A DNA stretch of 53,567 nt from Opitutia bacterium Tous-C1TDCM (GTDB taxonomy: Bacteria; Verrucomicrobiota; Verrucomicrobiia; Opitutales; Opitutaceae): contig NEUS01000009.1 of the NCBI GenBank assembly GCA_002288455.1, forward strand, positions 1-53,567. Direction: 5' to 3'. The notes below the pieces were generated by a model that was not told where the DNA came from, searched no databases, and saw only the letters and a program-made list of their open reading frames with translations. A program made the translations under genes and the position numbers. This document shows, piece by piece, positions 1 through 53,567 of this stretch (position 1 is the first letter of the stretch; every line of letters starts with the position of its first letter).

Positions 1-42
1 GCCCGAGCTGCCGGTCCCGAGAATGCTGAAGCGCATGGCCAT
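1..42 (-). CDS. MBL-fold metallo-hydrolase, 5' fragment
   Basis: Only the first 14 codons are inside the window, reading MAMRFSILGTGSSG on the minus strand. This matches the usual opening of YycJ/WalJ-type metallo-beta-lactamase-fold hydrolases, where the first beta strand is followed by a GSGSSGN turn. The start could be the ATG at 42 or the one at 36; family members usually begin at MRFSILG, which favours 36. The gene lies 91 bp downstream of the kinase/nucleotidyltransferase fusion on the same strand and may share its transcript. The metal-binding HxHxDH motif lies outside the window, so the call rests on the N-terminus alone. Confidence 0.6.
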   Translation of the reverse strand, partial: MAMRFSILGTGSSG

Positions 43-133
43 GGCTGCTGCGGGTTGAAACGGCTCGCGCGGTCCGCGGCGAAACAAAAGGCGGACGAAA
101 ACGGGGCCGGGCGAAGGGCGCGGAGCGGCGTCC

Positions 134-3100
134 CTACCAACTGCACAAGGCGCCGATGGCGGCGGCGGAACCGTCGCGCGCCCAGCCGTCGAGCTGGGCC
201 TGGTCCTTGAGTTGTTGGCCGCGGACGCGGCCGACGGACGCAAAGACGCTCGCGCACTCGGGCAGCGCGGTCATGTCACCCCAGAGTTTTTCGAATTGGG
301 CAACCGGATACACGTCTTCCTGGCCGTGGCCCCAGCGCTTTTTGACGTCCTTGAGGGTGACGTAGGTCGGGACGCGCGCGGCGAGCGTGCGCACGGCGGC
401 GGCGGTGCGGTCGGCGTCGGCGAGCTCGGCGCGGGTGAGGCCGAAGAGCGCGAGCAGGCGGTCGATGTCGATCCAGCACGTGTTGGTGCTGTACCACGTG
501 AGGGCGAATTCGTCTTCCTCGCGCGGCAGGGCGAGGCCCTCGACGAGCCGGAGCCGGCCGTCGACGCGGGCGAGGCCGCCGCCGTGGTCCTCGATGCGGC
601 GCGGGATGACTTCCCAGCCGAGGGTGGCGCCGGAGGCCTGGAACCAGCCGAGCAGGGCGGGATCGGCGGTGGCGCCGAGGGTGTCGATGTTGTGGACGAG
701 GAGGGTGCGCAGCTGCGGGCGCGCGGCGAGCAGGCGGGCGAGCGTGCCGTTCTTCAACAGGTTCGGGACCTCGAACCAATGGCCCACGGGGTGGAGGCAT
801 TGGCCGGGGACGTTGTCGGTGTAGTCGTTGCCCTCGCCGGTGGTGCGGGCCCATTGCGTGAGGGCGGCGCGCACGCTCTCGCGCATCTTTTCCTTTTGCT
901 CGTCGAGTTTCTGCTGCGCGGTTTCCTCCCAGGCGAAGTGGAGGTCGCGCACGGAAGGCACCATGCGCAGGCCGATGGAGCGGCCCGGCGAAAGAAAGAT
1001 GTCGCGACCGAAAGCGTCGCCGTACTGCGCGCGCAGGCGCTGCTCGGTGGGCGCGTGCGTGAGATGGCTGGTCGTGAAAACGTGCGGCACGGGCGCGCCG
1101 TAGGTCAGCGCGGTGCGGCGGGATTTCGCGAGGTGGACGTCGATGAAGGTGCGGTGGGTGCCGGAGAATTTGGCGAAGGGGTGCAGCCCTTTCACCACGC
1201 CGGCGCCCTGCGTCCAACGGCTGCCGACGCCGGCGGCGTAGGTGACGACGGCGACTTCGCCGCGGCGGAGGGCGGCTTCGCCGGCGGCACGGAGGTTGGT
1301 CGAGGCTTGGCCGGCGGCGAAGAGATCGGCGGCGGGCACGTCTTCGATGCGGGTGTTGCCCGGGAGGCGGTTGAGGGCGAGGCCGATGCGGCCGGCGCGG
1401 AGCTCGGCGCGGATCTGCTCGTGCTGGGCGCGGTCGAAACCGTTCTGGGCGAGCAGGGCGTCGAGACGTTGCGCGCTGCGGCCGCCGGCATCGGCCGCGG
1501 GCAGGAGGCGGTCGAGCAGCGTGGGCAGGGCGCCGGCGAACTCGGGCCGCGTACGGGCGGCGCGGGTGAATTGCTGGAGATCGCCGCGTTCGCGCGCGGT
1601 GAGTTCGCGGGCTTCGCGGCGCAGCCAGCCGGGCACGGCGTGCTGGTAGAAGGCGACCGGGAGGAGCGCGTCGGCGCCGGTGCGCAGGGTGGCGACGGAG
1701 CCGTGCTCGTTGATCGCGAAGTCGTACACGACGGGGTCCATCGCGAAAGGCAGCGAGGATTCGAGCTCGCGTTTCGTCGCGAGCATGATCTCGAGCAATT
1801 TCTCCTGGGCTTCGGCGCGGCGGGCGGGATCGAAGATGAAACCCATGCCGCCGCCGGACATGCCGCCGAGCATCCAGAAACCCCAGAAGGCGTCGCCGAA
1901 AGCGTCGCGCGTGCGGGAGATGATGAGCTCGGTGTAGCGGTTGCTGACCCAGGGGATAATGGTCTGCAGCGGCCCGAAGAAATTGGCGGTGAGGGCGGCG
2001 CCGAGGCCGCGGATGTCGCCCGCGGCGAGTTTGTCGAGGATGGCGTCGAGGGTGGCGACGGCGGCGCGGCGGGCGTCCCACTCGGGGCCGCTGCGCAGGA
2101 GATATTTTTCCGTGGCCATCTCGAGGATGGGGCCGACGTTCTGGGCCATGCCGCCGTGGACGAGGACGAGGGAGTCCTGGAGCTTGCGGCGGGCGGCGTC
2201 GGGAATCCGGTCGCGGCCGAGCAGCGTGTGGCGGGGCAGGAGGCGGCCGCGGCTGATGCCGTACTCGGGATCGCCGGGTTGGGCGGCGGCGCCCTCGATC
2301 AATTTAATGCCGGGCCAAATGCCGCCGGAGTCCTGCCAGCCGCCGCCGGAGCCGCCGATCCATTCGCCGAGGATGGCGCGGGCGGCGACGATACGGCGGT
2401 CGGATTCCGTCATCGGGCCGGCGAGCATCTGGATTTGGCCGGTGGCGCGCATGCAGACGCCGATCAGGGCGCCGAGGAGATTGGTGGAGACGGCGAGGCG
2501 CGAACCCTTGGGGATGCGGTTGACGTTGCTGACGAGTTCGAAGCCGCGGCCGGGGCCGAAGATGGTCGCGAGCAATTCGGCGAGGCTGGCGCCGGAGCGC
2601 TCGATGCCCGGGGGCACGAGACCGGCGGCGATGACGGCGGCCTTGAGCAGGCCGAGGTAGTCGCGGCCGAAGTCGAAGACATCGTCGAGCGTTTCGAGGC
2701 GGCAGGACGCCTCGAGATCGACGCTGGCGAGGCGGATGACGGGCTCGTCGATGACGCGGAAATAGGCTTCGACGGGCGGGCGCGGGGCGTCGTCGCGGCC
2801 GTGGACGCCGAGGTCGATGGAGACATTGAGGACGCGGGCGCCCTCGGGGAAATCCATCCCGAGGAAAAAGATGTCGCTCCAGCCGCAGTGGGTCAGGTCC
2901 ATGCGCACGGCGGTGCGTTCATCGAGGAGCGGATAGGGCGTGTCGGCGTTTTCGCGGGTGACGAGTTCGCGGCGGACGCGCAGGGCCTGGTCGAGCGGGT
3001 GGCCGAGGCGGAACATCCAGGCGTTGCCATGCGTGGAGCGCACGGTGCGGCGGACCTGGTCGGCGAGGGTTTGGAAAGCGAGGGCGTGGTGGGCGGCGGC

Positions 3101-3451
3101 GAGGGCGCTGGAGAGCGTTTCGCTCGGGCCGTGTTCGCGTTGGGCGAGGTCGAAGCGCGTGATCGCTTCCTCGAAACGGCGTTCGAGCAAATGGCGGAAA
3201 CCCTCGTAAGGTACGCGGCCGGTGCGCGGAAGCTCGGCGCGGGCCGGCAGGTGGTAGCGATGGATCGCGGTGATGAAGAACAGCGCGCGGACCCGTTGGT
3301 AGAGGTTGGTGGCCTGGCGGCGGAAGCCGTCGAGCTCGGCGACGGCGGCGAGCAGTTCGGGGACGGTGCGGCCCTCGCACCAGGAATCGACGGCGGTGTC
3401 GCGGACCGCGGGGTCGGGCGACGTGATGATGGCGAGCAGGTCGGAGTTCAT
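134..3451 (-). CDS. Fused FKP-type GHMP sugar kinase and UDPGP-family nucleotidyltransferase
   Basis: A 1105-residue cytoplasmic protein with two recognisable halves. Residues 1-170 are helical with no clear match. Residues 180-570 resemble the kinase half of fucokinase/GDP-fucose pyrophosphorylase: MDLTHCGWSD at 184-193 (compare VRIDxAGGWTD), PKGSRLAVSTN at 314-324 (compare PKGSGLGTSS), GGSGGGWQDSGG at 366-377 and GGMSGGGMGF at 529-538. Residues 730-1100 resemble the UDPGP family, with the nucleotide loop AAGVGSRWTQGAGVVKGL at 739-756. The order is kinase then nucleotidyltransferase, the reverse of Bacteroides Fkp. The start at 3451 overlaps the upstream stop in an ATGA junction. A longer reading upstream is only the shadow of that neighbour. 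By inference it phosphorylates a free sugar at C1 and activates it as an NDP-sugar; the sugar cannot be told from sequence. Several motif positions deviate (THCGWSD for AGGWTD, SRLAVST for SGLGTSS). Confidence 0.75.
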   Translation of the reverse strand: MNSDLLAIITSPDPAVRDTAVDSWCEGRTVPELLAAVAELDGFRRQATNLYQRVRALFFITAIHRYHLPARAELPRTGRVPYEGFRHLLERRFEEAITRFDLAQREHGPSETLSSALAAAHHALAFQTLADQVRRTVRSTHGNAWMFRLGHPLDQALRVRRELVTRENADTPYPLLDERTAVRMDLTHCGWSDIFFLGMDFPEGARVLNVSIDLGVHGRDDAPRPPVEAYFRVIDEPVIRLASVDLEASCRLETLDDVFDFGRDYLGLLKAAVIAAGLVPPGIERSGASLAELLATIFGPGRGFELVSNVNRIPKGSRLAVSTNLLGALIGVCMRATGQIQMLAGPMTESDRRIVAARAILGEWIGGSGGGWQDSGGIWPGIKLIEGAAAQPGDPEYGISRGRLLPRHTLLGRDRIPDAARRKLQDSLVLVHGGMAQNVGPILEMATEKYLLRSGPEWDARRAAVATLDAILDKLAAGDIRGLGAALTANFFGPLQTIIPWVSNRYTELIISRTRDAFGDAFWGFWMLGGMSGGGMGFIFDPARRAEAQEKLLEIMLATKRELESSLPFAMDPVVYDFAINEHGSVATLRTGADALLPVAFYQHAVPGWLRREARELTARERGDLQQFTRAARTRPEFAGALPTLLDRLLPAADAGGRSAQRLDALLAQNGFDRAQHEQIRAELRAGRIGLALNRLPGNTRIEDVPAADLFAAGQASTNLRAAGEAALRRGEVAVVTYAAGVGSRWTQGAGVVKGLHPFAKFSGTHRTFIDVHLAKSRRTALTYGAPVPHVFTTSHLTHAPTEQRLRAQYGDAFGRDIFLSPGRSIGLRMVPSVRDLHFAWEETAQQKLDEQKEKMRESVRAALTQWARTTGEGNDYTDNVPGQCLHPVGHWFEVPNLLKNGTLARLLAARPQLRTLLVHNIDTLGATADPALLGWFQASGATLGWEVIPRRIEDHGGGLARVDGRLRLVEGLALPREEDEFALTWYSTNTCWIDIDRLLALFGLTRAELADADRTAAAVRTLAARVPTYVTLKDVKKRWGHGQEDVYPVAQFEKLWGDMTALPECASVFASVGRVRGQQLKDQAQLDGWARDGSAAAIGALCSW

Positions 3452-4290
3452 TCGGCGCGGACGGCGAGGAGCTCGACGAGCTGGGTGAGCACGCGATCGC
3501 GGTCGCGGCCGGCAAGGGAGAGGGCAAGTTGGGCGAAGAGCAGCCCGTAAGAGGCGCCGATGTCGAAACGGCGGCCGGCGACGGTGAAGGCGAGGTAGCG
3601 GCGCCGGGCGGCGAGGGCGTGCAGGGCGGGCGAGAGCCCGAGGGAGCGGTCGGGCGCGGCGAGACGCTGTTCGTCGAGGACGTGGAACAGCTCCGGCTCG
3701 AAGACATGCATGCCGAAGAAGCAGAGGTAGAAACCGGCGCGCAGGCCGGGGACGATGAGCTGTTGCTCGGCGGCGGTGGGCGTGGGTTTTTCCAGCACGG
3801 CCTCGACGTGGTAGAGCGGCTTGGCGCCGCCGACGAGGCGGCCGCCGACGGCGCCGAACTCCGTGAGTTGGCTCTCGCGCGTCGGCTGGACGGCGGAGAC
3901 GGAAGCGTTCTCCGCTTCGGCCGTGGCGATCAGTTGGCGGGCGCAACTGGTCGAAGTTTGGGAAACGTGGAGGTGGTCGCCGACGAGATGGAGGAAGGGT
4001 TCGTCGCCGACGAAGCTGCGGCCGCAGAGGACCGCGTGGCCGTAGCCGCGCGGCTGGTCCTGCACGATGAAGCGGACGCGGCCGCGGAGATCGCCGCAGG
4101 CTTCGGCGTAGGCGGTTTCGTCGCCCGGGCAGACCACGACGCCGAATTCCTCGATGCCGGCGCCGGCGGCTTCCTCGAGCACGACCTGCAGGGCGGACTT
4201 GGGCTCGCCGTTGCGATCCATGAGGGTCTGCAGCGGCAGCGTGCGCTGGCGGGGATTGGCGGCGGTGACGAGGACTTTGCGGATTCTCAT
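3448..4290 (-). CDS. Sugar-1-phosphate nucleotidyltransferase-like protein (GalU/RmlA fold, degenerate motif)
   Basis: 280 residues. The N-terminus MRIRKVLVTAANPRQRTLPL aligns with the opening strand of GalU/RmlA nucleotidyltransferases, and ALQVVLEEAAGAGIEEFGVV matches the region after the PxxK motif. Further on, VGDHLH occupies the place of the usual LPDDL, and VEAVLEKPTP and RRFDIGASYGLLFAQLAL match GalU-like VExxxEKP and DxGxxxGYxxA segments. The glycine-rich GxGTRxxP signature is replaced by ANPRQRTLP, and the conserved PKEMLP lysine region is GEPKSAL, so normal catalysis is uncertain. The ATG at 4290 is chosen because homology begins there; the open frame upstream runs through repeat DNA. 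The stop overlaps the next gene's ATG by 4 bp (ATGA), implying coupled translation and a joint role in sugar activation. Confidence 0.7.
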   Translation of the reverse strand: MRIRKVLVTAANPRQRTLPLQTLMDRNGEPKSALQVVLEEAAGAGIEEFGVVVCPGDETAYAEACGDLRGRVRFIVQDQPRGYGHAVLCGRSFVGDEPFLHLVGDHLHVSQTSTSCARQLIATAEAENASVSAVQPTRESQLTEFGAVGGRLVGGAKPLYHVEAVLEKPTPTAAEQQLIVPGLRAGFYLCFFGMHVFEPELFHVLDEQRLAAPDRSLGLSPALHALAARRRYLAFTVAGRRFDIGASYGLLFAQLALSLAGRDRDRVLTQLVELLAVRAE

Positions 4291-4372
4291 GGGGCGAAGC
4301 GGAGATCGAAGGTGCAACGGGAGCGCGAGGGGCGTCGAACCCGAAAGCGACGGGGCGGCGCAGTGGCGGCGC

Positions 4373-4396
4373 GGGTTGAAGGGTGAAAGGTGAAGG
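4373..4396 (+). repeat. Heptamer-period array, left arm
   Basis: Period-7 units GGTTGAA, GGGTGAA, AGGTGAA follow each other between the divergent starts at 4290 and 4640. The array is approximately complementary to the one at 4481-4510, so the two form inverted arms around about 85 bp. Confidence 0.75.
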
Positions 4397-4403
4397 ATCG
4401 GAA

Positions 4404-4445
4404 GATGGGACGAATGGGACGGATGGGACTTAGGGGACGGATAGG
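4404..4445 (+). repeat. Nine-bp-period array (GGATGGGAC)
   Basis: Degenerate 9-mers GAATGGGAC, GGATGGGAC, TTAGGGGAC, GGATAGG lie between the two heptamer arms. They are the reverse complement of the GTCCTATCC/GTCCCATCC array at 32541-32576, so the same unit recurs 28 kb away in the other orientation. Confidence 0.75.
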
Positions 4446-4480
4446 CGCGGTGATGAGGGCGGCGGTCTCGTAGGCCCGAT

Positions 4481-4510
4481 CTTTCAACCTGCAACTTTCA
4501 CCCTTCAACT
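4481..4510 (+). repeat. Heptamer-period array, right arm
   Basis: Units CTTTCAA, CCTGCAA, CTTTCAC, CCTTCAA in strict 7-bp register. It is followed immediately by a perfect palindrome at 4511. Confidence 0.75.
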
Positions 4511-4534
4511 GCGAGGCCCCGGCCGGGGCCTCGC
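4511..4534. repeat. Perfect 24-bp palindrome
   Basis: GCGAGGCCCCGG is followed directly by its exact reverse complement, which would fold as a 10-bp stem with a GGCC tetraloop. It lies about 105 bp upstream of the PTPS start and touches the end of the heptamer array. No T-tract follows, so it is not a standard intrinsic terminator. It could be a regulatory hairpin, a protein-binding palindrome or part of the repeat element. Confidence 0.8.
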
Positions 4535-4639
4535 CCCGATGCCCGCAGCTAATGGCCGGCAGAGGCGTGGCTCACAGGCGGGTGTCGGATTGAGCCGGCG
4601 GATTGACCGCGGCGGGATTTTCGCTACGTCTGACCCTCC

Positions 4640-5128
4640 ATGCCGAAGCTTGCCGCCCGCAAAAAACCCGCGCCGCCCCGCGTGCTGCCCGGAATCGTGT
4701 ACATCACGCGGCAGGTGCATTTCAATTCGGCGCACCGGCTGTACAACCCGACCAAGAGCCAAGCCTGGAACGTGGAGCAGTACGGCCTTTGCACGAACCC
4801 GCATTGGCACGGGCACAATTACGTCCTCGAAGTGACGGTGCGCGGCCAGCCGCATCCGGATACCGGTTACGTCATGGAGCTGGGCGACTTGAAGGACCTG
4901 CTCAACGAAGCCGTGGTGGACAAGTGCGACCATCGGAATCTCAACACCGACGTCGATTTCCTGCGCAACGTGATCCCGTCGACGGAAAATCTGGTGATCG
5001 CGTTCTGGCACGAGCTCGCGCCGCGGTTGCCCAAGGCGGCGGAGCTTTACCGGATCCGACTTTTCGAAACGCCCCGCAACTACGCGGAATTTTTCGGCCC
5101 CGGCGCCACGGAGGCGTCCGCCCGCTGA
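4640..5128 (+). CDS. queD: 6-pyruvoyl/6-carboxy-tetrahydropterin synthase family protein
   Basis: 162 residues, of the PTPS/QueD family, which removes triphosphate from 7,8-dihydroneopterin triphosphate. Zinc ligands are visible in VHFNSAHRL and HGHNY. The catalytic cysteine sits in [11 protein letters not shown], with the Cys-x5-HGH spacing of animal PTPS, longer than the short CxxxHGH loop of classical QueD. The catalytic Asp-His pair is in CDHRNLN, and substrate glutamates are in STENL and LFETPRN. The first 20 residues (basic, proline-rich) are an extension. The stop overlaps ATG 5128 (TGATG), and FolE2 follows on the same strand. With FolE2 and the SDR downstream it may act in a biopterin-like pathway rather than in queuosine synthesis; queuosine or folate supply remain possible. 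Confidence 0.85.
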
Positions 5129-5193
5129 TGCGTCCGGAACCGATCCGCGGCCCCGGCCGACGGCGTCTGTTCCCCCGGAGATCGAGGAAGCCC

Positions 5194-6168
5194 ATGAAGA
5201 AGAAACCCATGTTTTTACACCGCACGGCGGGCGGCATCGAGCCGCTGATCGCGCGCGGGTTCCAGGCGAAGTTCAAGAGCGACGCCGCGTACCGCGAGTC
5301 GCTGCCGGACATGATGGAAGCGGTCGACGCGATCGGCGGGGCCAACGTGCCGATCCAGCAGGTCGGTTGCGCGAATTTCCGGTTGCCGCTGAAGTTCAAG
5401 GCGAAGGACGGCCGGGTTTTGACGCTCGAGACGGCGGTGACGGGGACGGTGTCCCTCGAGGCCAATCTCAAGGGCATCAACATGGGCCGCATCATGCGGA
5501 CCTTCTACGAGCACGAGGAGAAGGTGTTTTCGCCCGATCTGTTGCGGCGGATTCTCGAGCAGTACCGCCGCAAGATCGTCGCCTTCGAGGCGCGGGTGCG
5601 GCTGTCGTTTTCGTATCCGATTTTGCAACCGAGCCTGCGGAGCGGGCTGAAGGGCTGGCAGTATTACAAGGTGACTTTCGAAGGCACGATGGACCGCGAA
5701 GGCCGGTTCCGGAAGTTCATCGAATTCGATTTCGTCTATTCGTCGACCTGCCCGTGCAGCGCGGAGCTGGCGGAGCATGCGCGGCGCACGCGCGGGGTGT
5801 ACGCGACGCCGCATGCGCAGCGCTCGAAGGCGCGCGTGAAGGTCGAGATCGCCGCGGGCCGCACGCTCCCCATCGAGGACTTGCAGCGCCATTGCGCCGA
5901 AGGTCTGAAGACCGAGACACAGGTGATGGTGAAACGCGAGGACGAGCAGGCCTTCGCCGAGCTCAACGGCACCTACATCAAATTTGTCGAGGACGCGGCG
6001 CGCCTGCTCTACCGCGAATTGGCGGGCGACAAACGCATCGCCGATTTCCAGATCGCGTGCTCGCACCTCGAATCGCTGCATTCGCACGACGCCGTGAGCG
6101 TGATCTGCAAAGGCGTGCCCGGCGGGTTGCGCGCGGACTTCACCGATTTCGGTTCGCTCGTCTGCTGA
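5194..6168 (+). CDS. folE2: GTP cyclohydrolase FolE2 (type IB)
   Basis: 324 residues with the type IB GTP cyclohydrolase hallmarks: [12 protein letters not shown]-like N-terminus (here [13 protein letters not shown]), [16 protein letters not shown], metal-binding cysteine region [10 protein letters not shown], and the C-terminal [12 protein letters not shown] histidine block. It converts GTP to 7,8-dihydroneopterin triphosphate, the substrate of the preceding PTPS-family enzyme. The start at 5194 is chosen because GAGGA lies 5 bp upstream and homology begins at MKKKP. A second candidate, ATG 5128, overlaps the upstream stop (TGATG) and would add 22 arginine-rich residues. FolE2 enzymes can work without zinc, so the gene often stands in for FolE under metal limitation; no Zur-like site was recognised here. 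Confidence 0.93.
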
Positions 6169-6187
6169 GCGGGCGCGCCGCCGCGAA

Positions 6188-6203
6188 GGCCGCGTTCGCG
6201 GCC
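6188..6203. terminator. GC hairpin after folE2
   Basis: GGCCGC-GTTC-GCGGCC forms a 6-bp stem (7 bp if the loop closes) 20 bp after the folE2 stop. No T-tract follows, so termination is uncertain. Confidence 0.35.
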
Positions 6204-6209
6204 GATGGG

Positions 6210-6237
6210 AAGGCGAAAGGTGAAAGTTGAAAGCGGG
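6210..6237 (+). repeat. Short heptamer-period array
   Basis: AAGGCGA, AAGGTGA, AAGTTGA, AAGCGGG: four 7-bp units between folE2 and the SDR gene. No opposite arm is seen nearby. Confidence 0.65.
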
Positions 6238-6303
6238 GAAGACTCGCGGACGATGTGTCCGCGCGGGCGTTGCTTTGCGGGAAAGGAACGTTTCGCTGGC
6301 GCG

Positions 6304-7014
6304 ATGAAATCTCCCGTCGTTCTGATCACCGGTGCGTCCCAGGGGATCGGCGCCGCTTTGGCCGAGGAGTTCGCGCGTGAAATCAAGGGCGTGAAGCTCG
6401 CGCTCGTGGCGCGCAACGAGCGCAACCTCGCCGCGGTGGCGAAGACCTGCGCGCGCCGCGGGGCGAAGGCGGGGATTTTCGGTTGCGACGTCGCGGACGA
6501 GGCGGCAGTAGCGGCGATGGCCGCGGCGGTGACGAAGCGGTTCGGCCGGGTCGATGTGCTGATCAACAATGCGGGCGTGTTCGCCGGGGCGCCGTTCGCC
6601 GAGACGAAGGTCGCGGAGTTCGACCGCATCGTGGCGGCGAATCTGCGCAGCGCGTTTTTGGTCACGCAGGCCTTCGTGCCCGCGATGTTGGCGCGGAAGC
6701 ACGGCGACGTTTTCTTCATGAGCTCGATCGCGGGGCTCGACGCGTACCCGAACGGCGCGGCGTACTGCGCGGCAAAGTTCGGCGTGACGGGTTTGGCGAA
6801 AGTGCTGCGCGCGGAAACGAAAGGCACGGGCGTGCGCGTGTGCTGCGTGTATCCGGGGGCGACGTGGTCGCCGTCGTGGTCGGGTAGCGGCGTGCCCGAG
6901 GCGCGCATCATGCCGGCGGCGGATGTGGCGCGGGCGTTCTACGATGTTTACCGCCTCTCGCGGCGGACCGTGGTCGAGGAAATCGTGCTGCGGCCGGAGC
7001 AGGGGGATGTATGA
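6304..7014 (+). CDS. Short-chain dehydrogenase/reductase (possible sepiapterin reductase-like)
   Basis: 236 residues, a classical SDR. The Rossmann motif is TGASQGIG (residues 9-16), followed by NNAG, a catalytic Ser in SSIAG and the YCAAK Tyr-x3-Lys pair. An LVARNERNL segment after the second strand suggests NADP(H) preference. The ATG at 6304 is where SDR homology starts; GGAAAGGAA lies somewhat far upstream. An in-frame extension upstream would translate the heptamer array and is rejected. It lies directly downstream of PTPS and folE2 on the same strand. That order of activities (GTP cyclohydrolase, PTPS, SDR) matches tetrahydrobiopterin synthesis, where sepiapterin reductase is an SDR. 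The substrate cannot be read from the sequence, and a generic oxidoreductase is the alternative. Confidence 0.85.
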   Translation: MKSPVVLITGASQGIGAALAEEFAREIKGVKLALVARNERNLAAVAKTCARRGAKAGIFGCDVADEAAVAAMAAAVTKRFGRVDVLINNAGVFAGAPFAETKVAEFDRIVAANLRSAFLVTQAFVPAMLARKHGDVFFMSSIAGLDAYPNGAAYCAAKFGVTGLAKVLRAETKGTGVRVCCVYPGATWSPSWSGSGVPEARIMPAADVARAFYDVYRLSRRTVVEEIVLRPEQGDV

Positions 7015-7021
7015 TCAGAGG

Positions 7022-7053
7022 GAGTTGAGGGTTGAGAGCTGAGAGTTGAAAGC
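7022..7053 (+). repeat. Heptamer-period array, left arm
   Basis: Units GAGTTGA, GGGTTGA, GAGCTGA, GAGTTGA, AAGC begin 7 bp after the SDR stop. They are largely complementary to 7249-7279, so the two arrays bracket this convergent intergenic region. Confidence 0.8.
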
Positions 7054-7102
7054 AGGACCGACCGGACCCGCCGCCGCCCGCAGGTCTGCAGATCCCTCCC
7101 CC

Positions 7103-7185
7103 CGCCGCTTCAGCGGCGCCTCCGACTCCCTGCTGCGGCGATTCAGCCGCAGCCGCACTCCCAGATTTCGCCCGTTGGCGAAATC
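7103..7185. repeat. Three consecutive hairpins between the heptamer arms
   Basis: Three perfect stem-loops lie in a row: CGCCGC-TTCA-GCGGCG at 7103-7118, CTGCGGC-GATTCA-GCCGCAG at 7133-7152, and a 9-bp stem GATTTCGCC with loop CGTT at 7164-7185. Each can form in RNA from either strand. The region is non-coding and sits between convergent genes, so it may be a structured transcript or a double terminator. No T-tract is present. Confidence 0.65.
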
Positions 7186-7248
7186 CATCAGCGTTTCACC
7201 ATCCCCGCGCCCCGCCCCCGTCGCGAGCCCGTGCGGTCGGTCTCCCGA

Positions 7249-7279
7249 CTCTCAACGCTCAGCTCTCATCTCTCAACTC
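7249..7279 (+). repeat. Heptamer-period array, right arm
   Basis: Units CTCTCAA, CGCTCAG, CTCTCAT, CTCTCAA, CTC. It overlaps the 3' end of the amidohydrolase gene, whose stop codon (7266-7268) and last residues are encoded by the array. Confidence 0.8.
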
Positions 7280-8630
7280 CCCGCGCCGGCATCAATTCCA
7301 GCGCCGCCGCCGCCAGCGAGATCACGCAAGTCTGCAGCGTCGGATCGTGCAAAAACCGCACGTCCGGCGAATGGTTCGTCGGCACGCTCTTCCCCGCCTG
7401 CTTCGCCGCCGCGATCGCCGCCGGATCGCCCGCGCCGACTGTCCAGATCACCGCCGGCACCCGGTGCACCGTGCGGCCATACTCCGAAAAATCCTCCGCC
7501 CCCGTGATCGGCGGCACGGGCTCGACCCGCCCCGCCCCGAACCATTCGCGAAACGTCCCCGCCAGCTTCCGCGTCAGCTCCGGCGTATTCACCGTCACGT
7601 TCGCCCCTTCCTTCTGCAACACCACGACCGGCAGCCGGTCCTCCGGCACGCCCGCCGCGCGCCCGAGGCCGTCGCACATGCGCCGGATCGACGCCACCAG
7701 GTGCTCCATCACCTTGTCCTCGTAGCCGCGCAACGTCAGCTCCAGCTTCACTTCCTCGCCGATGATGTTGCGCTTCGTGCCGCCGTGGATCGATCCCACC
7801 GTCACGACCGCCGGCACGCCCGGCTGGATCTCGCGGCTCACGATCGTCTGCAAGCCGAGCACGATCTGCGCCGCCAGCACCACCGGATCCTTCGTGGTGT
7901 GCGGCGCCGAGCCATGCCCGCCCACGCCGCGTACGACCACGTCCACCGCCCATGAACTCGCATAGGCCGGACCCTCGGTGTACCCGACCAATCCCGCCGG
8001 GAAATGGCTGAACACATGCAGCCCCAGCGCGAAATCGGGCCGCGGAAAACGCGTGTAGAGTCCGTCCGTCAGCATCGCCCGCGCGCCCGACACGATCTCC
8101 TCCGCCGGCTGGCCGACGAACACGATCGTGCCGCGCCAACGTTCCTTCAGCGCCACCAGCGTCCGCGCCGCGCCGATCAACCCCGTGACATGGAGGTCGT
8201 GCCCGCACGCGTGCATCGTCGGCACTTCCTTGCCCGCGAGGTCCTTCTTCACCGCCTTGCTCGCCCACGGCAGATCGACGAGTTCCTTCACCGGCAAGCC
8301 GTCCATGTCCGCGCGGAGCAGCACCGTCGGGCCGTCGCCGTTCTTCAGCACGCCGACGACGCCCGTGTTGCCGACCTTTTCCGTCACCTCGATCCCGAGC
8401 GCCCGCAATTCCTTCGCGAGCAACGCCGCGGTTTCGAATTCCTGAAACGCCAATTCCGGATTCGCATGCAGCTGCTTGTAGATCGCCTCGAGCGACGCGA
8501 ACTCCGCCGCCACCCGCGCCTGCACCGCCTCGCGCACTTCACCGGACGCCGCCCGCGCCGCCGGCGCCGGCGCCGCAAAAACCAAGCCGAGCCCAAAGGC
8601 CGCGGCGGAGAACACATGCTTCGTTTTCAT
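7266..8630 (-). CDS. Exported M20-family amidohydrolase (M20D, hippurate hydrolase-like)
   Basis: 454 residues with a signal peptide at 1-29 (MKTKHVF, hydrophobic core, then APAARAA). Family M20D amidohydrolases cleave N-acyl amino acids or related amides using two metal ions. Visible ligands are Cys and His in MHACGHDLH, Glu-Glu in GQPAEE, His in GLHV, and the late His in NHSPDVRF. GGHGSAPH is the dimerisation-domain histidine segment and TGAEDFSEYG is the typical late motif. The ATG at 8630 is chosen because it opens the signal peptide. It is 44 bp downstream of the TIR/TPR gene on the same strand. The last residues GVER and the stop are read from a heptamer repeat array. Confidence 0.9.
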   Translation of the reverse strand: MKTKHVFSAAAFGLGLVFAAPAPAARAASGEVREAVQARVAAEFASLEAIYKQLHANPELAFQEFETAALLAKELRALGIEVTEKVGNTGVVGVLKNGDGPTVLLRADMDGLPVKELVDLPWASKAVKKDLAGKEVPTMHACGHDLHVTGLIGAARTLVALKERWRGTIVFVGQPAEEIVSGARAMLTDGLYTRFPRPDFALGLHVFSHFPAGLVGYTEGPAYASSWAVDVVVRGVGGHGSAPHTTKDPVVLAAQIVLGLQTIVSREIQPGVPAVVTVGSIHGGTKRNIIGEEVKLELTLRGYEDKVMEHLVASIRRMCDGLGRAAGVPEDRLPVVVLQKEGANVTVNTPELTRKLAGTFREWFGAGRVEPVPPITGAEDFSEYGRTVHRVPAVIWTVGAGDPAAIAAAKQAGKSVPTNHSPDVRFLHDPTLQTCVISLAAAALELMPARGVER

Positions 8631-8674
8631 GATTGGAAAAAGGGAACCGCGGCCGTGCCTCGACGCGACCGTCT

Positions 8675-11600
8675 TCACCGCTTCGCCGCGGGTTTCTCCG
8701 GCGGATTCGCCGCCCGCCAAGCCTGCGCCCGCGCATGGGCCTCGGTCAGACCCAGCTCTTCCAGGAAGCGTCGGAACTCCGGCGAATTCCGAATGGGGTC
8801 CAGTGAACTCAGTACAAGCATCGAGCCGATGTACGCGGCCTGCATCTGTTCGGTGCTAATAGCCGCCAGCGCTTCGTCCTTTCTGCCGAGTTCCACCAGC
8901 GCAGCCACCCCTCCCCCGCCGAACGAAGCCATGGAGCGCAGCAAGGCGAGCGCCTCCGCATTGTCGCCGCGCGCAGCGAGAATGCGCGCCAGGGTGCGGG
9001 GTGAATCGCTCAAAGAGTTGTTCGGAGCGCGCGCCAGCGCGACCGCCTCTTCGATCCGGCCCAGGCCGAGCAGCGCCTCCGCCTTGGCGATCCACACGTC
9101 CGGCGACTCCGACTTCAACTCCAGCGCCCGCTCGACGGCGACCATCGCTTCCGAGTACCGTCCCAAATACGCCAGGCGGGCGGCGAGATTCGAAGCGATG
9201 GTTCCGGACAAAGGATCGAGTTCCGCCGCCAGCCGGAGCGAGGCCGTTGCTTCGTCGATTCGACCTTCGGTTTCCTGAACCCGCGCGAGCAGCTGACGCG
9301 CCATCGCGTGGCTGGGATTGATCTTCAGGGCGACCTGCACCGCCCGCTCGGCGGCCGTGAAATTCCAGCCCAGCCAGTGGGTCAAACCCAGCACGGCATG
9401 GACCTCCTCCGAATTCGGATCCAGGGCCAATGCCGCCTCGGCCTTCGCAAAGATGCGCCGCATTTCCGGCGATCCCCGCTGCGCAAACTGCCCCACGGTA
9501 CCCGCCCGGACACCGCGCCTGGCCCAGACGTTCGCCAGCCCGGCGTGCGCCCGACCGAAACGCGGGGCCAGTTCCACGGCCTGATTCAGGAGTGCCTCCG
9601 CGCGGTCGAGCCCGGCCACCGTCGACTTCTCGACCTCCACGCGGGCCTGCAGAAAAAACTCGAACGCTTGCGCGCTGACGGTCTCTTGCTCCCGATCGGA
9701 GCGCACGACCAGCCGGAGCGAGAGGTTCTGCGCGATCAGCCCCGCGATCTCGTCCTGCAACGCGAAGAGGTTCTTCACTTCGCGTTCCAGATTGCCCGAC
9801 GACCACACCGGGAAGCCGTCGGATGCCTGCACCAGCTTCGCGTTGATCCGCAGCGTCGTGCCCATCTTCCGCACCGAACCCTCGACGACGTAGGCCACCC
9901 CGAGCTGCCGCGCGATCTCCGCCACCGGCACGGCCTTCCCTTTGAACGAGAACGCCGACGTGCTCGACGCCACCCGCAGCCCCGGCACCCGCCCCAGCAC
10001 GTTCCCCAACTCCTCGCTCACCCCGTCCGAAAAATACTCCGTGTCCCGGTCGTCGCTCAGATTCTTGAACGCGAGCACCGCGACCGATTTCTCCGCGGCA
10101 GGCGCAGCGGCTGAAGCCGCCGGCGCCGCCTTTTCGCGCCCGGAGGCCATCTCCGCCTGCAGAGCCCGCACGTCCGGGTGGTCGCGTACCCGCTCCCACC
10201 AAGGATCGAGCGTGAGGAGCACATCGGTGGTGAAATTGTGGGTATTGAGAATCGGCCGCAGCTGCTGCGCCGTGCGCTCGCCGTCGCCGCGCGCCGCGTG
10301 GTAGAGCGCAAGCTGATAGTATCGCGAGGAAGTCGGCTGCTCCCTCCATGCCCGCTCCAGCGGCTCCGCCAGCACCGCCGCCTCGGCCAACCGATCCTGC
10401 CACGCCAACGTGGTCGCCAGTTGAATCGTATTCAGCTCTATCTCCGGATTTTCCCGCAGCCGCTGCCGCAGCAGCACCTCGGCGGCTTGCCATGCTTGCT
10501 GGGCAAGCGCCCCTTTGCCCTCCTGTTTCCGCGCCAAGGCTGTGAGCCACGCCTTGGGACCCGCCACCATCAGGTCTTCGAAATACCCCCGGGCTATGAG
10601 GTTCCCCGCCGCCAGAGTCCGGTCCGGCCGCCGCTCGAGCAGACCCGCCCACATCGCCACGAAAACCGCCCGGTCCTCCGTCCGCTCGGCCAGCGGCATG
10701 GCCGCAAGGCGATCAAGCTCCATCCGCATGGCCGCAAGATCGCCGCGGTATGCCGCCACGATGACCGCCTTCAACAGACTCGCGGAGGCAAACGGCGCTT
10801 TCGCCAATATCGTATCCAGCAATGCCAAGCCTTCCACCAGCTCCTCCTCCTTCAACGGACGATCTCCGAAGCCGAAACCGACGAACGAATTCGCCAGCTC
10901 ATAGTGACAAAGCACGTTCTCCGGGAAACGCCGCACCGCCGCCCGCAGCACCGCCTGCTCCTCCGTCACACGGCCGAGCCGGCTGAGTGCCCGCCCCAGC
11001 GAGAGGTGGCCGCGATAATTGTCCGGCGCCACTTGCACCGCCTTCCGGGCCACCATCTCCGCCTCGGTCAAGGCCCCTTGTTTTTCCCACACCTGAAAGA
11101 GCGCATTGAGGGCGTCGCCGTCGTCGGGCGCGAGCGCCAGCGCCCGCTGCGCCAAGGTTTGGACTTCCGTCCGACGCGCATCGCCGACGTCCCAATTGCG
11201 CATGAGGTGGCAGGCTGCCACCCAGGCCTGCACCGCTCGCACCCGGCCCGAAGTTGGATCAAGCTCCACCGCTTGCCGAGCCAAGTCGGCCGCCGCCGCC
11301 AGTTCATCGCGCGTGAACCCGATTCGCTGCGTGACATGATAGGCCCGCGCCGCGAGCACTTCGGCGCCGGCTGCCGGCTGCGACCTGATCTGGACGGCCG
11401 CAGCCGGACGGCGCTGCGTCAACCACATCGCCGTCCCGACAATCACCACTGTCGCGGCCGCAACCGCGATCCACCGCGCCCGCGCCGCTTTGCGCAGGGA
11501 CGAGGCTCGTCCACGCCCGTCCTCCCGGGCGCGGTCAAGCCGCGCCCCTGCCTCGGCAGCAGCACTCCCATCATCTCCGCCCAACAATTTCCCCACCCGC

Positions 11601-12080
11601 GCGCAAAACGCCGCCAGCGCCTTCCCCTCCCCCTCCGCCGGGCTCGCCGCGCCCGAACTCCCCGGCGGGCTCGCCGCGCCGGAGCCCATCGGGCGCAGGC
11701 GGGTCCACTGCACCGCCCGGAACTCCGCCGGCACCTTCGCCGCCGCGTCGCGCGTGTCGTCGATCACGACGGGCAAAAGAAAAACCTTCTCGTCCGCCAT
11801 CGTGTGCGTCCGCTGCGCCGCCAATTTCCACTCCAGCCGGAAATACCCTTCGAGCCGCGCCTGCGTGTTCGCCGAAATCACCGGCACGAACAGCGCGCAA
11901 CCCGCGATCTGCCCCCGGATCTTCGCATCCCACGCATCGCCCCCGACCAATTCATTTTGGTCGAACCACACCTCCCCCCCCCGCCGCCCGCAGCGCCTCG
12001 GCGATGCGCTGCGCCGCCGCCGCGTCCTGCGACGCGTAGGAAAGGAACACGGCTCGGCCTGGCTCGTCGGACACAGACAT
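8675..12080 (-). pseudogene. TIR-TM-TPR-TolB-like signalling protein, frameshifted in a G9 tract
   Basis: The gene begins MSVSDEPGRAVFLSYASQD (ATG at 12080), a clear TIR opening. The frame breaks at C11974-11982 (G9 on the coding strand). Removing one G gives ALRAAGGEVWFDQNELVGG, a continuous TIR domain, and a protein of about 1134 residues. Further TIR sequence includes GGDAWDAKIRGQI and EGYFRLEWKLAAQR. A membrane helix (WIAVAAATVVIVGTAMWL) lies near residue 205, then TPRs, then a TolB/FlgO-like domain (EKSVAVLAFKNLSDDRDTEYFSDGVSEEL is its start region), then more TPRs to the C-terminus. Such proteins usually act as membrane-anchored sensors or regulators. As the sequence stands, translation from 12080 ends after about 40 residues. 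The cause could be a real inactivating mutation, phase variation at the homopolymer, or a sequencing error; the downstream frame looks intact and unrelaxed. Confidence 0.85.
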
Positions 12081-12185
12081 GAACGTGGGGGAGAAGGAAA
12101 TCCGGACAATTCGTCGCGCCGAAGCCCCGGCGCAGACGGAACGATTCCAGAACCTCCCCGCCGCTGGCGAGCCCATAGCCGTACT

Positions 12186-12317
12186 CATGCAGTTGAGAGA
12201 ACTTGGCCGGGAGTTGAGCAAAACCGTTCGTTTCGTCCGGTTGTTGGCTTCGGCTAGGTATTCCGTGGCTCGGCGGATCGATCTCTCAACCCTCAACTTT
12301 GAACTCTCAGCTGCATG
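12186..12317. repeat. Dispersed inverted-arm element, copy A
   Basis: 132 bp in the divergent gap between the TIR gene and the DUF1800 gene. The ends are inverted (CATGCAGTTGAGAG at 12186 against CTCTCAGCTGCATG at 12304, 13 of 14 complementary). The right arm is heptameric (CTCTCAA, CCTCAAC). The 55-nt core 12219-12273, containing CCGTTCGTTTCGTC and TTCCGTGGCTCGG, matches 25959-26013 without gaps at about 85% by eye. The left flank is also conserved. It may be a MITE-like or REP-like element, or a non-coding RNA. Confidence 0.8.
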
Positions 12318-12471
12318 GTCTTTTGGCTCAGCGTTTCCCGACGCGCCCGTGAATTCGTCGTCAACTTTGCGCGCCGTGTGCCGTAATTTCCGCGCGCAGT
12401 TACGTGAGTTCGTACTTGGCGTCATCGGTGCGCCTTCGCATATCCATTCCACCCCGCCCCCCCTCAGCTGC

Positions 12472-15400
12472 ATGAAATCTTCGCGCCTCCGTCTCCCGCG
12501 CCGCCTTGCCTTGGCCTGCGCCCTCGTTCTCTCCGCCGTCCCGGGCCTCTTCGCCCAGGAACCGCGTGTCGCCAACGTCTCCACGCTCACCCGCGTCGGC
12601 ACCGGCGACAATGTCCTCACCGCCGGCTTCGTCATCGGCGGCACCACCCCCAAACAGGTCGTCATCCGCGCCGTCGGTCCCCGCCTCGGTCTCGCGCCGT
12701 TCAACGTCGGCGGCGTCCTCGCCGATCCGCAGCTCACCGTTTACGGCCCCAACTCGTCCACCGTCGTCGCCGCCTCCAATAACAACTGGAGCGCCGCCGA
12801 CGCCGCCACCTTCGCCTCCGTCGGCGCCTTTGCCCTCACCGCCGGCTCCGCCGACGCCGCCCTCGTCGCCACGCTGCAGCCGGGATCGTACACCGCCCAA
12901 GTCAGCGGCGTCGGCAACACCTCCGGCACCGCCATCGTCGAGGTTTACGAGGTCGGCACCGCCGCCGGCCGTTTCGCCAATCTCTCCACCCGCGCCCAAG
13001 TCGCCGGCACGACCAATATTCTCACTCCCGGCTTCGTCATCACCGCCGGCACCGGCACCCGGAAACTCCTCATCCGCGCCGCCGGCCCCGCCCTCACCGC
13101 CCTCGGCGTCGGCGGCGCCCTCTCCAATCCGTCGATGACGGTGACCAACACCTCTACACGCGCCATCGTCGCCTCCAACGACAATTGGAGCACGCCCATC
13201 GGCGGCGCCACCGCCACCGCTGCCGTGCTCAGCGCCGCCTTCCGCGAATACGGCGCCTTCGCCTTCCCCGCCGGCAGCAACGACGCCGCCGTCCTCGTCG
13301 ACCTCCCCCCGGGCAACTACACCGTCCAGGTCAGCGGCGTCGCCAACGCCGCCGGCATCGCCCTCGCCGAAATCTACGACATCTCCCCCGCCCAACCCGC
13401 CAGTGTCACCATCGCCGCCACCAAGGCCGCCGCCGACGAAACCGGCAACAAGAACGGCGAATACACTTTCACCCGCACCGGCCCCACCTTCGAAAACCTC
13501 ACCGTCCGCTACGGCGTCGGCGGCTCCGCGGTCAACGGTTTCGACTACGTCACCCTCCCCGGTACCATCGTCATCCCGTCCGGCTCGGCCTCGGTCACCT
13601 TGCCCCTCCGGCCCAATCCCGATCTGCAGAACGAAGGCACCGACACCGTCGTCCTCACCGTCCTCGCCGGCACCGGCTACGTCGCAGGCGCGCAATCCTC
13701 CGCCACCGCCACCATCGCCGACAGCTCCGCCACCCTCTACATCGCGAGCGTCAACGCCGAAGCCTCCGCCACCGGCTCCACCGCCTCCGGCACCGCGACC
13801 ATTTTGCTGAGCTCCGACGGCACCGTCGCCGCCGTCAACTTCAACGTCTCGAATCTGTCCGCCGCCGTCACCTCCGCCCACCTCCGCATCGGGCCGAGCG
13901 GCGACTATGTGCTCAACCTCCCCGTCGCCTCGTCCGGCAGCAGCCAGTGGCTCTTCGCCCCGACCGGCAACCACACCGCCGCCTCCCTCCTCGCCGCCCT
14001 CCGCAGTGGCAACATCTTCCTCGGCATCGACACCGCGCGCTACCCGACCGGCGAGGTCCGCGGCACCTTCATCCAAGGTGCCGGTTCCCCGACCTTCACC
14101 GCCCCGGCCGCCGCTCCCGCCGTCTCCCTCGCCAACGTCACTGCGACCGACGCCTCCCGGTTCCTCACCCAGGCCACCTTCGGCCCGAAGAAAAGCGAGA
14201 TCGACGCCCTCACCGGCGGCAGCATCGACGCCTGGATCACCGCCCAACTTGCCCTGCCCTTCACCTCGCACCGCACCGCCACCGTTGCGGACCGCACCAC
14301 CTTCGGCGGCAGCAGCAGCTTCACCAACTGGAACGCCATCCACCTGCCCAACCGCCAATCCGCCTGGTTCAAAAACGTCCTCACCGCCCCCGATCAGTTG
14401 CGCCAGCGCATGGCCTTCGCCCTCAGCCAGATCTTCGTCGTCTCGGACATCTCCCTCGGCAACGACAACCACACCGAACCCCTGGCCAACTACTACGACA
14501 TCCTCGGCAACGGCGCCTTCGGAAATTTCCGCACCTTGCTCGAAAACGTCACCCTCAGCCCCATGATGGGGCTCTACCTGAGCTCGCTGCGCAATTCGAA
14601 GGCCACCTTCGACGCCACCGGCAACGCCCTGACCACGCCCGACGAAAACTACGCCCGCGAGGTCATGCAGCTCTTTACCATCGGCCTCGTGCAACTCCAA
14701 CCCGACGGACGCCTCGCCCTCGGTTCCGACGGTCTCCCCATCCCGACCTACAACCAGACCACTATCACCGAGCTGGCCAAGGTCTTCACCGGCTGGGCCT
14801 ACCCTTCGACGGACCTCAACCGCTTCCGCAACGCCCCGACCAACTACTACAGCCCGATGCAGATCTTCCCGTCGTCCCACGACGACACGGCGAAGAACCT
14901 CGCCCCCGTCACTTCGACGATTTTGCCCGCGGGCCAAGGCGGCACCAAGGATCTGCAGATGGCCCTCGATGCCCTCTTCGTCCACCCGAACACCGGGCCG
15001 TTCATCTCCAAACTGCTCATCCAGCGCTTCGTCACCAGCAACCCGAGCCCCGCCTATGTCTACCGCGTCGCCCAAGTCTTCGCCAACGACGGCACCGGCA
15101 CCCGCGGCAACCTCGGCGCCGTCGTCCGCGCCATCCTCACCGACTTCGAAGCCCGCTCGCCCCAGGTTCTGTCCAGCGTCAGCTACGGCAAACTCAAGGA
15201 GCCGCTCCTCCGCCTCACCGGCCTGCTCCGCTCGCTCAATGCACGGTCGACCAGCGGCCGTTTCCTCGGCCTGCGCCATACGGTGAACGGCACCCCCATC
15301 ACGAGCGCCACCCCGCGGCCCGCCACTCAAGGCGAGATCTCGACCATCAATTCCGCGACCTTGGTCTACAGCGCCATCGGCAGTCTCGCCCAGGCCGCCC

Positions 15401-15810
15401 TGCGCTCGCCCACCGTCTTCAACTTCTACCATGCCGACTACGTCCTGCCCGGCCCTCTCGCCTCCGCCGGCCTCGTGGCCCCGGAATTCGAGATCACCGA
15501 CGACAACTACGCCATCACCGTCCCCAACTACCTGCGCAACTTCGTCAACGCGACCATCCCGACCACCGCCGCGGCTCCCTACGTGCTCACCCTCGACCTG
15601 ACCGCCGAACAGTCGCTCCTCGCCACCAGCCAGGACGCCTTGCTCGACCACCTCTCGAGCCTCCTTTGTGCCGGCAACCTCAGCGCCTCCGCCCGCACCC
15701 GCATCAAGACCGCGCTCACCGCCCTGCCGACCAGCACGTCGGCCGTGGACCGCGTGAAATCCGCCGTGCTCCTCGTGCTCACCTCCCCGTCGGCCGCCAT
15801 CCAAAAGTAA
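12472..15810 (+). CDS. DUF1800 protein with N-terminal beta-sandwich, Calx-beta and CHRD domains
   Basis: 1112 residues. A signal peptide (MKSSRLRLPRRLALACALVL, cleaved near FAQ) is followed by two copies of an approximately 130-residue beta module (about 30-160 and 165-300) with the pattern LSTR, PGF(V), LIRAxGP, NxxW, GAF, PGxYTxQVSG, VEVY. A Calx-beta-like region follows (DYVTLPGTIVIPSG), then a CHRD domain (about 410-520, ending GEVRGTF), then DUF1800 (about 535-1110) with FLTQATFGP, DQLRQRMAFALSQIF, NYAREVMQLFTIGL and KVFTGWAYP. DUF1800 has no settled biochemical role. It is typically paired with DUF1501 in large exported systems of Planctomycetes and Verrucomicrobia. DUF1501 starts 20 bp downstream, and a paralogous pair lies at 46521-50245. 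ATG 12472 opens the signal peptide. Confidence 0.92.
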   Translation: MKSSRLRLPRRLALACALVLSAVPGLFAQEPRVANVSTLTRVGTGDNVLTAGFVIGGTTPKQVVIRAVGPRLGLAPFNVGGVLADPQLTVYGPNSSTVVAASNNNWSAADAATFASVGAFALTAGSADAALVATLQPGSYTAQVSGVGNTSGTAIVEVYEVGTAAGRFANLSTRAQVAGTTNILTPGFVITAGTGTRKLLIRAAGPALTALGVGGALSNPSMTVTNTSTRAIVASNDNWSTPIGGATATAAVLSAAFREYGAFAFPAGSNDAAVLVDLPPGNYTVQVSGVANAAGIALAEIYDISPAQPASVTIAATKAAADETGNKNGEYTFTRTGPTFENLTVRYGVGGSAVNGFDYVTLPGTIVIPSGSASVTLPLRPNPDLQNEGTDTVVLTVLAGTGYVAGAQSSATATIADSSATLYIASVNAEASATGSTASGTATILLSSDGTVAAVNFNVSNLSAAVTSAHLRIGPSGDYVLNLPVASSGSSQWLFAPTGNHTAASLLAALRSGNIFLGIDTARYPTGEVRGTFIQGAGSPTFTAPAAAPAVSLANVTATDASRFLTQATFGPKKSEIDALTGGSIDAWITAQLALPFTSHRTATVADRTTFGGSSSFTNWNAIHLPNRQSAWFKNVLTAPDQLRQRMAFALSQIFVVSDISLGNDNHTEPLANYYDILGNGAFGNFRTLLENVTLSPMMGLYLSSLRNSKATFDATGNALTTPDENYAREVMQLFTIGLVQLQPDGRLALGSDGLPIPTYNQTTITELAKVFTGWAYPSTDLNRFRNAPTNYYSPMQIFPSSHDDTAKNLAPVTSTILPAGQGGTKDLQMALDALFVHPNTGPFISKLLIQRFVTSNPSPAYVYRVAQVFANDGTGTRGNLGAVVRAILTDFEARSPQVLSSVSYGKLKEPLLRLTGLLRSLNARSTSGRFLGLRHTVNGTPITSATPRPATQGEISTINSATLVYSAIGSLAQAALRSPTVFNFYHADYVLPGPLASAGLVAPEFEITDDNYAITVPNYLRNFVNATIPTTAAAPYVLTLDLTAEQSLLATSQDALLDHLSSLLCAGNLSASARTRIKTALTALPTSTSAVDRVKSAVLLVLTSPSAAIQK

Positions 15811-15830
15811 ACGCCCCCACCTCTCCCGCC

Positions 15831-17267
15831 ATGAGCCAGAAGAAGTCAGCCCCCGAAGTTACCCGCCGCGAATTCCTCGGCAGCGCCTGCTGCGCCGCCG
15901 TCGGCGCCACCGGCCTCCTCTCCGCCCTCTCCAGTCTCCGCCTGATGGGCGCCGTCGCCAGCCCCGGCAACGGCCCGCAAACCCCGTCGCGCTCGGGCAA
16001 TATCCCGGGCGACTACAAAGCCCTCGTTTGCCTGTTCCTCAACGGCGGCAACGACGCCAACAACCTCATCATCCCCACCGGCTCCGGCTACGCCGCCTAC
16101 GCCAGCGCCCGCTCCAACCTCGCCATCCCCGAAGACCGCGCCCTCGCCTTCGCGCCGAAGACCTCAGACGGCCGCACCTGGGGCCTCCATCCCTCGGTGT
16201 CCGAACTCCACAGTCTCTTCAACACCGGCAAAGCCGCCCTCATCGGCAACGTCGGCACCCTCGTCTACCCGACCACCAAGGCCCAATACACCGCCCGCAG
16301 CGTGCCGCTCCCGCCGCAGCTCTTCTCCCACAGCGACCAGCAGGTCCAGTGGCAGCACAGCGTGCCCGACAAGCCCACCTCCACCGGCTGGGGTGGCCGC
16401 GTCGCCGACCTCGTCAACGCTTTCAACACCAACAACGAGATTTCGATGTCGGTCAGTATCGCCGGCAAAAATACGTTCCAGGTCGGCGCCCAGGTCGCCC
16501 AGTACGCCATCAACACCGCCGGCGCCACCACCCTCGCGGGCGGCACCAGCAACGTCAACTCCACCGACGGCATCCGCTTCCGCGCCCAGAAGGACCTCTT
16601 CGCCCAGAGCCAGCCCGGTCTCTTCGAAACCGCTTTCGGCACCGCGTCCGGCGACGCCATCGTCAGTGCCGAACTGCTCAACAGCGTCCTCTCCGCTTCC
16701 GGCACCTTGCTCACGCCGTTCCCGGCCACCTCCGCCGGCAACCAACTCCGCATGGCCGCGCGCCTCATCGCCGCCTCGCCCAACCTCGGCCTCAAACGCC
16801 AGATCTTCTTTGTCCAGCTCGGCGGCTGGGACACCCACGCCGCCCAGCTGACCAACACCGATCCGACCACCGGGTCCCACGCCAACCTGCTCGCCCAAAT
16901 CAGCCAGGCCGTGAACGCGTTCTACAACGCCACGGTCGAACTCGGCGTCGCCAATCAGGTGACCACCTTCACCGCCTCCGACTTCGGCCGGACCTTCCGC
17001 TCCAACGGCGACGGCTCCGACCACGGCTGGGGCAGCCACCACTTCGTCGTCGGCGGCGCCGTCAAGGGCACGGAACTCTACGGCAAACTTCCGACCCTCA
17101 CGATCAACGGGCCCGACGACACCGGCCTCGGCCGCTGGATCCCCACCACGAGCGTCGACGAATACGCCGCGACTTTGGCGACCTGGTTCGGCGTCAGCGC
17201 CTCCGATCTTCCGACCGTCCTCCCCAACATCGGCCGCTTCGCGAAACCGAATCTCGGTTTCCTGTGA
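15831..17267 (+). CDS. DUF1501 protein, Tat-exported sulfatase-fold family
   Basis: 478 residues. The N-terminus carries a Tat-type signal (TRREFLGSACC plus hydrophobic stretch). DUF1501 features include ALVCLFLNGGNDANNL, the LGGWDTHA segment, TFTASDFGRTF and DHGWGSHHFVVGG, which resemble the metal-site motifs of the alkaline phosphatase/sulfatase superfamily. Members are exported and of unknown substrate. It lies 20 bp after the DUF1800 gene, so the two are almost surely co-transcribed. The paralogue at 48878-50245 shares the same motifs but has a shorter N-terminal region. A double Cys (CCAAVG) in the signal peptide is not in a clear lipobox context. Confidence 0.92.
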   Translation: MSQKKSAPEVTRREFLGSACCAAVGATGLLSALSSLRLMGAVASPGNGPQTPSRSGNIPGDYKALVCLFLNGGNDANNLIIPTGSGYAAYASARSNLAIPEDRALAFAPKTSDGRTWGLHPSVSELHSLFNTGKAALIGNVGTLVYPTTKAQYTARSVPLPPQLFSHSDQQVQWQHSVPDKPTSTGWGGRVADLVNAFNTNNEISMSVSIAGKNTFQVGAQVAQYAINTAGATTLAGGTSNVNSTDGIRFRAQKDLFAQSQPGLFETAFGTASGDAIVSAELLNSVLSASGTLLTPFPATSAGNQLRMAARLIAASPNLGLKRQIFFVQLGGWDTHAAQLTNTDPTTGSHANLLAQISQAVNAFYNATVELGVANQVTTFTASDFGRTFRSNGDGSDHGWGSHHFVVGGAVKGTELYGKLPTLTINGPDDTGLGRWIPTTSVDEYAATLATWFGVSASDLPTVLPNIGRFAKPNLGFL

Positions 17268-17295
17268 TCCCGCGGCCGGCCTCCCCGCCGGCCGT

Positions 17296-17410
17296 ATCCG
17301 TTTTCCGGTTTCAGTACTCCGGTCGCCGCCATCCCGGCCTCCGGACTCCGGTATCCGGTCTCCAAGTTCCGGTCTTGAATTCCGGTCTCCGAATTCCGCA
17401 TTCCGGTTTT
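17296..17410 (+). repeat. Heptamer-period array with GGTCTCC/GAATTCC units
   Basis: A run of 7-bp units such as CGGACTC, CGGTATC, CGGTCTC, CAAGTTC, GGTCTCC, GAATTCC fills the gap between DUF1501 and the next gene. The same GGTCTCC unit occurs inside the coding sequence at 20568-20665. No inverted partner is seen. Confidence 0.8.
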
Positions 17411-17423
17411 ATCCCCCGGCCCG

Positions 17424-17966
17424 ATGTCGCCCAAACGCCTCACCGTCCTCGTCCTCTCCGTCGTCGCCGCACTGGTCTTCTATTTCTGGGGCCGACCCGC
17501 CGCGCCGGAATCCGGGGCCGCCCCGGCCCGCCCGGGCGCACCTGCGCCGGTCTCCGCCGCCGCCGGGGTTCCCGATTCCGCTGCCGCCAATACGAACCGC
17601 GCCGCAACTCCGGCCGCCGCCGCCCGCTCCACCCTCGCCGACGGCCTCAACTCCCCCAACCAGGACATCTTCGCCGACCTGCGCCAAATCAACGACCTGT
17701 TCGGTGCGTACCGCTCGAACTTTCCCCGCGACGGCAATCCCTCCGGCAGCAACGCCGAAATCACCGCCGCCCTCGCCGGGAAAAACAGACTGCAGCTCGC
17801 CCTGATCCCGCCCGACCACCCCGCGATCAACCGCGACGGCGAGCTCTGCGACCGCTGGGGCACCCCGTTTTTCCTCCATCCGGAAAGCGGCGCCCGCATG
17901 GACCTGCGCAGCGCCGGCCCCGATCGGAAAATGTGGACCGACGACGACCTCGTCTTCGACCGCTGA
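17424..17966 (+). CDS. Membrane-anchored protein with GspG-like C-terminus
   Basis: 180 residues. One N-terminal membrane helix (LTVLVLSVVAALVFYFWG) is followed by an Ala/Pro-rich linker (about 28-70) and a small soluble domain. The C-terminus reads CDRWGTPFFL, then SAGPDRKMWTDDDLVF. This resembles the end of type II secretion major pseudopilins (DxWGxP, SxGPDG, DDI), although no prepilin peptidase site (GFTLIE-like) is present. Function is unknown. It follows DUF1501 with only the heptamer array between them. The other DUF1800/DUF1501 pair has a true prepilin-like gene just upstream (45888), so a pilin-like partner may be part of this system. Confidence 0.7.
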   Translation: MSPKRLTVLVLSVVAALVFYFWGRPAAPESGAAPARPGAPAPVSAAAGVPDSAAANTNRAATPAAAARSTLADGLNSPNQDIFADLRQINDLFGAYRSNFPRDGNPSGSNAEITAALAGKNRLQLALIPPDHPAINRDGELCDRWGTPFFLHPESGARMDLRSAGPDRKMWTDDDLVFDR

Positions 17967-18065
17967 CCGCCGCTACATCCCGCCCTGCCGTGGCCGGAGT
18001 ACCGACAAACGATTGAGCCGACGTCCCTTGGTTTTGGCCTTTGGGAACCGGACTTTTTGATCTGG

Positions 18066-18126
18066 GATTTCACGGAATCTCACGGACAAAAAATCCATCA
18101 TCCGTGCCCATCTGTGAAATCTGTGG
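18066..18126 (+). repeat. Inverted CACGGA/TCTGTG repeat array
   Basis: Left arm GATTTCACGGA (18066-18076), extended by ATCTCACGGAC, pairs with TCTGTGAAATC (18111-18121), preceded by CATCCGTGCC. The units recur at roughly 9-10 bp. Arrays of this look (ATCCGTG/ATCTGTG, ending TGTGGTTAA) are, from memory, common between genes in several phyla. It may serve as a terminator after the gene ending at 17966. Confidence 0.7.
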
Positions 18127-18264
18127 TTAAGGTCTGAAAGCTCGGGAAACTCGTCCCAAGCGGCGCTTCCCCCTTCCGCAAATCTTGCCGATCTCATCGC
18201 GCCGATTTGCCAAATCCGAATTCCCGGTTGCGCCAACCTCTCCGGGCGGTACGGTCCGACCGTC

Positions 18265-18630
18265 ATGGTTCGCCGCCTGTTTCTGTTGATCCTCGCCTGT
18301 GCCTGCGCTCTCGCGCCGGTGCACGCGGCGTGGACCATCGCTGCGGACGCCGCCGAATCCTGCTGCTGCCCGTCGAAGTGCCCCTGCACCCCGACCGACT
18401 GCGCTCCGGCTCCCGCTTCGCGCACCGCGTCCCCGACTCCGCTCGCTCCCGCCGCCGTGCCCAGCGCCGGCGTCCGCCAGCTCGCGCGCCCGGCCCGCCC
18501 GGCCTTTTCCGTTTTTGTCTCGTCCGCCCCGTCCGACCGCGCCGCCCTTTCGCGGGCGCCCGAGTTCCGGACGCCGGCCCCCGCTGCCACATCCGCGCTG
18601 TTCCGCGCGCATTGCAGCTGGCTGATCTGA
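18265..18630 (+). CDS. Small exported Cys-rich protein at head of metal-efflux cluster
   Basis: 121 residues. A signal peptide (MVRRLFLLILACACALAPVHA) is followed by a cysteine cluster CCCPSKCPCTPTDCAP near residues 33-48, then a Pro/Ala-rich low-complexity tail. No known domain is recognised. The Cys cluster could bind soft metal ions such as Cu(I) or Ag(I). Position supports this: it is the first gene before TRASH/YHS-like proteins and CusCBA-like efflux components on the same strand. The tail is typical of high-GC sequence, so the gene is real mainly on the strength of its signal peptide and location. Confidence 0.6.
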   Translation: MVRRLFLLILACACALAPVHAAWTIAADAAESCCCPSKCPCTPTDCAPAPASRTASPTPLAPAAVPSAGVRQLARPARPAFSVFVSSAPSDRAALSRAPEFRTPAPAATSALFRAHCSWLI

Positions 18631-18819
18631 GTCTCCGGCCTGCGGTGTGCCCGGCGGTCGTCGACCCTCGGCTTCACCCGCAATGCCCTCCCGTTCGTCC
18701 GGCCCGCACCCGCGTGCGGCCGTGCCCTGTCGACCTCCCGTCTGTCCGCCTGGCTGCGCCGCCACCCGCGGTGCGGCCCCTGCAAGATTCCCTTTTCCGT
18801 TCCGTCTTTGTTACCAACC

Positions 18820-19221
18820 ATGAAAAACCAAATCCTCCTCGCCGCCGCCCTCCTGGGCGTTTCCACGTTCGGCTTCTCCGCCGATTCCAAATCCCCGCAC
18901 GCGGGTCACAACGCCAAGGCCGCGGCCCCCGCGGCCAAGACCGCCGGCGCGCTCGTTTCCGTCACGGAAAAAGACGCCGCCTGGGCCGCCAAGGCCCGCA
19001 AGGACTACCCGCTCGAGGTGTGCATCGCCTCCGATGAAAAGCTCGGCAGCATGGGCGACGGCTCCGTCTTCATCTGGCGCGCCGAAGGCAAGGCCGACCG
19101 CCTCGTGATCTTCTGCTGCGAGGGCTGCGTCGACGACTTCAAAGGCGACCCCGCCAAGCACCTGAAGAAACTCGACACCGCCGCCGCCGCCAAAGCGAAA
19201 GCTGCCGGCAAAAAATCCTGA
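18820..19221 (+). CDS. Exported TRASH/YHS-like metal-binding protein
   Basis: 133 residues. A signal peptide (MKNQILLAAALLGVSTFGFSA) is followed by HAGHN, a short Ala/Lys linker, and a domain ending in RLVIFCCEGCVDDFKGDPAKHL. The pattern FCCxGCxxxFxxDPxKxL is that of TRASH/YHS-type metal-binding modules found with copper systems. The ATG at 18820 opens the signal peptide; a TTG start 12 bp upstream is less likely. The TolC-like gene follows after 4 bp. The likely role is periplasmic metal sensing or delivery to the efflux complex. Confidence 0.75.
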   Translation: MKNQILLAAALLGVSTFGFSADSKSPHAGHNAKAAAPAAKTAGALVSVTEKDAAWAAKARKDYPLEVCIASDEKLGSMGDGSVFIWRAEGKADRLVIFCCEGCVDDFKGDPAKHLKKLDTAAAAKAKAAGKKS

Positions 19222-19225
19222 TCCC

Positions 19226-20473
19226 GTGATCGCGCGCCCGACGTTGCTCCTCGTTCTGCTCGGCCTGGCCGGTCCCGCCTCCGCCGCGGAACCGGCCGGC
19301 CCCGGCCTGCTCGAGGCCGTCGGGCGCGCGCCCCAACTCCAGGCCGCGGCCCGCCGGATCGAGGCCGCCCAAGCCCGCACCGGCGCCGCAGGCCGGCTCG
19401 CCGATCCCGAAGTCGAAGCCATGGGTTCCCGCGTCAACGCCGACGCCATGGGCGAAAACCGCGACATGTGGGAACTCAGCGTGCGCCAGCCCCTGCCCAA
19501 ACGCGGCGAACGCGCCGCCGATCTCGCCCGCGCCACCGCCGCAGTCGGCCTGGCCGAGGCGGACTTCGCGCTGACCGCGGGCGACCTCGCCGCGGAAGTC
19601 GCCTTGGCCTTGGCGGAAGCCGACGGCGCCGACGCCCGCGTCGCCCTGCTCGAAATCCAAATCCCCCGCCTCCAAGCCGCCCTCCAAAGCATCGACGCAC
19701 GCCTCGCTGCCGGCCTCACGCCGCAGATCGCCGATCGCCTCGCGTTCCAAAACCGCCTCGCCGGGATGCAGCTGGAACTCGAACAACTCCGGCGCCTCGC
19801 CGCCGACCAACGCGCCTTGGCCCGCGGCCGCCTCGGACTCGCCCCCGAAGCCCCGCTGCCCGCCTTCGCGGCCCCGGAGGTTTCCGAAATCGACGCCGCC
19901 GATGCCGCGACCGTCGCCGTCGCCCGCGCCCGCATCGCCGAAGCCGACGCCATGGGCAAAATGGCCCGGGCCGGCGCCAATCCGATGACTTCCGTCGGCC
20001 TGCGCTTCGAGCGCGAACGCAGCAGTATGGGCAATCAGGATACGGTCGGCCTCGCCGTCTCCTCCGAGATCCCGTGGCGCACCCGCCGCTATGCCCGCGC
20101 GGAGGTCCGCGCCGCCGAAGCCGACCGCGCCGCCGCCACGGCCGATGCCGAAGCCGCCCGCCATCGCATCGCCGCCGCCGTTTCCCGCGTCGCCCGCGCC
20201 GAACGTGTCGCCGCCGCCGCCCGCCAGCTCTCCGCCGGCACCCAGGCGCGCCTCGACGCGGAACACGAGGCCCTCTCCCGCAGCCTCGGCGCGACCCGGC
20301 ACGGAGGCGGCATGGCCGGCGACTCCGCCGTGCTCCACGCCGTCGACATCCTCGACCGCTCCACCGCCCTGCAAATCCAGATCCTCGAAGCCGAAACCTC
20401 GGCCCGCACCGCCCGTGCCGAACTCTGGCGCTACCTCCCGCCCCGCCGGTTGCTGCCTTCCGTCCAAAATTGA
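19226..20473 (+). CDS. TolC-family outer membrane factor (CusC-like)
   Basis: 415 residues, GTG start 4 bp after the previous stop. A signal peptide (about 1-21, ending ASAAEP) is followed by the helical, Ala/Glu/Arg-rich repeats of outer membrane efflux proteins: PQLQAAARRIEAAQARTG, LADPEVE and RQPLPKRGER near the start, then GLRFERERSSMGNQDTVGLAVSSEIPW in the second half. It is the exit duct of a tripartite RND pump with the adaptor at 20851 and the inner membrane pump at 22211. Metal context (YHS-like genes on both sides) suggests Cu/Ag or related ions. Confidence 0.85.
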   Translation: MIARPTLLLVLLGLAGPASAAEPAGPGLLEAVGRAPQLQAAARRIEAAQARTGAAGRLADPEVEAMGSRVNADAMGENRDMWELSVRQPLPKRGERAADLARATAAVGLAEADFALTAGDLAAEVALALAEADGADARVALLEIQIPRLQAALQSIDARLAAGLTPQIADRLAFQNRLAGMQLELEQLRRLAADQRALARGRLGLAPEAPLPAFAAPEVSEIDAADAATVAVARARIAEADAMGKMARAGANPMTSVGLRFERERSSMGNQDTVGLAVSSEIPWRTRRYARAEVRAAEADRAAATADAEAARHRIAAAVSRVARAERVAAAARQLSAGTQARLDAEHEALSRSLGATRHGGGMAGDSAVLHAVDILDRSTALQIQILEAETSARTARAELWRYLPPRRLLPSVQN

Positions 20474-20477
20474 TCCG

Positions 20478-20846
20478 ATGAAATCCATCTTCCTCTTCCT
20501 CGCCACCTTCGCCCTCGGCGCCGTCGCCGCCCTCGCCGTCCGCACCGCCCGCCACGACCCGGCTCCCGTTTCCTCGTTTCCGGTCTCCGGTCTCCCCACT
20601 CCGGTTTCGGCAGCTCCGGTTTCCCCTGCCCCGTCTCCGGTCTCCGGTCTCCCAATTCCGGTCTCGAAATCGCCGGTCAACACCGTCTGCGCCATTTGCG
20701 GCATGGACGTGGACCCGAAACTGCCCACCGCCGAATACCAGGGCAAAACCATCGGCTTCGGCTGCCGCATGTGCCCGCCGAAGTTCAAGGCCGAGCCCGA
20801 CAAATTCGGCCCGCTCTACCTGCGCAACGAAGTCGTCAAACGCTGA
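20478..20846 (+). CDS. YHS-like metal-binding protein with repeat-derived linker
   Basis: 122 residues: an N-terminal membrane helix or signal (MKSIFLFLATFALGAVAALAV), a Pro/Val/Ser linker at about 31-63, and a C-terminal YHS-type module with CAICGMDVDP, AEYQGKTIGFGCRMCPPKFKA. Such modules deliver or sense copper-like ions. The linker is encoded by a heptamer array (20568-20665) whose GGTCTCC unit matches the intergenic array at 17296-17410. Because 7 is not a multiple of 3, the array is read in all three phases, giving a 7-residue amino-acid period (PVSGLPT, PVSAAPV). It lies 4 bp after the TolC-like gene and 4 bp before the adaptor gene. Confidence 0.8.
   Translation: MKSIFLFLATFALGAVAALAVRTARHDPAPVSSFPVSGLPTPVSAAPVSPAPSPVSGLPIPVSKSPVNTVCAICGMDVDPKLPTAEYQGKTIGFGCRMCPPKFKAEPDKFGPLYLRNEVVKR
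20568..20665 (+). repeat. Heptamer array inside a coding sequence
   Basis: Units CGTTTCC, GGTCTCC (repeated), CCACTCC, GGTTTCG and CAATTCC in a largely 7-bp register. It encodes residues 31-63 of the YHS-like protein without breaking the frame. Confidence 0.8.
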
Positions 20847-20850
20847 TCCC

Positions 20851-22158
20851 ATGCGCCGGTCCTCCTTGCTCGTCGCCGCGGCCGGTCTTGCCGCCGGCAT
20901 CGCCACCGTCGCCTTGATTCCGGGCGCCACGCTTTTCACCGCCGCCGCGCCCGACTCCGCCGGCGCCGCCGCTCCCGGCGAACGCTGGGCTTGCCCGATG
21001 ATGGACTTCATCGGCCGGCGCCCCGGCGACTGCCCGGTGTGCGGCATGAAAATGACCAAGGTCACCGCCGGGGAACTCACCCGCGAACAGCAGAACCGCA
21101 TGGGCATCGCACTCTCGACCGTAACCACCGGTCCCGCCGTGGCGACGATCCGCGCCTACGGCACCGTCCGCTACGACGACCGCACCCTGCAGATCGTCGT
21201 TCCGCGCGTCGCCGGGCGTATCGTGAAACGCCACCCCGCCGCCCTTCATCCCGGCACCCTCGTCGCCGCCGGCGATCCGGTCGTCGATCTCTACAGTCCC
21301 GAAGTCTTCGCCGCGCAGGGCGAACTCGCCGCCGCGCTGAAACTGGCCGACGGCCATGCCATCCACGCCCTGCTCGAACGCTTCACCCGCTGGAATCTGC
21401 GCCCGCTCGCCGATGCCGTTCTCCAGGGCGGCGCCCCGGTCGATTCCTTCACCCTCGCCTCGCCGTTCGCCGGCATTGTGGTCCTCGCCCTCGAAGGCGA
21501 AGGCATGGCCGCCGCCCGCCTCCCCGTCGTCGGCACCGAAGTGATGGCGGACACTCCGCTCCTCCGCCTCGTCGAGCCCCGCACCTTTATGGTCGTCGTG
21601 CACGTCCCGGAAGCCCGCGCCCATTGGCTGCGCGAAGGCCAGTCCGTGCGCCTCGCCTCCGACGACCGCGGCGAATTGCCCGACGTCGCCGCCCGCATCA
21701 CCTGGCTCGCGCCCGAACTCAACGCCGAGATCCGCTCCCGCGAGGTCCACCTCCATCTCACGGATCCCAACGGCCGCCTCCTCGTCGGCAGTCTCGTCAA
21801 CGCCCGGATCGATGCCGCCCTCGGTCCCGACCTCGCCGCCGCCGCCACCGCCGCAGCGTTTACCCTCGTGCCGAAATCAGCCGTGCTCTCCACCGGCGTA
21901 CGCCATGTCGCCTGGCGCGTCTCCGGCCGCGAAAGCGACGGCCGCCTCCGCTTCGAACTCGCGCCCCTCGCCCTCGGCCCGCGGCTCGAAACCGACCGCG
22001 GCCACGACGCCTTCATCGTCCGCGCCGGCCTGAAACCCGGCGACGAAGTCGCCACGCAAGGCGCCTTCCTGATCGACAGCCAAGCCCAACTCGCCGGCAC
22101 GCCCAGCCTCCTCTTCCCCCTCGGAGCCGCCGCGGCCGCCCCTGCCCACACCCACTGA
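20851..22158 (+). CDS. RND efflux periplasmic adaptor with heavy-metal-binding domain (CusB-like)
   Basis: 435 residues. An N-terminal membrane segment or signal is followed by the heavy-metal-binding motif ERWACPMMDFIGRRPGDCPVCGM (about 48-70), then the hybrid-motif adaptor fold: GTVRYDDRTLQIVVPRVAGRI (first beta-barrel/lipoyl half), a helical hairpin around EVFAAQGELAAALKLA, SPFAGIV (second lipoyl half), and C-terminal GLKPGDEVATQGAFLIDSQAQL. It links the CusA-like pump to the TolC-like duct. CPxC plus CGM is typical of Cus/Czc-type metal adaptors. Spacing of 4 bp to the previous gene and 52 bp to the pump gene supports one operon. Confidence 0.9.
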   Translation: MRRSSLLVAAAGLAAGIATVALIPGATLFTAAAPDSAGAAAPGERWACPMMDFIGRRPGDCPVCGMKMTKVTAGELTREQQNRMGIALSTVTTGPAVATIRAYGTVRYDDRTLQIVVPRVAGRIVKRHPAALHPGTLVAAGDPVVDLYSPEVFAAQGELAAALKLADGHAIHALLERFTRWNLRPLADAVLQGGAPVDSFTLASPFAGIVVLALEGEGMAAARLPVVGTEVMADTPLLRLVEPRTFMVVVHVPEARAHWLREGQSVRLASDDRGELPDVAARITWLAPELNAEIRSREVHLHLTDPNGRLLVGSLVNARIDAALGPDLAAAATAAAFTLVPKSAVLSTGVRHVAWRVSGRESDGRLRFELAPLALGPRLETDRGHDAFIVRAGLKPGDEVATQGAFLIDSQAQLAGTPSLLFPLGAAAAAPAHTH

Positions 22159-22210
22159 TTTCGCTCGGCCCGTTTCTTCTTTCCGCCTTTTCCAGGTTTC
22201 ATCTTTTCCG

Positions 22211-25200
22211 GTGCTCACCTTCGCCATCCGCAATCCCTTTTTGACCCTCGCCGCGTCGCTCGCCCTCGCGTTCGCCGGTCTGTGGGCGTGGCGCCAGGTG
22301 CCGGTGGATGCGATCCCCGACCTGAGCGACAACCAGGTCATCGTTTGGGCCGAATGGCCGGGCCAGAGTCCGCAGGATATCGACCAGCAGGTCACCTCGC
22401 GCCTCGCCCGCGAACTCCAGGGCCTGCCCGGCGTGCAGACCGTCCGCGGCATGTCGCTTTACGGCGCCGCCTACCTCTACGTCATCTTCGAGGAACGCCG
22501 CGACCTCTACGATTGCCGCACGCGCGTCCTCGAACGGCTTTCCCAAGTTCAAGGTCTGTTGCCCGCCGGGGTGAATCCCCGCCTCGGCCCCGACACCACC
22601 GCCATGGGCCAGATCTACGCCTTCACGCTCCAGGGCCCGCGCGATCTCGAGGCAAAACGCTACCTGCTCGACCAAGTCGTCGTGCCCGCCCTCCGCGCCG
22701 TTCCCGGCGTCGCCGAGGTCGCCCCCGCCGGCGGCGTCGTGCGCGAGTACCAGATCGACGTCGATCCCCTCCGCCTCGAGGAACAGGGCCTCACGCTCGA
22801 CCTGCTGATGATGGCCGTGCGCTCGGCCGGCCGCGACACCGGCGCCATGAGCGTCGAACGCAGCGGCGTCGAAACCATGCTCCGCGGCGTCGGCTTTATC
22901 CGCTCCGTCGCCGACGTCGAAAACATCGTCCTCCGCGGCAACCGCGCCCTCGGTGCCGGCCTCCGCCTCGGCGATGTCGCCACCGTTTCCCTCGGCGGCC
23001 AATTCCGCCAGGGCCTGCTCGCCGACGCCCACCAGGAACACGTCGGCGCCATAGTCGGCCTGCGCGTGCGCGAGGATCCGAAACGCGTCATCGACGCCGT
23101 CAAACGCCGCCTCGCCGACCTCGCGCCGACCTTCGCCCGCGAGCAGGTCAGCGTCGTCCCGTTCTACGACCGTTCCCAGCTCATCCGCGAAACCACCGCC
23201 ACCCTGTCGTCGACCCTCGTCGAGGCCGTCGTCACCACCGCGTTGGTTGTCATTGTTTTCCTGTTACACGCGCGGGCCAGCCTCGCCGTCGCCGTCAGCC
23301 TGCCGCTCGGCATGCTCTTCACGTTTCTCGTGATGCACCTCGTCGGGGTCGGCGCCAACATCATGAGCCTCGCCGGCATCGCGATCGCGATCGGCGTGAT
23401 GGTCGATTTCGGCATCATCATGACCGAAAACATCACGCAGCACCTCGTCGACCTGCAGGAAAAATGCCGGCGCGAGGGCCGCGCGCTGCCGACCTCGCCC
23501 TTCGACGCGGAAATCACCGCCGCCGTGATCGCCGGCGCCCGCGAAGTCGCCCGCCCGCTCCTCACCTCGGCCGCCACCACCGTCATCGGCTTTTTGCCGA
23601 TCTTCGCTTTGCAGGATCAGGCCGGCCGGCTCTTCGCCCCGCTCGCCCTGACCAAGTCCCTCGCGATCAGCGGCGCCGTCCTCTTCGGCACGCTCCTCGT
23701 GCCCGTGCTCTGCCGCCTGCTCCTGCCGCCGTGGCAGGTGCGCAAACCGATCTTGCTCGCCGCCGCCGGACTCGCCGGCGGCCTCGCCTTCGGCTGGTTC
23801 GTCCGCGACGGCTGGAGTTTGCCGCAGGACTACGGCCGCTGGGCCCTGACCGTACCCGGCTGGCTCTTCGCCCCGCTCTTCGGCGGCGCCGTCGCGCTGC
23901 TCGTCTGGCGCCTCGGCCGCGAACGCCTCGTCAACTACGAGGAGAACCCCGCCAGCCGCGCCATCCACGTCGCCTACGAGTGGGCCTACGTCCGCATCCA
24001 GCGCCACAAGGTCGCGTTCACCGCCGCCATCGCCTCGCTCGCCTTCGGCGGCTACCTGCTCGGTCTCGGCTGGCCGACGGTGAGTTGGCCGCTCCGGCAA
24101 GGCTTCGCCCTCGTCGGTGCCGATCTCTCGCGCACCGCCTTCGACCAGGCGCTCGCCCGCGCGTTTCCCGGCGTCGGTTCCAGTTTCCTCCCGCCGCTCG
24201 ACGAGGGCAGCCTGCTCTTCATGCCGTCGATTCCCGCCGCCGGCGGTCTCGGGGAAACGCAGCGCATCATGCTCGCGCAAAACCGGCTCATCGAATCCAT
24301 CCCCGAGGTCGCGCACGTCATGGGCAAAATGGGCCGCGCCGAAACCGCCCTCGATCCCGCGCCTCTCGGCATGATCGAAACCGTCGTGCTGCTCAAACCG
24401 TACGCCGATTGGCCGGCGCACCCGTTCACCCGGCCCGACGGTACCGAGGAGCAACGCCCGCGCACCCTCGCCGAAGTCCGCGCCGCCCTCGCCGCGATTT
24501 CCGATATTCCCGGAGTCGCGCCGAGTTGGCTCCAGCCGATCGAGACGCGCGTCGTCATGCTCTCCACCGGCATCCGCAGCCTCATCGCGCTGCAGATGCT
24601 CGGCGACGACAGCGACGCCCTCGAGCGTTTCGCCGAAGCCGCCGAAAAAGTCGTCCAGGAAACGCCCGGCGCCGCCGACGTCCAGATGCAGCGCGAGGGC
24701 GGCAAACCCTACGCCGAGATCCGCCTCGACCCCGCGAAGCTCGCGCGCTTCGGCCTCACCAACGAACAGGTCATGCGGACCGTCGAGACCGCCTTCGGCG
24801 GCATGGCCGTCACCTACTCCGTCGAGGGCGCCCTGCGCTATCCGGTCCGGCTCCGCTACCCGCGCGAACTCCGCGACGACGCCGACGAACTCACCCAGCT
24901 CCAGGTTCCCGTCACCGCCGGCCACGGCGCCATTCCGCTTTCGAACCTCCTCGCGACGCCGACCGTTCACACGCTCGCCTTCGCCGATGCCTCCGGCTCC
25001 CGACTCTCCGCCTTCACGGCCCAACTCTCGCTCTCCCACCAGCGCAACCTCACCTTCCTCTCGCCCGGGCGCGCCGAACTCACCTTGCCCGCCGGCGAAG
25101 CCCTCGAATCCGTCCTCGCCCCCCTCCCCGCCGCCGCCCGGCCCGCCGCGGTCTCCTCCCGCCCGAGCGAACTCGGGCTCACCTACACCGTCGGCCCGAT

Positions 25201-25915
25201 GGCCATCCGCTCCGAAGGCGGCAAGCGCACGCAATACGTGCTCCTCAACGCCCGCGGCCGCGGCGAGGTCGAGGTCGTGCGCGACGCCGACGCTCGTCTG
25301 CGCGCCGCGCTCGCCGCCGGCACCCTCGCGCTGCCCGCCGGCGCCACCTACCGCTGGGTCGGCCGCTACGAACAGAAACTCAAAGCCGACGCCTCGCTCC
25401 GCTGGATCATCGCCGCCTCGCTCGCCGTGATGGTGATTCTGATCTACGTCGGCACGCGCTCCTGGCTCATCACCGCGATCATCATTTTCGCCAACGCCAG
25501 CGTCACCACCGCCGGCGGCTTCTTCTTCGTCTGGTGGTGGGGCGCCGAACTCACCACCGCCGTCATCGTCGGCTTCATCGTGCTGCTCGGCGTCATGTTC
25601 AACGACGGCATCTTGCTCGGCACCTACCTGCAGGAAAAATTCGCCACGCCGCCGCGCGATGTCGCCGACGTCCATGCCCGGGTCTTCCAGGCGGGCCTCC
25701 GCCGCCGGCGCCCCGCGATCATGACGAATGCCACGACTTTGCTCTCCCTCGTGCCCGTGCTCTGGGCCACCGGCCGCGGCGCCGAACTCATGATCCCCAT
25801 GGTCCTGCCCGTCGTCGGCGGCATGCTCTTCGATATCGTATCCCTTTTCTCGGTACCCGTGTTCTACACCTGGTATTGGGAACGGAAACTCGCCCGCCGG
25901 CCCGCGGCCCGCTGA
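22211..25915 (+). CDS. CusA/CzcA-family heavy-metal RND transporter
   Basis: 1234 residues, GTG start. The N-terminus (FAIRNPFLTLAASLALAFAG, VPVDAIPDLSDNQVIVWAEWPGQSP) is that of heavy-metal RND pumps. TM4 reads AIAIGVMVDFGIIMTEN, the form with a conserved Asp and Glu. LLFMPSIPAAGG and the QVPVTAGHGAIPLSNL region are typical. The protein is about 190 residues longer than the usual 1040. An extra stretch between the two halves (about 520-600) has two hydrophobic segments (ILLAAAGLAGGLAFGWFV and WLFAPLFGGAVALLVW), and another insert lies near 960-1000. Substrate is inferred as Cu(I)/Ag(I) from CusB-like motifs and the linked Cu(I) ATPase; Czc-type ions are possible. Confidence 0.92.
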   Translation: MLTFAIRNPFLTLAASLALAFAGLWAWRQVPVDAIPDLSDNQVIVWAEWPGQSPQDIDQQVTSRLARELQGLPGVQTVRGMSLYGAAYLYVIFEERRDLYDCRTRVLERLSQVQGLLPAGVNPRLGPDTTAMGQIYAFTLQGPRDLEAKRYLLDQVVVPALRAVPGVAEVAPAGGVVREYQIDVDPLRLEEQGLTLDLLMMAVRSAGRDTGAMSVERSGVETMLRGVGFIRSVADVENIVLRGNRALGAGLRLGDVATVSLGGQFRQGLLADAHQEHVGAIVGLRVREDPKRVIDAVKRRLADLAPTFAREQVSVVPFYDRSQLIRETTATLSSTLVEAVVTTALVVIVFLLHARASLAVAVSLPLGMLFTFLVMHLVGVGANIMSLAGIAIAIGVMVDFGIIMTENITQHLVDLQEKCRREGRALPTSPFDAEITAAVIAGAREVARPLLTSAATTVIGFLPIFALQDQAGRLFAPLALTKSLAISGAVLFGTLLVPVLCRLLLPPWQVRKPILLAAAGLAGGLAFGWFVRDGWSLPQDYGRWALTVPGWLFAPLFGGAVALLVWRLGRERLVNYEENPASRAIHVAYEWAYVRIQRHKVAFTAAIASLAFGGYLLGLGWPTVSWPLRQGFALVGADLSRTAFDQALARAFPGVGSSFLPPLDEGSLLFMPSIPAAGGLGETQRIMLAQNRLIESIPEVAHVMGKMGRAETALDPAPLGMIETVVLLKPYADWPAHPFTRPDGTEEQRPRTLAEVRAALAAISDIPGVAPSWLQPIETRVVMLSTGIRSLIALQMLGDDSDALERFAEAAEKVVQETPGAADVQMQREGGKPYAEIRLDPAKLARFGLTNEQVMRTVETAFGGMAVTYSVEGALRYPVRLRYPRELRDDADELTQLQVPVTAGHGAIPLSNLLATPTVHTLAFADASGSRLSAFTAQLSLSHQRNLTFLSPGRAELTLPAGEALESVLAPLPAAARPAAVSSRPSELGLTYTVGPMAIRSEGGKRTQYVLLNARGRGEVEVVRDADARLRAALAAGTLALPAGATYRWVGRYEQKLKADASLRWIIAASLAVMVILIYVGTRSWLITAIIIFANASVTTAGGFFFVWWWGAELTTAVIVGFIVLLGVMFNDGILLGTYLQEKFATPPRDVADVHARVFQAGLRRRRPAIMTNATTLLSLVPVLWATGRGAELMIPMVLPVVGGMLFDIVSLFSVPVFYTWYWERKLARRPAAR

Positions 25916-25926
25916 GCCGAGCTCAA

Positions 25927-26053
25927 GCAGTTGAGAGAGCTTGGCTGAGAGTTGAGAGCAAATCCGTTCGTTTCGTCAGGTTGCTGGATTCGGCGACGTT
26001 TTCCGTGGCTCGGTTCGGTCCTTCAACTTTCACCTTTCAACGTTCGACTGCAT
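25927..26053. repeat. Dispersed inverted-arm element, copy B
   Basis: About 127 bp after the RND pump gene. It has the same left flank (GCAGTTGAGAGA, then CTTGG, then GAGTTGAG) and the same 55-nt core (25959-26013) as copy A at 12186. Its right arm uses a different heptamer (TTCAACT, TTCACCT, TTCAACG), so the core is conserved while the arm unit has switched. Confidence 0.8.
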
Positions 26054-26250
26054 TTGTCCGGCTGAGGCCGACCGGCCGCGCCCGCCCGCCCGCGGCCGGT
26101 AGGTACATACCCGACAGCCGGACCGGCCCGCGGCGCGTATCATCCCGCCCTGAACGCACCACGCTTTCGCCGGGATTCCATTTTCCGCATCCACCCGCGC
26201 TTCGGCACCCGTGAAACCGCGCCGGCGCGAAAATCGCCGGGGACTTCGTG
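26054..26250. other. Intergenic gap without recognised genes
   Basis: About 200 bp between element copy B and the phosphatase gene. No gene, tRNA or clear terminator is seen. Confidence 0.5.
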
Positions 26251-26793
26251 ATGCTCCCGCTTCGCGTCCTCCCGTTCTGCCTGCTGCTGGCCGCCCTCGC
26301 CTTCGCCGGCTGCGGCGTCATCCCGCGCGGCGTCCCGGCCACCGCCGGTCTTACCAATTTCGGCTGGGCCAACGACCGCCTTTTCCGCGGTGCCCAGCCC
26401 GACGCCGCCGCCCTCGCGCAGCTGCACGCCCGCGGCATCCGGACCGTCATCAATCTGCGGCCGCCCGACGAAGCCTGGGACGGCGAGCCGGCCGCGGCCC
26501 GCGCCCTCGGTCTCGTCCATCACACGGTCCCGCTGCGCGGCTTCGATGCGCCGGGCGACGCCGCAATCTCCCAGGTGCTCGCGTTGATCACCGCCTCGCC
26601 GGGCCCGGTGTTCGTGCATTGTGAATACGGCGCGGACCGCATCGGCACTGTCATCGCCTGCTACCGGATCCGCCACGACGGTTGGTCGGCCGAACGCGCC
26701 TTGGTCGAAGCCCAGCTCTACGGCTTCTCGTCTTTTCAGGCCGAGATGCGCCGCTTCATTCTCTCCTTCCCGCCCGCGGACCGGCGACCGTAA
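26251..26793 (+). CDS. Lipoprotein with dual-specificity/tyrosine phosphatase-like domain
   Basis: 180 residues. A lipoprotein signal (hydrophobic stretch, then AFAGC lipobox near residues 20-24) is followed by a compact phosphatase domain. The P-loop HCEYGADRIG carries the Cys-x5-Arg signature of protein tyrosine phosphatases, and the opening FGWANDRLFRGAQP and INLRPPDE are typical of the DSP family (general-acid region nearby). An adjacent GTG at 26248 could be used instead of ATG 26251. It lies 33 bp before the P-type ATPase gene. A role in the metal island is not obvious; it may dephosphorylate an envelope substrate. Confidence 0.8.
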   Translation: MLPLRVLPFCLLLAALAFAGCGVIPRGVPATAGLTNFGWANDRLFRGAQPDAAALAQLHARGIRTVINLRPPDEAWDGEPAAARALGLVHHTVPLRGFDAPGDAAISQVLALITASPGPVFVHCEYGADRIGTVIACYRIRHDGWSAERALVEAQLYGFSSFQAEMRRFILSFPPADRRP

Positions 26794-26826
26794 GGTTGCC
26801 GTCCTCGTCTCCGTCTCGAGGGGCAG

Positions 26827-28902
26827 ATGAAAACCACTCCGCCCGCCGCCAACGACCCTCCTCCTCCCGCCGCACCCCGCGCGGCGGACTACGGTTCCGA
26901 TTCTCCGGTTTACATGGGCCTGCCCGACGAACGCGTGCTGCGCCCGCGGTTCCTCGTCGCCGTCGTCTTCACGGTTCCCGTCATGGTTCTAGCCATGGGC
27001 GAGATGCTCGCCCCGGCCTTCTTCCATCGTTTCGACCCGCGCGTGCTGGCGTGGCTCCAGCTCGCGTTCACCACGCCGGTTTTCTGGTGGTCCGGCGCGC
27101 CGTTCCTGCGGCGCTGGTGGATCTCGATCCGCGACCGGGACACCAACATGTTCACGCTCACCGTCACCGGCACCGGCGCCGCCTACGGCTACAGCGTTTT
27201 CGCCGTCCTCTTCGGCGACCGTTTCCCGGCCGCCCTCCGCACCGCGCACGGCGTGCCGCTCTACTTCGAAGCCGCCGCCGCCATCACGACCATCGTCCTC
27301 CTCGGCCAAATCATCGAACAGCGCGCGCACGCCCGCACCGATGCCGCCATCCGCGCCCTTCTCGATCTCGCCCCGCGGACCGCCCGCCGCCTCGATGCCG
27401 CGGGCCGCGAATCCGAAGTTCCCGTGGGCGAAATTCGTCCCGGCGATGTCCTGCGCGTGCGCCCCGGCGAGGCGATTCCCGTCGACGGCACCCTCCTCGA
27501 CGGCACCAGCGCGGTCGACGAATCGATGCTCACCGGCGAACCCGTACCGGTCGAAAAATCCGCCCCCGCCAAGGTCAGCGCCGGCACCCTCAACACCTCC
27601 GGCACCTTCACGTTCCGCGCCGTGCGCGTCGGCGGCGACACGCTGCTCGCCGGTATCGTCCGCCTCGTCGAGGCCGCGCAAAACAGCGAGGCGCCCATCC
27701 AGCGCACGGCCGACCGCGTCTCCGCCTGGTTCACCCCGACCGTCCTCGGCCTCTCCGCCCTCACGTTCCTCGGCTGGCTCGTGTTCGCTCCCGCCCCCGC
27801 CTTCACCCTCGCCCTCGTCAACGCCGTCGCCGTCCTGATCATCGCCTGCCCCTGCGCCCTTGGTCTCGCCACGCCCGTCGCGCTCGTCACCGGCATCGGC
27901 CGCGGCGCGCAGGCCGGCGTGCTCGTGAAAGATGCCGCCGCTCTGGAAAAACTCGCCGGCGCCGCCGTCCTGCTCATCGACAAGACCGGCACGCTCACCG
28001 CCGGCCGGCCCACCGTCGTGGACCTGGAAACCGCTCCGGATTTCGGCGCCGGGTCATCCTCCGCGGAAATCGCCCGCCACGCTTTGCTGCAATTCGCCGC
28101 CGCCGCCGAATCATCCAGCGAACATGCGCTCGGCCGGGCCATCGTCGCCCACGCGGACGCCGCGGGCCTGCCGCGCCGCCCCGCCACCGCGTTCGCCGCC
28201 ACCCCGGGCTTCGGCGTCGCGGCCACCGTCGAAGGCGTCCGCGTCGAGGTCGGCCGCGCCGCCGCGCGCCCGTTGCGCGAACATCCCACGGCGACCTTGG
28301 TCGGCGTGACGATCGACGGCCGCTACGCCGGCACGATCGCCCTGGCCGACACCGTGAAACCCACGACCCCGGACGCGATCCGCGAACTTCACCGGCTGGA
28401 CCTCAAGGTGATTATGGTCGCCGGCGACCGCGAGGCCGCCGCGGCGGAGCTCGCCTCGCAGCTCGGCCTCGACGGCCACCACGCCGGCGTTTCCCCCGCC
28501 GAAAAGCAGGAACTCGTCCGCCGCTACCGGGAACCCGGCCGCACCGTCGTCTTTGCCGGCGACGGCATCAACGACGCCCCCGCCCTCGCCGCCGCCGATG
28601 TCGGCATCGCCATGGGCAACGGCACCGATGTCGCCATCCACAGCGCCGGACTCGTTCTCGTGCAGGGCGATCTCCGCGCCCTCGTGCGCGCGGTGCACCT
28701 CAGCCGCGCCGTGCTCGCGAACATCAAACAGAATCTGTGGTTTGCTTTCGGATACAACGCCCTCGGCCTGCCCGTCGCCGCCGGCCTGCTCTATCCGTTC
28801 ACCGGCTGGTTGCTCAGCCCGATGCTCGCCGGCGCCGCCATGAGCCTAAGCTCCCTCAGCGTCGTCGCCAACGCCCTCCGCCTCCGCCACGCCAAACTCT
28901 GA
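26827..28902 (+). CDS. copA: Cu(I)-type P1B-ATPase
   Basis: 691 residues. Transport signatures of P1B-1 (Cu(I)/Ag(I)) ATPases are visible: CPC in [11 protein letters not shown] (TM6), YN in FGYNALGLP (TM7) and MSLSS in [11 protein letters not shown] (TM8). Enzyme motifs are TGEPVPVEK (actuator), DKTGTLT (phosphorylated Asp), SEHALGRAI in place of the usual SEHPLA, and [10 protein letters not shown]. The N-terminus is short and Pro-rich with no CxxC heavy-metal-associated domain. The protein moves Cu(I) from cytoplasm to periplasm, where the CusCBA-like pump 1 kb upstream could remove it. The start at 26827 follows CGAGGGGCAG, a good ribosome-binding site. Confidence 0.92.
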
Positions 28903-28968
28903 CGCATCGGCAGCCGACGATTGCAGTGCGGCCCGCCGACCCGCAGCGTCCGAACAACCCCCTTCGCC

Positions 28969-29685
28969 ATGCCCCGCCTCCTCCGCCTGCTCCTCCCCCT
29001 CGTCTGCACCGCCCCGCTCCTCGCCGCCGACGATCACGGTACACTCATCTTCCAGGACGATTTCGCCCGGAACGAAGCCCAGGAATCCTCCGACGCCCCC
29101 GGCAACGGCTGGGCCACCAACAGCAAATCCCGCGCAAAGGGCCACAAGCAGGTCGATCTCCGCGACGGCGCGCTGCACATCTTCATCCACGCCGCCGCCG
29201 ACCACGCCGTGTCCGTCACGCACGCGGCCGAATTCGCCGACGGCGCCGTCGCCCTCCGCTTCAAACTCGAGGACGCCCGCGACAGCCTCGGCCTCGATTT
29301 CGCCGACCTCGGCCGCAAGGACGTCCACGCCGGCCATCTCTTCGCCGCCCGCGTGAGTCCGAAACAAGTCCTCCTCCAGGACCTCGCCACCGGCAACATG
29401 CGCCTCGACCTCCGCATCGCGCGGCAGGCCAAACAGCCCCTCAGCGATGAGCAAAAGGCCGCCCTCGTCGGCAAAGAAAAGAAACTGCCCGCCGCCCTCG
29501 CCGTCGGCATCTGGCACGATCTGCTCGTCAAAATCTCCGGCGACGAACTCTCCGTCACGATCGACGGCACCCTCGTCGGCCAACTGAAATCCCCCGGCAT
29601 CGCCCATCCGACCAAGCGCGTCCTCCGCCTCGCCGTCCCGCGCAACGCCGTCGTCGACGACGTGAAGATCTGGCGGAAATCCTGA
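28969..29685 (+). CDS. Exported beta-sandwich protein (DUF1080/LamG-like)
   Basis: 238 residues. A signal peptide (MPRLLRLLLPLVCTAPLLAAD) is followed by a domain opening LIFQDDFARNE and closing with LRLAVPRNAVVDDVKIWRK, the pattern of LamG/DUF1080-like (3-keto-disaccharide hydrolase-type) beta-sandwiches: ISGDELSVTIDGTLVGQL is the typical central strand pair. It may bind or cleave glycans, but no catalytic residues can be assigned. It sits between the Cu(I) ATPase and a His-motif lipoprotein. An in-frame start at 28921 would add 16 residues before the signal peptide and is unlikely. Confidence 0.75.
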   Translation: MPRLLRLLLPLVCTAPLLAADDHGTLIFQDDFARNEAQESSDAPGNGWATNSKSRAKGHKQVDLRDGALHIFIHAAADHAVSVTHAAEFADGAVALRFKLEDARDSLGLDFADLGRKDVHAGHLFAARVSPKQVLLQDLATGNMRLDLRIARQAKQPLSDEQKAALVGKEKKLPAALAVGIWHDLLVKISGDELSVTIDGTLVGQLKSPGIAHPTKRVLRLAVPRNAVVDDVKIWRKS

Positions 29686-29740
29686 TCCCGCTGCCGCCGC
29701 GCCGCCGGAAATCAATTGGTCGTGGATCTTCGCCCCCCTC

Positions 29741-29776
29741 CGCCCCATCCGTCCCATCCGCCCTGCCCGCCCCGCC
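29741..29776 (+). repeat. Nine-bp-period array (CGCCCCATC)
   Basis: CGCCCCATC, CGTCCCATC, CGCCCTGCC, CGCCCCGCC in a 9-bp register between two genes. It is related to the GTCCTATCC array at 32541. Confidence 0.65.
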
Positions 29777-29828
29777 GGAAATCCGCCCCGGGACTTGTCG
29801 GCCGCACCTTCGCCGCCATAGTCGCACC

Positions 29829-30293
29829 ATGAACTTTTTCCGCGCCCTCCCCATCCTCGTCGGTCTCTCCGCCCTCCTCCTCGCCGGCTGCAGCAAGTCC
29901 GGCTCGCCCAGCTCCGCCGGCGGCGGCCACGTCCACACCGCTCCGCACGGCGGCACCCTCATCGAGCTCGGCCAACACGCCTACAATCTCGAACTCGTCC
30001 GCGACGCCGCCGCCGGCAAACTCTCGATCTACATCCTCGACGGCCACGCCGAGAACTTCATCCGCATCGCCGCCAAGGAAATCGAAGTCGTCGCCATCGC
30101 CGGCGGCCAGCGTCGCCCCCTCATGCTCACCGCCGTCGCCAACCCCGCCACCGGCGAAACCATCGGCAACACCTCGCAGTTCGAAGCCACCGCCGACTGG
30201 CTCAAGTCCACCGCCGAATTCCCCGGCACCGTCACCGCCGTCGACATCCGCGGCACCGTCTTCCGCAACGTCGCGATCTACCTGCGCAAGTGA
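29829..30293 (+). CDS. Lipoprotein with His-rich metal-binding motif
   Basis: 154 residues. The lipobox is LLAGC (Cys about residue 21), followed by a Gly/Ser stretch and [15 protein letters not shown], a His-containing motif shared with N-terminal regions of some metal-efflux adaptors. The rest is a small beta-rich domain with [15 protein letters not shown]. It is anchored in an envelope membrane and may hand metal to the pump or bind excess metal. The stop TGA overlaps the GTG of the DUF3299 gene (GTGA), implying coupled translation. Confidence 0.75.
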
Positions 30294-31009
30294 CGCCGTC
30301 CGGCCCAGCGCCCCGCCGCCGCGCCCCGGTCTCGCTCCTCCTCGCCGCCCTCGTGGCCTGGCCCGCCGCCGCCCAGGTCACCGGCCTGCGCGGCTTCCGC
30401 GACCATTCCCTCTGCTGCGCCCTCGGCATGCCGTCCATCCACGGTGCCGACGGCGCCTTCGACTCCGCGCCCGATCCCGTCCTCAGCCGCCGCCGCGCCC
30501 CCGCCCCGCCCGCGCCGGACGCCGCCCCGCCCCCCATCGTCCGCCTCCCCGGCCCGCCGTTGTCGGACCTCGACGGTCCCCTGAAATACCAATCCGGATA
30601 CGCCAAGATCGGATTCAGCCAACTCGCCGGTTTCGATTTCGCCGCCCCGCCCCAGCCCGTCGCCGAAAACCAACCCCTGCCCGATGTCCTCGCCGGCATC
30701 CCGGCGTCCATCCGCCGCCTCGACGGCCGCAAAGTCGTCCTCACCGGCTTCATCCTGCCGACCAAAATGGAGGCCGGCTTCGCGAAGGAGTTCTTCTTTC
30801 TCAGCAGCTCCCAGCTCTGCTGCTTCGGCGTCACCCCTTCCCTCAACGACCTCATCGTCGTCCGCATGAAAGACGAAGGCCTCCCCGCCGTGCAGGACGT
30901 CCCCGTTTCCCTCGCCGGCATTTTCCGCGTCCGCGCCCAATGGACCGCCGGCTACCTCGAAAGCATCTACGAACTCGAAGGCCACGGCCTCCTCAAAACC
31001 AAAGACTGA
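30290..31009 (+). CDS. Exported DUF3299 protein
   Basis: 239 residues, GTG start overlapping the upstream TGA by 4 bp. An N-terminal signal ([18 protein letters not shown]) is followed by a Pro-rich linker with CC at about 42-43, then DUF3299: [38 protein letters not shown] and [15 protein letters not shown]3299 proteins are exported, carry a conserved Cys-Cys and are often found with zinc- or copper-related genes; their activity is unknown. Coupling to the His-motif lipoprotein and the COG0523 gene 90 bp downstream supports a metal role. Confidence 0.85.
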
Positions 31010-31017
31010 CCGCCCCC

Positions 31018-31097
31018 CGTTTCCCGCTTTTCCAATTTCCCCCATTTCCGGTTTTCCGTCCTTCCGTCCTTCCGTCCTTTCGCCTTTCGCCTTTTCC
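31018..31097 (+). repeat. Pyrimidine-rich periodic array before the COG0523 gene
   Basis: Units near 7-8 bp (TTCCAAT, TTCCGTCC three times, TTTCGCC twice) run right up to the ATG at 31099. No AG-rich ribosome-binding site is visible in front of this start. Confidence 0.6.
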
Positions 31098-31098
31098 C

Positions 31099-32502
31099 AT
31101 GATCCCCGTCACCGTCCTCACCGGCTTCCTCGGCGCCGGCAAGACCACCCTCCTCAACCGCATCCTCACCGAACACCACGGCAAGAAACTCGCCGTGATC
31201 GAAAACGAATTCGGCGAGGTCGGCGTCGACCACCAGCTCGTCATCCAGAGCGAGGAGGAACTCTTCGAGATGAACAACGGCTGCATCTGCTGCAGCGTGC
31301 GCGGCGATCTCATCCGCATCCTCGGCCGTCTCCTCAAACGCAAGGACAAGCTCGACGGTATTCTCATCGAGACCACCGGCCTCGCCAACCCCGCCCCCGT
31401 CGCGCAGACGTTCTTCACCGACGACGAGATCAAGCAGCACTTCCGTCTCGACGCCATCGTCACCGTCGTCGACGCCAAGCACGTCAGCCAGCACCTCGAC
31501 GGCGACGACGAATCCGTGAAGCAGATCGCCTTCGCCGACGTGATCCTTCTCAACAAAACCGACCTCGTCGCCCCCGCCGAACTCGCCGCCCTCGAGGCCC
31601 GTATCCAAAATATCAATGCCGTCGCCCGCGTCCACCGCACGCAAAACTGCGACGTCCCCCTCGATCGCGTCCTCGATGTCGGCGGCTTCAACCTCAGCCG
31701 CGCCACCGAACTCGAGCCGCAATTCCTCCAGCCCGAATACCCCTTCGAATGGGCCGGCGCCTACGCCCTCCCCCTCGGCCAACACGTGCTCGAAATCGGC
31801 CACTGCGACCACGACCATGACCACGGGCACGACCACGGCCACGATCATGGCGAAGCCGGCCACGACCACCACCATCATCACCACGGCAATCCCAACGAAC
31901 TCGATGTCGTCGTCATGCCCGTGAAATCCCTCGCCGACGCCGATCTCGCCGCCGCCCGCGACGCCGCCGTCTTGGTCTTTTCGGATTGGGAAGCCCGCAC
32001 CGCCGAAGGCGAAACCGTCAACCCCGGCGCCACCTTGCATCGCCTCCTCCTCAAGGACGGCGACGGCCGCTTCGTCCTCAAAATCACGCAACCCGGCTTC
32101 TACCTCGTCTGCGAATCCTGCGGCCACGACCCCCTCCACATCCGCATCATGGGCGAAGCCGCCCGCCCCGCCTGGCAGCAGGATTTCCACCTCGCCCACA
32201 GCCACAGCGAAGCCGTGTCCTCCGTCGGCATCAGCACCCCCGGCGACCTCGACGGCAAGAAACTGAACGACTGGATCGGCGACCTCCTCAAAACCAAGGG
32301 CGGCGATATCTACCGCATGAAGGGCGTCCTCGCCGTCAAAGGCTCCGGCAAACGCCTCGTCTTCCAAGGCGTCCACATGCTCTTCGACGCCAAATTCGAC
32401 CGCGAATGGGGCTCCACCCCCCGCCAAAATACCCTCGTCTTCATCGGCAAGAACCTCGACCGCGCCGCCCTCACCGAAGCCTTCAAAGCCTGCCTCGCCT
32501 GA
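31099..32502 (+). CDS. COG0523 (CobW/ZigA-like) GTPase metallochaperone with extra insert
   Basis: 467 residues. G3E GTPase motifs are GFLGAGKTT (Walker A), GCICC (the CxCC metal site, about 61-65), ETTGLANP and LNKTD. A CobW C-terminal domain occupies about 360-467. Between them, where typical family members have a short linker, residues 212-360 hold a His/Asp-rich tract (235-262, ending in six histidines) and an approximately 90-residue domain with a [11 protein letters not shown] segment (339-349). Family members deliver Zn or other ions to client enzymes. The His tract suggests Zn or Ni buffering. It is the last gene of the island; the usual Zur box was not recognised. Confidence 0.9.
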
Positions 32503-32540
32503 GCCGCCGCCCACCCCACCGCCCGCCCGATCCGGTATAG

Positions 32541-32601
32541 GTCCCATTTGTCCTATCCGTCCTATCCGTCCCATCCCCCATTCCCCATCCCCAATCCCCC
32601 C
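32541..32601 (+). repeat. Nine-bp-period array (GTCCTATCC) with heptamer tail
   Basis: Four 9-bp units: GTCCCATTT, GTCCTATCC, GTCCTATCC, GTCCCATCC (32541-32576), followed by about 25 bp in 7-bp register (CCCATTC, CCCATCC, CCAATCC). It is the reverse complement type of the array at 4404-4445. Confidence 0.8.
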
Positions 32602-32681
32602 CAAAACGGCCCGCGAAATGCTGCCCGAGGGATTGTCTTTCCCCATCATTCAGGCCTGCTCGACGCCACAAAGTTGCGGCA

Positions 32682-32695
32682 AGTACCCCGGTACT
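32682..32695. promoter_or_regulatory. AGTACC-CC-GGTACT inverted repeat upstream of PEP-CTERM gene
   Basis: A perfect 6-bp inverted repeat with a 2-bp centre lies 41 bp before the ATG at 32737. It is placed like an operator or activator site, but no regulator is known for it. Confidence 0.35.
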
Positions 32696-32736
32696 CGACC
32701 TCCGCTGAGCCTGTTTCCACCTCCGTTTCCCTCGCC

Positions 32737-35700
32737 ATGTCCCACCGCTCCCTCCGACGCGCCCCTTTTCGCGGCCTCGTTTCGCTCGTAGCGGCCTTGG
32801 CAGCAGCGTCCTCTTCGGCACCCGCGGCCACGTTCACCTGGGTGGGCCTCGGCCTTGGCAACAACTGGTCCACGTCCCTGAATTGGTCCGGCAACGTCGT
32901 CCCCGCCAACGACGGTACCGCCATGATCGAGTTCGGCGGCATCGCCGTACTCTCCCCCAATATCAGCAGCGTCTGGAGCATCGATAGCCTCACCTTCGTT
33001 TCCGGCGCCGGCGCCTTCACCCTCGGTGGCTCGACCCTCACCGTCGGCGCGGGCGGCATCACGAACGCCGCCTCCAATCTCCAAACCGTCTCCGCGCCCA
33101 TCGTCGTCGGCGCCGCCCAGACCTGGGACTCCGGCTCCGCCGGCCTCACCGTTTCCGGAATCGTTTCCGGCTCCGCCAACCTCACCAAGACCGGCACCGG
33201 CACCCTCTTCCTCTCCGGCGCCAACACCTTCACCGGCACCCTCACCGTCACCCGCGGCACCGTCCACCTCGGCGCCAACCCGGCCGCCACCACCGGTTCC
33301 CTTGTCGTCAACTCCCAGACCGCCGCCGCCACCGCCGCCTTCGATTTCGACGATGCCGATGTCACCTTCGCCTCCGTCCAACTCGGCGGCACCGGCGGCA
33401 CCGCCACCTCGACGAGCAACATCGTCGGCAACAACGGCACCCTCACCCTTTCCGGCGGCCTCACCTTCGACGCCACCAACAACCCCCTCGGCTCGACCAT
33501 CGCCGGCCGCCTCTCCCTCGCCGCCGGCAACCGCACCTTCACCATCGGCGATTCCACCAACGCGATCGCCGACGTCACCATCTCCCGGTCGATTTCCGGC
33601 AGCGGCAATCTCGTCAAGACCGGCCCCGGCACCCTCGTCCTCTCCGCCACCAATTCGTACTCCGGCGACACCATCGTCAACCGCGGTACCCTCCAGCTCG
33701 GAGCCAACCAAAGCGCCGCCACCACCAACCTCGTCGTCCGCGCCGACTCCGCCGCCACGCCGACCTTCGATCTCAACGGCAACAACGCCACCTTCACCAA
33801 TATCACTCTCGGCGGCATCACCGGCTTCGTCGGCAACATCGCCACCGGCGCCGGCACCCTCACCGTTTCCAACAGCATCGTCTACGACGCCACCAACAAT
33901 CCCCCCTCCGCCACCCTCGGCGTCTCCCTCGAGATCGGCTCCGGCACCGTCACCATCGACGTCGGCAACTCTTCCGCCGCCCATCCCGATCTCCTCATTT
34001 CCAGCATGATCTCCGGCGGCGGCGGTCTGCTCAAGACCGGCACCGGCACCCTCACCCTCTCCGGCGCCAGCACCTACGACGGCGGCCTCAAAATCGCCGC
34101 CGGCACCGTCATCGTCTCGAACTTCCCCGACCCCGGCGCCTCCAGCCCCTTCGGCGACGGCACCTCGCCCCTCCAGCTCGGCGACGGCACTTCCGCGGGC
34201 GCCATCGAATACACCGGCGCCGGCGACACCAGCAGCCGCGACATCGATCTCACCGGCACCACCGGCAACGGCAAAATCATCAGCTCCGGTGCCGGCGCCC
34301 TCATCCTCACCGGCAACCTCAGCACCGTCGGCATCGGCAACAAATTCCTCGAACTCTCCGGCTCCAACACCGGCGCCAACCGCCTCGACGGCCCGATCTC
34401 CGACGGCAGCGCCGTCACCGGCCTCATCAAATCCGGCTCCGGTACCTGGACCCTCAACACCTCCAGCAGCTTCACCGGCGACGTGAAGATCTACGAAGGT
34501 ATCCTCAAGACCTCCTCGATCGAATACAACGGCACCCACAGCGCCCTCGGCGCCGGCAGCAATATCGGCTTCGGCAACGGCTCCGACTCCGGCACCCTGC
34601 TCTACGAAGGCTCCGGCACCAGCACCGACCGCAACATCATCCTCGCCGGTACCACCGGCGGCGCCTCCATCCTCAACAACGGCACCGGCGGCATCCGCCT
34701 CTCCGGCGCTTTCTCCGCCCCAGGCCTCGGCGCCAAGTCCTTCACCCTCGGCGGCTCCAACACCGACGACAACTACTTCGACGGCGACATCGTCGACTCC
34801 GCCTCCGGCGCCACCAGCCTCGTGAAAACCGGCACCGGCAGCTGGATCCTCGCCGGCACCAACACCTACACCGGCGGCACGCTGATCAGCGACGGCACCC
34901 TCTACATCGGCTACGACACCCCCGGCACTTTGCCCGGCAACGCCACCAATCACGGTACGCTCATTTTCTCCCGCTCCGACACCTACAATTACGCCGGCGT
35001 GATTTCCGGCACCGGCAGCGTCTTCCAAAAGGGCAACGGCGAACTCAGCCTCACCGGCCTCAACACCTTCACCGGCGAATTCGGCGTGCTGAAGGGCACC
35101 GTCTCCTTCTCGACCTTCGGCACCCCCGGCGTCTCCGGTCCCTTCGGCGCCGGTTCGAGCCCCATTCAGCTCGGATCCGGCGAATCCGAAGGCCAACTCA
35201 AATACACCGGCACCGGCACGAGCAGCAGCCGCGGCTTCGACCTCGCCGGCGATTACGGCAACGGCAAGATCTCCAACCACGGCACCGGCGCCCTCACTCT
35301 CTCCGGCAATCTCATCGCCAGCGGGCCCGGCGCCAAATTCTTCATCCTCGGCGGCAACAACACCGGCAACAACGTCTTCTCCGGCACCATCTCCGACAGC
35401 GGCGGCGGTTACACCGGCCTCAAGAAACAGGACGCCGGCACCTGGACCGTGTCGGGCACCAGCACCTTCACCGGCGATGTGGAGCTCGAAAACGGCACGC
35501 TGATCGCCACCAGCCTCGCCAACTCCGGCACCTCCAGCGCCCTCGGCGCCGGCACCGCCCTCCGCTTCAACGCCAGCAGCGGCAGCCCCGTCCTCAGCTA
35601 CACCGGCGGCACCACCTCCTCCAACCGTTCGATCGATTTCTACAGCGATGCCACGATCCTCGCCAACGGCTCCGGCCCGCTGACCCTGACCGGCACCTTC

Positions 35701-38529
35701 AACATTTCCCGGAGTTCCTCCTTCACTCTCACCCTCGGCGGCACCAACACGGGCAATAACACAATCTCGTCCGTCATCCCCAACTCCGGTTACTACAACA
35801 CCTACGTCGAGAAAATCGGCGCCGGCACCTGGGTCCTCTCCGGCGCCAATCTCTACAGCGGCTATACCACCGTCACCGCCGGCACCCTCGCCCTCGGCGC
35901 CAACAATGTCCTCGAGGACACCAGCGGCCTCTACGTCAACGGCGGTACCTTCGCCCTCGGCGGCTTCAACGACACCGTCGGCTCCGTCTCCGGCAACGGC
36001 GGCAACATCACCGGCCCCGGCACCCTCACCTCCTCCTCGTTCACGTTCAACCACGCCGGCTCCGCCCTCGTCTCCGCCCTCCTCGCCGGCCCCTCCGCCA
36101 ATTTGACCATGTCCGGCGGCGGCGTCCTCACCCTCAGCGGCGCCAATACCTTCGCCGGCAGCGTCCAGATCCAACACGGCACGATCGAGGCCAATACCCT
36201 CGCCGCCACCGGCTCCGCCAACTCCCTCGGCGCCGGCACCTCCGCCCTCGAGCTCGGCAGCGGCACCAATTCCGGCACCCTCGCCTACACCGGCTCCGGC
36301 TCGACCACCAACCGCAATATCGTCCTCTCCGGCACCACCGGCGGCGGCACCCTCGCCGCCAACGGCACCGGCAACGTCACCTTCTCCGGCACCGTCACCG
36401 CCGCCACCGGCGGCAACAAAATCCTCACCCTCGCCGGCACCCACACCGGCAACAACACGCTCTCCGGCATCATCTCCGATCCGTCCGGCGGCCTCACCAC
36501 CGCCCTCGTCAAATCCGGCGCCGGCACCTGGCAACTCTCCGGCGCCAATACCTTCACCGGCGGCGTCACCATCAACGGCGGCATCCTCTCCTTCGCCGCC
36601 AACAACGCCCTCTTCTCCGGCGGCAATGTCGTCGTCGACGGCGCCACCTCCGCCACCTTCGGCCTCAACGGCACTTCCCAATCCATCGGCACCCTCACCT
36701 TCGGCGGCGCCGCCGCCACGTCCTCCTCCGTCAACACCGTCGCCCTCGGCGCCGGCACTTTGACCCTCGGCGGCAACGTCACCTACCTAGCCACCGGCAA
36801 TCCCCTCTCCGCCGTCATCTCCGGCGGCACCCTCGCCCTCGGCGCCCATCGCACTTTCGCCGTCAGCAATTCCACCTCCACCATCTCCGAGCTCAACGTC
36901 TCCTCCGTCATCGCCGGTTCCGGGTTCGGCCTCACGAAGACCGGCGCCGGCCGCCTCTTCCTCACCGGCGCCAACACCTACAACGGCGGCACCGTCGTCA
37001 ACGCAGGCGAACTCTACCTCGGCGCCGCCAACGCCCTCGCCGCCGGCAGCAACGTCACCATCAATGCCAACGTCGCCGGTTCCGCCGCCCTCATCGTCGG
37101 CGGCGGCTTCAACCAAAACATCGGTACCCTCGCGATCGGCGGCGCCGGCGGCACCGCGTCCTCGCAGAATCTCTTCCAGATCGACACCGGCAGCACCGTC
37201 ACCCTCGGCGGCAACGTCGCCTACGATGCCACCGGCAATCCGCTCACCGCCGACATCTTCTCCGGCGGCACCCTCGCCCTCGGCGCCACCCGCACCTTCG
37301 ACATCGCCGACTCCTCCTCCACCGCCACCGAGCTCCGCGTCTACACGACCGTCTCCGGCACCGGCTTCGGTGTGACCAAGACCGGCGCCGGCCGCCTCGC
37401 CCTCTACGGCACCAACACGTTCACCGGCCCGGTCGAGATCCGGAGCGGTTCGCTCGAAGCCTCCATCCTCGCCGCCGGCGGCTCGTTCAGCTCCCTCGGC
37501 GCCGGCACCGGCGCCATCTCCCTCGGCTACCTCATCGACTCCGGCACCCTCGCCTACACCGGCAGCGGCCACACCACCGACCGCGCCCTCGTCCTCGCCG
37601 GCACCACCGGCGGCGGCACCCTCTCGGCCGACGGTACCGGCCCCGTCGTCTTCTCCGGCAGCATCTCCGCCGCCGGCGGCGGCAACAAACTCCTCACCCT
37701 CGCAGGCACCAACACCGGCAACAACACGGTCTCCGGCGTCATCTCCGACCCCTCCGGCTTCACCACCGCCGTCGCCAAAACCGGCACCGGCACCTGGGTC
37801 GTCTCCGGCACCAACACCTACTCCGGCGGCACCACCGTCAGCGGCGGCACCCTCATCGCCTCCACCGCCAACGGCCTCGGCACCGGCAGCATCACCCTCG
37901 ACGGCGGCAGCCTCCGCGTCGCCAACGGCATCTCCCTCCCCAACTCCCTCGCCTTCGGCAGCGGCGGCGGCACCATCGGCGGTAACGCCACCATCGCCGG
38001 CCCCGTGCCCGTCGGCCCCAACGTCGTTCTCTCCCCCGGCGATTCCCCCGGCACTCTCACCTTCAACGGCGCCCTCAACTGGGCCGGGGGCGGCAGCTAC
38101 ACCGTCGATCTCCTAAGCGCCACCGGTGCCACCCCCGGCACCACCCACGACACCCTCGTAGTCACCGGCGCCGGCAGCTTCGCCGTCAGCGCCACCTCCG
38201 GCTCGCCGTTCACGCTGAACCTCATCTCCCTCTCCAGCGCCCTCGTCGCCGGCAACATTTCCGATTTCACCAGCTCCGGCACCTACGCCTGGCAGATCGC
38301 CTCGTCGGTCAACCCGATCACCGGCTTCAACGCCAACGCCTTCGCGTTCAACACCTCCGGCTTCACCAATTCCACCGGCCTCGGCACTTTCTACGTCAGC
38401 CTCGGCGGCAGCGGCGGCAACACCGCCATTCTCCTCAACTTCACGCCGATCCCAGAGCCCTCCACCTGGGCCCTCCTCCTCGCCGGCGCCGCGTTGGTCG
38501 GATTCCTCGAGTACCGCCGGCGGCGCTGA
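32737..38529 (+). CDS. Giant PEP-CTERM protein with autotransporter-associated beta-strand repeats
   Basis: 1930 residues. A signal peptide (about 1-31) precedes a long beta-helix built from roughly a dozen or more repeats of the type KTGTGTLTLSGANTYTGG with FTLGGSNTGNN-like strands (PATR, autotransporter-associated). There is no outer-membrane barrel. The C-terminus is IPEPSTWALLLAGAALVGFL followed by EYRRRR, a PEP-CTERM sorting tail recognised by an exosortase that must be encoded elsewhere. The protein should be exported and cleaved at the tail, then surface- or matrix-associated, perhaps in exopolysaccharide. ATG 32737 opens the signal peptide; an earlier in-frame start falls in repeat DNA. 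Strong Gly/Thr/Ser codon repetition creates long antisense open frames. Confidence 0.93.
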   Translation: MSHRSLRRAPFRGLVSLVAALAAASSSAPAATFTWVGLGLGNNWSTSLNWSGNVVPANDGTAMIEFGGIAVLSPNISSVWSIDSLTFVSGAGAFTLGGSTLTVGAGGITNAASNLQTVSAPIVVGAAQTWDSGSAGLTVSGIVSGSANLTKTGTGTLFLSGANTFTGTLTVTRGTVHLGANPAATTGSLVVNSQTAAATAAFDFDDADVTFASVQLGGTGGTATSTSNIVGNNGTLTLSGGLTFDATNNPLGSTIAGRLSLAAGNRTFTIGDSTNAIADVTISRSISGSGNLVKTGPGTLVLSATNSYSGDTIVNRGTLQLGANQSAATTNLVVRADSAATPTFDLNGNNATFTNITLGGITGFVGNIATGAGTLTVSNSIVYDATNNPPSATLGVSLEIGSGTVTIDVGNSSAAHPDLLISSMISGGGGLLKTGTGTLTLSGASTYDGGLKIAAGTVIVSNFPDPGASSPFGDGTSPLQLGDGTSAGAIEYTGAGDTSSRDIDLTGTTGNGKIISSGAGALILTGNLSTVGIGNKFLELSGSNTGANRLDGPISDGSAVTGLIKSGSGTWTLNTSSSFTGDVKIYEGILKTSSIEYNGTHSALGAGSNIGFGNGSDSGTLLYEGSGTSTDRNIILAGTTGGASILNNGTGGIRLSGAFSAPGLGAKSFTLGGSNTDDNYFDGDIVDSASGATSLVKTGTGSWILAGTNTYTGGTLISDGTLYIGYDTPGTLPGNATNHGTLIFSRSDTYNYAGVISGTGSVFQKGNGELSLTGLNTFTGEFGVLKGTVSFSTFGTPGVSGPFGAGSSPIQLGSGESEGQLKYTGTGTSSSRGFDLAGDYGNGKISNHGTGALTLSGNLIASGPGAKFFILGGNNTGNNVFSGTISDSGGGYTGLKKQDAGTWTVSGTSTFTGDVELENGTLIATSLANSGTSSALGAGTALRFNASSGSPVLSYTGGTTSSNRSIDFYSDATILANGSGPLTLTGTFNISRSSSFTLTLGGTNTGNNTISSVIPNSGYYNTYVEKIGAGTWVLSGANLYSGYTTVTAGTLALGANNVLEDTSGLYVNGGTFALGGFNDTVGSVSGNGGNITGPGTLTSSSFTFNHAGSALVSALLAGPSANLTMSGGGVLTLSGANTFAGSVQIQHGTIEANTLAATGSANSLGAGTSALELGSGTNSGTLAYTGSGSTTNRNIVLSGTTGGGTLAANGTGNVTFSGTVTAATGGNKILTLAGTHTGNNTLSGIISDPSGGLTTALVKSGAGTWQLSGANTFTGGVTINGGILSFAANNALFSGGNVVVDGATSATFGLNGTSQSIGTLTFGGAAATSSSVNTVALGAGTLTLGGNVTYLATGNPLSAVISGGTLALGAHRTFAVSNSTSTISELNVSSVIAGSGFGLTKTGAGRLFLTGANTYNGGTVVNAGELYLGAANALAAGSNVTINANVAGSAALIVGGGFNQNIGTLAIGGAGGTASSQNLFQIDTGSTVTLGGNVAYDATGNPLTADIFSGGTLALGATRTFDIADSSSTATELRVYTTVSGTGFGVTKTGAGRLALYGTNTFTGPVEIRSGSLEASILAAGGSFSSLGAGTGAISLGYLIDSGTLAYTGSGHTTDRALVLAGTTGGGTLSADGTGPVVFSGSISAAGGGNKLLTLAGTNTGNNTVSGVISDPSGFTTAVAKTGTGTWVVSGTNTYSGGTTVSGGTLIASTANGLGTGSITLDGGSLRVANGISLPNSLAFGSGGGTIGGNATIAGPVPVGPNVVLSPGDSPGTLTFNGALNWAGGGSYTVDLLSATGATPGTTHDTLVVTGAGSFAVSATSGSPFTLNLISLSSALVAGNISDFTSSGTYAWQIASSVNPITGFNANAFAFNTSGFTNSTGLGTFYVSLGGSGGNTAILLNFTPIPEPSTWALLLAGAALVGFLEYRRRR

Positions 38530-38546
38530 AGCAGCGCAGGGAGCCG

Positions 38547-38637
38547 GTAAGCTCTAAGCTGTAAGCCAAAAGCTCCAAGCCCCCGGCAGATCCCGAGCTT
38601 ATAGCTTTAAGCTTGGAGCTTACCGCTTAAAGCTTCC
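38547..38637. repeat. Inverted heptamer arrays (AAGCTNN) between convergent genes
   Basis: The left arm uses TAAGCTC, TAAGCTG, TAAGCCA, AAAGCTC, CAAGCCC; the right arm uses GAGCTTA, TAGCTTT, AAGCTTG, GAGCTTA, CCGCTTA, AAGCTTC. AAGCTCCAAGC at 38570-38580 pairs perfectly with GCTTGGAGCTT at 38611-38621. It fills the gap between the two convergent stops and could act as a bidirectional terminator. Confidence 0.85.
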
Positions 38638-39618
38638 TCACAGCAGCCCCCGCACTTCCTCCAGCGCCTGCTTCGTGCGCTTCACGCCGTCGAGTTCGCC
38701 GTGCTTCGCGCCTTCGTATTCGATTCCCACATACCCGGAATACCCGGCGCCGATCACGATCCGCATCAGCCGCTCGTAATCCAGCGTCATCTCCGTCTTC
38801 TCCCGCCGGTCCTCGGTGTAGAAACGGCCCGCGCCCGTGTCCCAATCCCACGCCTTCGCGCTCACCGCTTCCTTCACCCAGGGCATGAACTCGCGCAGGC
38901 CCTGGTACGGATTGTACATTTCGCCCGTCGCCCGGTTCGTGTAGAAATTGCCGAAGTCGGGCAGGATTCCCACGCGCTTGTGGTTCGCCAACTTCATCAC
39001 CTGCGTCAGCCACTTGCCGTTGGATGAAAGCCCGCCGTGGTTCTCCACCACGACCCAAAGCCCGCGCTTGTCGCCCTCGACGCAGAGCCGGTGCAATCCG
39101 TCCGCTGCCAGCTTCGCCTGCTCGTTCGCCGGCAACTTCGCGTCGCTCGCCGCATTCACCCGGATGCTGTGGCAGCCAAGGAACGCCGCCGCCTCGAGCC
39201 ACTTCACATGGTTCTCGATCGTCTTCGCCCGCGCCGCTTCCTGCGGCGCCCCCAGCGAACCTTCGCCGTCGACCATAATCAGCAGGCTCTTCACGCCTTC
39301 CCCCGCCGCCCGCTTTTTCATTTCCCCGAGGTAGGCCTCGTCCTTCGCCTTGTCCTTGAACATCTGGTTCACGTACTCGAGGCCGTCGATCCCGACGGAC
39401 CGCGCGATCTTCGCGAACTCCAGATTGTCCAGCGGCTCCGCGCCCGGCCGTTTCAGGAAACGCTTGTTCAGCGACCACTGCGCCAGGCTGATCTTGAACT
39501 TTTCCTTTTTCTCGGATGCCGCCGCGCGCCCCGCGGGGGCGACAGCCACCGCCGCCCCGAACACGGCCGCGGATTGAAGAAACGAACGACGGGAAACAAC
39601 GGAGGACGGATTATTCAT
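38638..39618 (-). CDS. Tat-exported sugar phosphate isomerase/epimerase family protein
   Basis: 326 residues. A Tat signal (VSRRSFLQSAAVFGAAVAVAP) is followed by an AP-endonuclease-2 type TIM barrel: ISLAQWSLNKRF, VGIDGLEYVNQMF, LGCHSIRVN, VVVENHGGLSS (Glu/His metal-site strand), ILPDFGNF and YVGIEYEGAKHGELDGVKRT. Barrel enzymes of this family isomerise or epimerise sugars or inositols with a divalent metal. Export suggests action in the periplasm. The next gene upstream on the same strand is a Tat-exported Gfo/Idh/MocA enzyme; such pairs are frequent in Verrucomicrobia and Planctomycetes and probably act on the same sugar. The start is at 39618, opening the Tat signal. Confidence 0.88.
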   Translation of the reverse strand: MNNPSSVVSRRSFLQSAAVFGAAVAVAPAGRAAASEKKEKFKISLAQWSLNKRFLKRPGAEPLDNLEFAKIARSVGIDGLEYVNQMFKDKAKDEAYLGEMKKRAAGEGVKSLLIMVDGEGSLGAPQEAARAKTIENHVKWLEAAAFLGCHSIRVNAASDAKLPANEQAKLAADGLHRLCVEGDKRGLWVVVENHGGLSSNGKWLTQVMKLANHKRVGILPDFGNFYTNRATGEMYNPYQGLREFMPWVKEAVSAKAWDWDTGAGRFYTEDRREKTEMTLDYERLMRIVIGAGYSGYVGIEYEGAKHGELDGVKRTKQALEEVRGLL

Positions 39619-39634
39619 AAAAGAAAATGCGGTG

Positions 39635-39790
39635 GAACACGGAGACCACGGAGGCAAACCGGAGGTGCACAGAGTGTGGGTGGATATTCGGGATCGACTG
39701 CCTTTGCCCTTCCGGCGCCCGCCGCAACCCCGGACTCGATTCCGGCCATTCGTTCTCCGTGAACTCCGCTCCGTCCTCGGTGATCTCTGC
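39635..39790. repeat. Inverted CACGGAG/CTCCGTG arrays
   Basis: The left arm (39635-39674) has AACACGGAG, ACCACGGAG and GCACAGAG; the right arm (39753-39790) has TTCTCCGTG, AACTCCGCT and ATCTCTGCG. Units are about 9 bp. It lies between two minus-strand genes. Confidence 0.7.
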
Positions 39791-39838
39791 GACCCAAGTG
39801 AATTTCGGAATCGAGGTTCATGGAAAAATGGGGTGGGC

Positions 39839-39925
39839 GTCGGCCTTCGCCGACCCGGGCCCGGACAAGGCAGCGGCGGCGAATTCATTTCCGCCGCCGC
39901 CCTTCTTTCAACTTTCAGCTTTCAA
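39839..39925. repeat. Two hairpins followed by a heptamer array
   Basis: GTCGGC-CTTC-GCCGAC (39839-39854), then a GCGGCGG/CCGCCGC stem with a TTCAT region (39873-39900), then CTTTCAA, CTTTCAG, CTTTCAA (39905-39925), just 3' of the Gfo/Idh stop at 39942 on the minus strand. It could act in termination. Confidence 0.65.
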
Positions 39926-39941
39926 CTCGCGCCAAGCGCGC

Positions 39942-41372
39942 TCACGCCACGATCGCGTTCGGATCCCAGCCGCGGCGGTACGTCGGATACAGCAATTTGT
40001 CCGCTTCCGGATTGCTGGTCTTCATCGCCACCGGATCCCAGGTGAACTTGCCGCCCACGAGGATCGCCATCGTCCCGAGACAAACCATCTCGGTGAACGG
40101 CACCGAATATTCGAAGTTGGAACCGGCCGCGAGCGGGTTGTTGGCGCGGATCGCCTTGATCCACTCGATGTGCGGATTGCCGATCGGATCCGGACGCGGG
40201 ATCGTCTTCGGCGGCATCTTCCCGCCGTCGACGAGCTCCTTGTGGAAGGACTCCGGGATGAAGCGCGGGCTGTTGCAGTAGTCGTTGCCGTCGTAAACCG
40301 TCCCCTTGCTGCCGATCAGCAGCTGGCCGCCGTGCGCCAACTGCCGCGTTGCCTCCATCTGCTTCGGCTTCGCCGGCTTCTCGCCGCCTTCGGACCACGT
40401 CACCTTCACCGGCGGCAATTTCTTGCCGTTCACGGTGCGCTCCGGGAACTGGTACTCGACGATCGCCGACTTCGGGAACGCGATCTTGCTCGGCTGCACG
40501 ATCTTCTTGAGCTCCACGCTCGTCGGCGCGCCCAGCTCCAGATTCCAATACGCCGCATCCATCAGATGGCAGGCCATGTCGCCCAACGCGCCGCAACCAT
40601 AGTCGATGTAGCCGCGCCACTTGAACGGATGGATGTCCGGGCTGTACGGACGCTCCGGCGCCCGGCCCAGGAAGAGATCCTGCGAAAAGCCTTCCGGCGG
40701 CGTGCCGCCCTTCGGCCATTCCGCCATGCCCTGCGGCCACACCACGCGCTCGCGGCCGTCCGGCCCCTTCGCCGCGGAACGGTTCGTCCAGATCTGCGCC
40801 TCGCGCACTTCGCCGAGCAGGCCGCCCTGGAACCACTCGCGCACCAGGCGGATGCCTTCCATCGAATGTCCCTGGTTGCCCATCTGCGTGCACACGCCGT
40901 TCAGCCGCGCCAAGCGCAGCAACTCGCGCGCCTCGCCCACCGTCTGCGTCAGCGGCTTCTGGATATAAACGTGCTTGCCCAGCATGATCGCCATGCACGC
41001 CGGCAGGAAGTGCATGTGGTCCGGCGTCGCCACGCCGACCGCGTCGATCTCATTGTCCATCTCGACCAGCATCTTCCGGAAATCGGTGTAGCGTTTCGCC
41101 TTCGGGAAGGTCTCGAAGAGCTTCTTCACGTTCGGCCGCGTCCAATCGACGTCGCACAATGCCACCACCTCTTCGTCCTTCACGCCCATGATGTCGCTGA
41201 AGCCCTTGCCGCCGCAGCCGATCTGCGCGACGCGGATCTTGGCCCCCGGCGCGATCGGCCGGGGCTTGCGGGGCTGCTTGGCCAGCGAGGCGCAGGCGGA
41301 AAATCCCAGCATGGCGGCGGCCATGGCCGAGAACGTGATGAAATCGCGACGAGTCAGGTTGGTTTGTGACAT
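39942..41372 (-). CDS. Tat-exported Gfo/Idh/MocA-family oxidoreductase
   Basis: 476 residues. The Tat motif TRRDFITF is followed by a hydrophobic stretch ending GFSAC, which may also serve as a lipobox. The NAD(P)-binding fold starts IRVAQIGCGGKGFSD, with ALCDVDW after the second strand. VGVATPDHMHFLPA and VYIQKPLTQTVGEARELL carry the family's HxxxA and EKP-like (here QKP) motifs; the EKP lysine is kept. A C-terminal substrate domain follows. It oxidises a sugar or sugar derivative. Next to the isomerase gene (same strand, 323 bp away) it likely works on the same compound. The start is at 41372, opening the Tat signal. Confidence 0.9.
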   Translation of the reverse strand: MSQTNLTRRDFITFSAMAAAMLGFSACASLAKQPRKPRPIAPGAKIRVAQIGCGGKGFSDIMGVKDEEVVALCDVDWTRPNVKKLFETFPKAKRYTDFRKMLVEMDNEIDAVGVATPDHMHFLPACMAIMLGKHVYIQKPLTQTVGEARELLRLARLNGVCTQMGNQGHSMEGIRLVREWFQGGLLGEVREAQIWTNRSAAKGPDGRERVVWPQGMAEWPKGGTPPEGFSQDLFLGRAPERPYSPDIHPFKWRGYIDYGCGALGDMACHLMDAAYWNLELGAPTSVELKKIVQPSKIAFPKSAIVEYQFPERTVNGKKLPPVKVTWSEGGEKPAKPKQMEATRQLAHGGQLLIGSKGTVYDGNDYCNSPRFIPESFHKELVDGGKMPPKTIPRPDPIGNPHIEWIKAIRANNPLAAGSNFEYSVPFTEMVCLGTMAILVGGKFTWDPVAMKTSNPEADKLLYPTYRRGWDPNAIVA

Positions 41373-41537
41373 GAGGTAAGAGGTCGAGGGGTTGCTGCGC
41401 GGGGCCGGACGCAACGGACGCCCCGAGGATGCGCAGTGTTTTCGAACCGACGCGCGCAAGTCAACGCCCGGCCCTGCGCGAATCTTGCCCGAGGCAATGT
41501 TTCCCTTGTCGGACGCTCCGCCCCCCGCTCCGCGTCC

Positions 41538-41580
41538 TTCAACTTTCACCCTTCAACTTTCACCCTTCAACTTTCAACTC
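41538..41580 (+). repeat. Heptamer array abutting a stop codon
   Basis: Six 7-bp units: TTCAACT, TTCACCC, TTCAACT, TTCACCC, TTCAACT, TTCAACT. The array ends exactly at the stop codon (41581-41583) of the GH144-like gene. This is the cleanest example of the family. Confidence 0.9.
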
Positions 41581-42990
41581 CTACTCCTGCGCCCCCACCG
41601 TCGCCAACATCGGCGCATTTTCCCCGGATCCCGTGCGCACAAATCCCGCCAGCCGCATCCCGCGCTGCACCTCCGGCGCCCGCATGAAGGTCCGCCACAC
41701 CAGCCCTGTGCGCAGATTTTCCGCCATCACCAAGGTGATGCCCACGTTGATCCCGATCACATCCGGCGCCACCCAGCCCGTGTGCGGATTGAAAGCATCC
41801 GCGAAACCGTAACGCCCCCACAGCGCCGGCCCGCCGACCTCCCGCATCCGCCGCAACGCCGTCAGGCATTCCCGCGGCGCAAAGGGCAGCGACCCGCCCG
41901 GCGCGCACGGCACCAGCGTGCCGTCGCTCAAATCCTCGTCCGGCCCCGGCGTGCCCCACGCCACATAGCCCCGCACGCTGTCCGATGCCGTCAGCCCCCA
42001 CAGATCCTGCGACCACATCGGGTACCGCCCGCTCTGCGCCGCCGACCAATCCCGTTGCGCCAACGTCGCCGCGACCGAGTTTTGCCAATAGTCGATTTTC
42101 CCGTCGCGCCGCCCGCGGAAATCGAACCACGCGTGCGCATACTGGTGCGTGAACAGCGACCCGCACTGGATGAACGTCCGCCCGTCCGCCGTCACCACCG
42201 GTTCCCGCCGCCACGCCCGCCATGCGTCCGCCGCCAGCGGCGCCCGCTCCGCCCCGAGCCCGAGCAGATAAAGCCCCATCAGCTCCGAGTAATTGTCCCA
42301 ACGGCTCGCGATGAACCCCGTCTCCGGCCGCCACCCGTGCGTCAAGGTGCGCCCGCCGTTCCGCGCCCATTCCCAGTCGATGCGCCCGTAGATCCGGCCG
42401 ACCAGCATCCGCGTTTCCGGATCGCGCAGATACTCGCGCGCGAAGACCGCGCCCTGCAGCAGCAGCGCCGTGTCGATCGTCGACGCCTCGCTCGCCCACA
42501 CCCGCCGTCCGTCCTGCGCATCCACAAAATGATACAGCCACCCGCGCTCGTGCGGGAAACGCTCCGCCACGAACCGCAGTGTCCGGTGCACCCGCCGCTT
42601 CGCCTCCCCCGGCGGCAACCAGCCCCGCGCATCCGCGACGCACCACGCCGTCAGCGCGAAACCCGCCGCGGCAATGCTCGCCGGCGCCTGCGTCGGCGCC
42701 CCGTTCGCCGGCGCCCGGTCCCGCGTCAACCCCGTCTCCGCATCCGTGTGCTCGAGGAAAAACCGCAGTCCGCGCTGCTGCAGATCGTCGAGCCAGATGC
42801 TCTCCGCCGCCGTCGGCACATACGGCCGTTCCCCCGCCGCGGCCACCGGCCGGAGCGTCGCCCCGCCGAGGAAAACCCCGAGCAGCACCGCCGCCCGCCA
42901 CACCCGCGAGAGACGCAAAAGCCCCCGTGGCCGCGACCGGCCCGCGTTTGGCAAACCCCGGGGTGTTGGGTTGTGAAGTGTCCGCTGCAT
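41581..42990 (-). CDS. Exported glucoamylase-domain glycoside hydrolase (GH144-like)
   Basis: 469 residues from ATG 42990 (a GTG at 42999 would add three). An N-terminal membrane segment (AAVLLGVFLGGATLRPVAAA) serves as the signal. The catalytic (alpha/alpha)6 domain is of the Glycoamylase/GH144 type: LQQRGLRFFLEHTDAETGLTRDR is its typical start region, later WASEASTIDTALLLQGAV, SRWDNYSELMGLYLLGLG, LFTHQYAHAWFDFRG, YFWGLTASD-like DLWGLTASDS and YGFADAFNP. GH144 enzymes act on beta-1,2-glucans, but other beta-glucan activities exist in related groups. It sits between Gfo/Idh and xylanase genes on the same strand. Confidence 0.87.
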   Translation of the reverse strand: MQRTLHNPTPRGLPNAGRSRPRGLLRLSRVWRAAVLLGVFLGGATLRPVAAAGERPYVPTAAESIWLDDLQQRGLRFFLEHTDAETGLTRDRAPANGAPTQAPASIAAAGFALTAWCVADARGWLPPGEAKRRVHRTLRFVAERFPHERGWLYHFVDAQDGRRVWASEASTIDTALLLQGAVFAREYLRDPETRMLVGRIYGRIDWEWARNGGRTLTHGWRPETGFIASRWDNYSELMGLYLLGLGAERAPLAADAWRAWRREPVVTADGRTFIQCGSLFTHQYAHAWFDFRGRRDGKIDYWQNSVAATLAQRDWSAAQSGRYPMWSQDLWGLTASDSVRGYVAWGTPGPDEDLSDGTLVPCAPGGSLPFAPRECLTALRRMREVGGPALWGRYGFADAFNPHTGWVAPDVIGINVGITLVMAENLRTGLVWRTFMRAPEVQRGMRLAGFVRTGSGENAPMLATVGAQE

Positions 42991-43098
42991 GCGACCCACC
43001 TGTTTCCGGAATGATCGTCACCGGATTCGCGCGCGAGCACGTTTTCCGTTTTCCGCCAAAAACTTTCCCGCTGCTCAACGACCCGGCCGGCCGCCCTG

Positions 43099-43126
43099 CT
43101 TTCACCTTTCAACCTTCACCTTTCAA
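43099..43126 (+). repeat. Short heptamer array
   Basis: CTTTCAC, CTTTCAA, CCTTCAC, CTTTCAA between the xylanase stop and the GH144-like start. No partner arm. Confidence 0.75.
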
Positions 43127-43148
43127 CTGTCCCACAATCACAACCGGC

Positions 43149-45776
43149 TCACCCGTTGACGTCGTAAACTTCAATCAGGACGACGCCGCTCCCGCCGTCC
43201 GCGCCGCTCACCTGGATCGTCCACGCCCCCGGCGGGATCGTCGCCAGCAGCGCCGCATCGGCCCGCCCCGCGCGCAACGCAAACGCCCCCACCTGCGCCG
43301 CCGCCGCCGTCAACGCCGCCGGCGCCGCCGCCGTTTCCCATCCGGTGTTCGCGGCAAACGGCACCGTTCCCGCCAACAACACCAGCGCCGGCCGCGCCAA
43401 CGTGCCGCCGACCCCGAACTCCGCCAATCCCGGCCCCACCGCCCGCACCAACACCGTGCGCGCGTTGTCGCCGCCGATCACCAATCCCGGTATCGCCAGC
43501 CCCGCCCCCGGCGCCACCCGCGCGCGCGTCGAGAGATTTTTGAGCCGCGCACCGCCGCCGTTTTCCAATTCATACGCCTCCACCAACGCCACACCCGTGC
43601 CGCCGTCCGCCGACGTCACCGGCGCCGTGTACGCCCCGGGCTCCAGTGTGACGACCAACGCGCAGTCGCCGCCACCGCGCGGCAACGCAAACGCCCCCGC
43701 CCCGGCCATCGTCGCCGTCAACGCCGTCGTTTCCGCCGTCGTCCCGAGATCCCAACCGCGGTTCGCCGCCACCACGCTCCCGTCCGCCCGCCGCAACGTC
43801 AGCTCCGGCCGCGCCAGCGCTCCCGTCACCCCGAAGCCCGCCAACCCCGGCCCCACCGCCCGCACGAGCACACGTTTCGGCTGCGTACCCGCCACAAAAA
43901 ATCCGGGAATCAACGTCGCGTCGCCCGTGCCCGCGTTCGCCCGTGTAGATAGGTTCACCAAGCGCGAGGCCGCCGTCGTCATGCGCACCGTCGGCGCCGG
44001 CGCCCCCGCGCGCAGGGAAAAACGTTGTTCGTGCTTATGGCCGCCGTGCTCGACGGTCACGACGTAGTCGCCGTGGAAGCCGCGCCCTTTCCAGGTGCCT
44101 TGCGCATCGGCCGCACCGCTCGCCCGTGTGCGCCATTGCCCCAGCACGAGATCCTTGTACGCGCGCGCCGCCGGTTTCTCCGACCAATCCGCCCGGTACA
44201 TCGCCGCCCGCGCAATCCAATGCGCCCGTTCCCAGAAACCCCAGAACTGCACGCCCACGACGCTGCGGTGGCTGTACATCGCGATCAGGAAATCGCGCGT
44301 GTAGTCGGCCTGCAGTTCCTCGTCGTCCGTGTTCACGTCGAACTCCGTGATCCGGATCGGCAAGCCCAGCGCCGCATAGCGGTCCAGCACCGCGAGCACG
44401 TTCACCGGCGGATTCGGATTCGCGCTGATGTGGCCCTGCAGGCCCAGCCCGCCGAGCGGCGCACCTTGGTCTTTCAGGAATCGCGCCGTCGTTTCGAAAT
44501 GCGCCACGTGGCCCGCGTCCGTCGACGCGTCGTGATTGCCATAGTCGTTGAGAAACAGCGGCGCCGTCGGATGCGCCGCGCGCGCCGCCTTGAACCAGTC
44601 CGTCTGGATGCCCGGCCCGAACAGATCCATCAGGTCCTTGTTCACGTACGGTTCGTTCAACACGTCCCACTCGTCGAGCAACGCCCGCGTCGCCCCGCCC
44701 ACGTCGGCGATGTGCGCCAACGCCAACGCCGGTATCTCCCCCTGCCGCGCCGTGCCGCGCAGGTTGCGGATCGACGCCGGCAAGTTGTTCCAGCCCGGCC
44801 ACACCATCACGTGCCCGCGCAGGTGCAGGCCGTGCTGCTTCAGCCACGTCAGCCCGGCCAAGGTCTGCGCCTGCGTGTAGGCGGAACCCCACTCGCCCGC
44901 CCAAGCCCCCCACTTGAGATCGTTCTCCGTGCTCGCGGCGTTGAACAGCTCCAGGACTTTCTGACGGTAGATCCGGTTGTCGGCGTTGTCCGTCGCGATC
45001 CGCGCCATCTGCAGTGCCGAGCCGAAGTGAAACGCCGCCTGCTGCTGCTCCACCCGCACGCTCGCCCCCGGCACCGGCCGGCCCGCCGCATCCACCACCG
45101 CCACCGTGAAATCGCCTTTGCGCAACTGCTCGATCCGCGCCAGCGCCGCCGCGCGCCACGCCGCGTCCGCCTCCCGGCCCGCATACGTGAACCGCGTCCG
45201 CGGCAACGACGCCACCGGTACCGTCTTCCCGTAATACACGAAATCGAATCCGCCCAGCTCCACGGTCTGCCGCCGGAATCCGAAACCGAACGCCACCTCC
45301 GCCGCCCCCGCCGCGTAGTCCGCGCCGAAGGTGAACGGCACCAGATACTCCCGCCACTCCCGCGTCACCGTGTAGTTGCCCTCGTGGCTCTTGTCGTAAT
45401 CCGGCGACGCCTTCTGCACCACCAGCCGCGCGTACGCCGCGCCCGCCTCGTCCGACGTCGCCGTCGCCCGCGCGTAAAACCGCAGCAGTGCCACATCGCC
45501 CCGCGCCACCGCCCGCGCCACCGGCGTCTTGAACTCGATCGCCCAGGTCGGCGACGAATCGACCCGCGTCTCCACCCGCCACGCCCGCGTGAAGCCCGGC
45601 CCGGTCGTGTCGACGGCCGTCGCCGCGCCGTTCGCACTCGTGATCCGCCACCCGCTCATCGGGTCGGCCGCGATCAGCCGCTCGCCCGGCGGGTACGTGG
45701 TCTGCGCGGGTGCGGACAACCCCACGCCCAGCCAGCCGAAGATCAAAACGCGAACCGCGAAAAACATCACGCGCAT
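43149..45776 (-). CDS. GH10 endo-beta-1,4-xylanase with N-terminal CBM-like and C-terminal beta modules
   Basis: 875 residues. A signal peptide (about 1-25) is followed by a beta-sandwich of carbohydrate-binding type (about 28-190), a short linker domain, and the GH10 barrel (about 245-550). The acid/base Glu375 is in WDVLNEPYV and the nucleophile Glu478 in ITEFDVNT. HLRGHVMVWPGWNNLP and LFLNDYGN are typical GH10 strands. Two copies of a roughly 130-residue module follow (about 605-735 and 740-875) with LSTRANAGTG, PGF, VLVRAVGPGL, GAFALP and VALVEAYEL; the same module opens the DUF1800 protein at 12472. Start ATG 45776. The antisense frame runs on across the next gene, but homology ends at the signal peptide. 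The likely substrate is xylan or related plant glycans outside the cell. Confidence 0.93.
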   Translation of the reverse strand: MRVMFFAVRVLIFGWLGVGLSAPAQTTYPPGERLIAADPMSGWRITSANGAATAVDTTGPGFTRAWRVETRVDSSPTWAIEFKTPVARAVARGDVALLRFYARATATSDEAGAAYARLVVQKASPDYDKSHEGNYTVTREWREYLVPFTFGADYAAGAAEVAFGFGFRRQTVELGGFDFVYYGKTVPVASLPRTRFTYAGREADAAWRAAALARIEQLRKGDFTVAVVDAAGRPVPGASVRVEQQQAAFHFGSALQMARIATDNADNRIYRQKVLELFNAASTENDLKWGAWAGEWGSAYTQAQTLAGLTWLKQHGLHLRGHVMVWPGWNNLPASIRNLRGTARQGEIPALALAHIADVGGATRALLDEWDVLNEPYVNKDLMDLFGPGIQTDWFKAARAAHPTAPLFLNDYGNHDASTDAGHVAHFETTARFLKDQGAPLGGLGLQGHISANPNPPVNVLAVLDRYAALGLPIRITEFDVNTDDEELQADYTRDFLIAMYSHRSVVGVQFWGFWERAHWIARAAMYRADWSEKPAARAYKDLVLGQWRTRASGAADAQGTWKGRGFHGDYVVTVEHGGHKHEQRFSLRAGAPAPTVRMTTAASRLVNLSTRANAGTGDATLIPGFFVAGTQPKRVLVRAVGPGLAGFGVTGALARPELTLRRADGSVVAANRGWDLGTTAETTALTATMAGAGAFALPRGGGDCALVVTLEPGAYTAPVTSADGGTGVALVEAYELENGGGARLKNLSTRARVAPGAGLAIPGLVIGGDNARTVLVRAVGPGLAEFGVGGTLARPALVLLAGTVPFAANTGWETAAAPAALTAAAAQVGAFALRAGRADAALLATIPPGAWTIQVSGADGGSGVVLIEVYDVNG

Positions 45777-45887
45777 GCCGGAGACCTTGGTCCCTCGGAC
45801 GCACCCGGCAAGCACCGGCGCGCCGCGCTTTTTGGCCTCGCCGCGATTCCCCGTAATCGCGCGCCGGATTTCCGTTTGTACCCGCGG

Positions 45888-46355
45888 ATGCGCCGTTCTC
45901 TCCGCCGTCCCGCCGCCGGGTTCTCCCTCGTGGAGATCATGATCGTCGTCGTCATCATCGGCTTGCTCGCCGCCATGGCCGTTCCCGCCCTGCAACGCGT
46001 CCGGCTCCGCGCCGTCGCCAGCCGCTACCTCAACGATGCCCGCCAGATCCGCGACGGCGCCGAACGCTACGCCATGGAAACCGGCCAATTCCCGCCCAAC
46101 GGCGTCATGAGTCTCCACGCCGAACTGCGCGGCTATATCCCGGATTCGATTTTCGCCAGCACCACGACCCCGCTCGGCGGCGTCTGGGATTGGGACTTCC
46201 AGCAAAGCGGCATCACCGCCGCCATCTCCGTCTACCAACCGACTGCGTCCGACGAACTGCTCCTCCACATCGACCGCACCATCGACGACGGCGATCTCGC
46301 CACCGGCAATTTCCGCCGCGCGAACAGCAAAGCTATCTACGTCATCCAACCCTGA
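45888..46355 (+). CDS. Type IV prepilin-like/pseudopilin protein
   Basis: 155 residues. The leader MRRSLRRPAAG is followed by FSLVEIMIVVVIIGLLAAMAVPAL, the class III signal with the prepilin peptidase site after Gly11, Glu at +5 and the N-methylated hydrophobic helix. The rest is a short globular domain (DARQIRDGAERYAMETGQFPPNG) typical of the GspG-like minor pseudopilins of Verrucomicrobia and Planctomycetes. It diverges from the xylanase gene and precedes DUF1800 by 165 bp. It may assemble in a type II secretion-like or pilus-like machine, perhaps connected with export of the DUF1800/DUF1501 pair. Confidence 0.88.
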   Translation: MRRSLRRPAAGFSLVEIMIVVVIIGLLAAMAVPALQRVRLRAVASRYLNDARQIRDGAERYAMETGQFPPNGVMSLHAELRGYIPDSIFASTTTPLGGVWDWDFQQSGITAAISVYQPTASDELLLHIDRTIDDGDLATGNFRRANSKAIYVIQP

Positions 46356-46454
46356 GCCGCGCTCAGGCCGCCGGGCGAGCTCGGCCGCGGGGCCGCCGCC
46401 GCACCCGCAGCAACGTGCTCCCTGCCGAATTTTTCGCGCTCCGTCTGTAATCGC

Positions 46455-46519
46455 CGCCGCGTTTTCCGTTTTCCTCCGGCGGCTCCCGTTTCTCCCCGTC
46501 TCCCTTCCTCCGTTCCCTT
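46455..46519 (+). repeat. Degenerate pyrimidine-rich array before DUF1800-2
   Basis: Units near 7 bp (TTTTCCG, TTTTCCT, CTCCCGT, TTCTCCC, TCCGTTC) run up to the ATG at 46521. The period is weaker than in other arrays, and the stretch may simply be pyrimidine-rich. Confidence 0.4.
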
Positions 46520-46520
46520 C

Positions 46521-48833
46521 ATGATCCCTCGCTTCTTCCGCTTCGCCGCCGCGCTGCTCCTCGCCGGCCTCGCCCACGCCCAATCCATCACCGTTTACAG
46601 CAGCGGCAATGTCACCCGCGGCGGCTCCCGCCAACTCACCGCCTACGTCCCGCTCAGCCCCGCCACCGTCGTCTGGTCCGTCAACGGCGTCCCCGGCGGC
46701 GACGCCGTCTTCGGCACCGTCTCGCCCACCGGCCGCTACCAGGCTCCCGCCGCGATCCCGGAGGCCAACGCCGTCTCCGTCCGCGCCACCAGCACCGCGT
46801 ATCCAAATCAGTCGCACGCCGTCACCCTCGTGATCACGCAGCCCGCCGTGAACCTGTGGAGTCTCTCCCCGTCGTCCGTGCCCGCCGGCGACTTCACGAT
46901 CCGCGTCAACGGCTCCAACTTCCACGCCGGCTCCGTCGTCCACCTCGCCGGCACCCCGCTCGCCACCACCTTTCTTTCCGCCACCGGTCTGCGCGCCGTC
47001 GGCCACGCCCCCGCCGCCCTCGCCGGCAAATCCCTCGATGTCACCGTCGTCAACTCCGGGCTCGGCGGCACGGTCAGCTCCGCCGTCCGCCTCGCGATCA
47101 CCGCCCCGGTCGCCGTGCCCGTCACCGTCGCCGTCGCCCCTGCCACCGTCGGCCTCAATCTCGGCGCCACCCGTACCTTCGCCGCCACCGTTAGCGGCAG
47201 CACCAACTCCGCCGTCATCTGGAGCGTCGCCGGTGTCGTCGGCGGCAATCCCGTCGTCGGCACCATCTCCGCCGCCGGTCTCTACACCGCCCCCGCCGCC
47301 CTCCCGTCCCCCGCCACCGTCACGATCCGCGCCGCCAGCGTCGCCGATCCCGCCGTCGGCGCCAACGCCGTCGTCACCCTCAGCGTTCCGCCCGCCGGCT
47401 CCGGTCCCGCCAGCGATCTCGCCGCCGGCCGTTTCCTCGAACAAGCCGCCTACGGCCCCACTCCCGCCGCCCTGCAACGCGTGCAGCAACTCGGCATCCC
47501 CGCCTGGCTCGACGAGCAATTCGCCCTGCCCGAAACCCCGATTTCCAATCCCGGCGGCATGGGCATGGCCGCCGTGCAGGCCCACTACCTCCACCGCGTC
47601 GCCACCGCCCCCGACCAACTCCGCCAACGCGTCGCCTACGCCCTCGGCCAGATCGTCGTGATCTCCGCCAACAAGAACATCTACCCCGACGAACTCGTTC
47701 CCTACCTCCAACTCCTCAGCCGCCACGCCTTCGGCAACTACCGCACCTTCCTCGGCGAGATTTCCCGCAGTTCTCAAATGGGCAAATACCTCGACCTCGC
47801 CAACAGCAACTCCCCCACCCCCGGCAGCGCCGCCAACGAAAACTTCGCCCGCGAGCTCATGCAGCTCTTCACCATCGGGCTCTACGCGCTGAATCCCGAC
47901 GGCTCCCGCCAACTCGACGCCGCCGGCCTCCCGCTCCGCGCCTACGACCAGCACACCGTCCAGCAGGTCGCCCTCGCCCTCACCGGTTGGACCTTCCCCG
48001 GCCCCGCCGACAACAACTGGGAAAACTTCTCCGGCCCCCTCCAACCCCGCGAGGCCAACCACTACGCCGGCGCCAAACAACTCGTCGGTCTCACGTTGCC
48101 GGCCGGCCAATCCGTCAACGCCGATCTCGACGGCGTCCTCGACTGGCTCTTCCACCATCCGAACACCGGGCCGTTCCTCGCCACGCGCCTCATTCGCGCC
48201 CTCGTCAAAAGCAATCCCACGCCCGGCTACATCGCCCGCATCTCCGCCGTCTTCGCCGCCAACGGCGCCGGCGTCCGCGGCGATCTCCGCGCCGTCGTCC
48301 GCGCCATTCTCACCGATCCCGAAGCCCGCCAGGACCAAAGCCCCGCCGACGGCGGCCGCCTCAAAGACCCGATCTTCAACGTCGTCGCCTTCGTGCGCGC
48401 CCTCGGCGGCTCCATCTCCGCGACCAACCAACAGGCGTGGACCTTCAGCCGCATGAGCCAGACGCCCTTGGCCCCCGCCTCCGTCTTCGGTTTCTATTCG
48501 CCGCTCTTCCGCGTGCCGCGCTCGTCCCTCGTCGGCCCCGAATTCCAGATCTACGGCCCGACGGAGTCCGTGCTCCGCGGCAATCTCTTCTGGCAAATCC
48601 TCTCGCATCCGGGAACCGATTTCCCCGTCGACCTCGCCCCGTTCGTCAACCTCGCCGGCGATCCCGCCGCCCTCATCGACGCCGTCGACCGCACTCTCCT
48701 CTACGGCCGCATGCCCGCCGCGATGCGCCAATACCTCGCCACCGCGATCGCCGCCCAAGGCGACGCCCTCGCCCGCGCCCAGACCGCCCTCTACCTCACG
48801 GCCCTCTCCGGTTTCTACGCCGTCCAATACTGA
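46521..48833 (+). CDS. DUF1800 protein, second copy
   Basis: 770 residues. A signal peptide (MIPRFFRFAAALLLAGLAHA) is followed by Ig-like/IPT-like beta domains: TVVWSVNGVPGGDAVFGTVS, WSLSPSSVPAGDFTIRVNGSNF and AVIWSVAGVVGGNPVVGTIS. DUF1800 occupies about 300-770 with FLEQAAYGPTPAAL, APDQLRQRVAYALGQIV, ENFARELMQLFTIGL and LALTGWTFP. The N-terminal beta domains differ from those in the copy at 12472 (Ig/IPT here, LSTR modules plus CHRD there), so the pair has been re-fitted with different exposed domains. DUF1501 follows after 44 bp. The enzymatic role of the family is unknown. Confidence 0.92.
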   Translation: MIPRFFRFAAALLLAGLAHAQSITVYSSGNVTRGGSRQLTAYVPLSPATVVWSVNGVPGGDAVFGTVSPTGRYQAPAAIPEANAVSVRATSTAYPNQSHAVTLVITQPAVNLWSLSPSSVPAGDFTIRVNGSNFHAGSVVHLAGTPLATTFLSATGLRAVGHAPAALAGKSLDVTVVNSGLGGTVSSAVRLAITAPVAVPVTVAVAPATVGLNLGATRTFAATVSGSTNSAVIWSVAGVVGGNPVVGTISAAGLYTAPAALPSPATVTIRAASVADPAVGANAVVTLSVPPAGSGPASDLAAGRFLEQAAYGPTPAALQRVQQLGIPAWLDEQFALPETPISNPGGMGMAAVQAHYLHRVATAPDQLRQRVAYALGQIVVISANKNIYPDELVPYLQLLSRHAFGNYRTFLGEISRSSQMGKYLDLANSNSPTPGSAANENFARELMQLFTIGLYALNPDGSRQLDAAGLPLRAYDQHTVQQVALALTGWTFPGPADNNWENFSGPLQPREANHYAGAKQLVGLTLPAGQSVNADLDGVLDWLFHHPNTGPFLATRLIRALVKSNPTPGYIARISAVFAANGAGVRGDLRAVVRAILTDPEARQDQSPADGGRLKDPIFNVVAFVRALGGSISATNQQAWTFSRMSQTPLAPASVFGFYSPLFRVPRSSLVGPEFQIYGPTESVLRGNLFWQILSHPGTDFPVDLAPFVNLAGDPAALIDAVDRTLLYGRMPAAMRQYLATAIAAQGDALARAQTALYLTALSGFYAVQY

Positions 48834-48877
48834 TTCTCTCCGCCCGCTCCACCCGCCCGCCTTTCCCGCGTCCTCCC

Positions 48878-50245
48878 ATGCAACACCCCTCCTTCGTTTC
48901 CCGCCGCAGCTTCCTCCAAAAAACGAGCCTGCTCGCCGCCGCCACCGGCCTCGGCCGCCTCGGCCTGCTCAACGCCCGCGCCCAATCCGCTCCCGCCGCC
49001 GGCAACGACTACAAAGCCCTCGTCTGCGTCTTCATGCTCGGCGGCAACGACGGCCACAATCTCCTCGTCCCCCTCAACGGCTCCGCCCTCGCCGCCTACC
49101 GCCAGGCCCGCGGCTCGCTCGCGCTCCCCGACGGCAGCACGCAGGTCCTCCCGGTCTCCGCCCAAAACGGCGTCCCCTACGGTCTCAACAGCGGCCTCGC
49201 CGCCCTCCATCCGCTCTGGGCCCAGGGCAAACTCGCCGCCATCGCCAACGTCGGCCTGCTCGTCAAACCGACCTCCCGGCCGCAGTACCTCGACGCCACC
49301 GTCGGCCTGCCCTCGAACCTGTTCTCCCACTCCGACCAAGTCATCGCCATGCAGGCCGGCGACCCCCACGGCTCCGGCGGCTCCGGCTGGGCCGGCCGCA
49401 TCGCCGACGCCACCCGCAGCTACAACGCCGCCGCCACCTTCCCGCCCGCGATCTCGTTCGCCGGCTCCGCCCTCTTCTGTTCCGGCAACATCGTCCAATC
49501 CACCAGCCTGATCCCCGGCTTCAATCTCGCCGCCGACGGCCTCGCCGCCTGGCCCGCCAGCGCCGCCGCCGCCCGCGCCCAGGCCCTGCAGGAAGTCATC
49601 GGCCTCAACTCCGGCCTCTCCCTCGTGCAGGCCGCCAACGACGTCCGCGCCGACGGCCTCGAGCTCAACGGCATGCTCACCGGCCTCGGCAACGGCAACC
49701 TCGGCACCGCCTTCCCCGGCACCGCCATCGGGCAACAGCTCCGCCAAGTCGCGCAGATCATTTCGCTGCGCGGCGCCACCGGCATGAAACGCCAGGTCTT
49801 CTTCTGCGCCCTCGGCGGCTTCGATACCCACTCGATCCAGAGCTGGACCCAAATGGATCTCCTCCGGCAACTCGCGGAAGGCATGGCCGCCTTCTATCAG
49901 GCCACCGAGGAAATGGGCGTCGCCGACCGCGTGACGACGTTCACCGCCAGCGAATTCGGCCGCAGCCTCCAACCCAGCGGCTCCGGCTCCGACCACGGCT
50001 GGGGCAACCACCACCTCATCCTCGGCGGCGCCGTGCACGGCGGCGACCTCTACGGCACCTTCCCCGATCTCAGCCTCGGCGGCCCCGACGACACCGGCAA
50101 CCGCGGCGTGCTCATCCCGACGACGTCGCTGGACCAATTCGGCGCCACCTGCGCGCGCTGGTTCGGCGTCGCCCCCGCCGATCTCGCCTCCGTCTTCCCC
50201 AACCTCCCGAACTTCGCCACCCCCGACCTCGGCTTCGTCGGCTGA
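48878..50245 (+). CDS. DUF1501 protein, second copy, Tat-exported
   Basis: 455 residues. A Tat signal (VSRRSFLQKTSLLAAATGLG) precedes NDYKALVCVFMLGGNDGHNLLVP, FFCALGGFDTHS, TFTASEFGRSL and DHGWGNHHLILGGAV, the same motif set as the copy at 15831. LIPTTSLDQFGATCARWFGV near the end is shared with that copy. It is 44 bp after DUF1800-2 and probably co-transcribed with it. The signal places it outside the cytoplasm. Substrate unknown. Confidence 0.92.
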   Translation: MQHPSFVSRRSFLQKTSLLAAATGLGRLGLLNARAQSAPAAGNDYKALVCVFMLGGNDGHNLLVPLNGSALAAYRQARGSLALPDGSTQVLPVSAQNGVPYGLNSGLAALHPLWAQGKLAAIANVGLLVKPTSRPQYLDATVGLPSNLFSHSDQVIAMQAGDPHGSGGSGWAGRIADATRSYNAAATFPPAISFAGSALFCSGNIVQSTSLIPGFNLAADGLAAWPASAAAARAQALQEVIGLNSGLSLVQAANDVRADGLELNGMLTGLGNGNLGTAFPGTAIGQQLRQVAQIISLRGATGMKRQVFFCALGGFDTHSIQSWTQMDLLRQLAEGMAAFYQATEEMGVADRVTTFTASEFGRSLQPSGSGSDHGWGNHHLILGGAVHGGDLYGTFPDLSLGGPDDTGNRGVLIPTTSLDQFGATCARWFGVAPADLASVFPNLPNFATPDLGFVG

Positions 50246-50313
50246 CCGCGCGCCCCTCTCCGCTCCTGTAGCTGCCAGCGTGAGCGAGCGGCCGGGAACC
50301 GAACGCGGCCGTT

Positions 50314-50341
50314 CCTTCAACCTTAACGTTTCACCTTTCAA
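50314..50341 (+). repeat. Short heptamer array
   Basis: CCTTCAA, CCTTAAC, GTTTCAC, CTTTCAA in 7-bp register, 34 bp before the sigma factor start. A CGGCCG self-complementary pair lies just upstream (50289-50310). Confidence 0.7.
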
Positions 50342-50374
50342 CCGCCGGCCCGGCTGCTTCGCTCGCCGCGCCCC

Positions 50375-51118
50375 ATGGAATCCGCCGCCCGTCCTCCCGC
50401 CGGTTCCCCCGCGCAATTCCAGGCCACGCGCTGGAGTCTCATCGTGCGGGCCCGCGGCGCCGGCGCACCCGCCCGCGCCGCGCTCGAGGCGCTCTGCCGC
50501 GCGTACTGGTTTCCCTTGTACGCCTTCGCCCGCCGCAACGGCGCGTCGCGGCACGACGCCGAGGATCTCGTGCAGGCTTTCTTCACCCACGTGCTCGCCG
50601 GCGATTTCATCGCCCGCGCGGAACCGGAGAAGGGCCGCTTCCGTTCCTTCCTCCTCGCCTCGCTCCGCAACTTCATCGCCAAGGAACACGCCCGCGACCA
50701 CGCCCAGAAACGCGGCGGCGGCACCCGGCCCGTCGACTTCGATGAAAACGCCGCCGAAGCCCGCCTCGGCCTCGCCGCCACCCGCGCCGAGCTTTCCCCC
50801 AGCGAACATTTCGAGCGCGACTGGGCCCTCGCCCTGCTCGAACAGGCCCTTGACCGCCTCGAGGCCGAGCAACGCGCCATGGGCAAGGCCGACCTCTTCG
50901 TCCGGCTCCGCCCCTTCCTCCGCGCCGCCCCCCGGCCCGGTGAATACGAGTCCCTCGCCGCCGATCTCGGCCTCGCCAAGGGCACCCTCGCGGTCACCGT
51001 CCACCGCCTGCAGCAACGCTACCGCGAACTCGTCCGCGCGGAAATTCTCCAGACCCTCGCCCGCCCCGACGATCTCGACGACGAGCTCCGCCATTTGCTG
51101 ACCATCTTGCAGCGCTGA
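50375..51118 (+). CDS. ECF-type RNA polymerase sigma factor
   Basis: 247 residues. Sigma region 2 contains YWFPLYAFARRNGASRHDAEDLVQAFFTHVL (about 48-78), the DAEDLVQ motif that contacts core polymerase. Region 4 (about 170-225) ends in SLAADLGLAKGTLAVTVHRLQQRYREL, a helix-turn-helix for the -35 element. It has an N-terminal QFQATRWSLIV segment typical of the ECF factors paired with Ser/Thr kinases in Planctomycetes and Verrucomicrobia. The kinase gene starts 4 bp after the stop. No anti-sigma factor is encoded nearby, so control may pass through the kinase. Confidence 0.9.
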   Translation: MESAARPPAGSPAQFQATRWSLIVRARGAGAPARAALEALCRAYWFPLYAFARRNGASRHDAEDLVQAFFTHVLAGDFIARAEPEKGRFRSFLLASLRNFIAKEHARDHAQKRGGGTRPVDFDENAAEARLGLAATRAELSPSEHFERDWALALLEQALDRLEAEQRAMGKADLFVRLRPFLRAAPRPGEYESLAADLGLAKGTLAVTVHRLQQRYRELVRAEILQTLARPDDLDDELRHLLTILQR

Positions 51119-51122
51119 ACCG

Positions 51123-53408
51123 ATGCCGTCTCCCGTCCCCTCCTGCCCGACCTGTGCCGCCCCGCTCGATCCGCGCGTGCTCGGCGGACTCTGCCCGCGT
51201 TGCGTTTCGGGCTGGATGCTCGGCGACTCGCCGCCCGCCCCGCTCGTCGGCGGCGGCAGCGCCTCGGGTCTGCCGCTCAGCCGCCTCGGCGATTACGAAT
51301 TGCTCGCCGAGCTCGGCCGCGGCGGCATGGGCGTCGTCTACCGCGCCCGCCAAGGCAGCCTCGACCGCATCGTCGCCCTCAAGCTCATGCACCCCGCGCT
51401 CGCCGCCGAGCCGGAACACGCCGCGCGTTTTCTCCGCGAAGCCCGGCTCGCCGCCAGCCTGCGGCACCCCGGTATCGTCGCCATCTACGATCTCGGCCGC
51501 CTCGACGGCGTCCCTTTCTTCACGATGGAACTCGTCGAAGGCTCCAGTCTCGACGCCCTGCTCGGCGACGGTCCCGTCGCCGCCGCCCGCGCCGCGGAAC
51601 TCGTCATGATCGTGGCGCAAAGTGTCGCGCACGCCCACGAACGCGGGGTCGTGCACCGCGACCTCAAACCTTCGAACGTCCTGCTCGATCTCGAAGGCCG
51701 GCCCCTGCTGGCCGACTTCGGCCTCGCCAAGGATCTCTCCGCCCGCGCCCCGCGCGGCGCCACCCAACCCGGCTTCCTCATCGGCACGCCCGCCCACATG
51801 GCGCCCGAACAGGCCGCCGGCGACCCCAGCGGCCAACCCGCCGTCGACATCTACGGTCTCGGCGCCCTGCTCTATCATTTGCTCACCGGTTGCGCGCCCC
51901 ACTCCGGCGCCACCCTCGAAGCCGTCCTCCGCCAAATCGCCGAGGAAACTCCGCTCGCCCCCCGCACCCTCGTCGCCGACGTGCCGCCGCCCATCGAGGC
52001 CATCGTGCTGCGCTGCCTCGCGAAACACCCCGCCGACCGCTACGCCTCGGCCCGCGAGGTCGCGGCGGAATTGGAACGCTTCCTCAGCGGCCAACCCGTG
52101 CTCGCCTTCGGCCCCTCCGGCGTCGGCCAGACCTTTTTCCTCGAGGCCGCCAGCCCGCGCCTGCGCGCCTACGACTTGTTCCTCCGCGCCCAACGGCACT
52201 ACGACGACCGCGGGCTCGTCGCCGACGCGATGGCCGAGGTCGAGTCCCTCCTGCAGGATGCGCTGCGCCTCGATCCGCGCCTCGCCCGCGCCCATCTGCT
52301 GCTCTGCGAAATCCATCTCGCGCACTACTTCGTCGGCTACGATCCCGACCCCGCCCGCCTGCGCGCCGCCGAGGTCGCCCTCGCCGCCGCCGAGGCCCTC
52401 GGCGCCGAGGCCACCGAACTCCTGCGCATGCGCGGTTTCTTCCTCTACTGGGGCCGCCGCGACCACGCCGCCGCCGCCCGCACCTTCGAACAGTCCGTGC
52501 GCGCCATGCCCAACAGCGCCGACGCCATCTACAACCTCGCGCTCGTCCACCGCCGCGCCGGCCGCTGGAGCGAGGCCCTCGCCGGCTTCAGCCGCGCCCA
52601 GTCCCTCGACCAACGCAATCCCCGCATCGCCCGCGAAACCGGCTACACGCTGGAAATGATCCGCGACTACGCCGGCGCCCTGAAAATTTTCCACGTCCAG
52701 CAACTGCTCGCCCCCGTCGATCCCGCGCTGCAAACGCTTACCGTCGCCACCGAGCTCTGCGTCCACGGCGATCTCGACCGCACCCTCGCCGCCCTCGCGG
52801 CCCTGCCGGCGGATCCCGACGGCATCGTCGCCAAATGGCGCGCGCTGTTCGAATCCTGGCGGGGCTGCGCCACCGCCGCCCTCGCCGCCTTGCCGCCGTT
52901 GCTCGCTCGCTCCGGCGTCGGGCTCGCGGAGGAACTGCTCCTCCAGGCCCGCGTCCGCCGCCACGCCGGCGACCCGGCCTGGCGCCCGCTCGCCGAACGC
53001 GCCTGCACCGAACTGCGGCCCCTCATCGTTTCCGAACACGCCGGCGCCGCCGTCCCCATGATGATGCTCGCCACCCTCGAAGCCATGCTCGGCGACTCCG
53101 CCTCCGCCCTCGCGCACGCCGACCGCGCCGTCGAACTTCGCTACTCCGGCGGCGACCACGTCCTCGGCGCCGTCCTCGCCGGCGCCCGCCTCATCCTCCG
53201 CGAACCCGGCCGCCTCGCCGTCCTTGCCCTCGCCGGCCCCGCCCACGCCGACCGCTTCTTCGCCGAACTCGCGCACCTCGTGAATCTGCCCTCCGCCCTC
53301 GATCCCGCGCTCCTGCGGCTCGACCCCGTCTTCGCCCCGCTCCGCGCCGATCCCCGTTTCGCCGCCGTGCTCGCCACCGCGCAAACTCCGATTTCCGTCC
53401 CCGCCTGA
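51123..53408 (+). CDS. Ser/Thr protein kinase with N-terminal zinc ribbon and C-terminal TPRs
   Basis: 761 residues. Residues 8-27 hold two CxxC pairs (CPTC and CPRC) that form a zinc-ribbon-like knuckle. The kinase domain (about 58-320) has GRGGMGVVYRA (P-loop), VALKLM (Lys), HRDLKPSN (catalytic loop), ADFGLAK and GTPAHMAPEQAAG, all catalytic residues intact. The C-terminal half (about 360-755) is helical TPR-like, including RHYDDRGLVADAM and NALVHRRAGRWSEAL-type repeats. There is no membrane helix, unlike PknB-type receptors, so the protein should be soluble. It is 4 bp downstream of the ECF sigma gene and may phosphorylate it or a partner. Confidence 0.9.
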   Translation: MPSPVPSCPTCAAPLDPRVLGGLCPRCVSGWMLGDSPPAPLVGGGSASGLPLSRLGDYELLAELGRGGMGVVYRARQGSLDRIVALKLMHPALAAEPEHAARFLREARLAASLRHPGIVAIYDLGRLDGVPFFTMELVEGSSLDALLGDGPVAAARAAELVMIVAQSVAHAHERGVVHRDLKPSNVLLDLEGRPLLADFGLAKDLSARAPRGATQPGFLIGTPAHMAPEQAAGDPSGQPAVDIYGLGALLYHLLTGCAPHSGATLEAVLRQIAEETPLAPRTLVADVPPPIEAIVLRCLAKHPADRYASAREVAAELERFLSGQPVLAFGPSGVGQTFFLEAASPRLRAYDLFLRAQRHYDDRGLVADAMAEVESLLQDALRLDPRLARAHLLLCEIHLAHYFVGYDPDPARLRAAEVALAAAEALGAEATELLRMRGFFLYWGRRDHAAAARTFEQSVRAMPNSADAIYNLALVHRRAGRWSEALAGFSRAQSLDQRNPRIARETGYTLEMIRDYAGALKIFHVQQLLAPVDPALQTLTVATELCVHGDLDRTLAALAALPADPDGIVAKWRALFESWRGCATAALAALPPLLARSGVGLAEELLLQARVRRHAGDPAWRPLAERACTELRPLIVSEHAGAAVPMMMLATLEAMLGDSASALAHADRAVELRYSGGDHVLGAVLAGARLILREPGRLAVLALAGPAHADRFFAELAHLVNLPSALDPALLRLDPVFAPLRADPRFAAVLATAQTPISVPA

Positions 53409-53473
53409 ACCGCATTTCTCCCGCCGGATCGTCGCCGGGCCTAGCCCGACTCGCGCCTTGCGCAGCCGCCCTC

Positions 53474-53492
53474 GCCGCGCAACCTGCGGCGC
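53474..53492. terminator. GC hairpin between kinase and next gene
   Basis: CGCCGC and GCGGCG flank a 7-nt loop just before the ATG at 53494. No T-tract; it may affect initiation instead of termination. Confidence 0.3.
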
Positions 53493-53493
53493 G

Positions 53494-53567
53494 ATGCAAC
53501 TGACGAAACACTGGGCCGCGCCCCTCGACGACTACGCCATCGATCTCGCGTGGTCCCCCGACGGCTC
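53494..53567 (+). CDS. WD40-like beta-propeller protein, 5' fragment
   Basis: The first 24 codons (MQLTKHWAAPLDDYAIDLAWS, then PDG) end at the window edge. The pattern LAWSPDG is the typical WD40 blade strand, so the gene likely encodes a WD40 beta-propeller. It follows the kinase by 85 bp. The call rests on this short segment alone. Confidence 0.55.
   Translation, partial: MQLTKHWAAPLDDYAIDLAWSPDG

Follow-up and report, generated by a model that had tools for sequence, protein, structure and literature searches.

Tandem heptamer arrays with gap-specific units and inverted partners in the intergenic DNA of an Opitutaceae genome

INTRODUCTION

Intergenic heptamer repeats are a kind of sequence already known from Xanthomonas, Nostoc and Beggiatoaceae. 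In Xanthomonas (GGGAATC) and Nostoc (GGGGA(T/C)T), one G-rich unit per genome has been studied, four units are preferred, quadruplexes have been shown in vitro and 16% of the repeats lie between convergent genes (Rehm et al. 2015, PMC4692102). The heptamer TAACTGA is repeated in Beggiatoaceae, some Cyanobacteria and Bacteroidetes (MacGregor 2015, PMC4679880; see also PMC4853749); in the first of these reports it is a fixed unit of intergenic direct repeats, mostly in few copies and mostly just upstream of start codons, and related heptamers are rarely or never repeated. Several tandem heptamers per genome are known from the STRR repeats of Calothrix (heterocystous cyanobacteria), and the heptamer excess noted in bacterial genomes has been hypothesised to reflect the footprint of the polymerase (both as cited in PMC4692102). 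The heptamer families described in these reports were studied with one fixed unit, so that sequence-specific or quadruplex explanations stayed open. Inverted arms and a position at gene ends are features of MITEs and REP palindromes; we know of no description of paired arms or of a gene-end layout for STRR.

The arrays considered here were found in a draft genome of Opitutia bacterium Tous-C1TDCM (G000; Verrucomicrobiota, Opitutaceae), which is 4.15 Mb long and 85.8% complete and has Opitutae/Opitutaceae MAGs as its nearest named relatives. The window, by which we mean the whole stretch of 53,567 nucleotides that was analysed, is its contig C150 (NEUS01000009.1), read on the forward strand. 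Like the TAACTGA repeats these are intergenic heptamer direct repeats, mostly of few copies, but their unit is free and they favour gaps between convergent genes. They differ from the Xanthomonas and Nostoc heptamers in having dozens of units, in the small number of arrays that carry a quadruplex motif, and in the share that sits between convergent genes (36 of 100 arrays). A preliminary description had likened them to cyanobacterial STRR repeats, which is a fair analogy, although the intergenic heptamers of Xanthomonas are closer in layout (PMC4692102). The combination within one genome of a free unit with a near-fixed period, matched arms and a bias to convergent gaps is new to us. No report of heptamer arrays in Opitutaceae could be recognised from titles and abstract openings in the literature covered, which excludes most subscription papers, and the word Opitutus is absent from the main text of a survey of structure-related repeats (PMC4060949).

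GENOMES AND ARRAY DETECTION

The array finder was run on 752 kb of G000 with 379 gaps of 30-700 bp, the genes being called by a simple, non-standard caller self-trained on codon usage. Twenty stretches came from contigs with pattern hits (133 arrays per Mb) and 20 others were taken in order (121 arrays per Mb); the score threshold for an array is 10, 11 or 12, depending on the analysis. Self-match at fixed lags was computed for 212 gaps from 429 kb, comprising the window and stretches from contigs with pattern hits. Array densities in genomes other than G000 are based on 40-217 kb per genome, and the sample of the sister species G160 contains two contig ends picked for their long arrays. Some 9-bp 'arrays' (for example C1:84634-85085) may be missed coding sequence, as their period is a multiple of three.

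A PREFERENCE FOR SEVEN, WITH MANY UNITS

Intergenic DNA was found to match itself at lag 7 with a frequency of 0.324, compared with 0.284 after dinucleotide shuffling (z 18.3; 212 gaps). Lags 14 and 21 are also in excess (z 12.5 and 8.5), and a smaller excess is seen at lags 6 (z 10.5), 15 (z 8.2), 9 (z 7.1) and 8 (z 6.1), so that the intergenic excess at lags 7 and 9 anticipated in the preliminary description was borne out. At a score of at least 12, the finder marks 80 intergenic period-7 arrays in the 752 kb and 10 more at each of periods 8 and 9, compared with 0.6, 0.8 and 0.2 in each dinucleotide-shuffled set; periods 4, 5, 6, 10, 11 and 12 yield 1, 0, 2, 1, 1 and 3. Contigs that had not been picked for hits hold 39 arrays in 323 kb, 32 of them with period 7, and tracts that match perfectly over at least 35 positions occur at periods 7, 8 and 9 only (6, 2 and 1, respectively; periods 5-11 in eight genomes). 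The period had been called strict and constant; seven does dominate, but periods 8 and 9 are present as well. The arrays had also been said to fill most intergenic gaps, and this was an overstatement of a phenomenon that is nevertheless strong: an array is present in 81 of the 379 gaps of G000 and, among the 22 window gaps of 30-700 bp, in 12 at a score of at least 10 and in 10 at a score of at least 12 (shuffles 0.3 and 0.1). The original observation is thus partly confirmed. Arrays are present in other genomes as well, including the one-contig genome G003.

Coding DNA shows no excess at lag 7 (0.269, about the same as at lags 5 and 8) and displays the codon period only. It had been thought to lack the signal except for one linker, which holds for the lag statistic but not for single arrays, since 665 kb of called genes contain 10 of period 7 at a score of at least 12. 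One of these, within a called gene of the window, is a CCGGTCT array at 20623-20652 (score 14.2). In 80 named loci (1.16 Mb, coding included; mostly from Verrucomicrobia, a few bearing the labels of other phyla, and in part overlapping the G-numbered genomes, hence not fully independent of them), 23 period-7 arrays at a score of at least 15 stand against 0, 3, 3 and 1 at periods 5, 8, 10 and 11; the counts at periods 6, 9 and 12 (18, 13 and 6) are probably inflated by codons. The period-7 units of these loci differ again from those of the other sets.

Variation of the unit by locus, as first described, was upheld: 58 consensus units are found among 134 period-7 arrays from eight genomes, most of the arrays being from G000 and G160. 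The commonest are AAAGTTG (23) and AGAGTTG (22), which make up 45 of the 134, followed by AGTTCGG, ATTGCGG and AAACCGG; further genomes carry other units, such as ATGTAAG-like and CTCAGGT-like ones. The over-representation of 7-bp repeats in intergenic DNA is shared with the STRR and GGGAATC class, but the one or few fixed units per genome of that class are not found, and the Beggiatoaceae unit TAACTGA is absent among the consensus units of the 134 arrays. The period holds whilst the unit varies by gap and is hence separable from the sequence, which argues for step size as the common cause rather than one conserved binding site. A near-constant period could also be read by a protein that recognises 7-bp spacing, or the arrays could form G-quadruplexes as shown in vitro for the Xanthomonas heptamers, and the spread of units such as TTCAACN (51 of 150 family genomes) counts in favour. 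We consider either version very improbable, given the 58 distinct units, a quadruplex motif in only 8 of 174 arrays, a window in which no Rfam family scores at gathering level, and array sizes that range between 2 and 22 units, the peak at 4-5 being partly set by the score threshold. The suggestion of a spacing-recognising protein made at the outset found no support, as presence of the arrays also varies within one genus, and G-quadruplexes were rejected as a general cause on the count of motifs.

ARRAYS OF THE WINDOW

When the sites named beforehand were scored singly, seven was the best period at 6210, 7022, 7249, 17334 (named as 17296), 38548, 39905, 41538 and 43099, and nine at 4405, 29734 and 32541. 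Four further sites proved weak, namely 50314 (score 6.8), 4481 (7.2), 12304 (7.8) and 4373 (9.6), and no array was found at 12186 on scoring. All features below are given on the + strand. The span 4373-4512 begins with a purine-rich 7-bp array (GTTGAAGGGTGAAAGGTGAA; 4374-4394, score 9.6 at period 7) as left arm and ends with a pyrimidine-rich 7/14-bp array (CTTTCAACCTGCAACTTTCACCC; 4481-4510) as right arm, the latter having a 14-bp period in TRF and being weak alone (score 7.2 at period 7); between both arms lies a 9-bp array (ATGGGACGR; 4405-4438, score 16.2), the units of which are the same in the orthologous gap of G160. Two gaps between convergent genes each hold a pair of 7-bp arrays: GAGTTGA (7024-7052, score 13.2) on the left and CTCTCAA (7248-7279, score 14.0) on the right of the span 7022-7280, and TAAGCTC (38548-38583, score 11.4) followed by GAGCTTA (38596-38635, score 13.2). 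Complementary arms had been proposed for 4373/4481, 7022/7249, 12186/12304 and 38547/38590, and all four spans do fold, with z of -5.8, -8.1, -3.3 and -5.8 (100 shuffles each), but the third belongs to a dispersed element and is not a pair of arrays.

Further units of 7 bp are found at 6210-6233 (AAGGTGA, score 12.6; the array in the G160 gap is of the same unit type and slightly longer), at 17334-17405 (CCGGTCT in 7/14-bp arrays, by TRF and scoring; the G160 gap is of another length and keeps the unit type) and at 39905-39927 (CTTTCAA, score 11.6; one unit longer in G160). The array at 41538-41579, detected by TRF and scoring, consists of an exact 14-bp double unit in 2.9 copies, counted from 41536. 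No 7-bp array is marked in the G160 counterparts of a CTTTCAC array at 43099-43128 (score 12.0) and of a weak TTCAACC array at 50314-50340 (score 6.8, below threshold). Longer periods are represented by 9-bp arrays at 29734-29776 (CCCATCCGT, score 18.6) and 32541-32576 (GTCCTATCC, score 18.2; the same units in fewer copies in G160), the second of which is adjoined by a 7-bp array at 32570-32599 (CCCATTC, by TRF and the array finder; unmarked in the G160 gap), and by an 8-bp array at 31045-31096 (TTCCGTCC, score 22.0) that ends just 5' of the next called start (31099). Two genes of the window, at 15831-17267 and 48878-50245, are related to each other (44% identity over most of their length) and belong to a family that is multi-copy per genome in the genus.

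GENE-END POSITION AND PAIRED ARMS

Occupancy depends on the orientation of the neighbouring genes. Arrays are present in 27 of 60 convergent, 44 of 242 tandem and 10 of 77 divergent gaps of G000 (convergent versus divergent p 4e-5; a second comparison p 3e-5), and in contigs not picked for hits the respective figures are 12 of 24, 14 of 109 and 3 of 30. On the + strand purine-rich arrays lie to the left and pyrimidine-rich arrays to the right; this is clear in convergent and tandem gaps and not significant in divergent ones (p 0.11). Array-free gaps share a weaker purine-then-pyrimidine trend, so that part of the polarity of the arms is background. The purine arm comes first in 19 of the 21 gaps holding both kinds of array, and all 25 opposite-type arm pairs (20 gaps of G000) are ordered purine-rich, spacer, pyrimidine-rich. 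As a group these arms match the arm in their own gap above random dealing (mean 24.4 versus 16.2, reached in 0 of 5000 permutations), and a single pair is often unremarkable, since in the median case a fraction of 0.30 of the other arms match as well. An inverted partner in its own gap at a score of at least 24 is found for 50 of 138 arrays; when the best of four shuffled gaps is taken instead, the number falls to 3 of 138. The 20 paired spans of up to 260 bp fold with a mean z of -4.1, and in 4 of the 20 z lies above -1.

These features are also what would be expected if selection kept the paired arrays as transcription terminators that work in both directions or as hairpins at mRNA 3' ends, the main rival to an origin by copying. 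A transcript would then meet a purine-rich arm after the stop codon and a pyrimidine-rich arm beyond it, and the two would form a long imperfect stem whose register can slide. Arrays no more than 20 bp from a called stop are indeed purine-rich on the coding strand in 54 cases versus 18 (eight genomes), the convergent gaps and the folding of the paired spans fit as well, and T-tract terminators are seen in 7 of the 36 array-bearing convergent gaps versus 11 of 34 without arrays, a small difference. We nonetheless regard a terminator role as unlikely: 298 of the 379 gaps are array-free, no regular U-tract follows the arms by eye, the polarity recurs weakly where there is no array, the two arms show no matching base changes, and in samples of 40-80 kb three genomes of the same genus (G054, G161 and G167) have no arrays. 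Slippage and a terminator role may both hold.

Arrays as replacements for ribosome-binding sites before start codons were considered and rejected, as Shine-Dalgarno-like motifs are seldom seen in any case (39 of 470 starts that lack a nearby array and 1 of 24 that have one). Such motifs occur at few called gap starts altogether, 40 of 494 in G000 and G160 with the simple caller.

DISPERSED PALINDROMIC ELEMENTS

A family of palindromic elements of ~150 bp, with ends reading TCATGCAGTTGAGAG, is represented by 16 core copies in the 752 kb, two of them in the window; the element is also seen at L062:16165-16320. The first window copy (12167-12330, padded by 10 bp on each side) contains the sites 12186 and 12304 and an inner 7-bp array at 12285-12312 (score 7.8), and the second (25901-26063, likewise padded) contains one at 26022-26048 (score 11.2) and folds no better than shuffles (z -1.2). 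GTTGAGA heptamers in the ends and inner arms of the element explain why 12186/12304 had been flagged as a pair. The end motifs number 122 in G000 (reversed control 2) and 120 in G160 (control 1), and many of those listed are paired ~121 bp apart. CTNAG-like flanks were seen by eye in an alignment of the copies. The family is likely a MITE. Scattered homologous copies that end in inverted repeats are found for it alone and not for the arrays generally. A query with the element matched 44 of 150 family genomes (five candidates scored per genome), the listed matches outside G000 being mostly to its heptamer stretch and not to the whole element.

Its existence raises the question of whether all the arrays could belong, as arms, to small mobile elements of the MITE or foldback type, with the heptamers serving as repeated transposase sites. 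Gene-end position and inverted arms are shared with MITEs and REP sequences, this one family is MITE-like with ~120 end motifs per genome, and the sister species has a copy of the element in a gap where G000 has only a short array. Yet just 4 of the 100 arrays with a score of at least 12 overlap the family and 96 lie outside it; the 45 longest all-against-all matches, as far as inspected, belong to two dispersed families and to no other dialect of unit; and no clear long autonomous pair was seen among the 100 places listed for each of G000 and G160. Nor do counts of Y1_Tnp track the arrays, with one match in G000 and no match in either G017 or G023, where the TTCAAC pattern is found 9 and 7 times. 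A mobile origin of the arrays at large thus appears quite unlikely. A RAYT/REP origin was likewise set aside, on the same Y1_Tnp counts (a few genomes inspected), which do not point to a linked RAYT transposase as in REP/REPIN sequences.

A second dispersed family, of ~140-165 bp, was noticed at L048:7582-7951, L074:7537-7874, L059:4926-5130 and L077:11812-11979; the last copy contains words such as CACGGAATCTCACGGA and CATCTGTGGAATCTGTGG.

CHANGE BETWEEN SISTER SPECIES

G160 is 86-93% identical to G000 over the ten longest syntenic blocks. Thirty-one gaps could be compared, made up of 17 mappable window gaps and 14 gaps of contig C1 with an array in either species; 22 of the 60 C1 gaps were unmapped in G160 and dropped, and several window gaps were likewise unmapped. 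Arrays are present in both species in 18 of the 31, in G000 only in 4, in G160 only in 3 and in neither in 6. Unit type is mostly preserved, whereas length differs by whole units at some loci; a perfect AACTCCG tract has 8 units in G000 and 9 in G160. At 38530-38637, the TAAGCTC unit of G000 corresponds to a GCTGATN-type unit in both arms of G160, where the order of the arms is reversed with the pyrimidine-rich one first, and at 41373-41580 G160 has the dispersed-element copy referred to above. Neighbouring units within an array are most alike, with 1.54, 1.92, 2.41 and 3.35 mismatches per 7 at unit distances of 1-4. Indels in multiples of 7 are modestly enriched, accounting for 7 of 36 inside arrays versus 15 of 218 elsewhere in the gaps (Fisher p 0.02), and mismatches affect 11% of aligned positions in arrays versus 16% outside them in the same gaps. 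No base-by-base co-change between the arms was seen (self better in 11, cross better in 9, equal in 5).

Long perfect arrays of 7 or 8 bp lie at contig ends or a few bases from them (L062:1-121, L063:1-123, L204:1-94, L210:8475-8571 and L211:8669-8762). Arrays are found at 4 of 38 contig ends (19 whole contigs) versus 52 of 2000 random segments. Long perfect arrays stand at contig ends in G000 and G160 alike, so that the assemblies probably break at such arrays and the longest ones are under-counted.

ORIGIN OF THE ARRAYS

The reading that we prefer, whilst giving it slightly less than an even chance, is whole-unit slippage with a preferred step of 7 bases together with inverted copying aided by hairpins; the arrays would be tolerated chiefly at the 3' ends of genes and would have multiplied in one lineage. 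Slippage during DNA copying would make and alter degenerate arrays in steps mostly of 7 and sometimes of 8 or 9, irrespective of sequence. Hairpin-assisted template switching would carry the unit sequence from one arm over to its partner and so give each gap a shared 'dialect'. Selection against damage to genes and promoters would let arrays survive where insertions are least harmful, above all between convergent genes, and amplification would have taken place in the lineage of G000 and G160; most copies would have no essential function. A copying or slippage process had been suggested in the preliminary description, and this half of the suggestion has gained support from the likeness of neighbouring units, the 2.9-copy double unit at 41536, the tract of 8 versus 9 units and the restriction of perfect tracts to periods 7, 8 and 9.

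Several findings count against this account. Slippage by itself leaves the sharp preference for 7 over 5, 6, 10 and 11 unexplained. Indels inside arrays are in 29 of 36 cases not multiples of 7, and array detection itself favours in-register changes. The arrays do not evolve fast by substitution, and 18 of the 25 array-bearing gaps keep them in both sisters; selection could be an alternative reading of both observations. Other arms often match as well as the partner (median 0.30), co-change of the arms was not seen, and their order is reversed at 38530 in the sister.

Two repair defects were considered and rejected. There was no sign of a loss of mismatch repair, MutS_V being present in G000 and in 25 of the 27 genomes of the genus; to our knowledge, 7-base loops are not a classic substrate of mismatch repair. 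For the hairpin nuclease SbcD, only G164 and G167 pass the cut-off (2 of 27 congeners), a match is lacking in G000 and weak in G160, and array-rich and array-poor genomes are not separated. Readings as attC sites or as phase variation were also weighed and set aside.

A wider and more tentative proposal, which we think rather doubtful as it stands, is that a sequence-blind copying process with a step of ~7 bases makes heptamer arrays and their inverted partners across the non-coding DNA of Verrucomicrobiota, with the one-unit families of Xanthomonas, Nostoc and Beggiatoaceae as special cases. If true, strains in which such copying is very active, like G000, would make the question of 'why seven' testable.

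DISTRIBUTION IN THE FAMILY

The arrays are spread unevenly over the family, and one species pair shows a strong burst. Their density per Mb is 133 in G000 and 216 in G160 (where two of the stretches were picked for arrays), 30-50 in G003, G004, G020, G052 and G071, and 7 in G139. Samples of 100 kb gave no array in G013 and one of 8 bp in G048. Among samples of 40-80 kb, G154 has one array (9 bp) and G157 six, and no array of 7-9 bp was found in the congeners G054, G161 and G167. The pair G000 and G160 and their array-poor congeners therefore offer a natural comparison for finding the responsible factor. The GAACTCC pattern has 175 matches in G000 and 244 in G160, versus 0-16 in each of the other 25 congeners.
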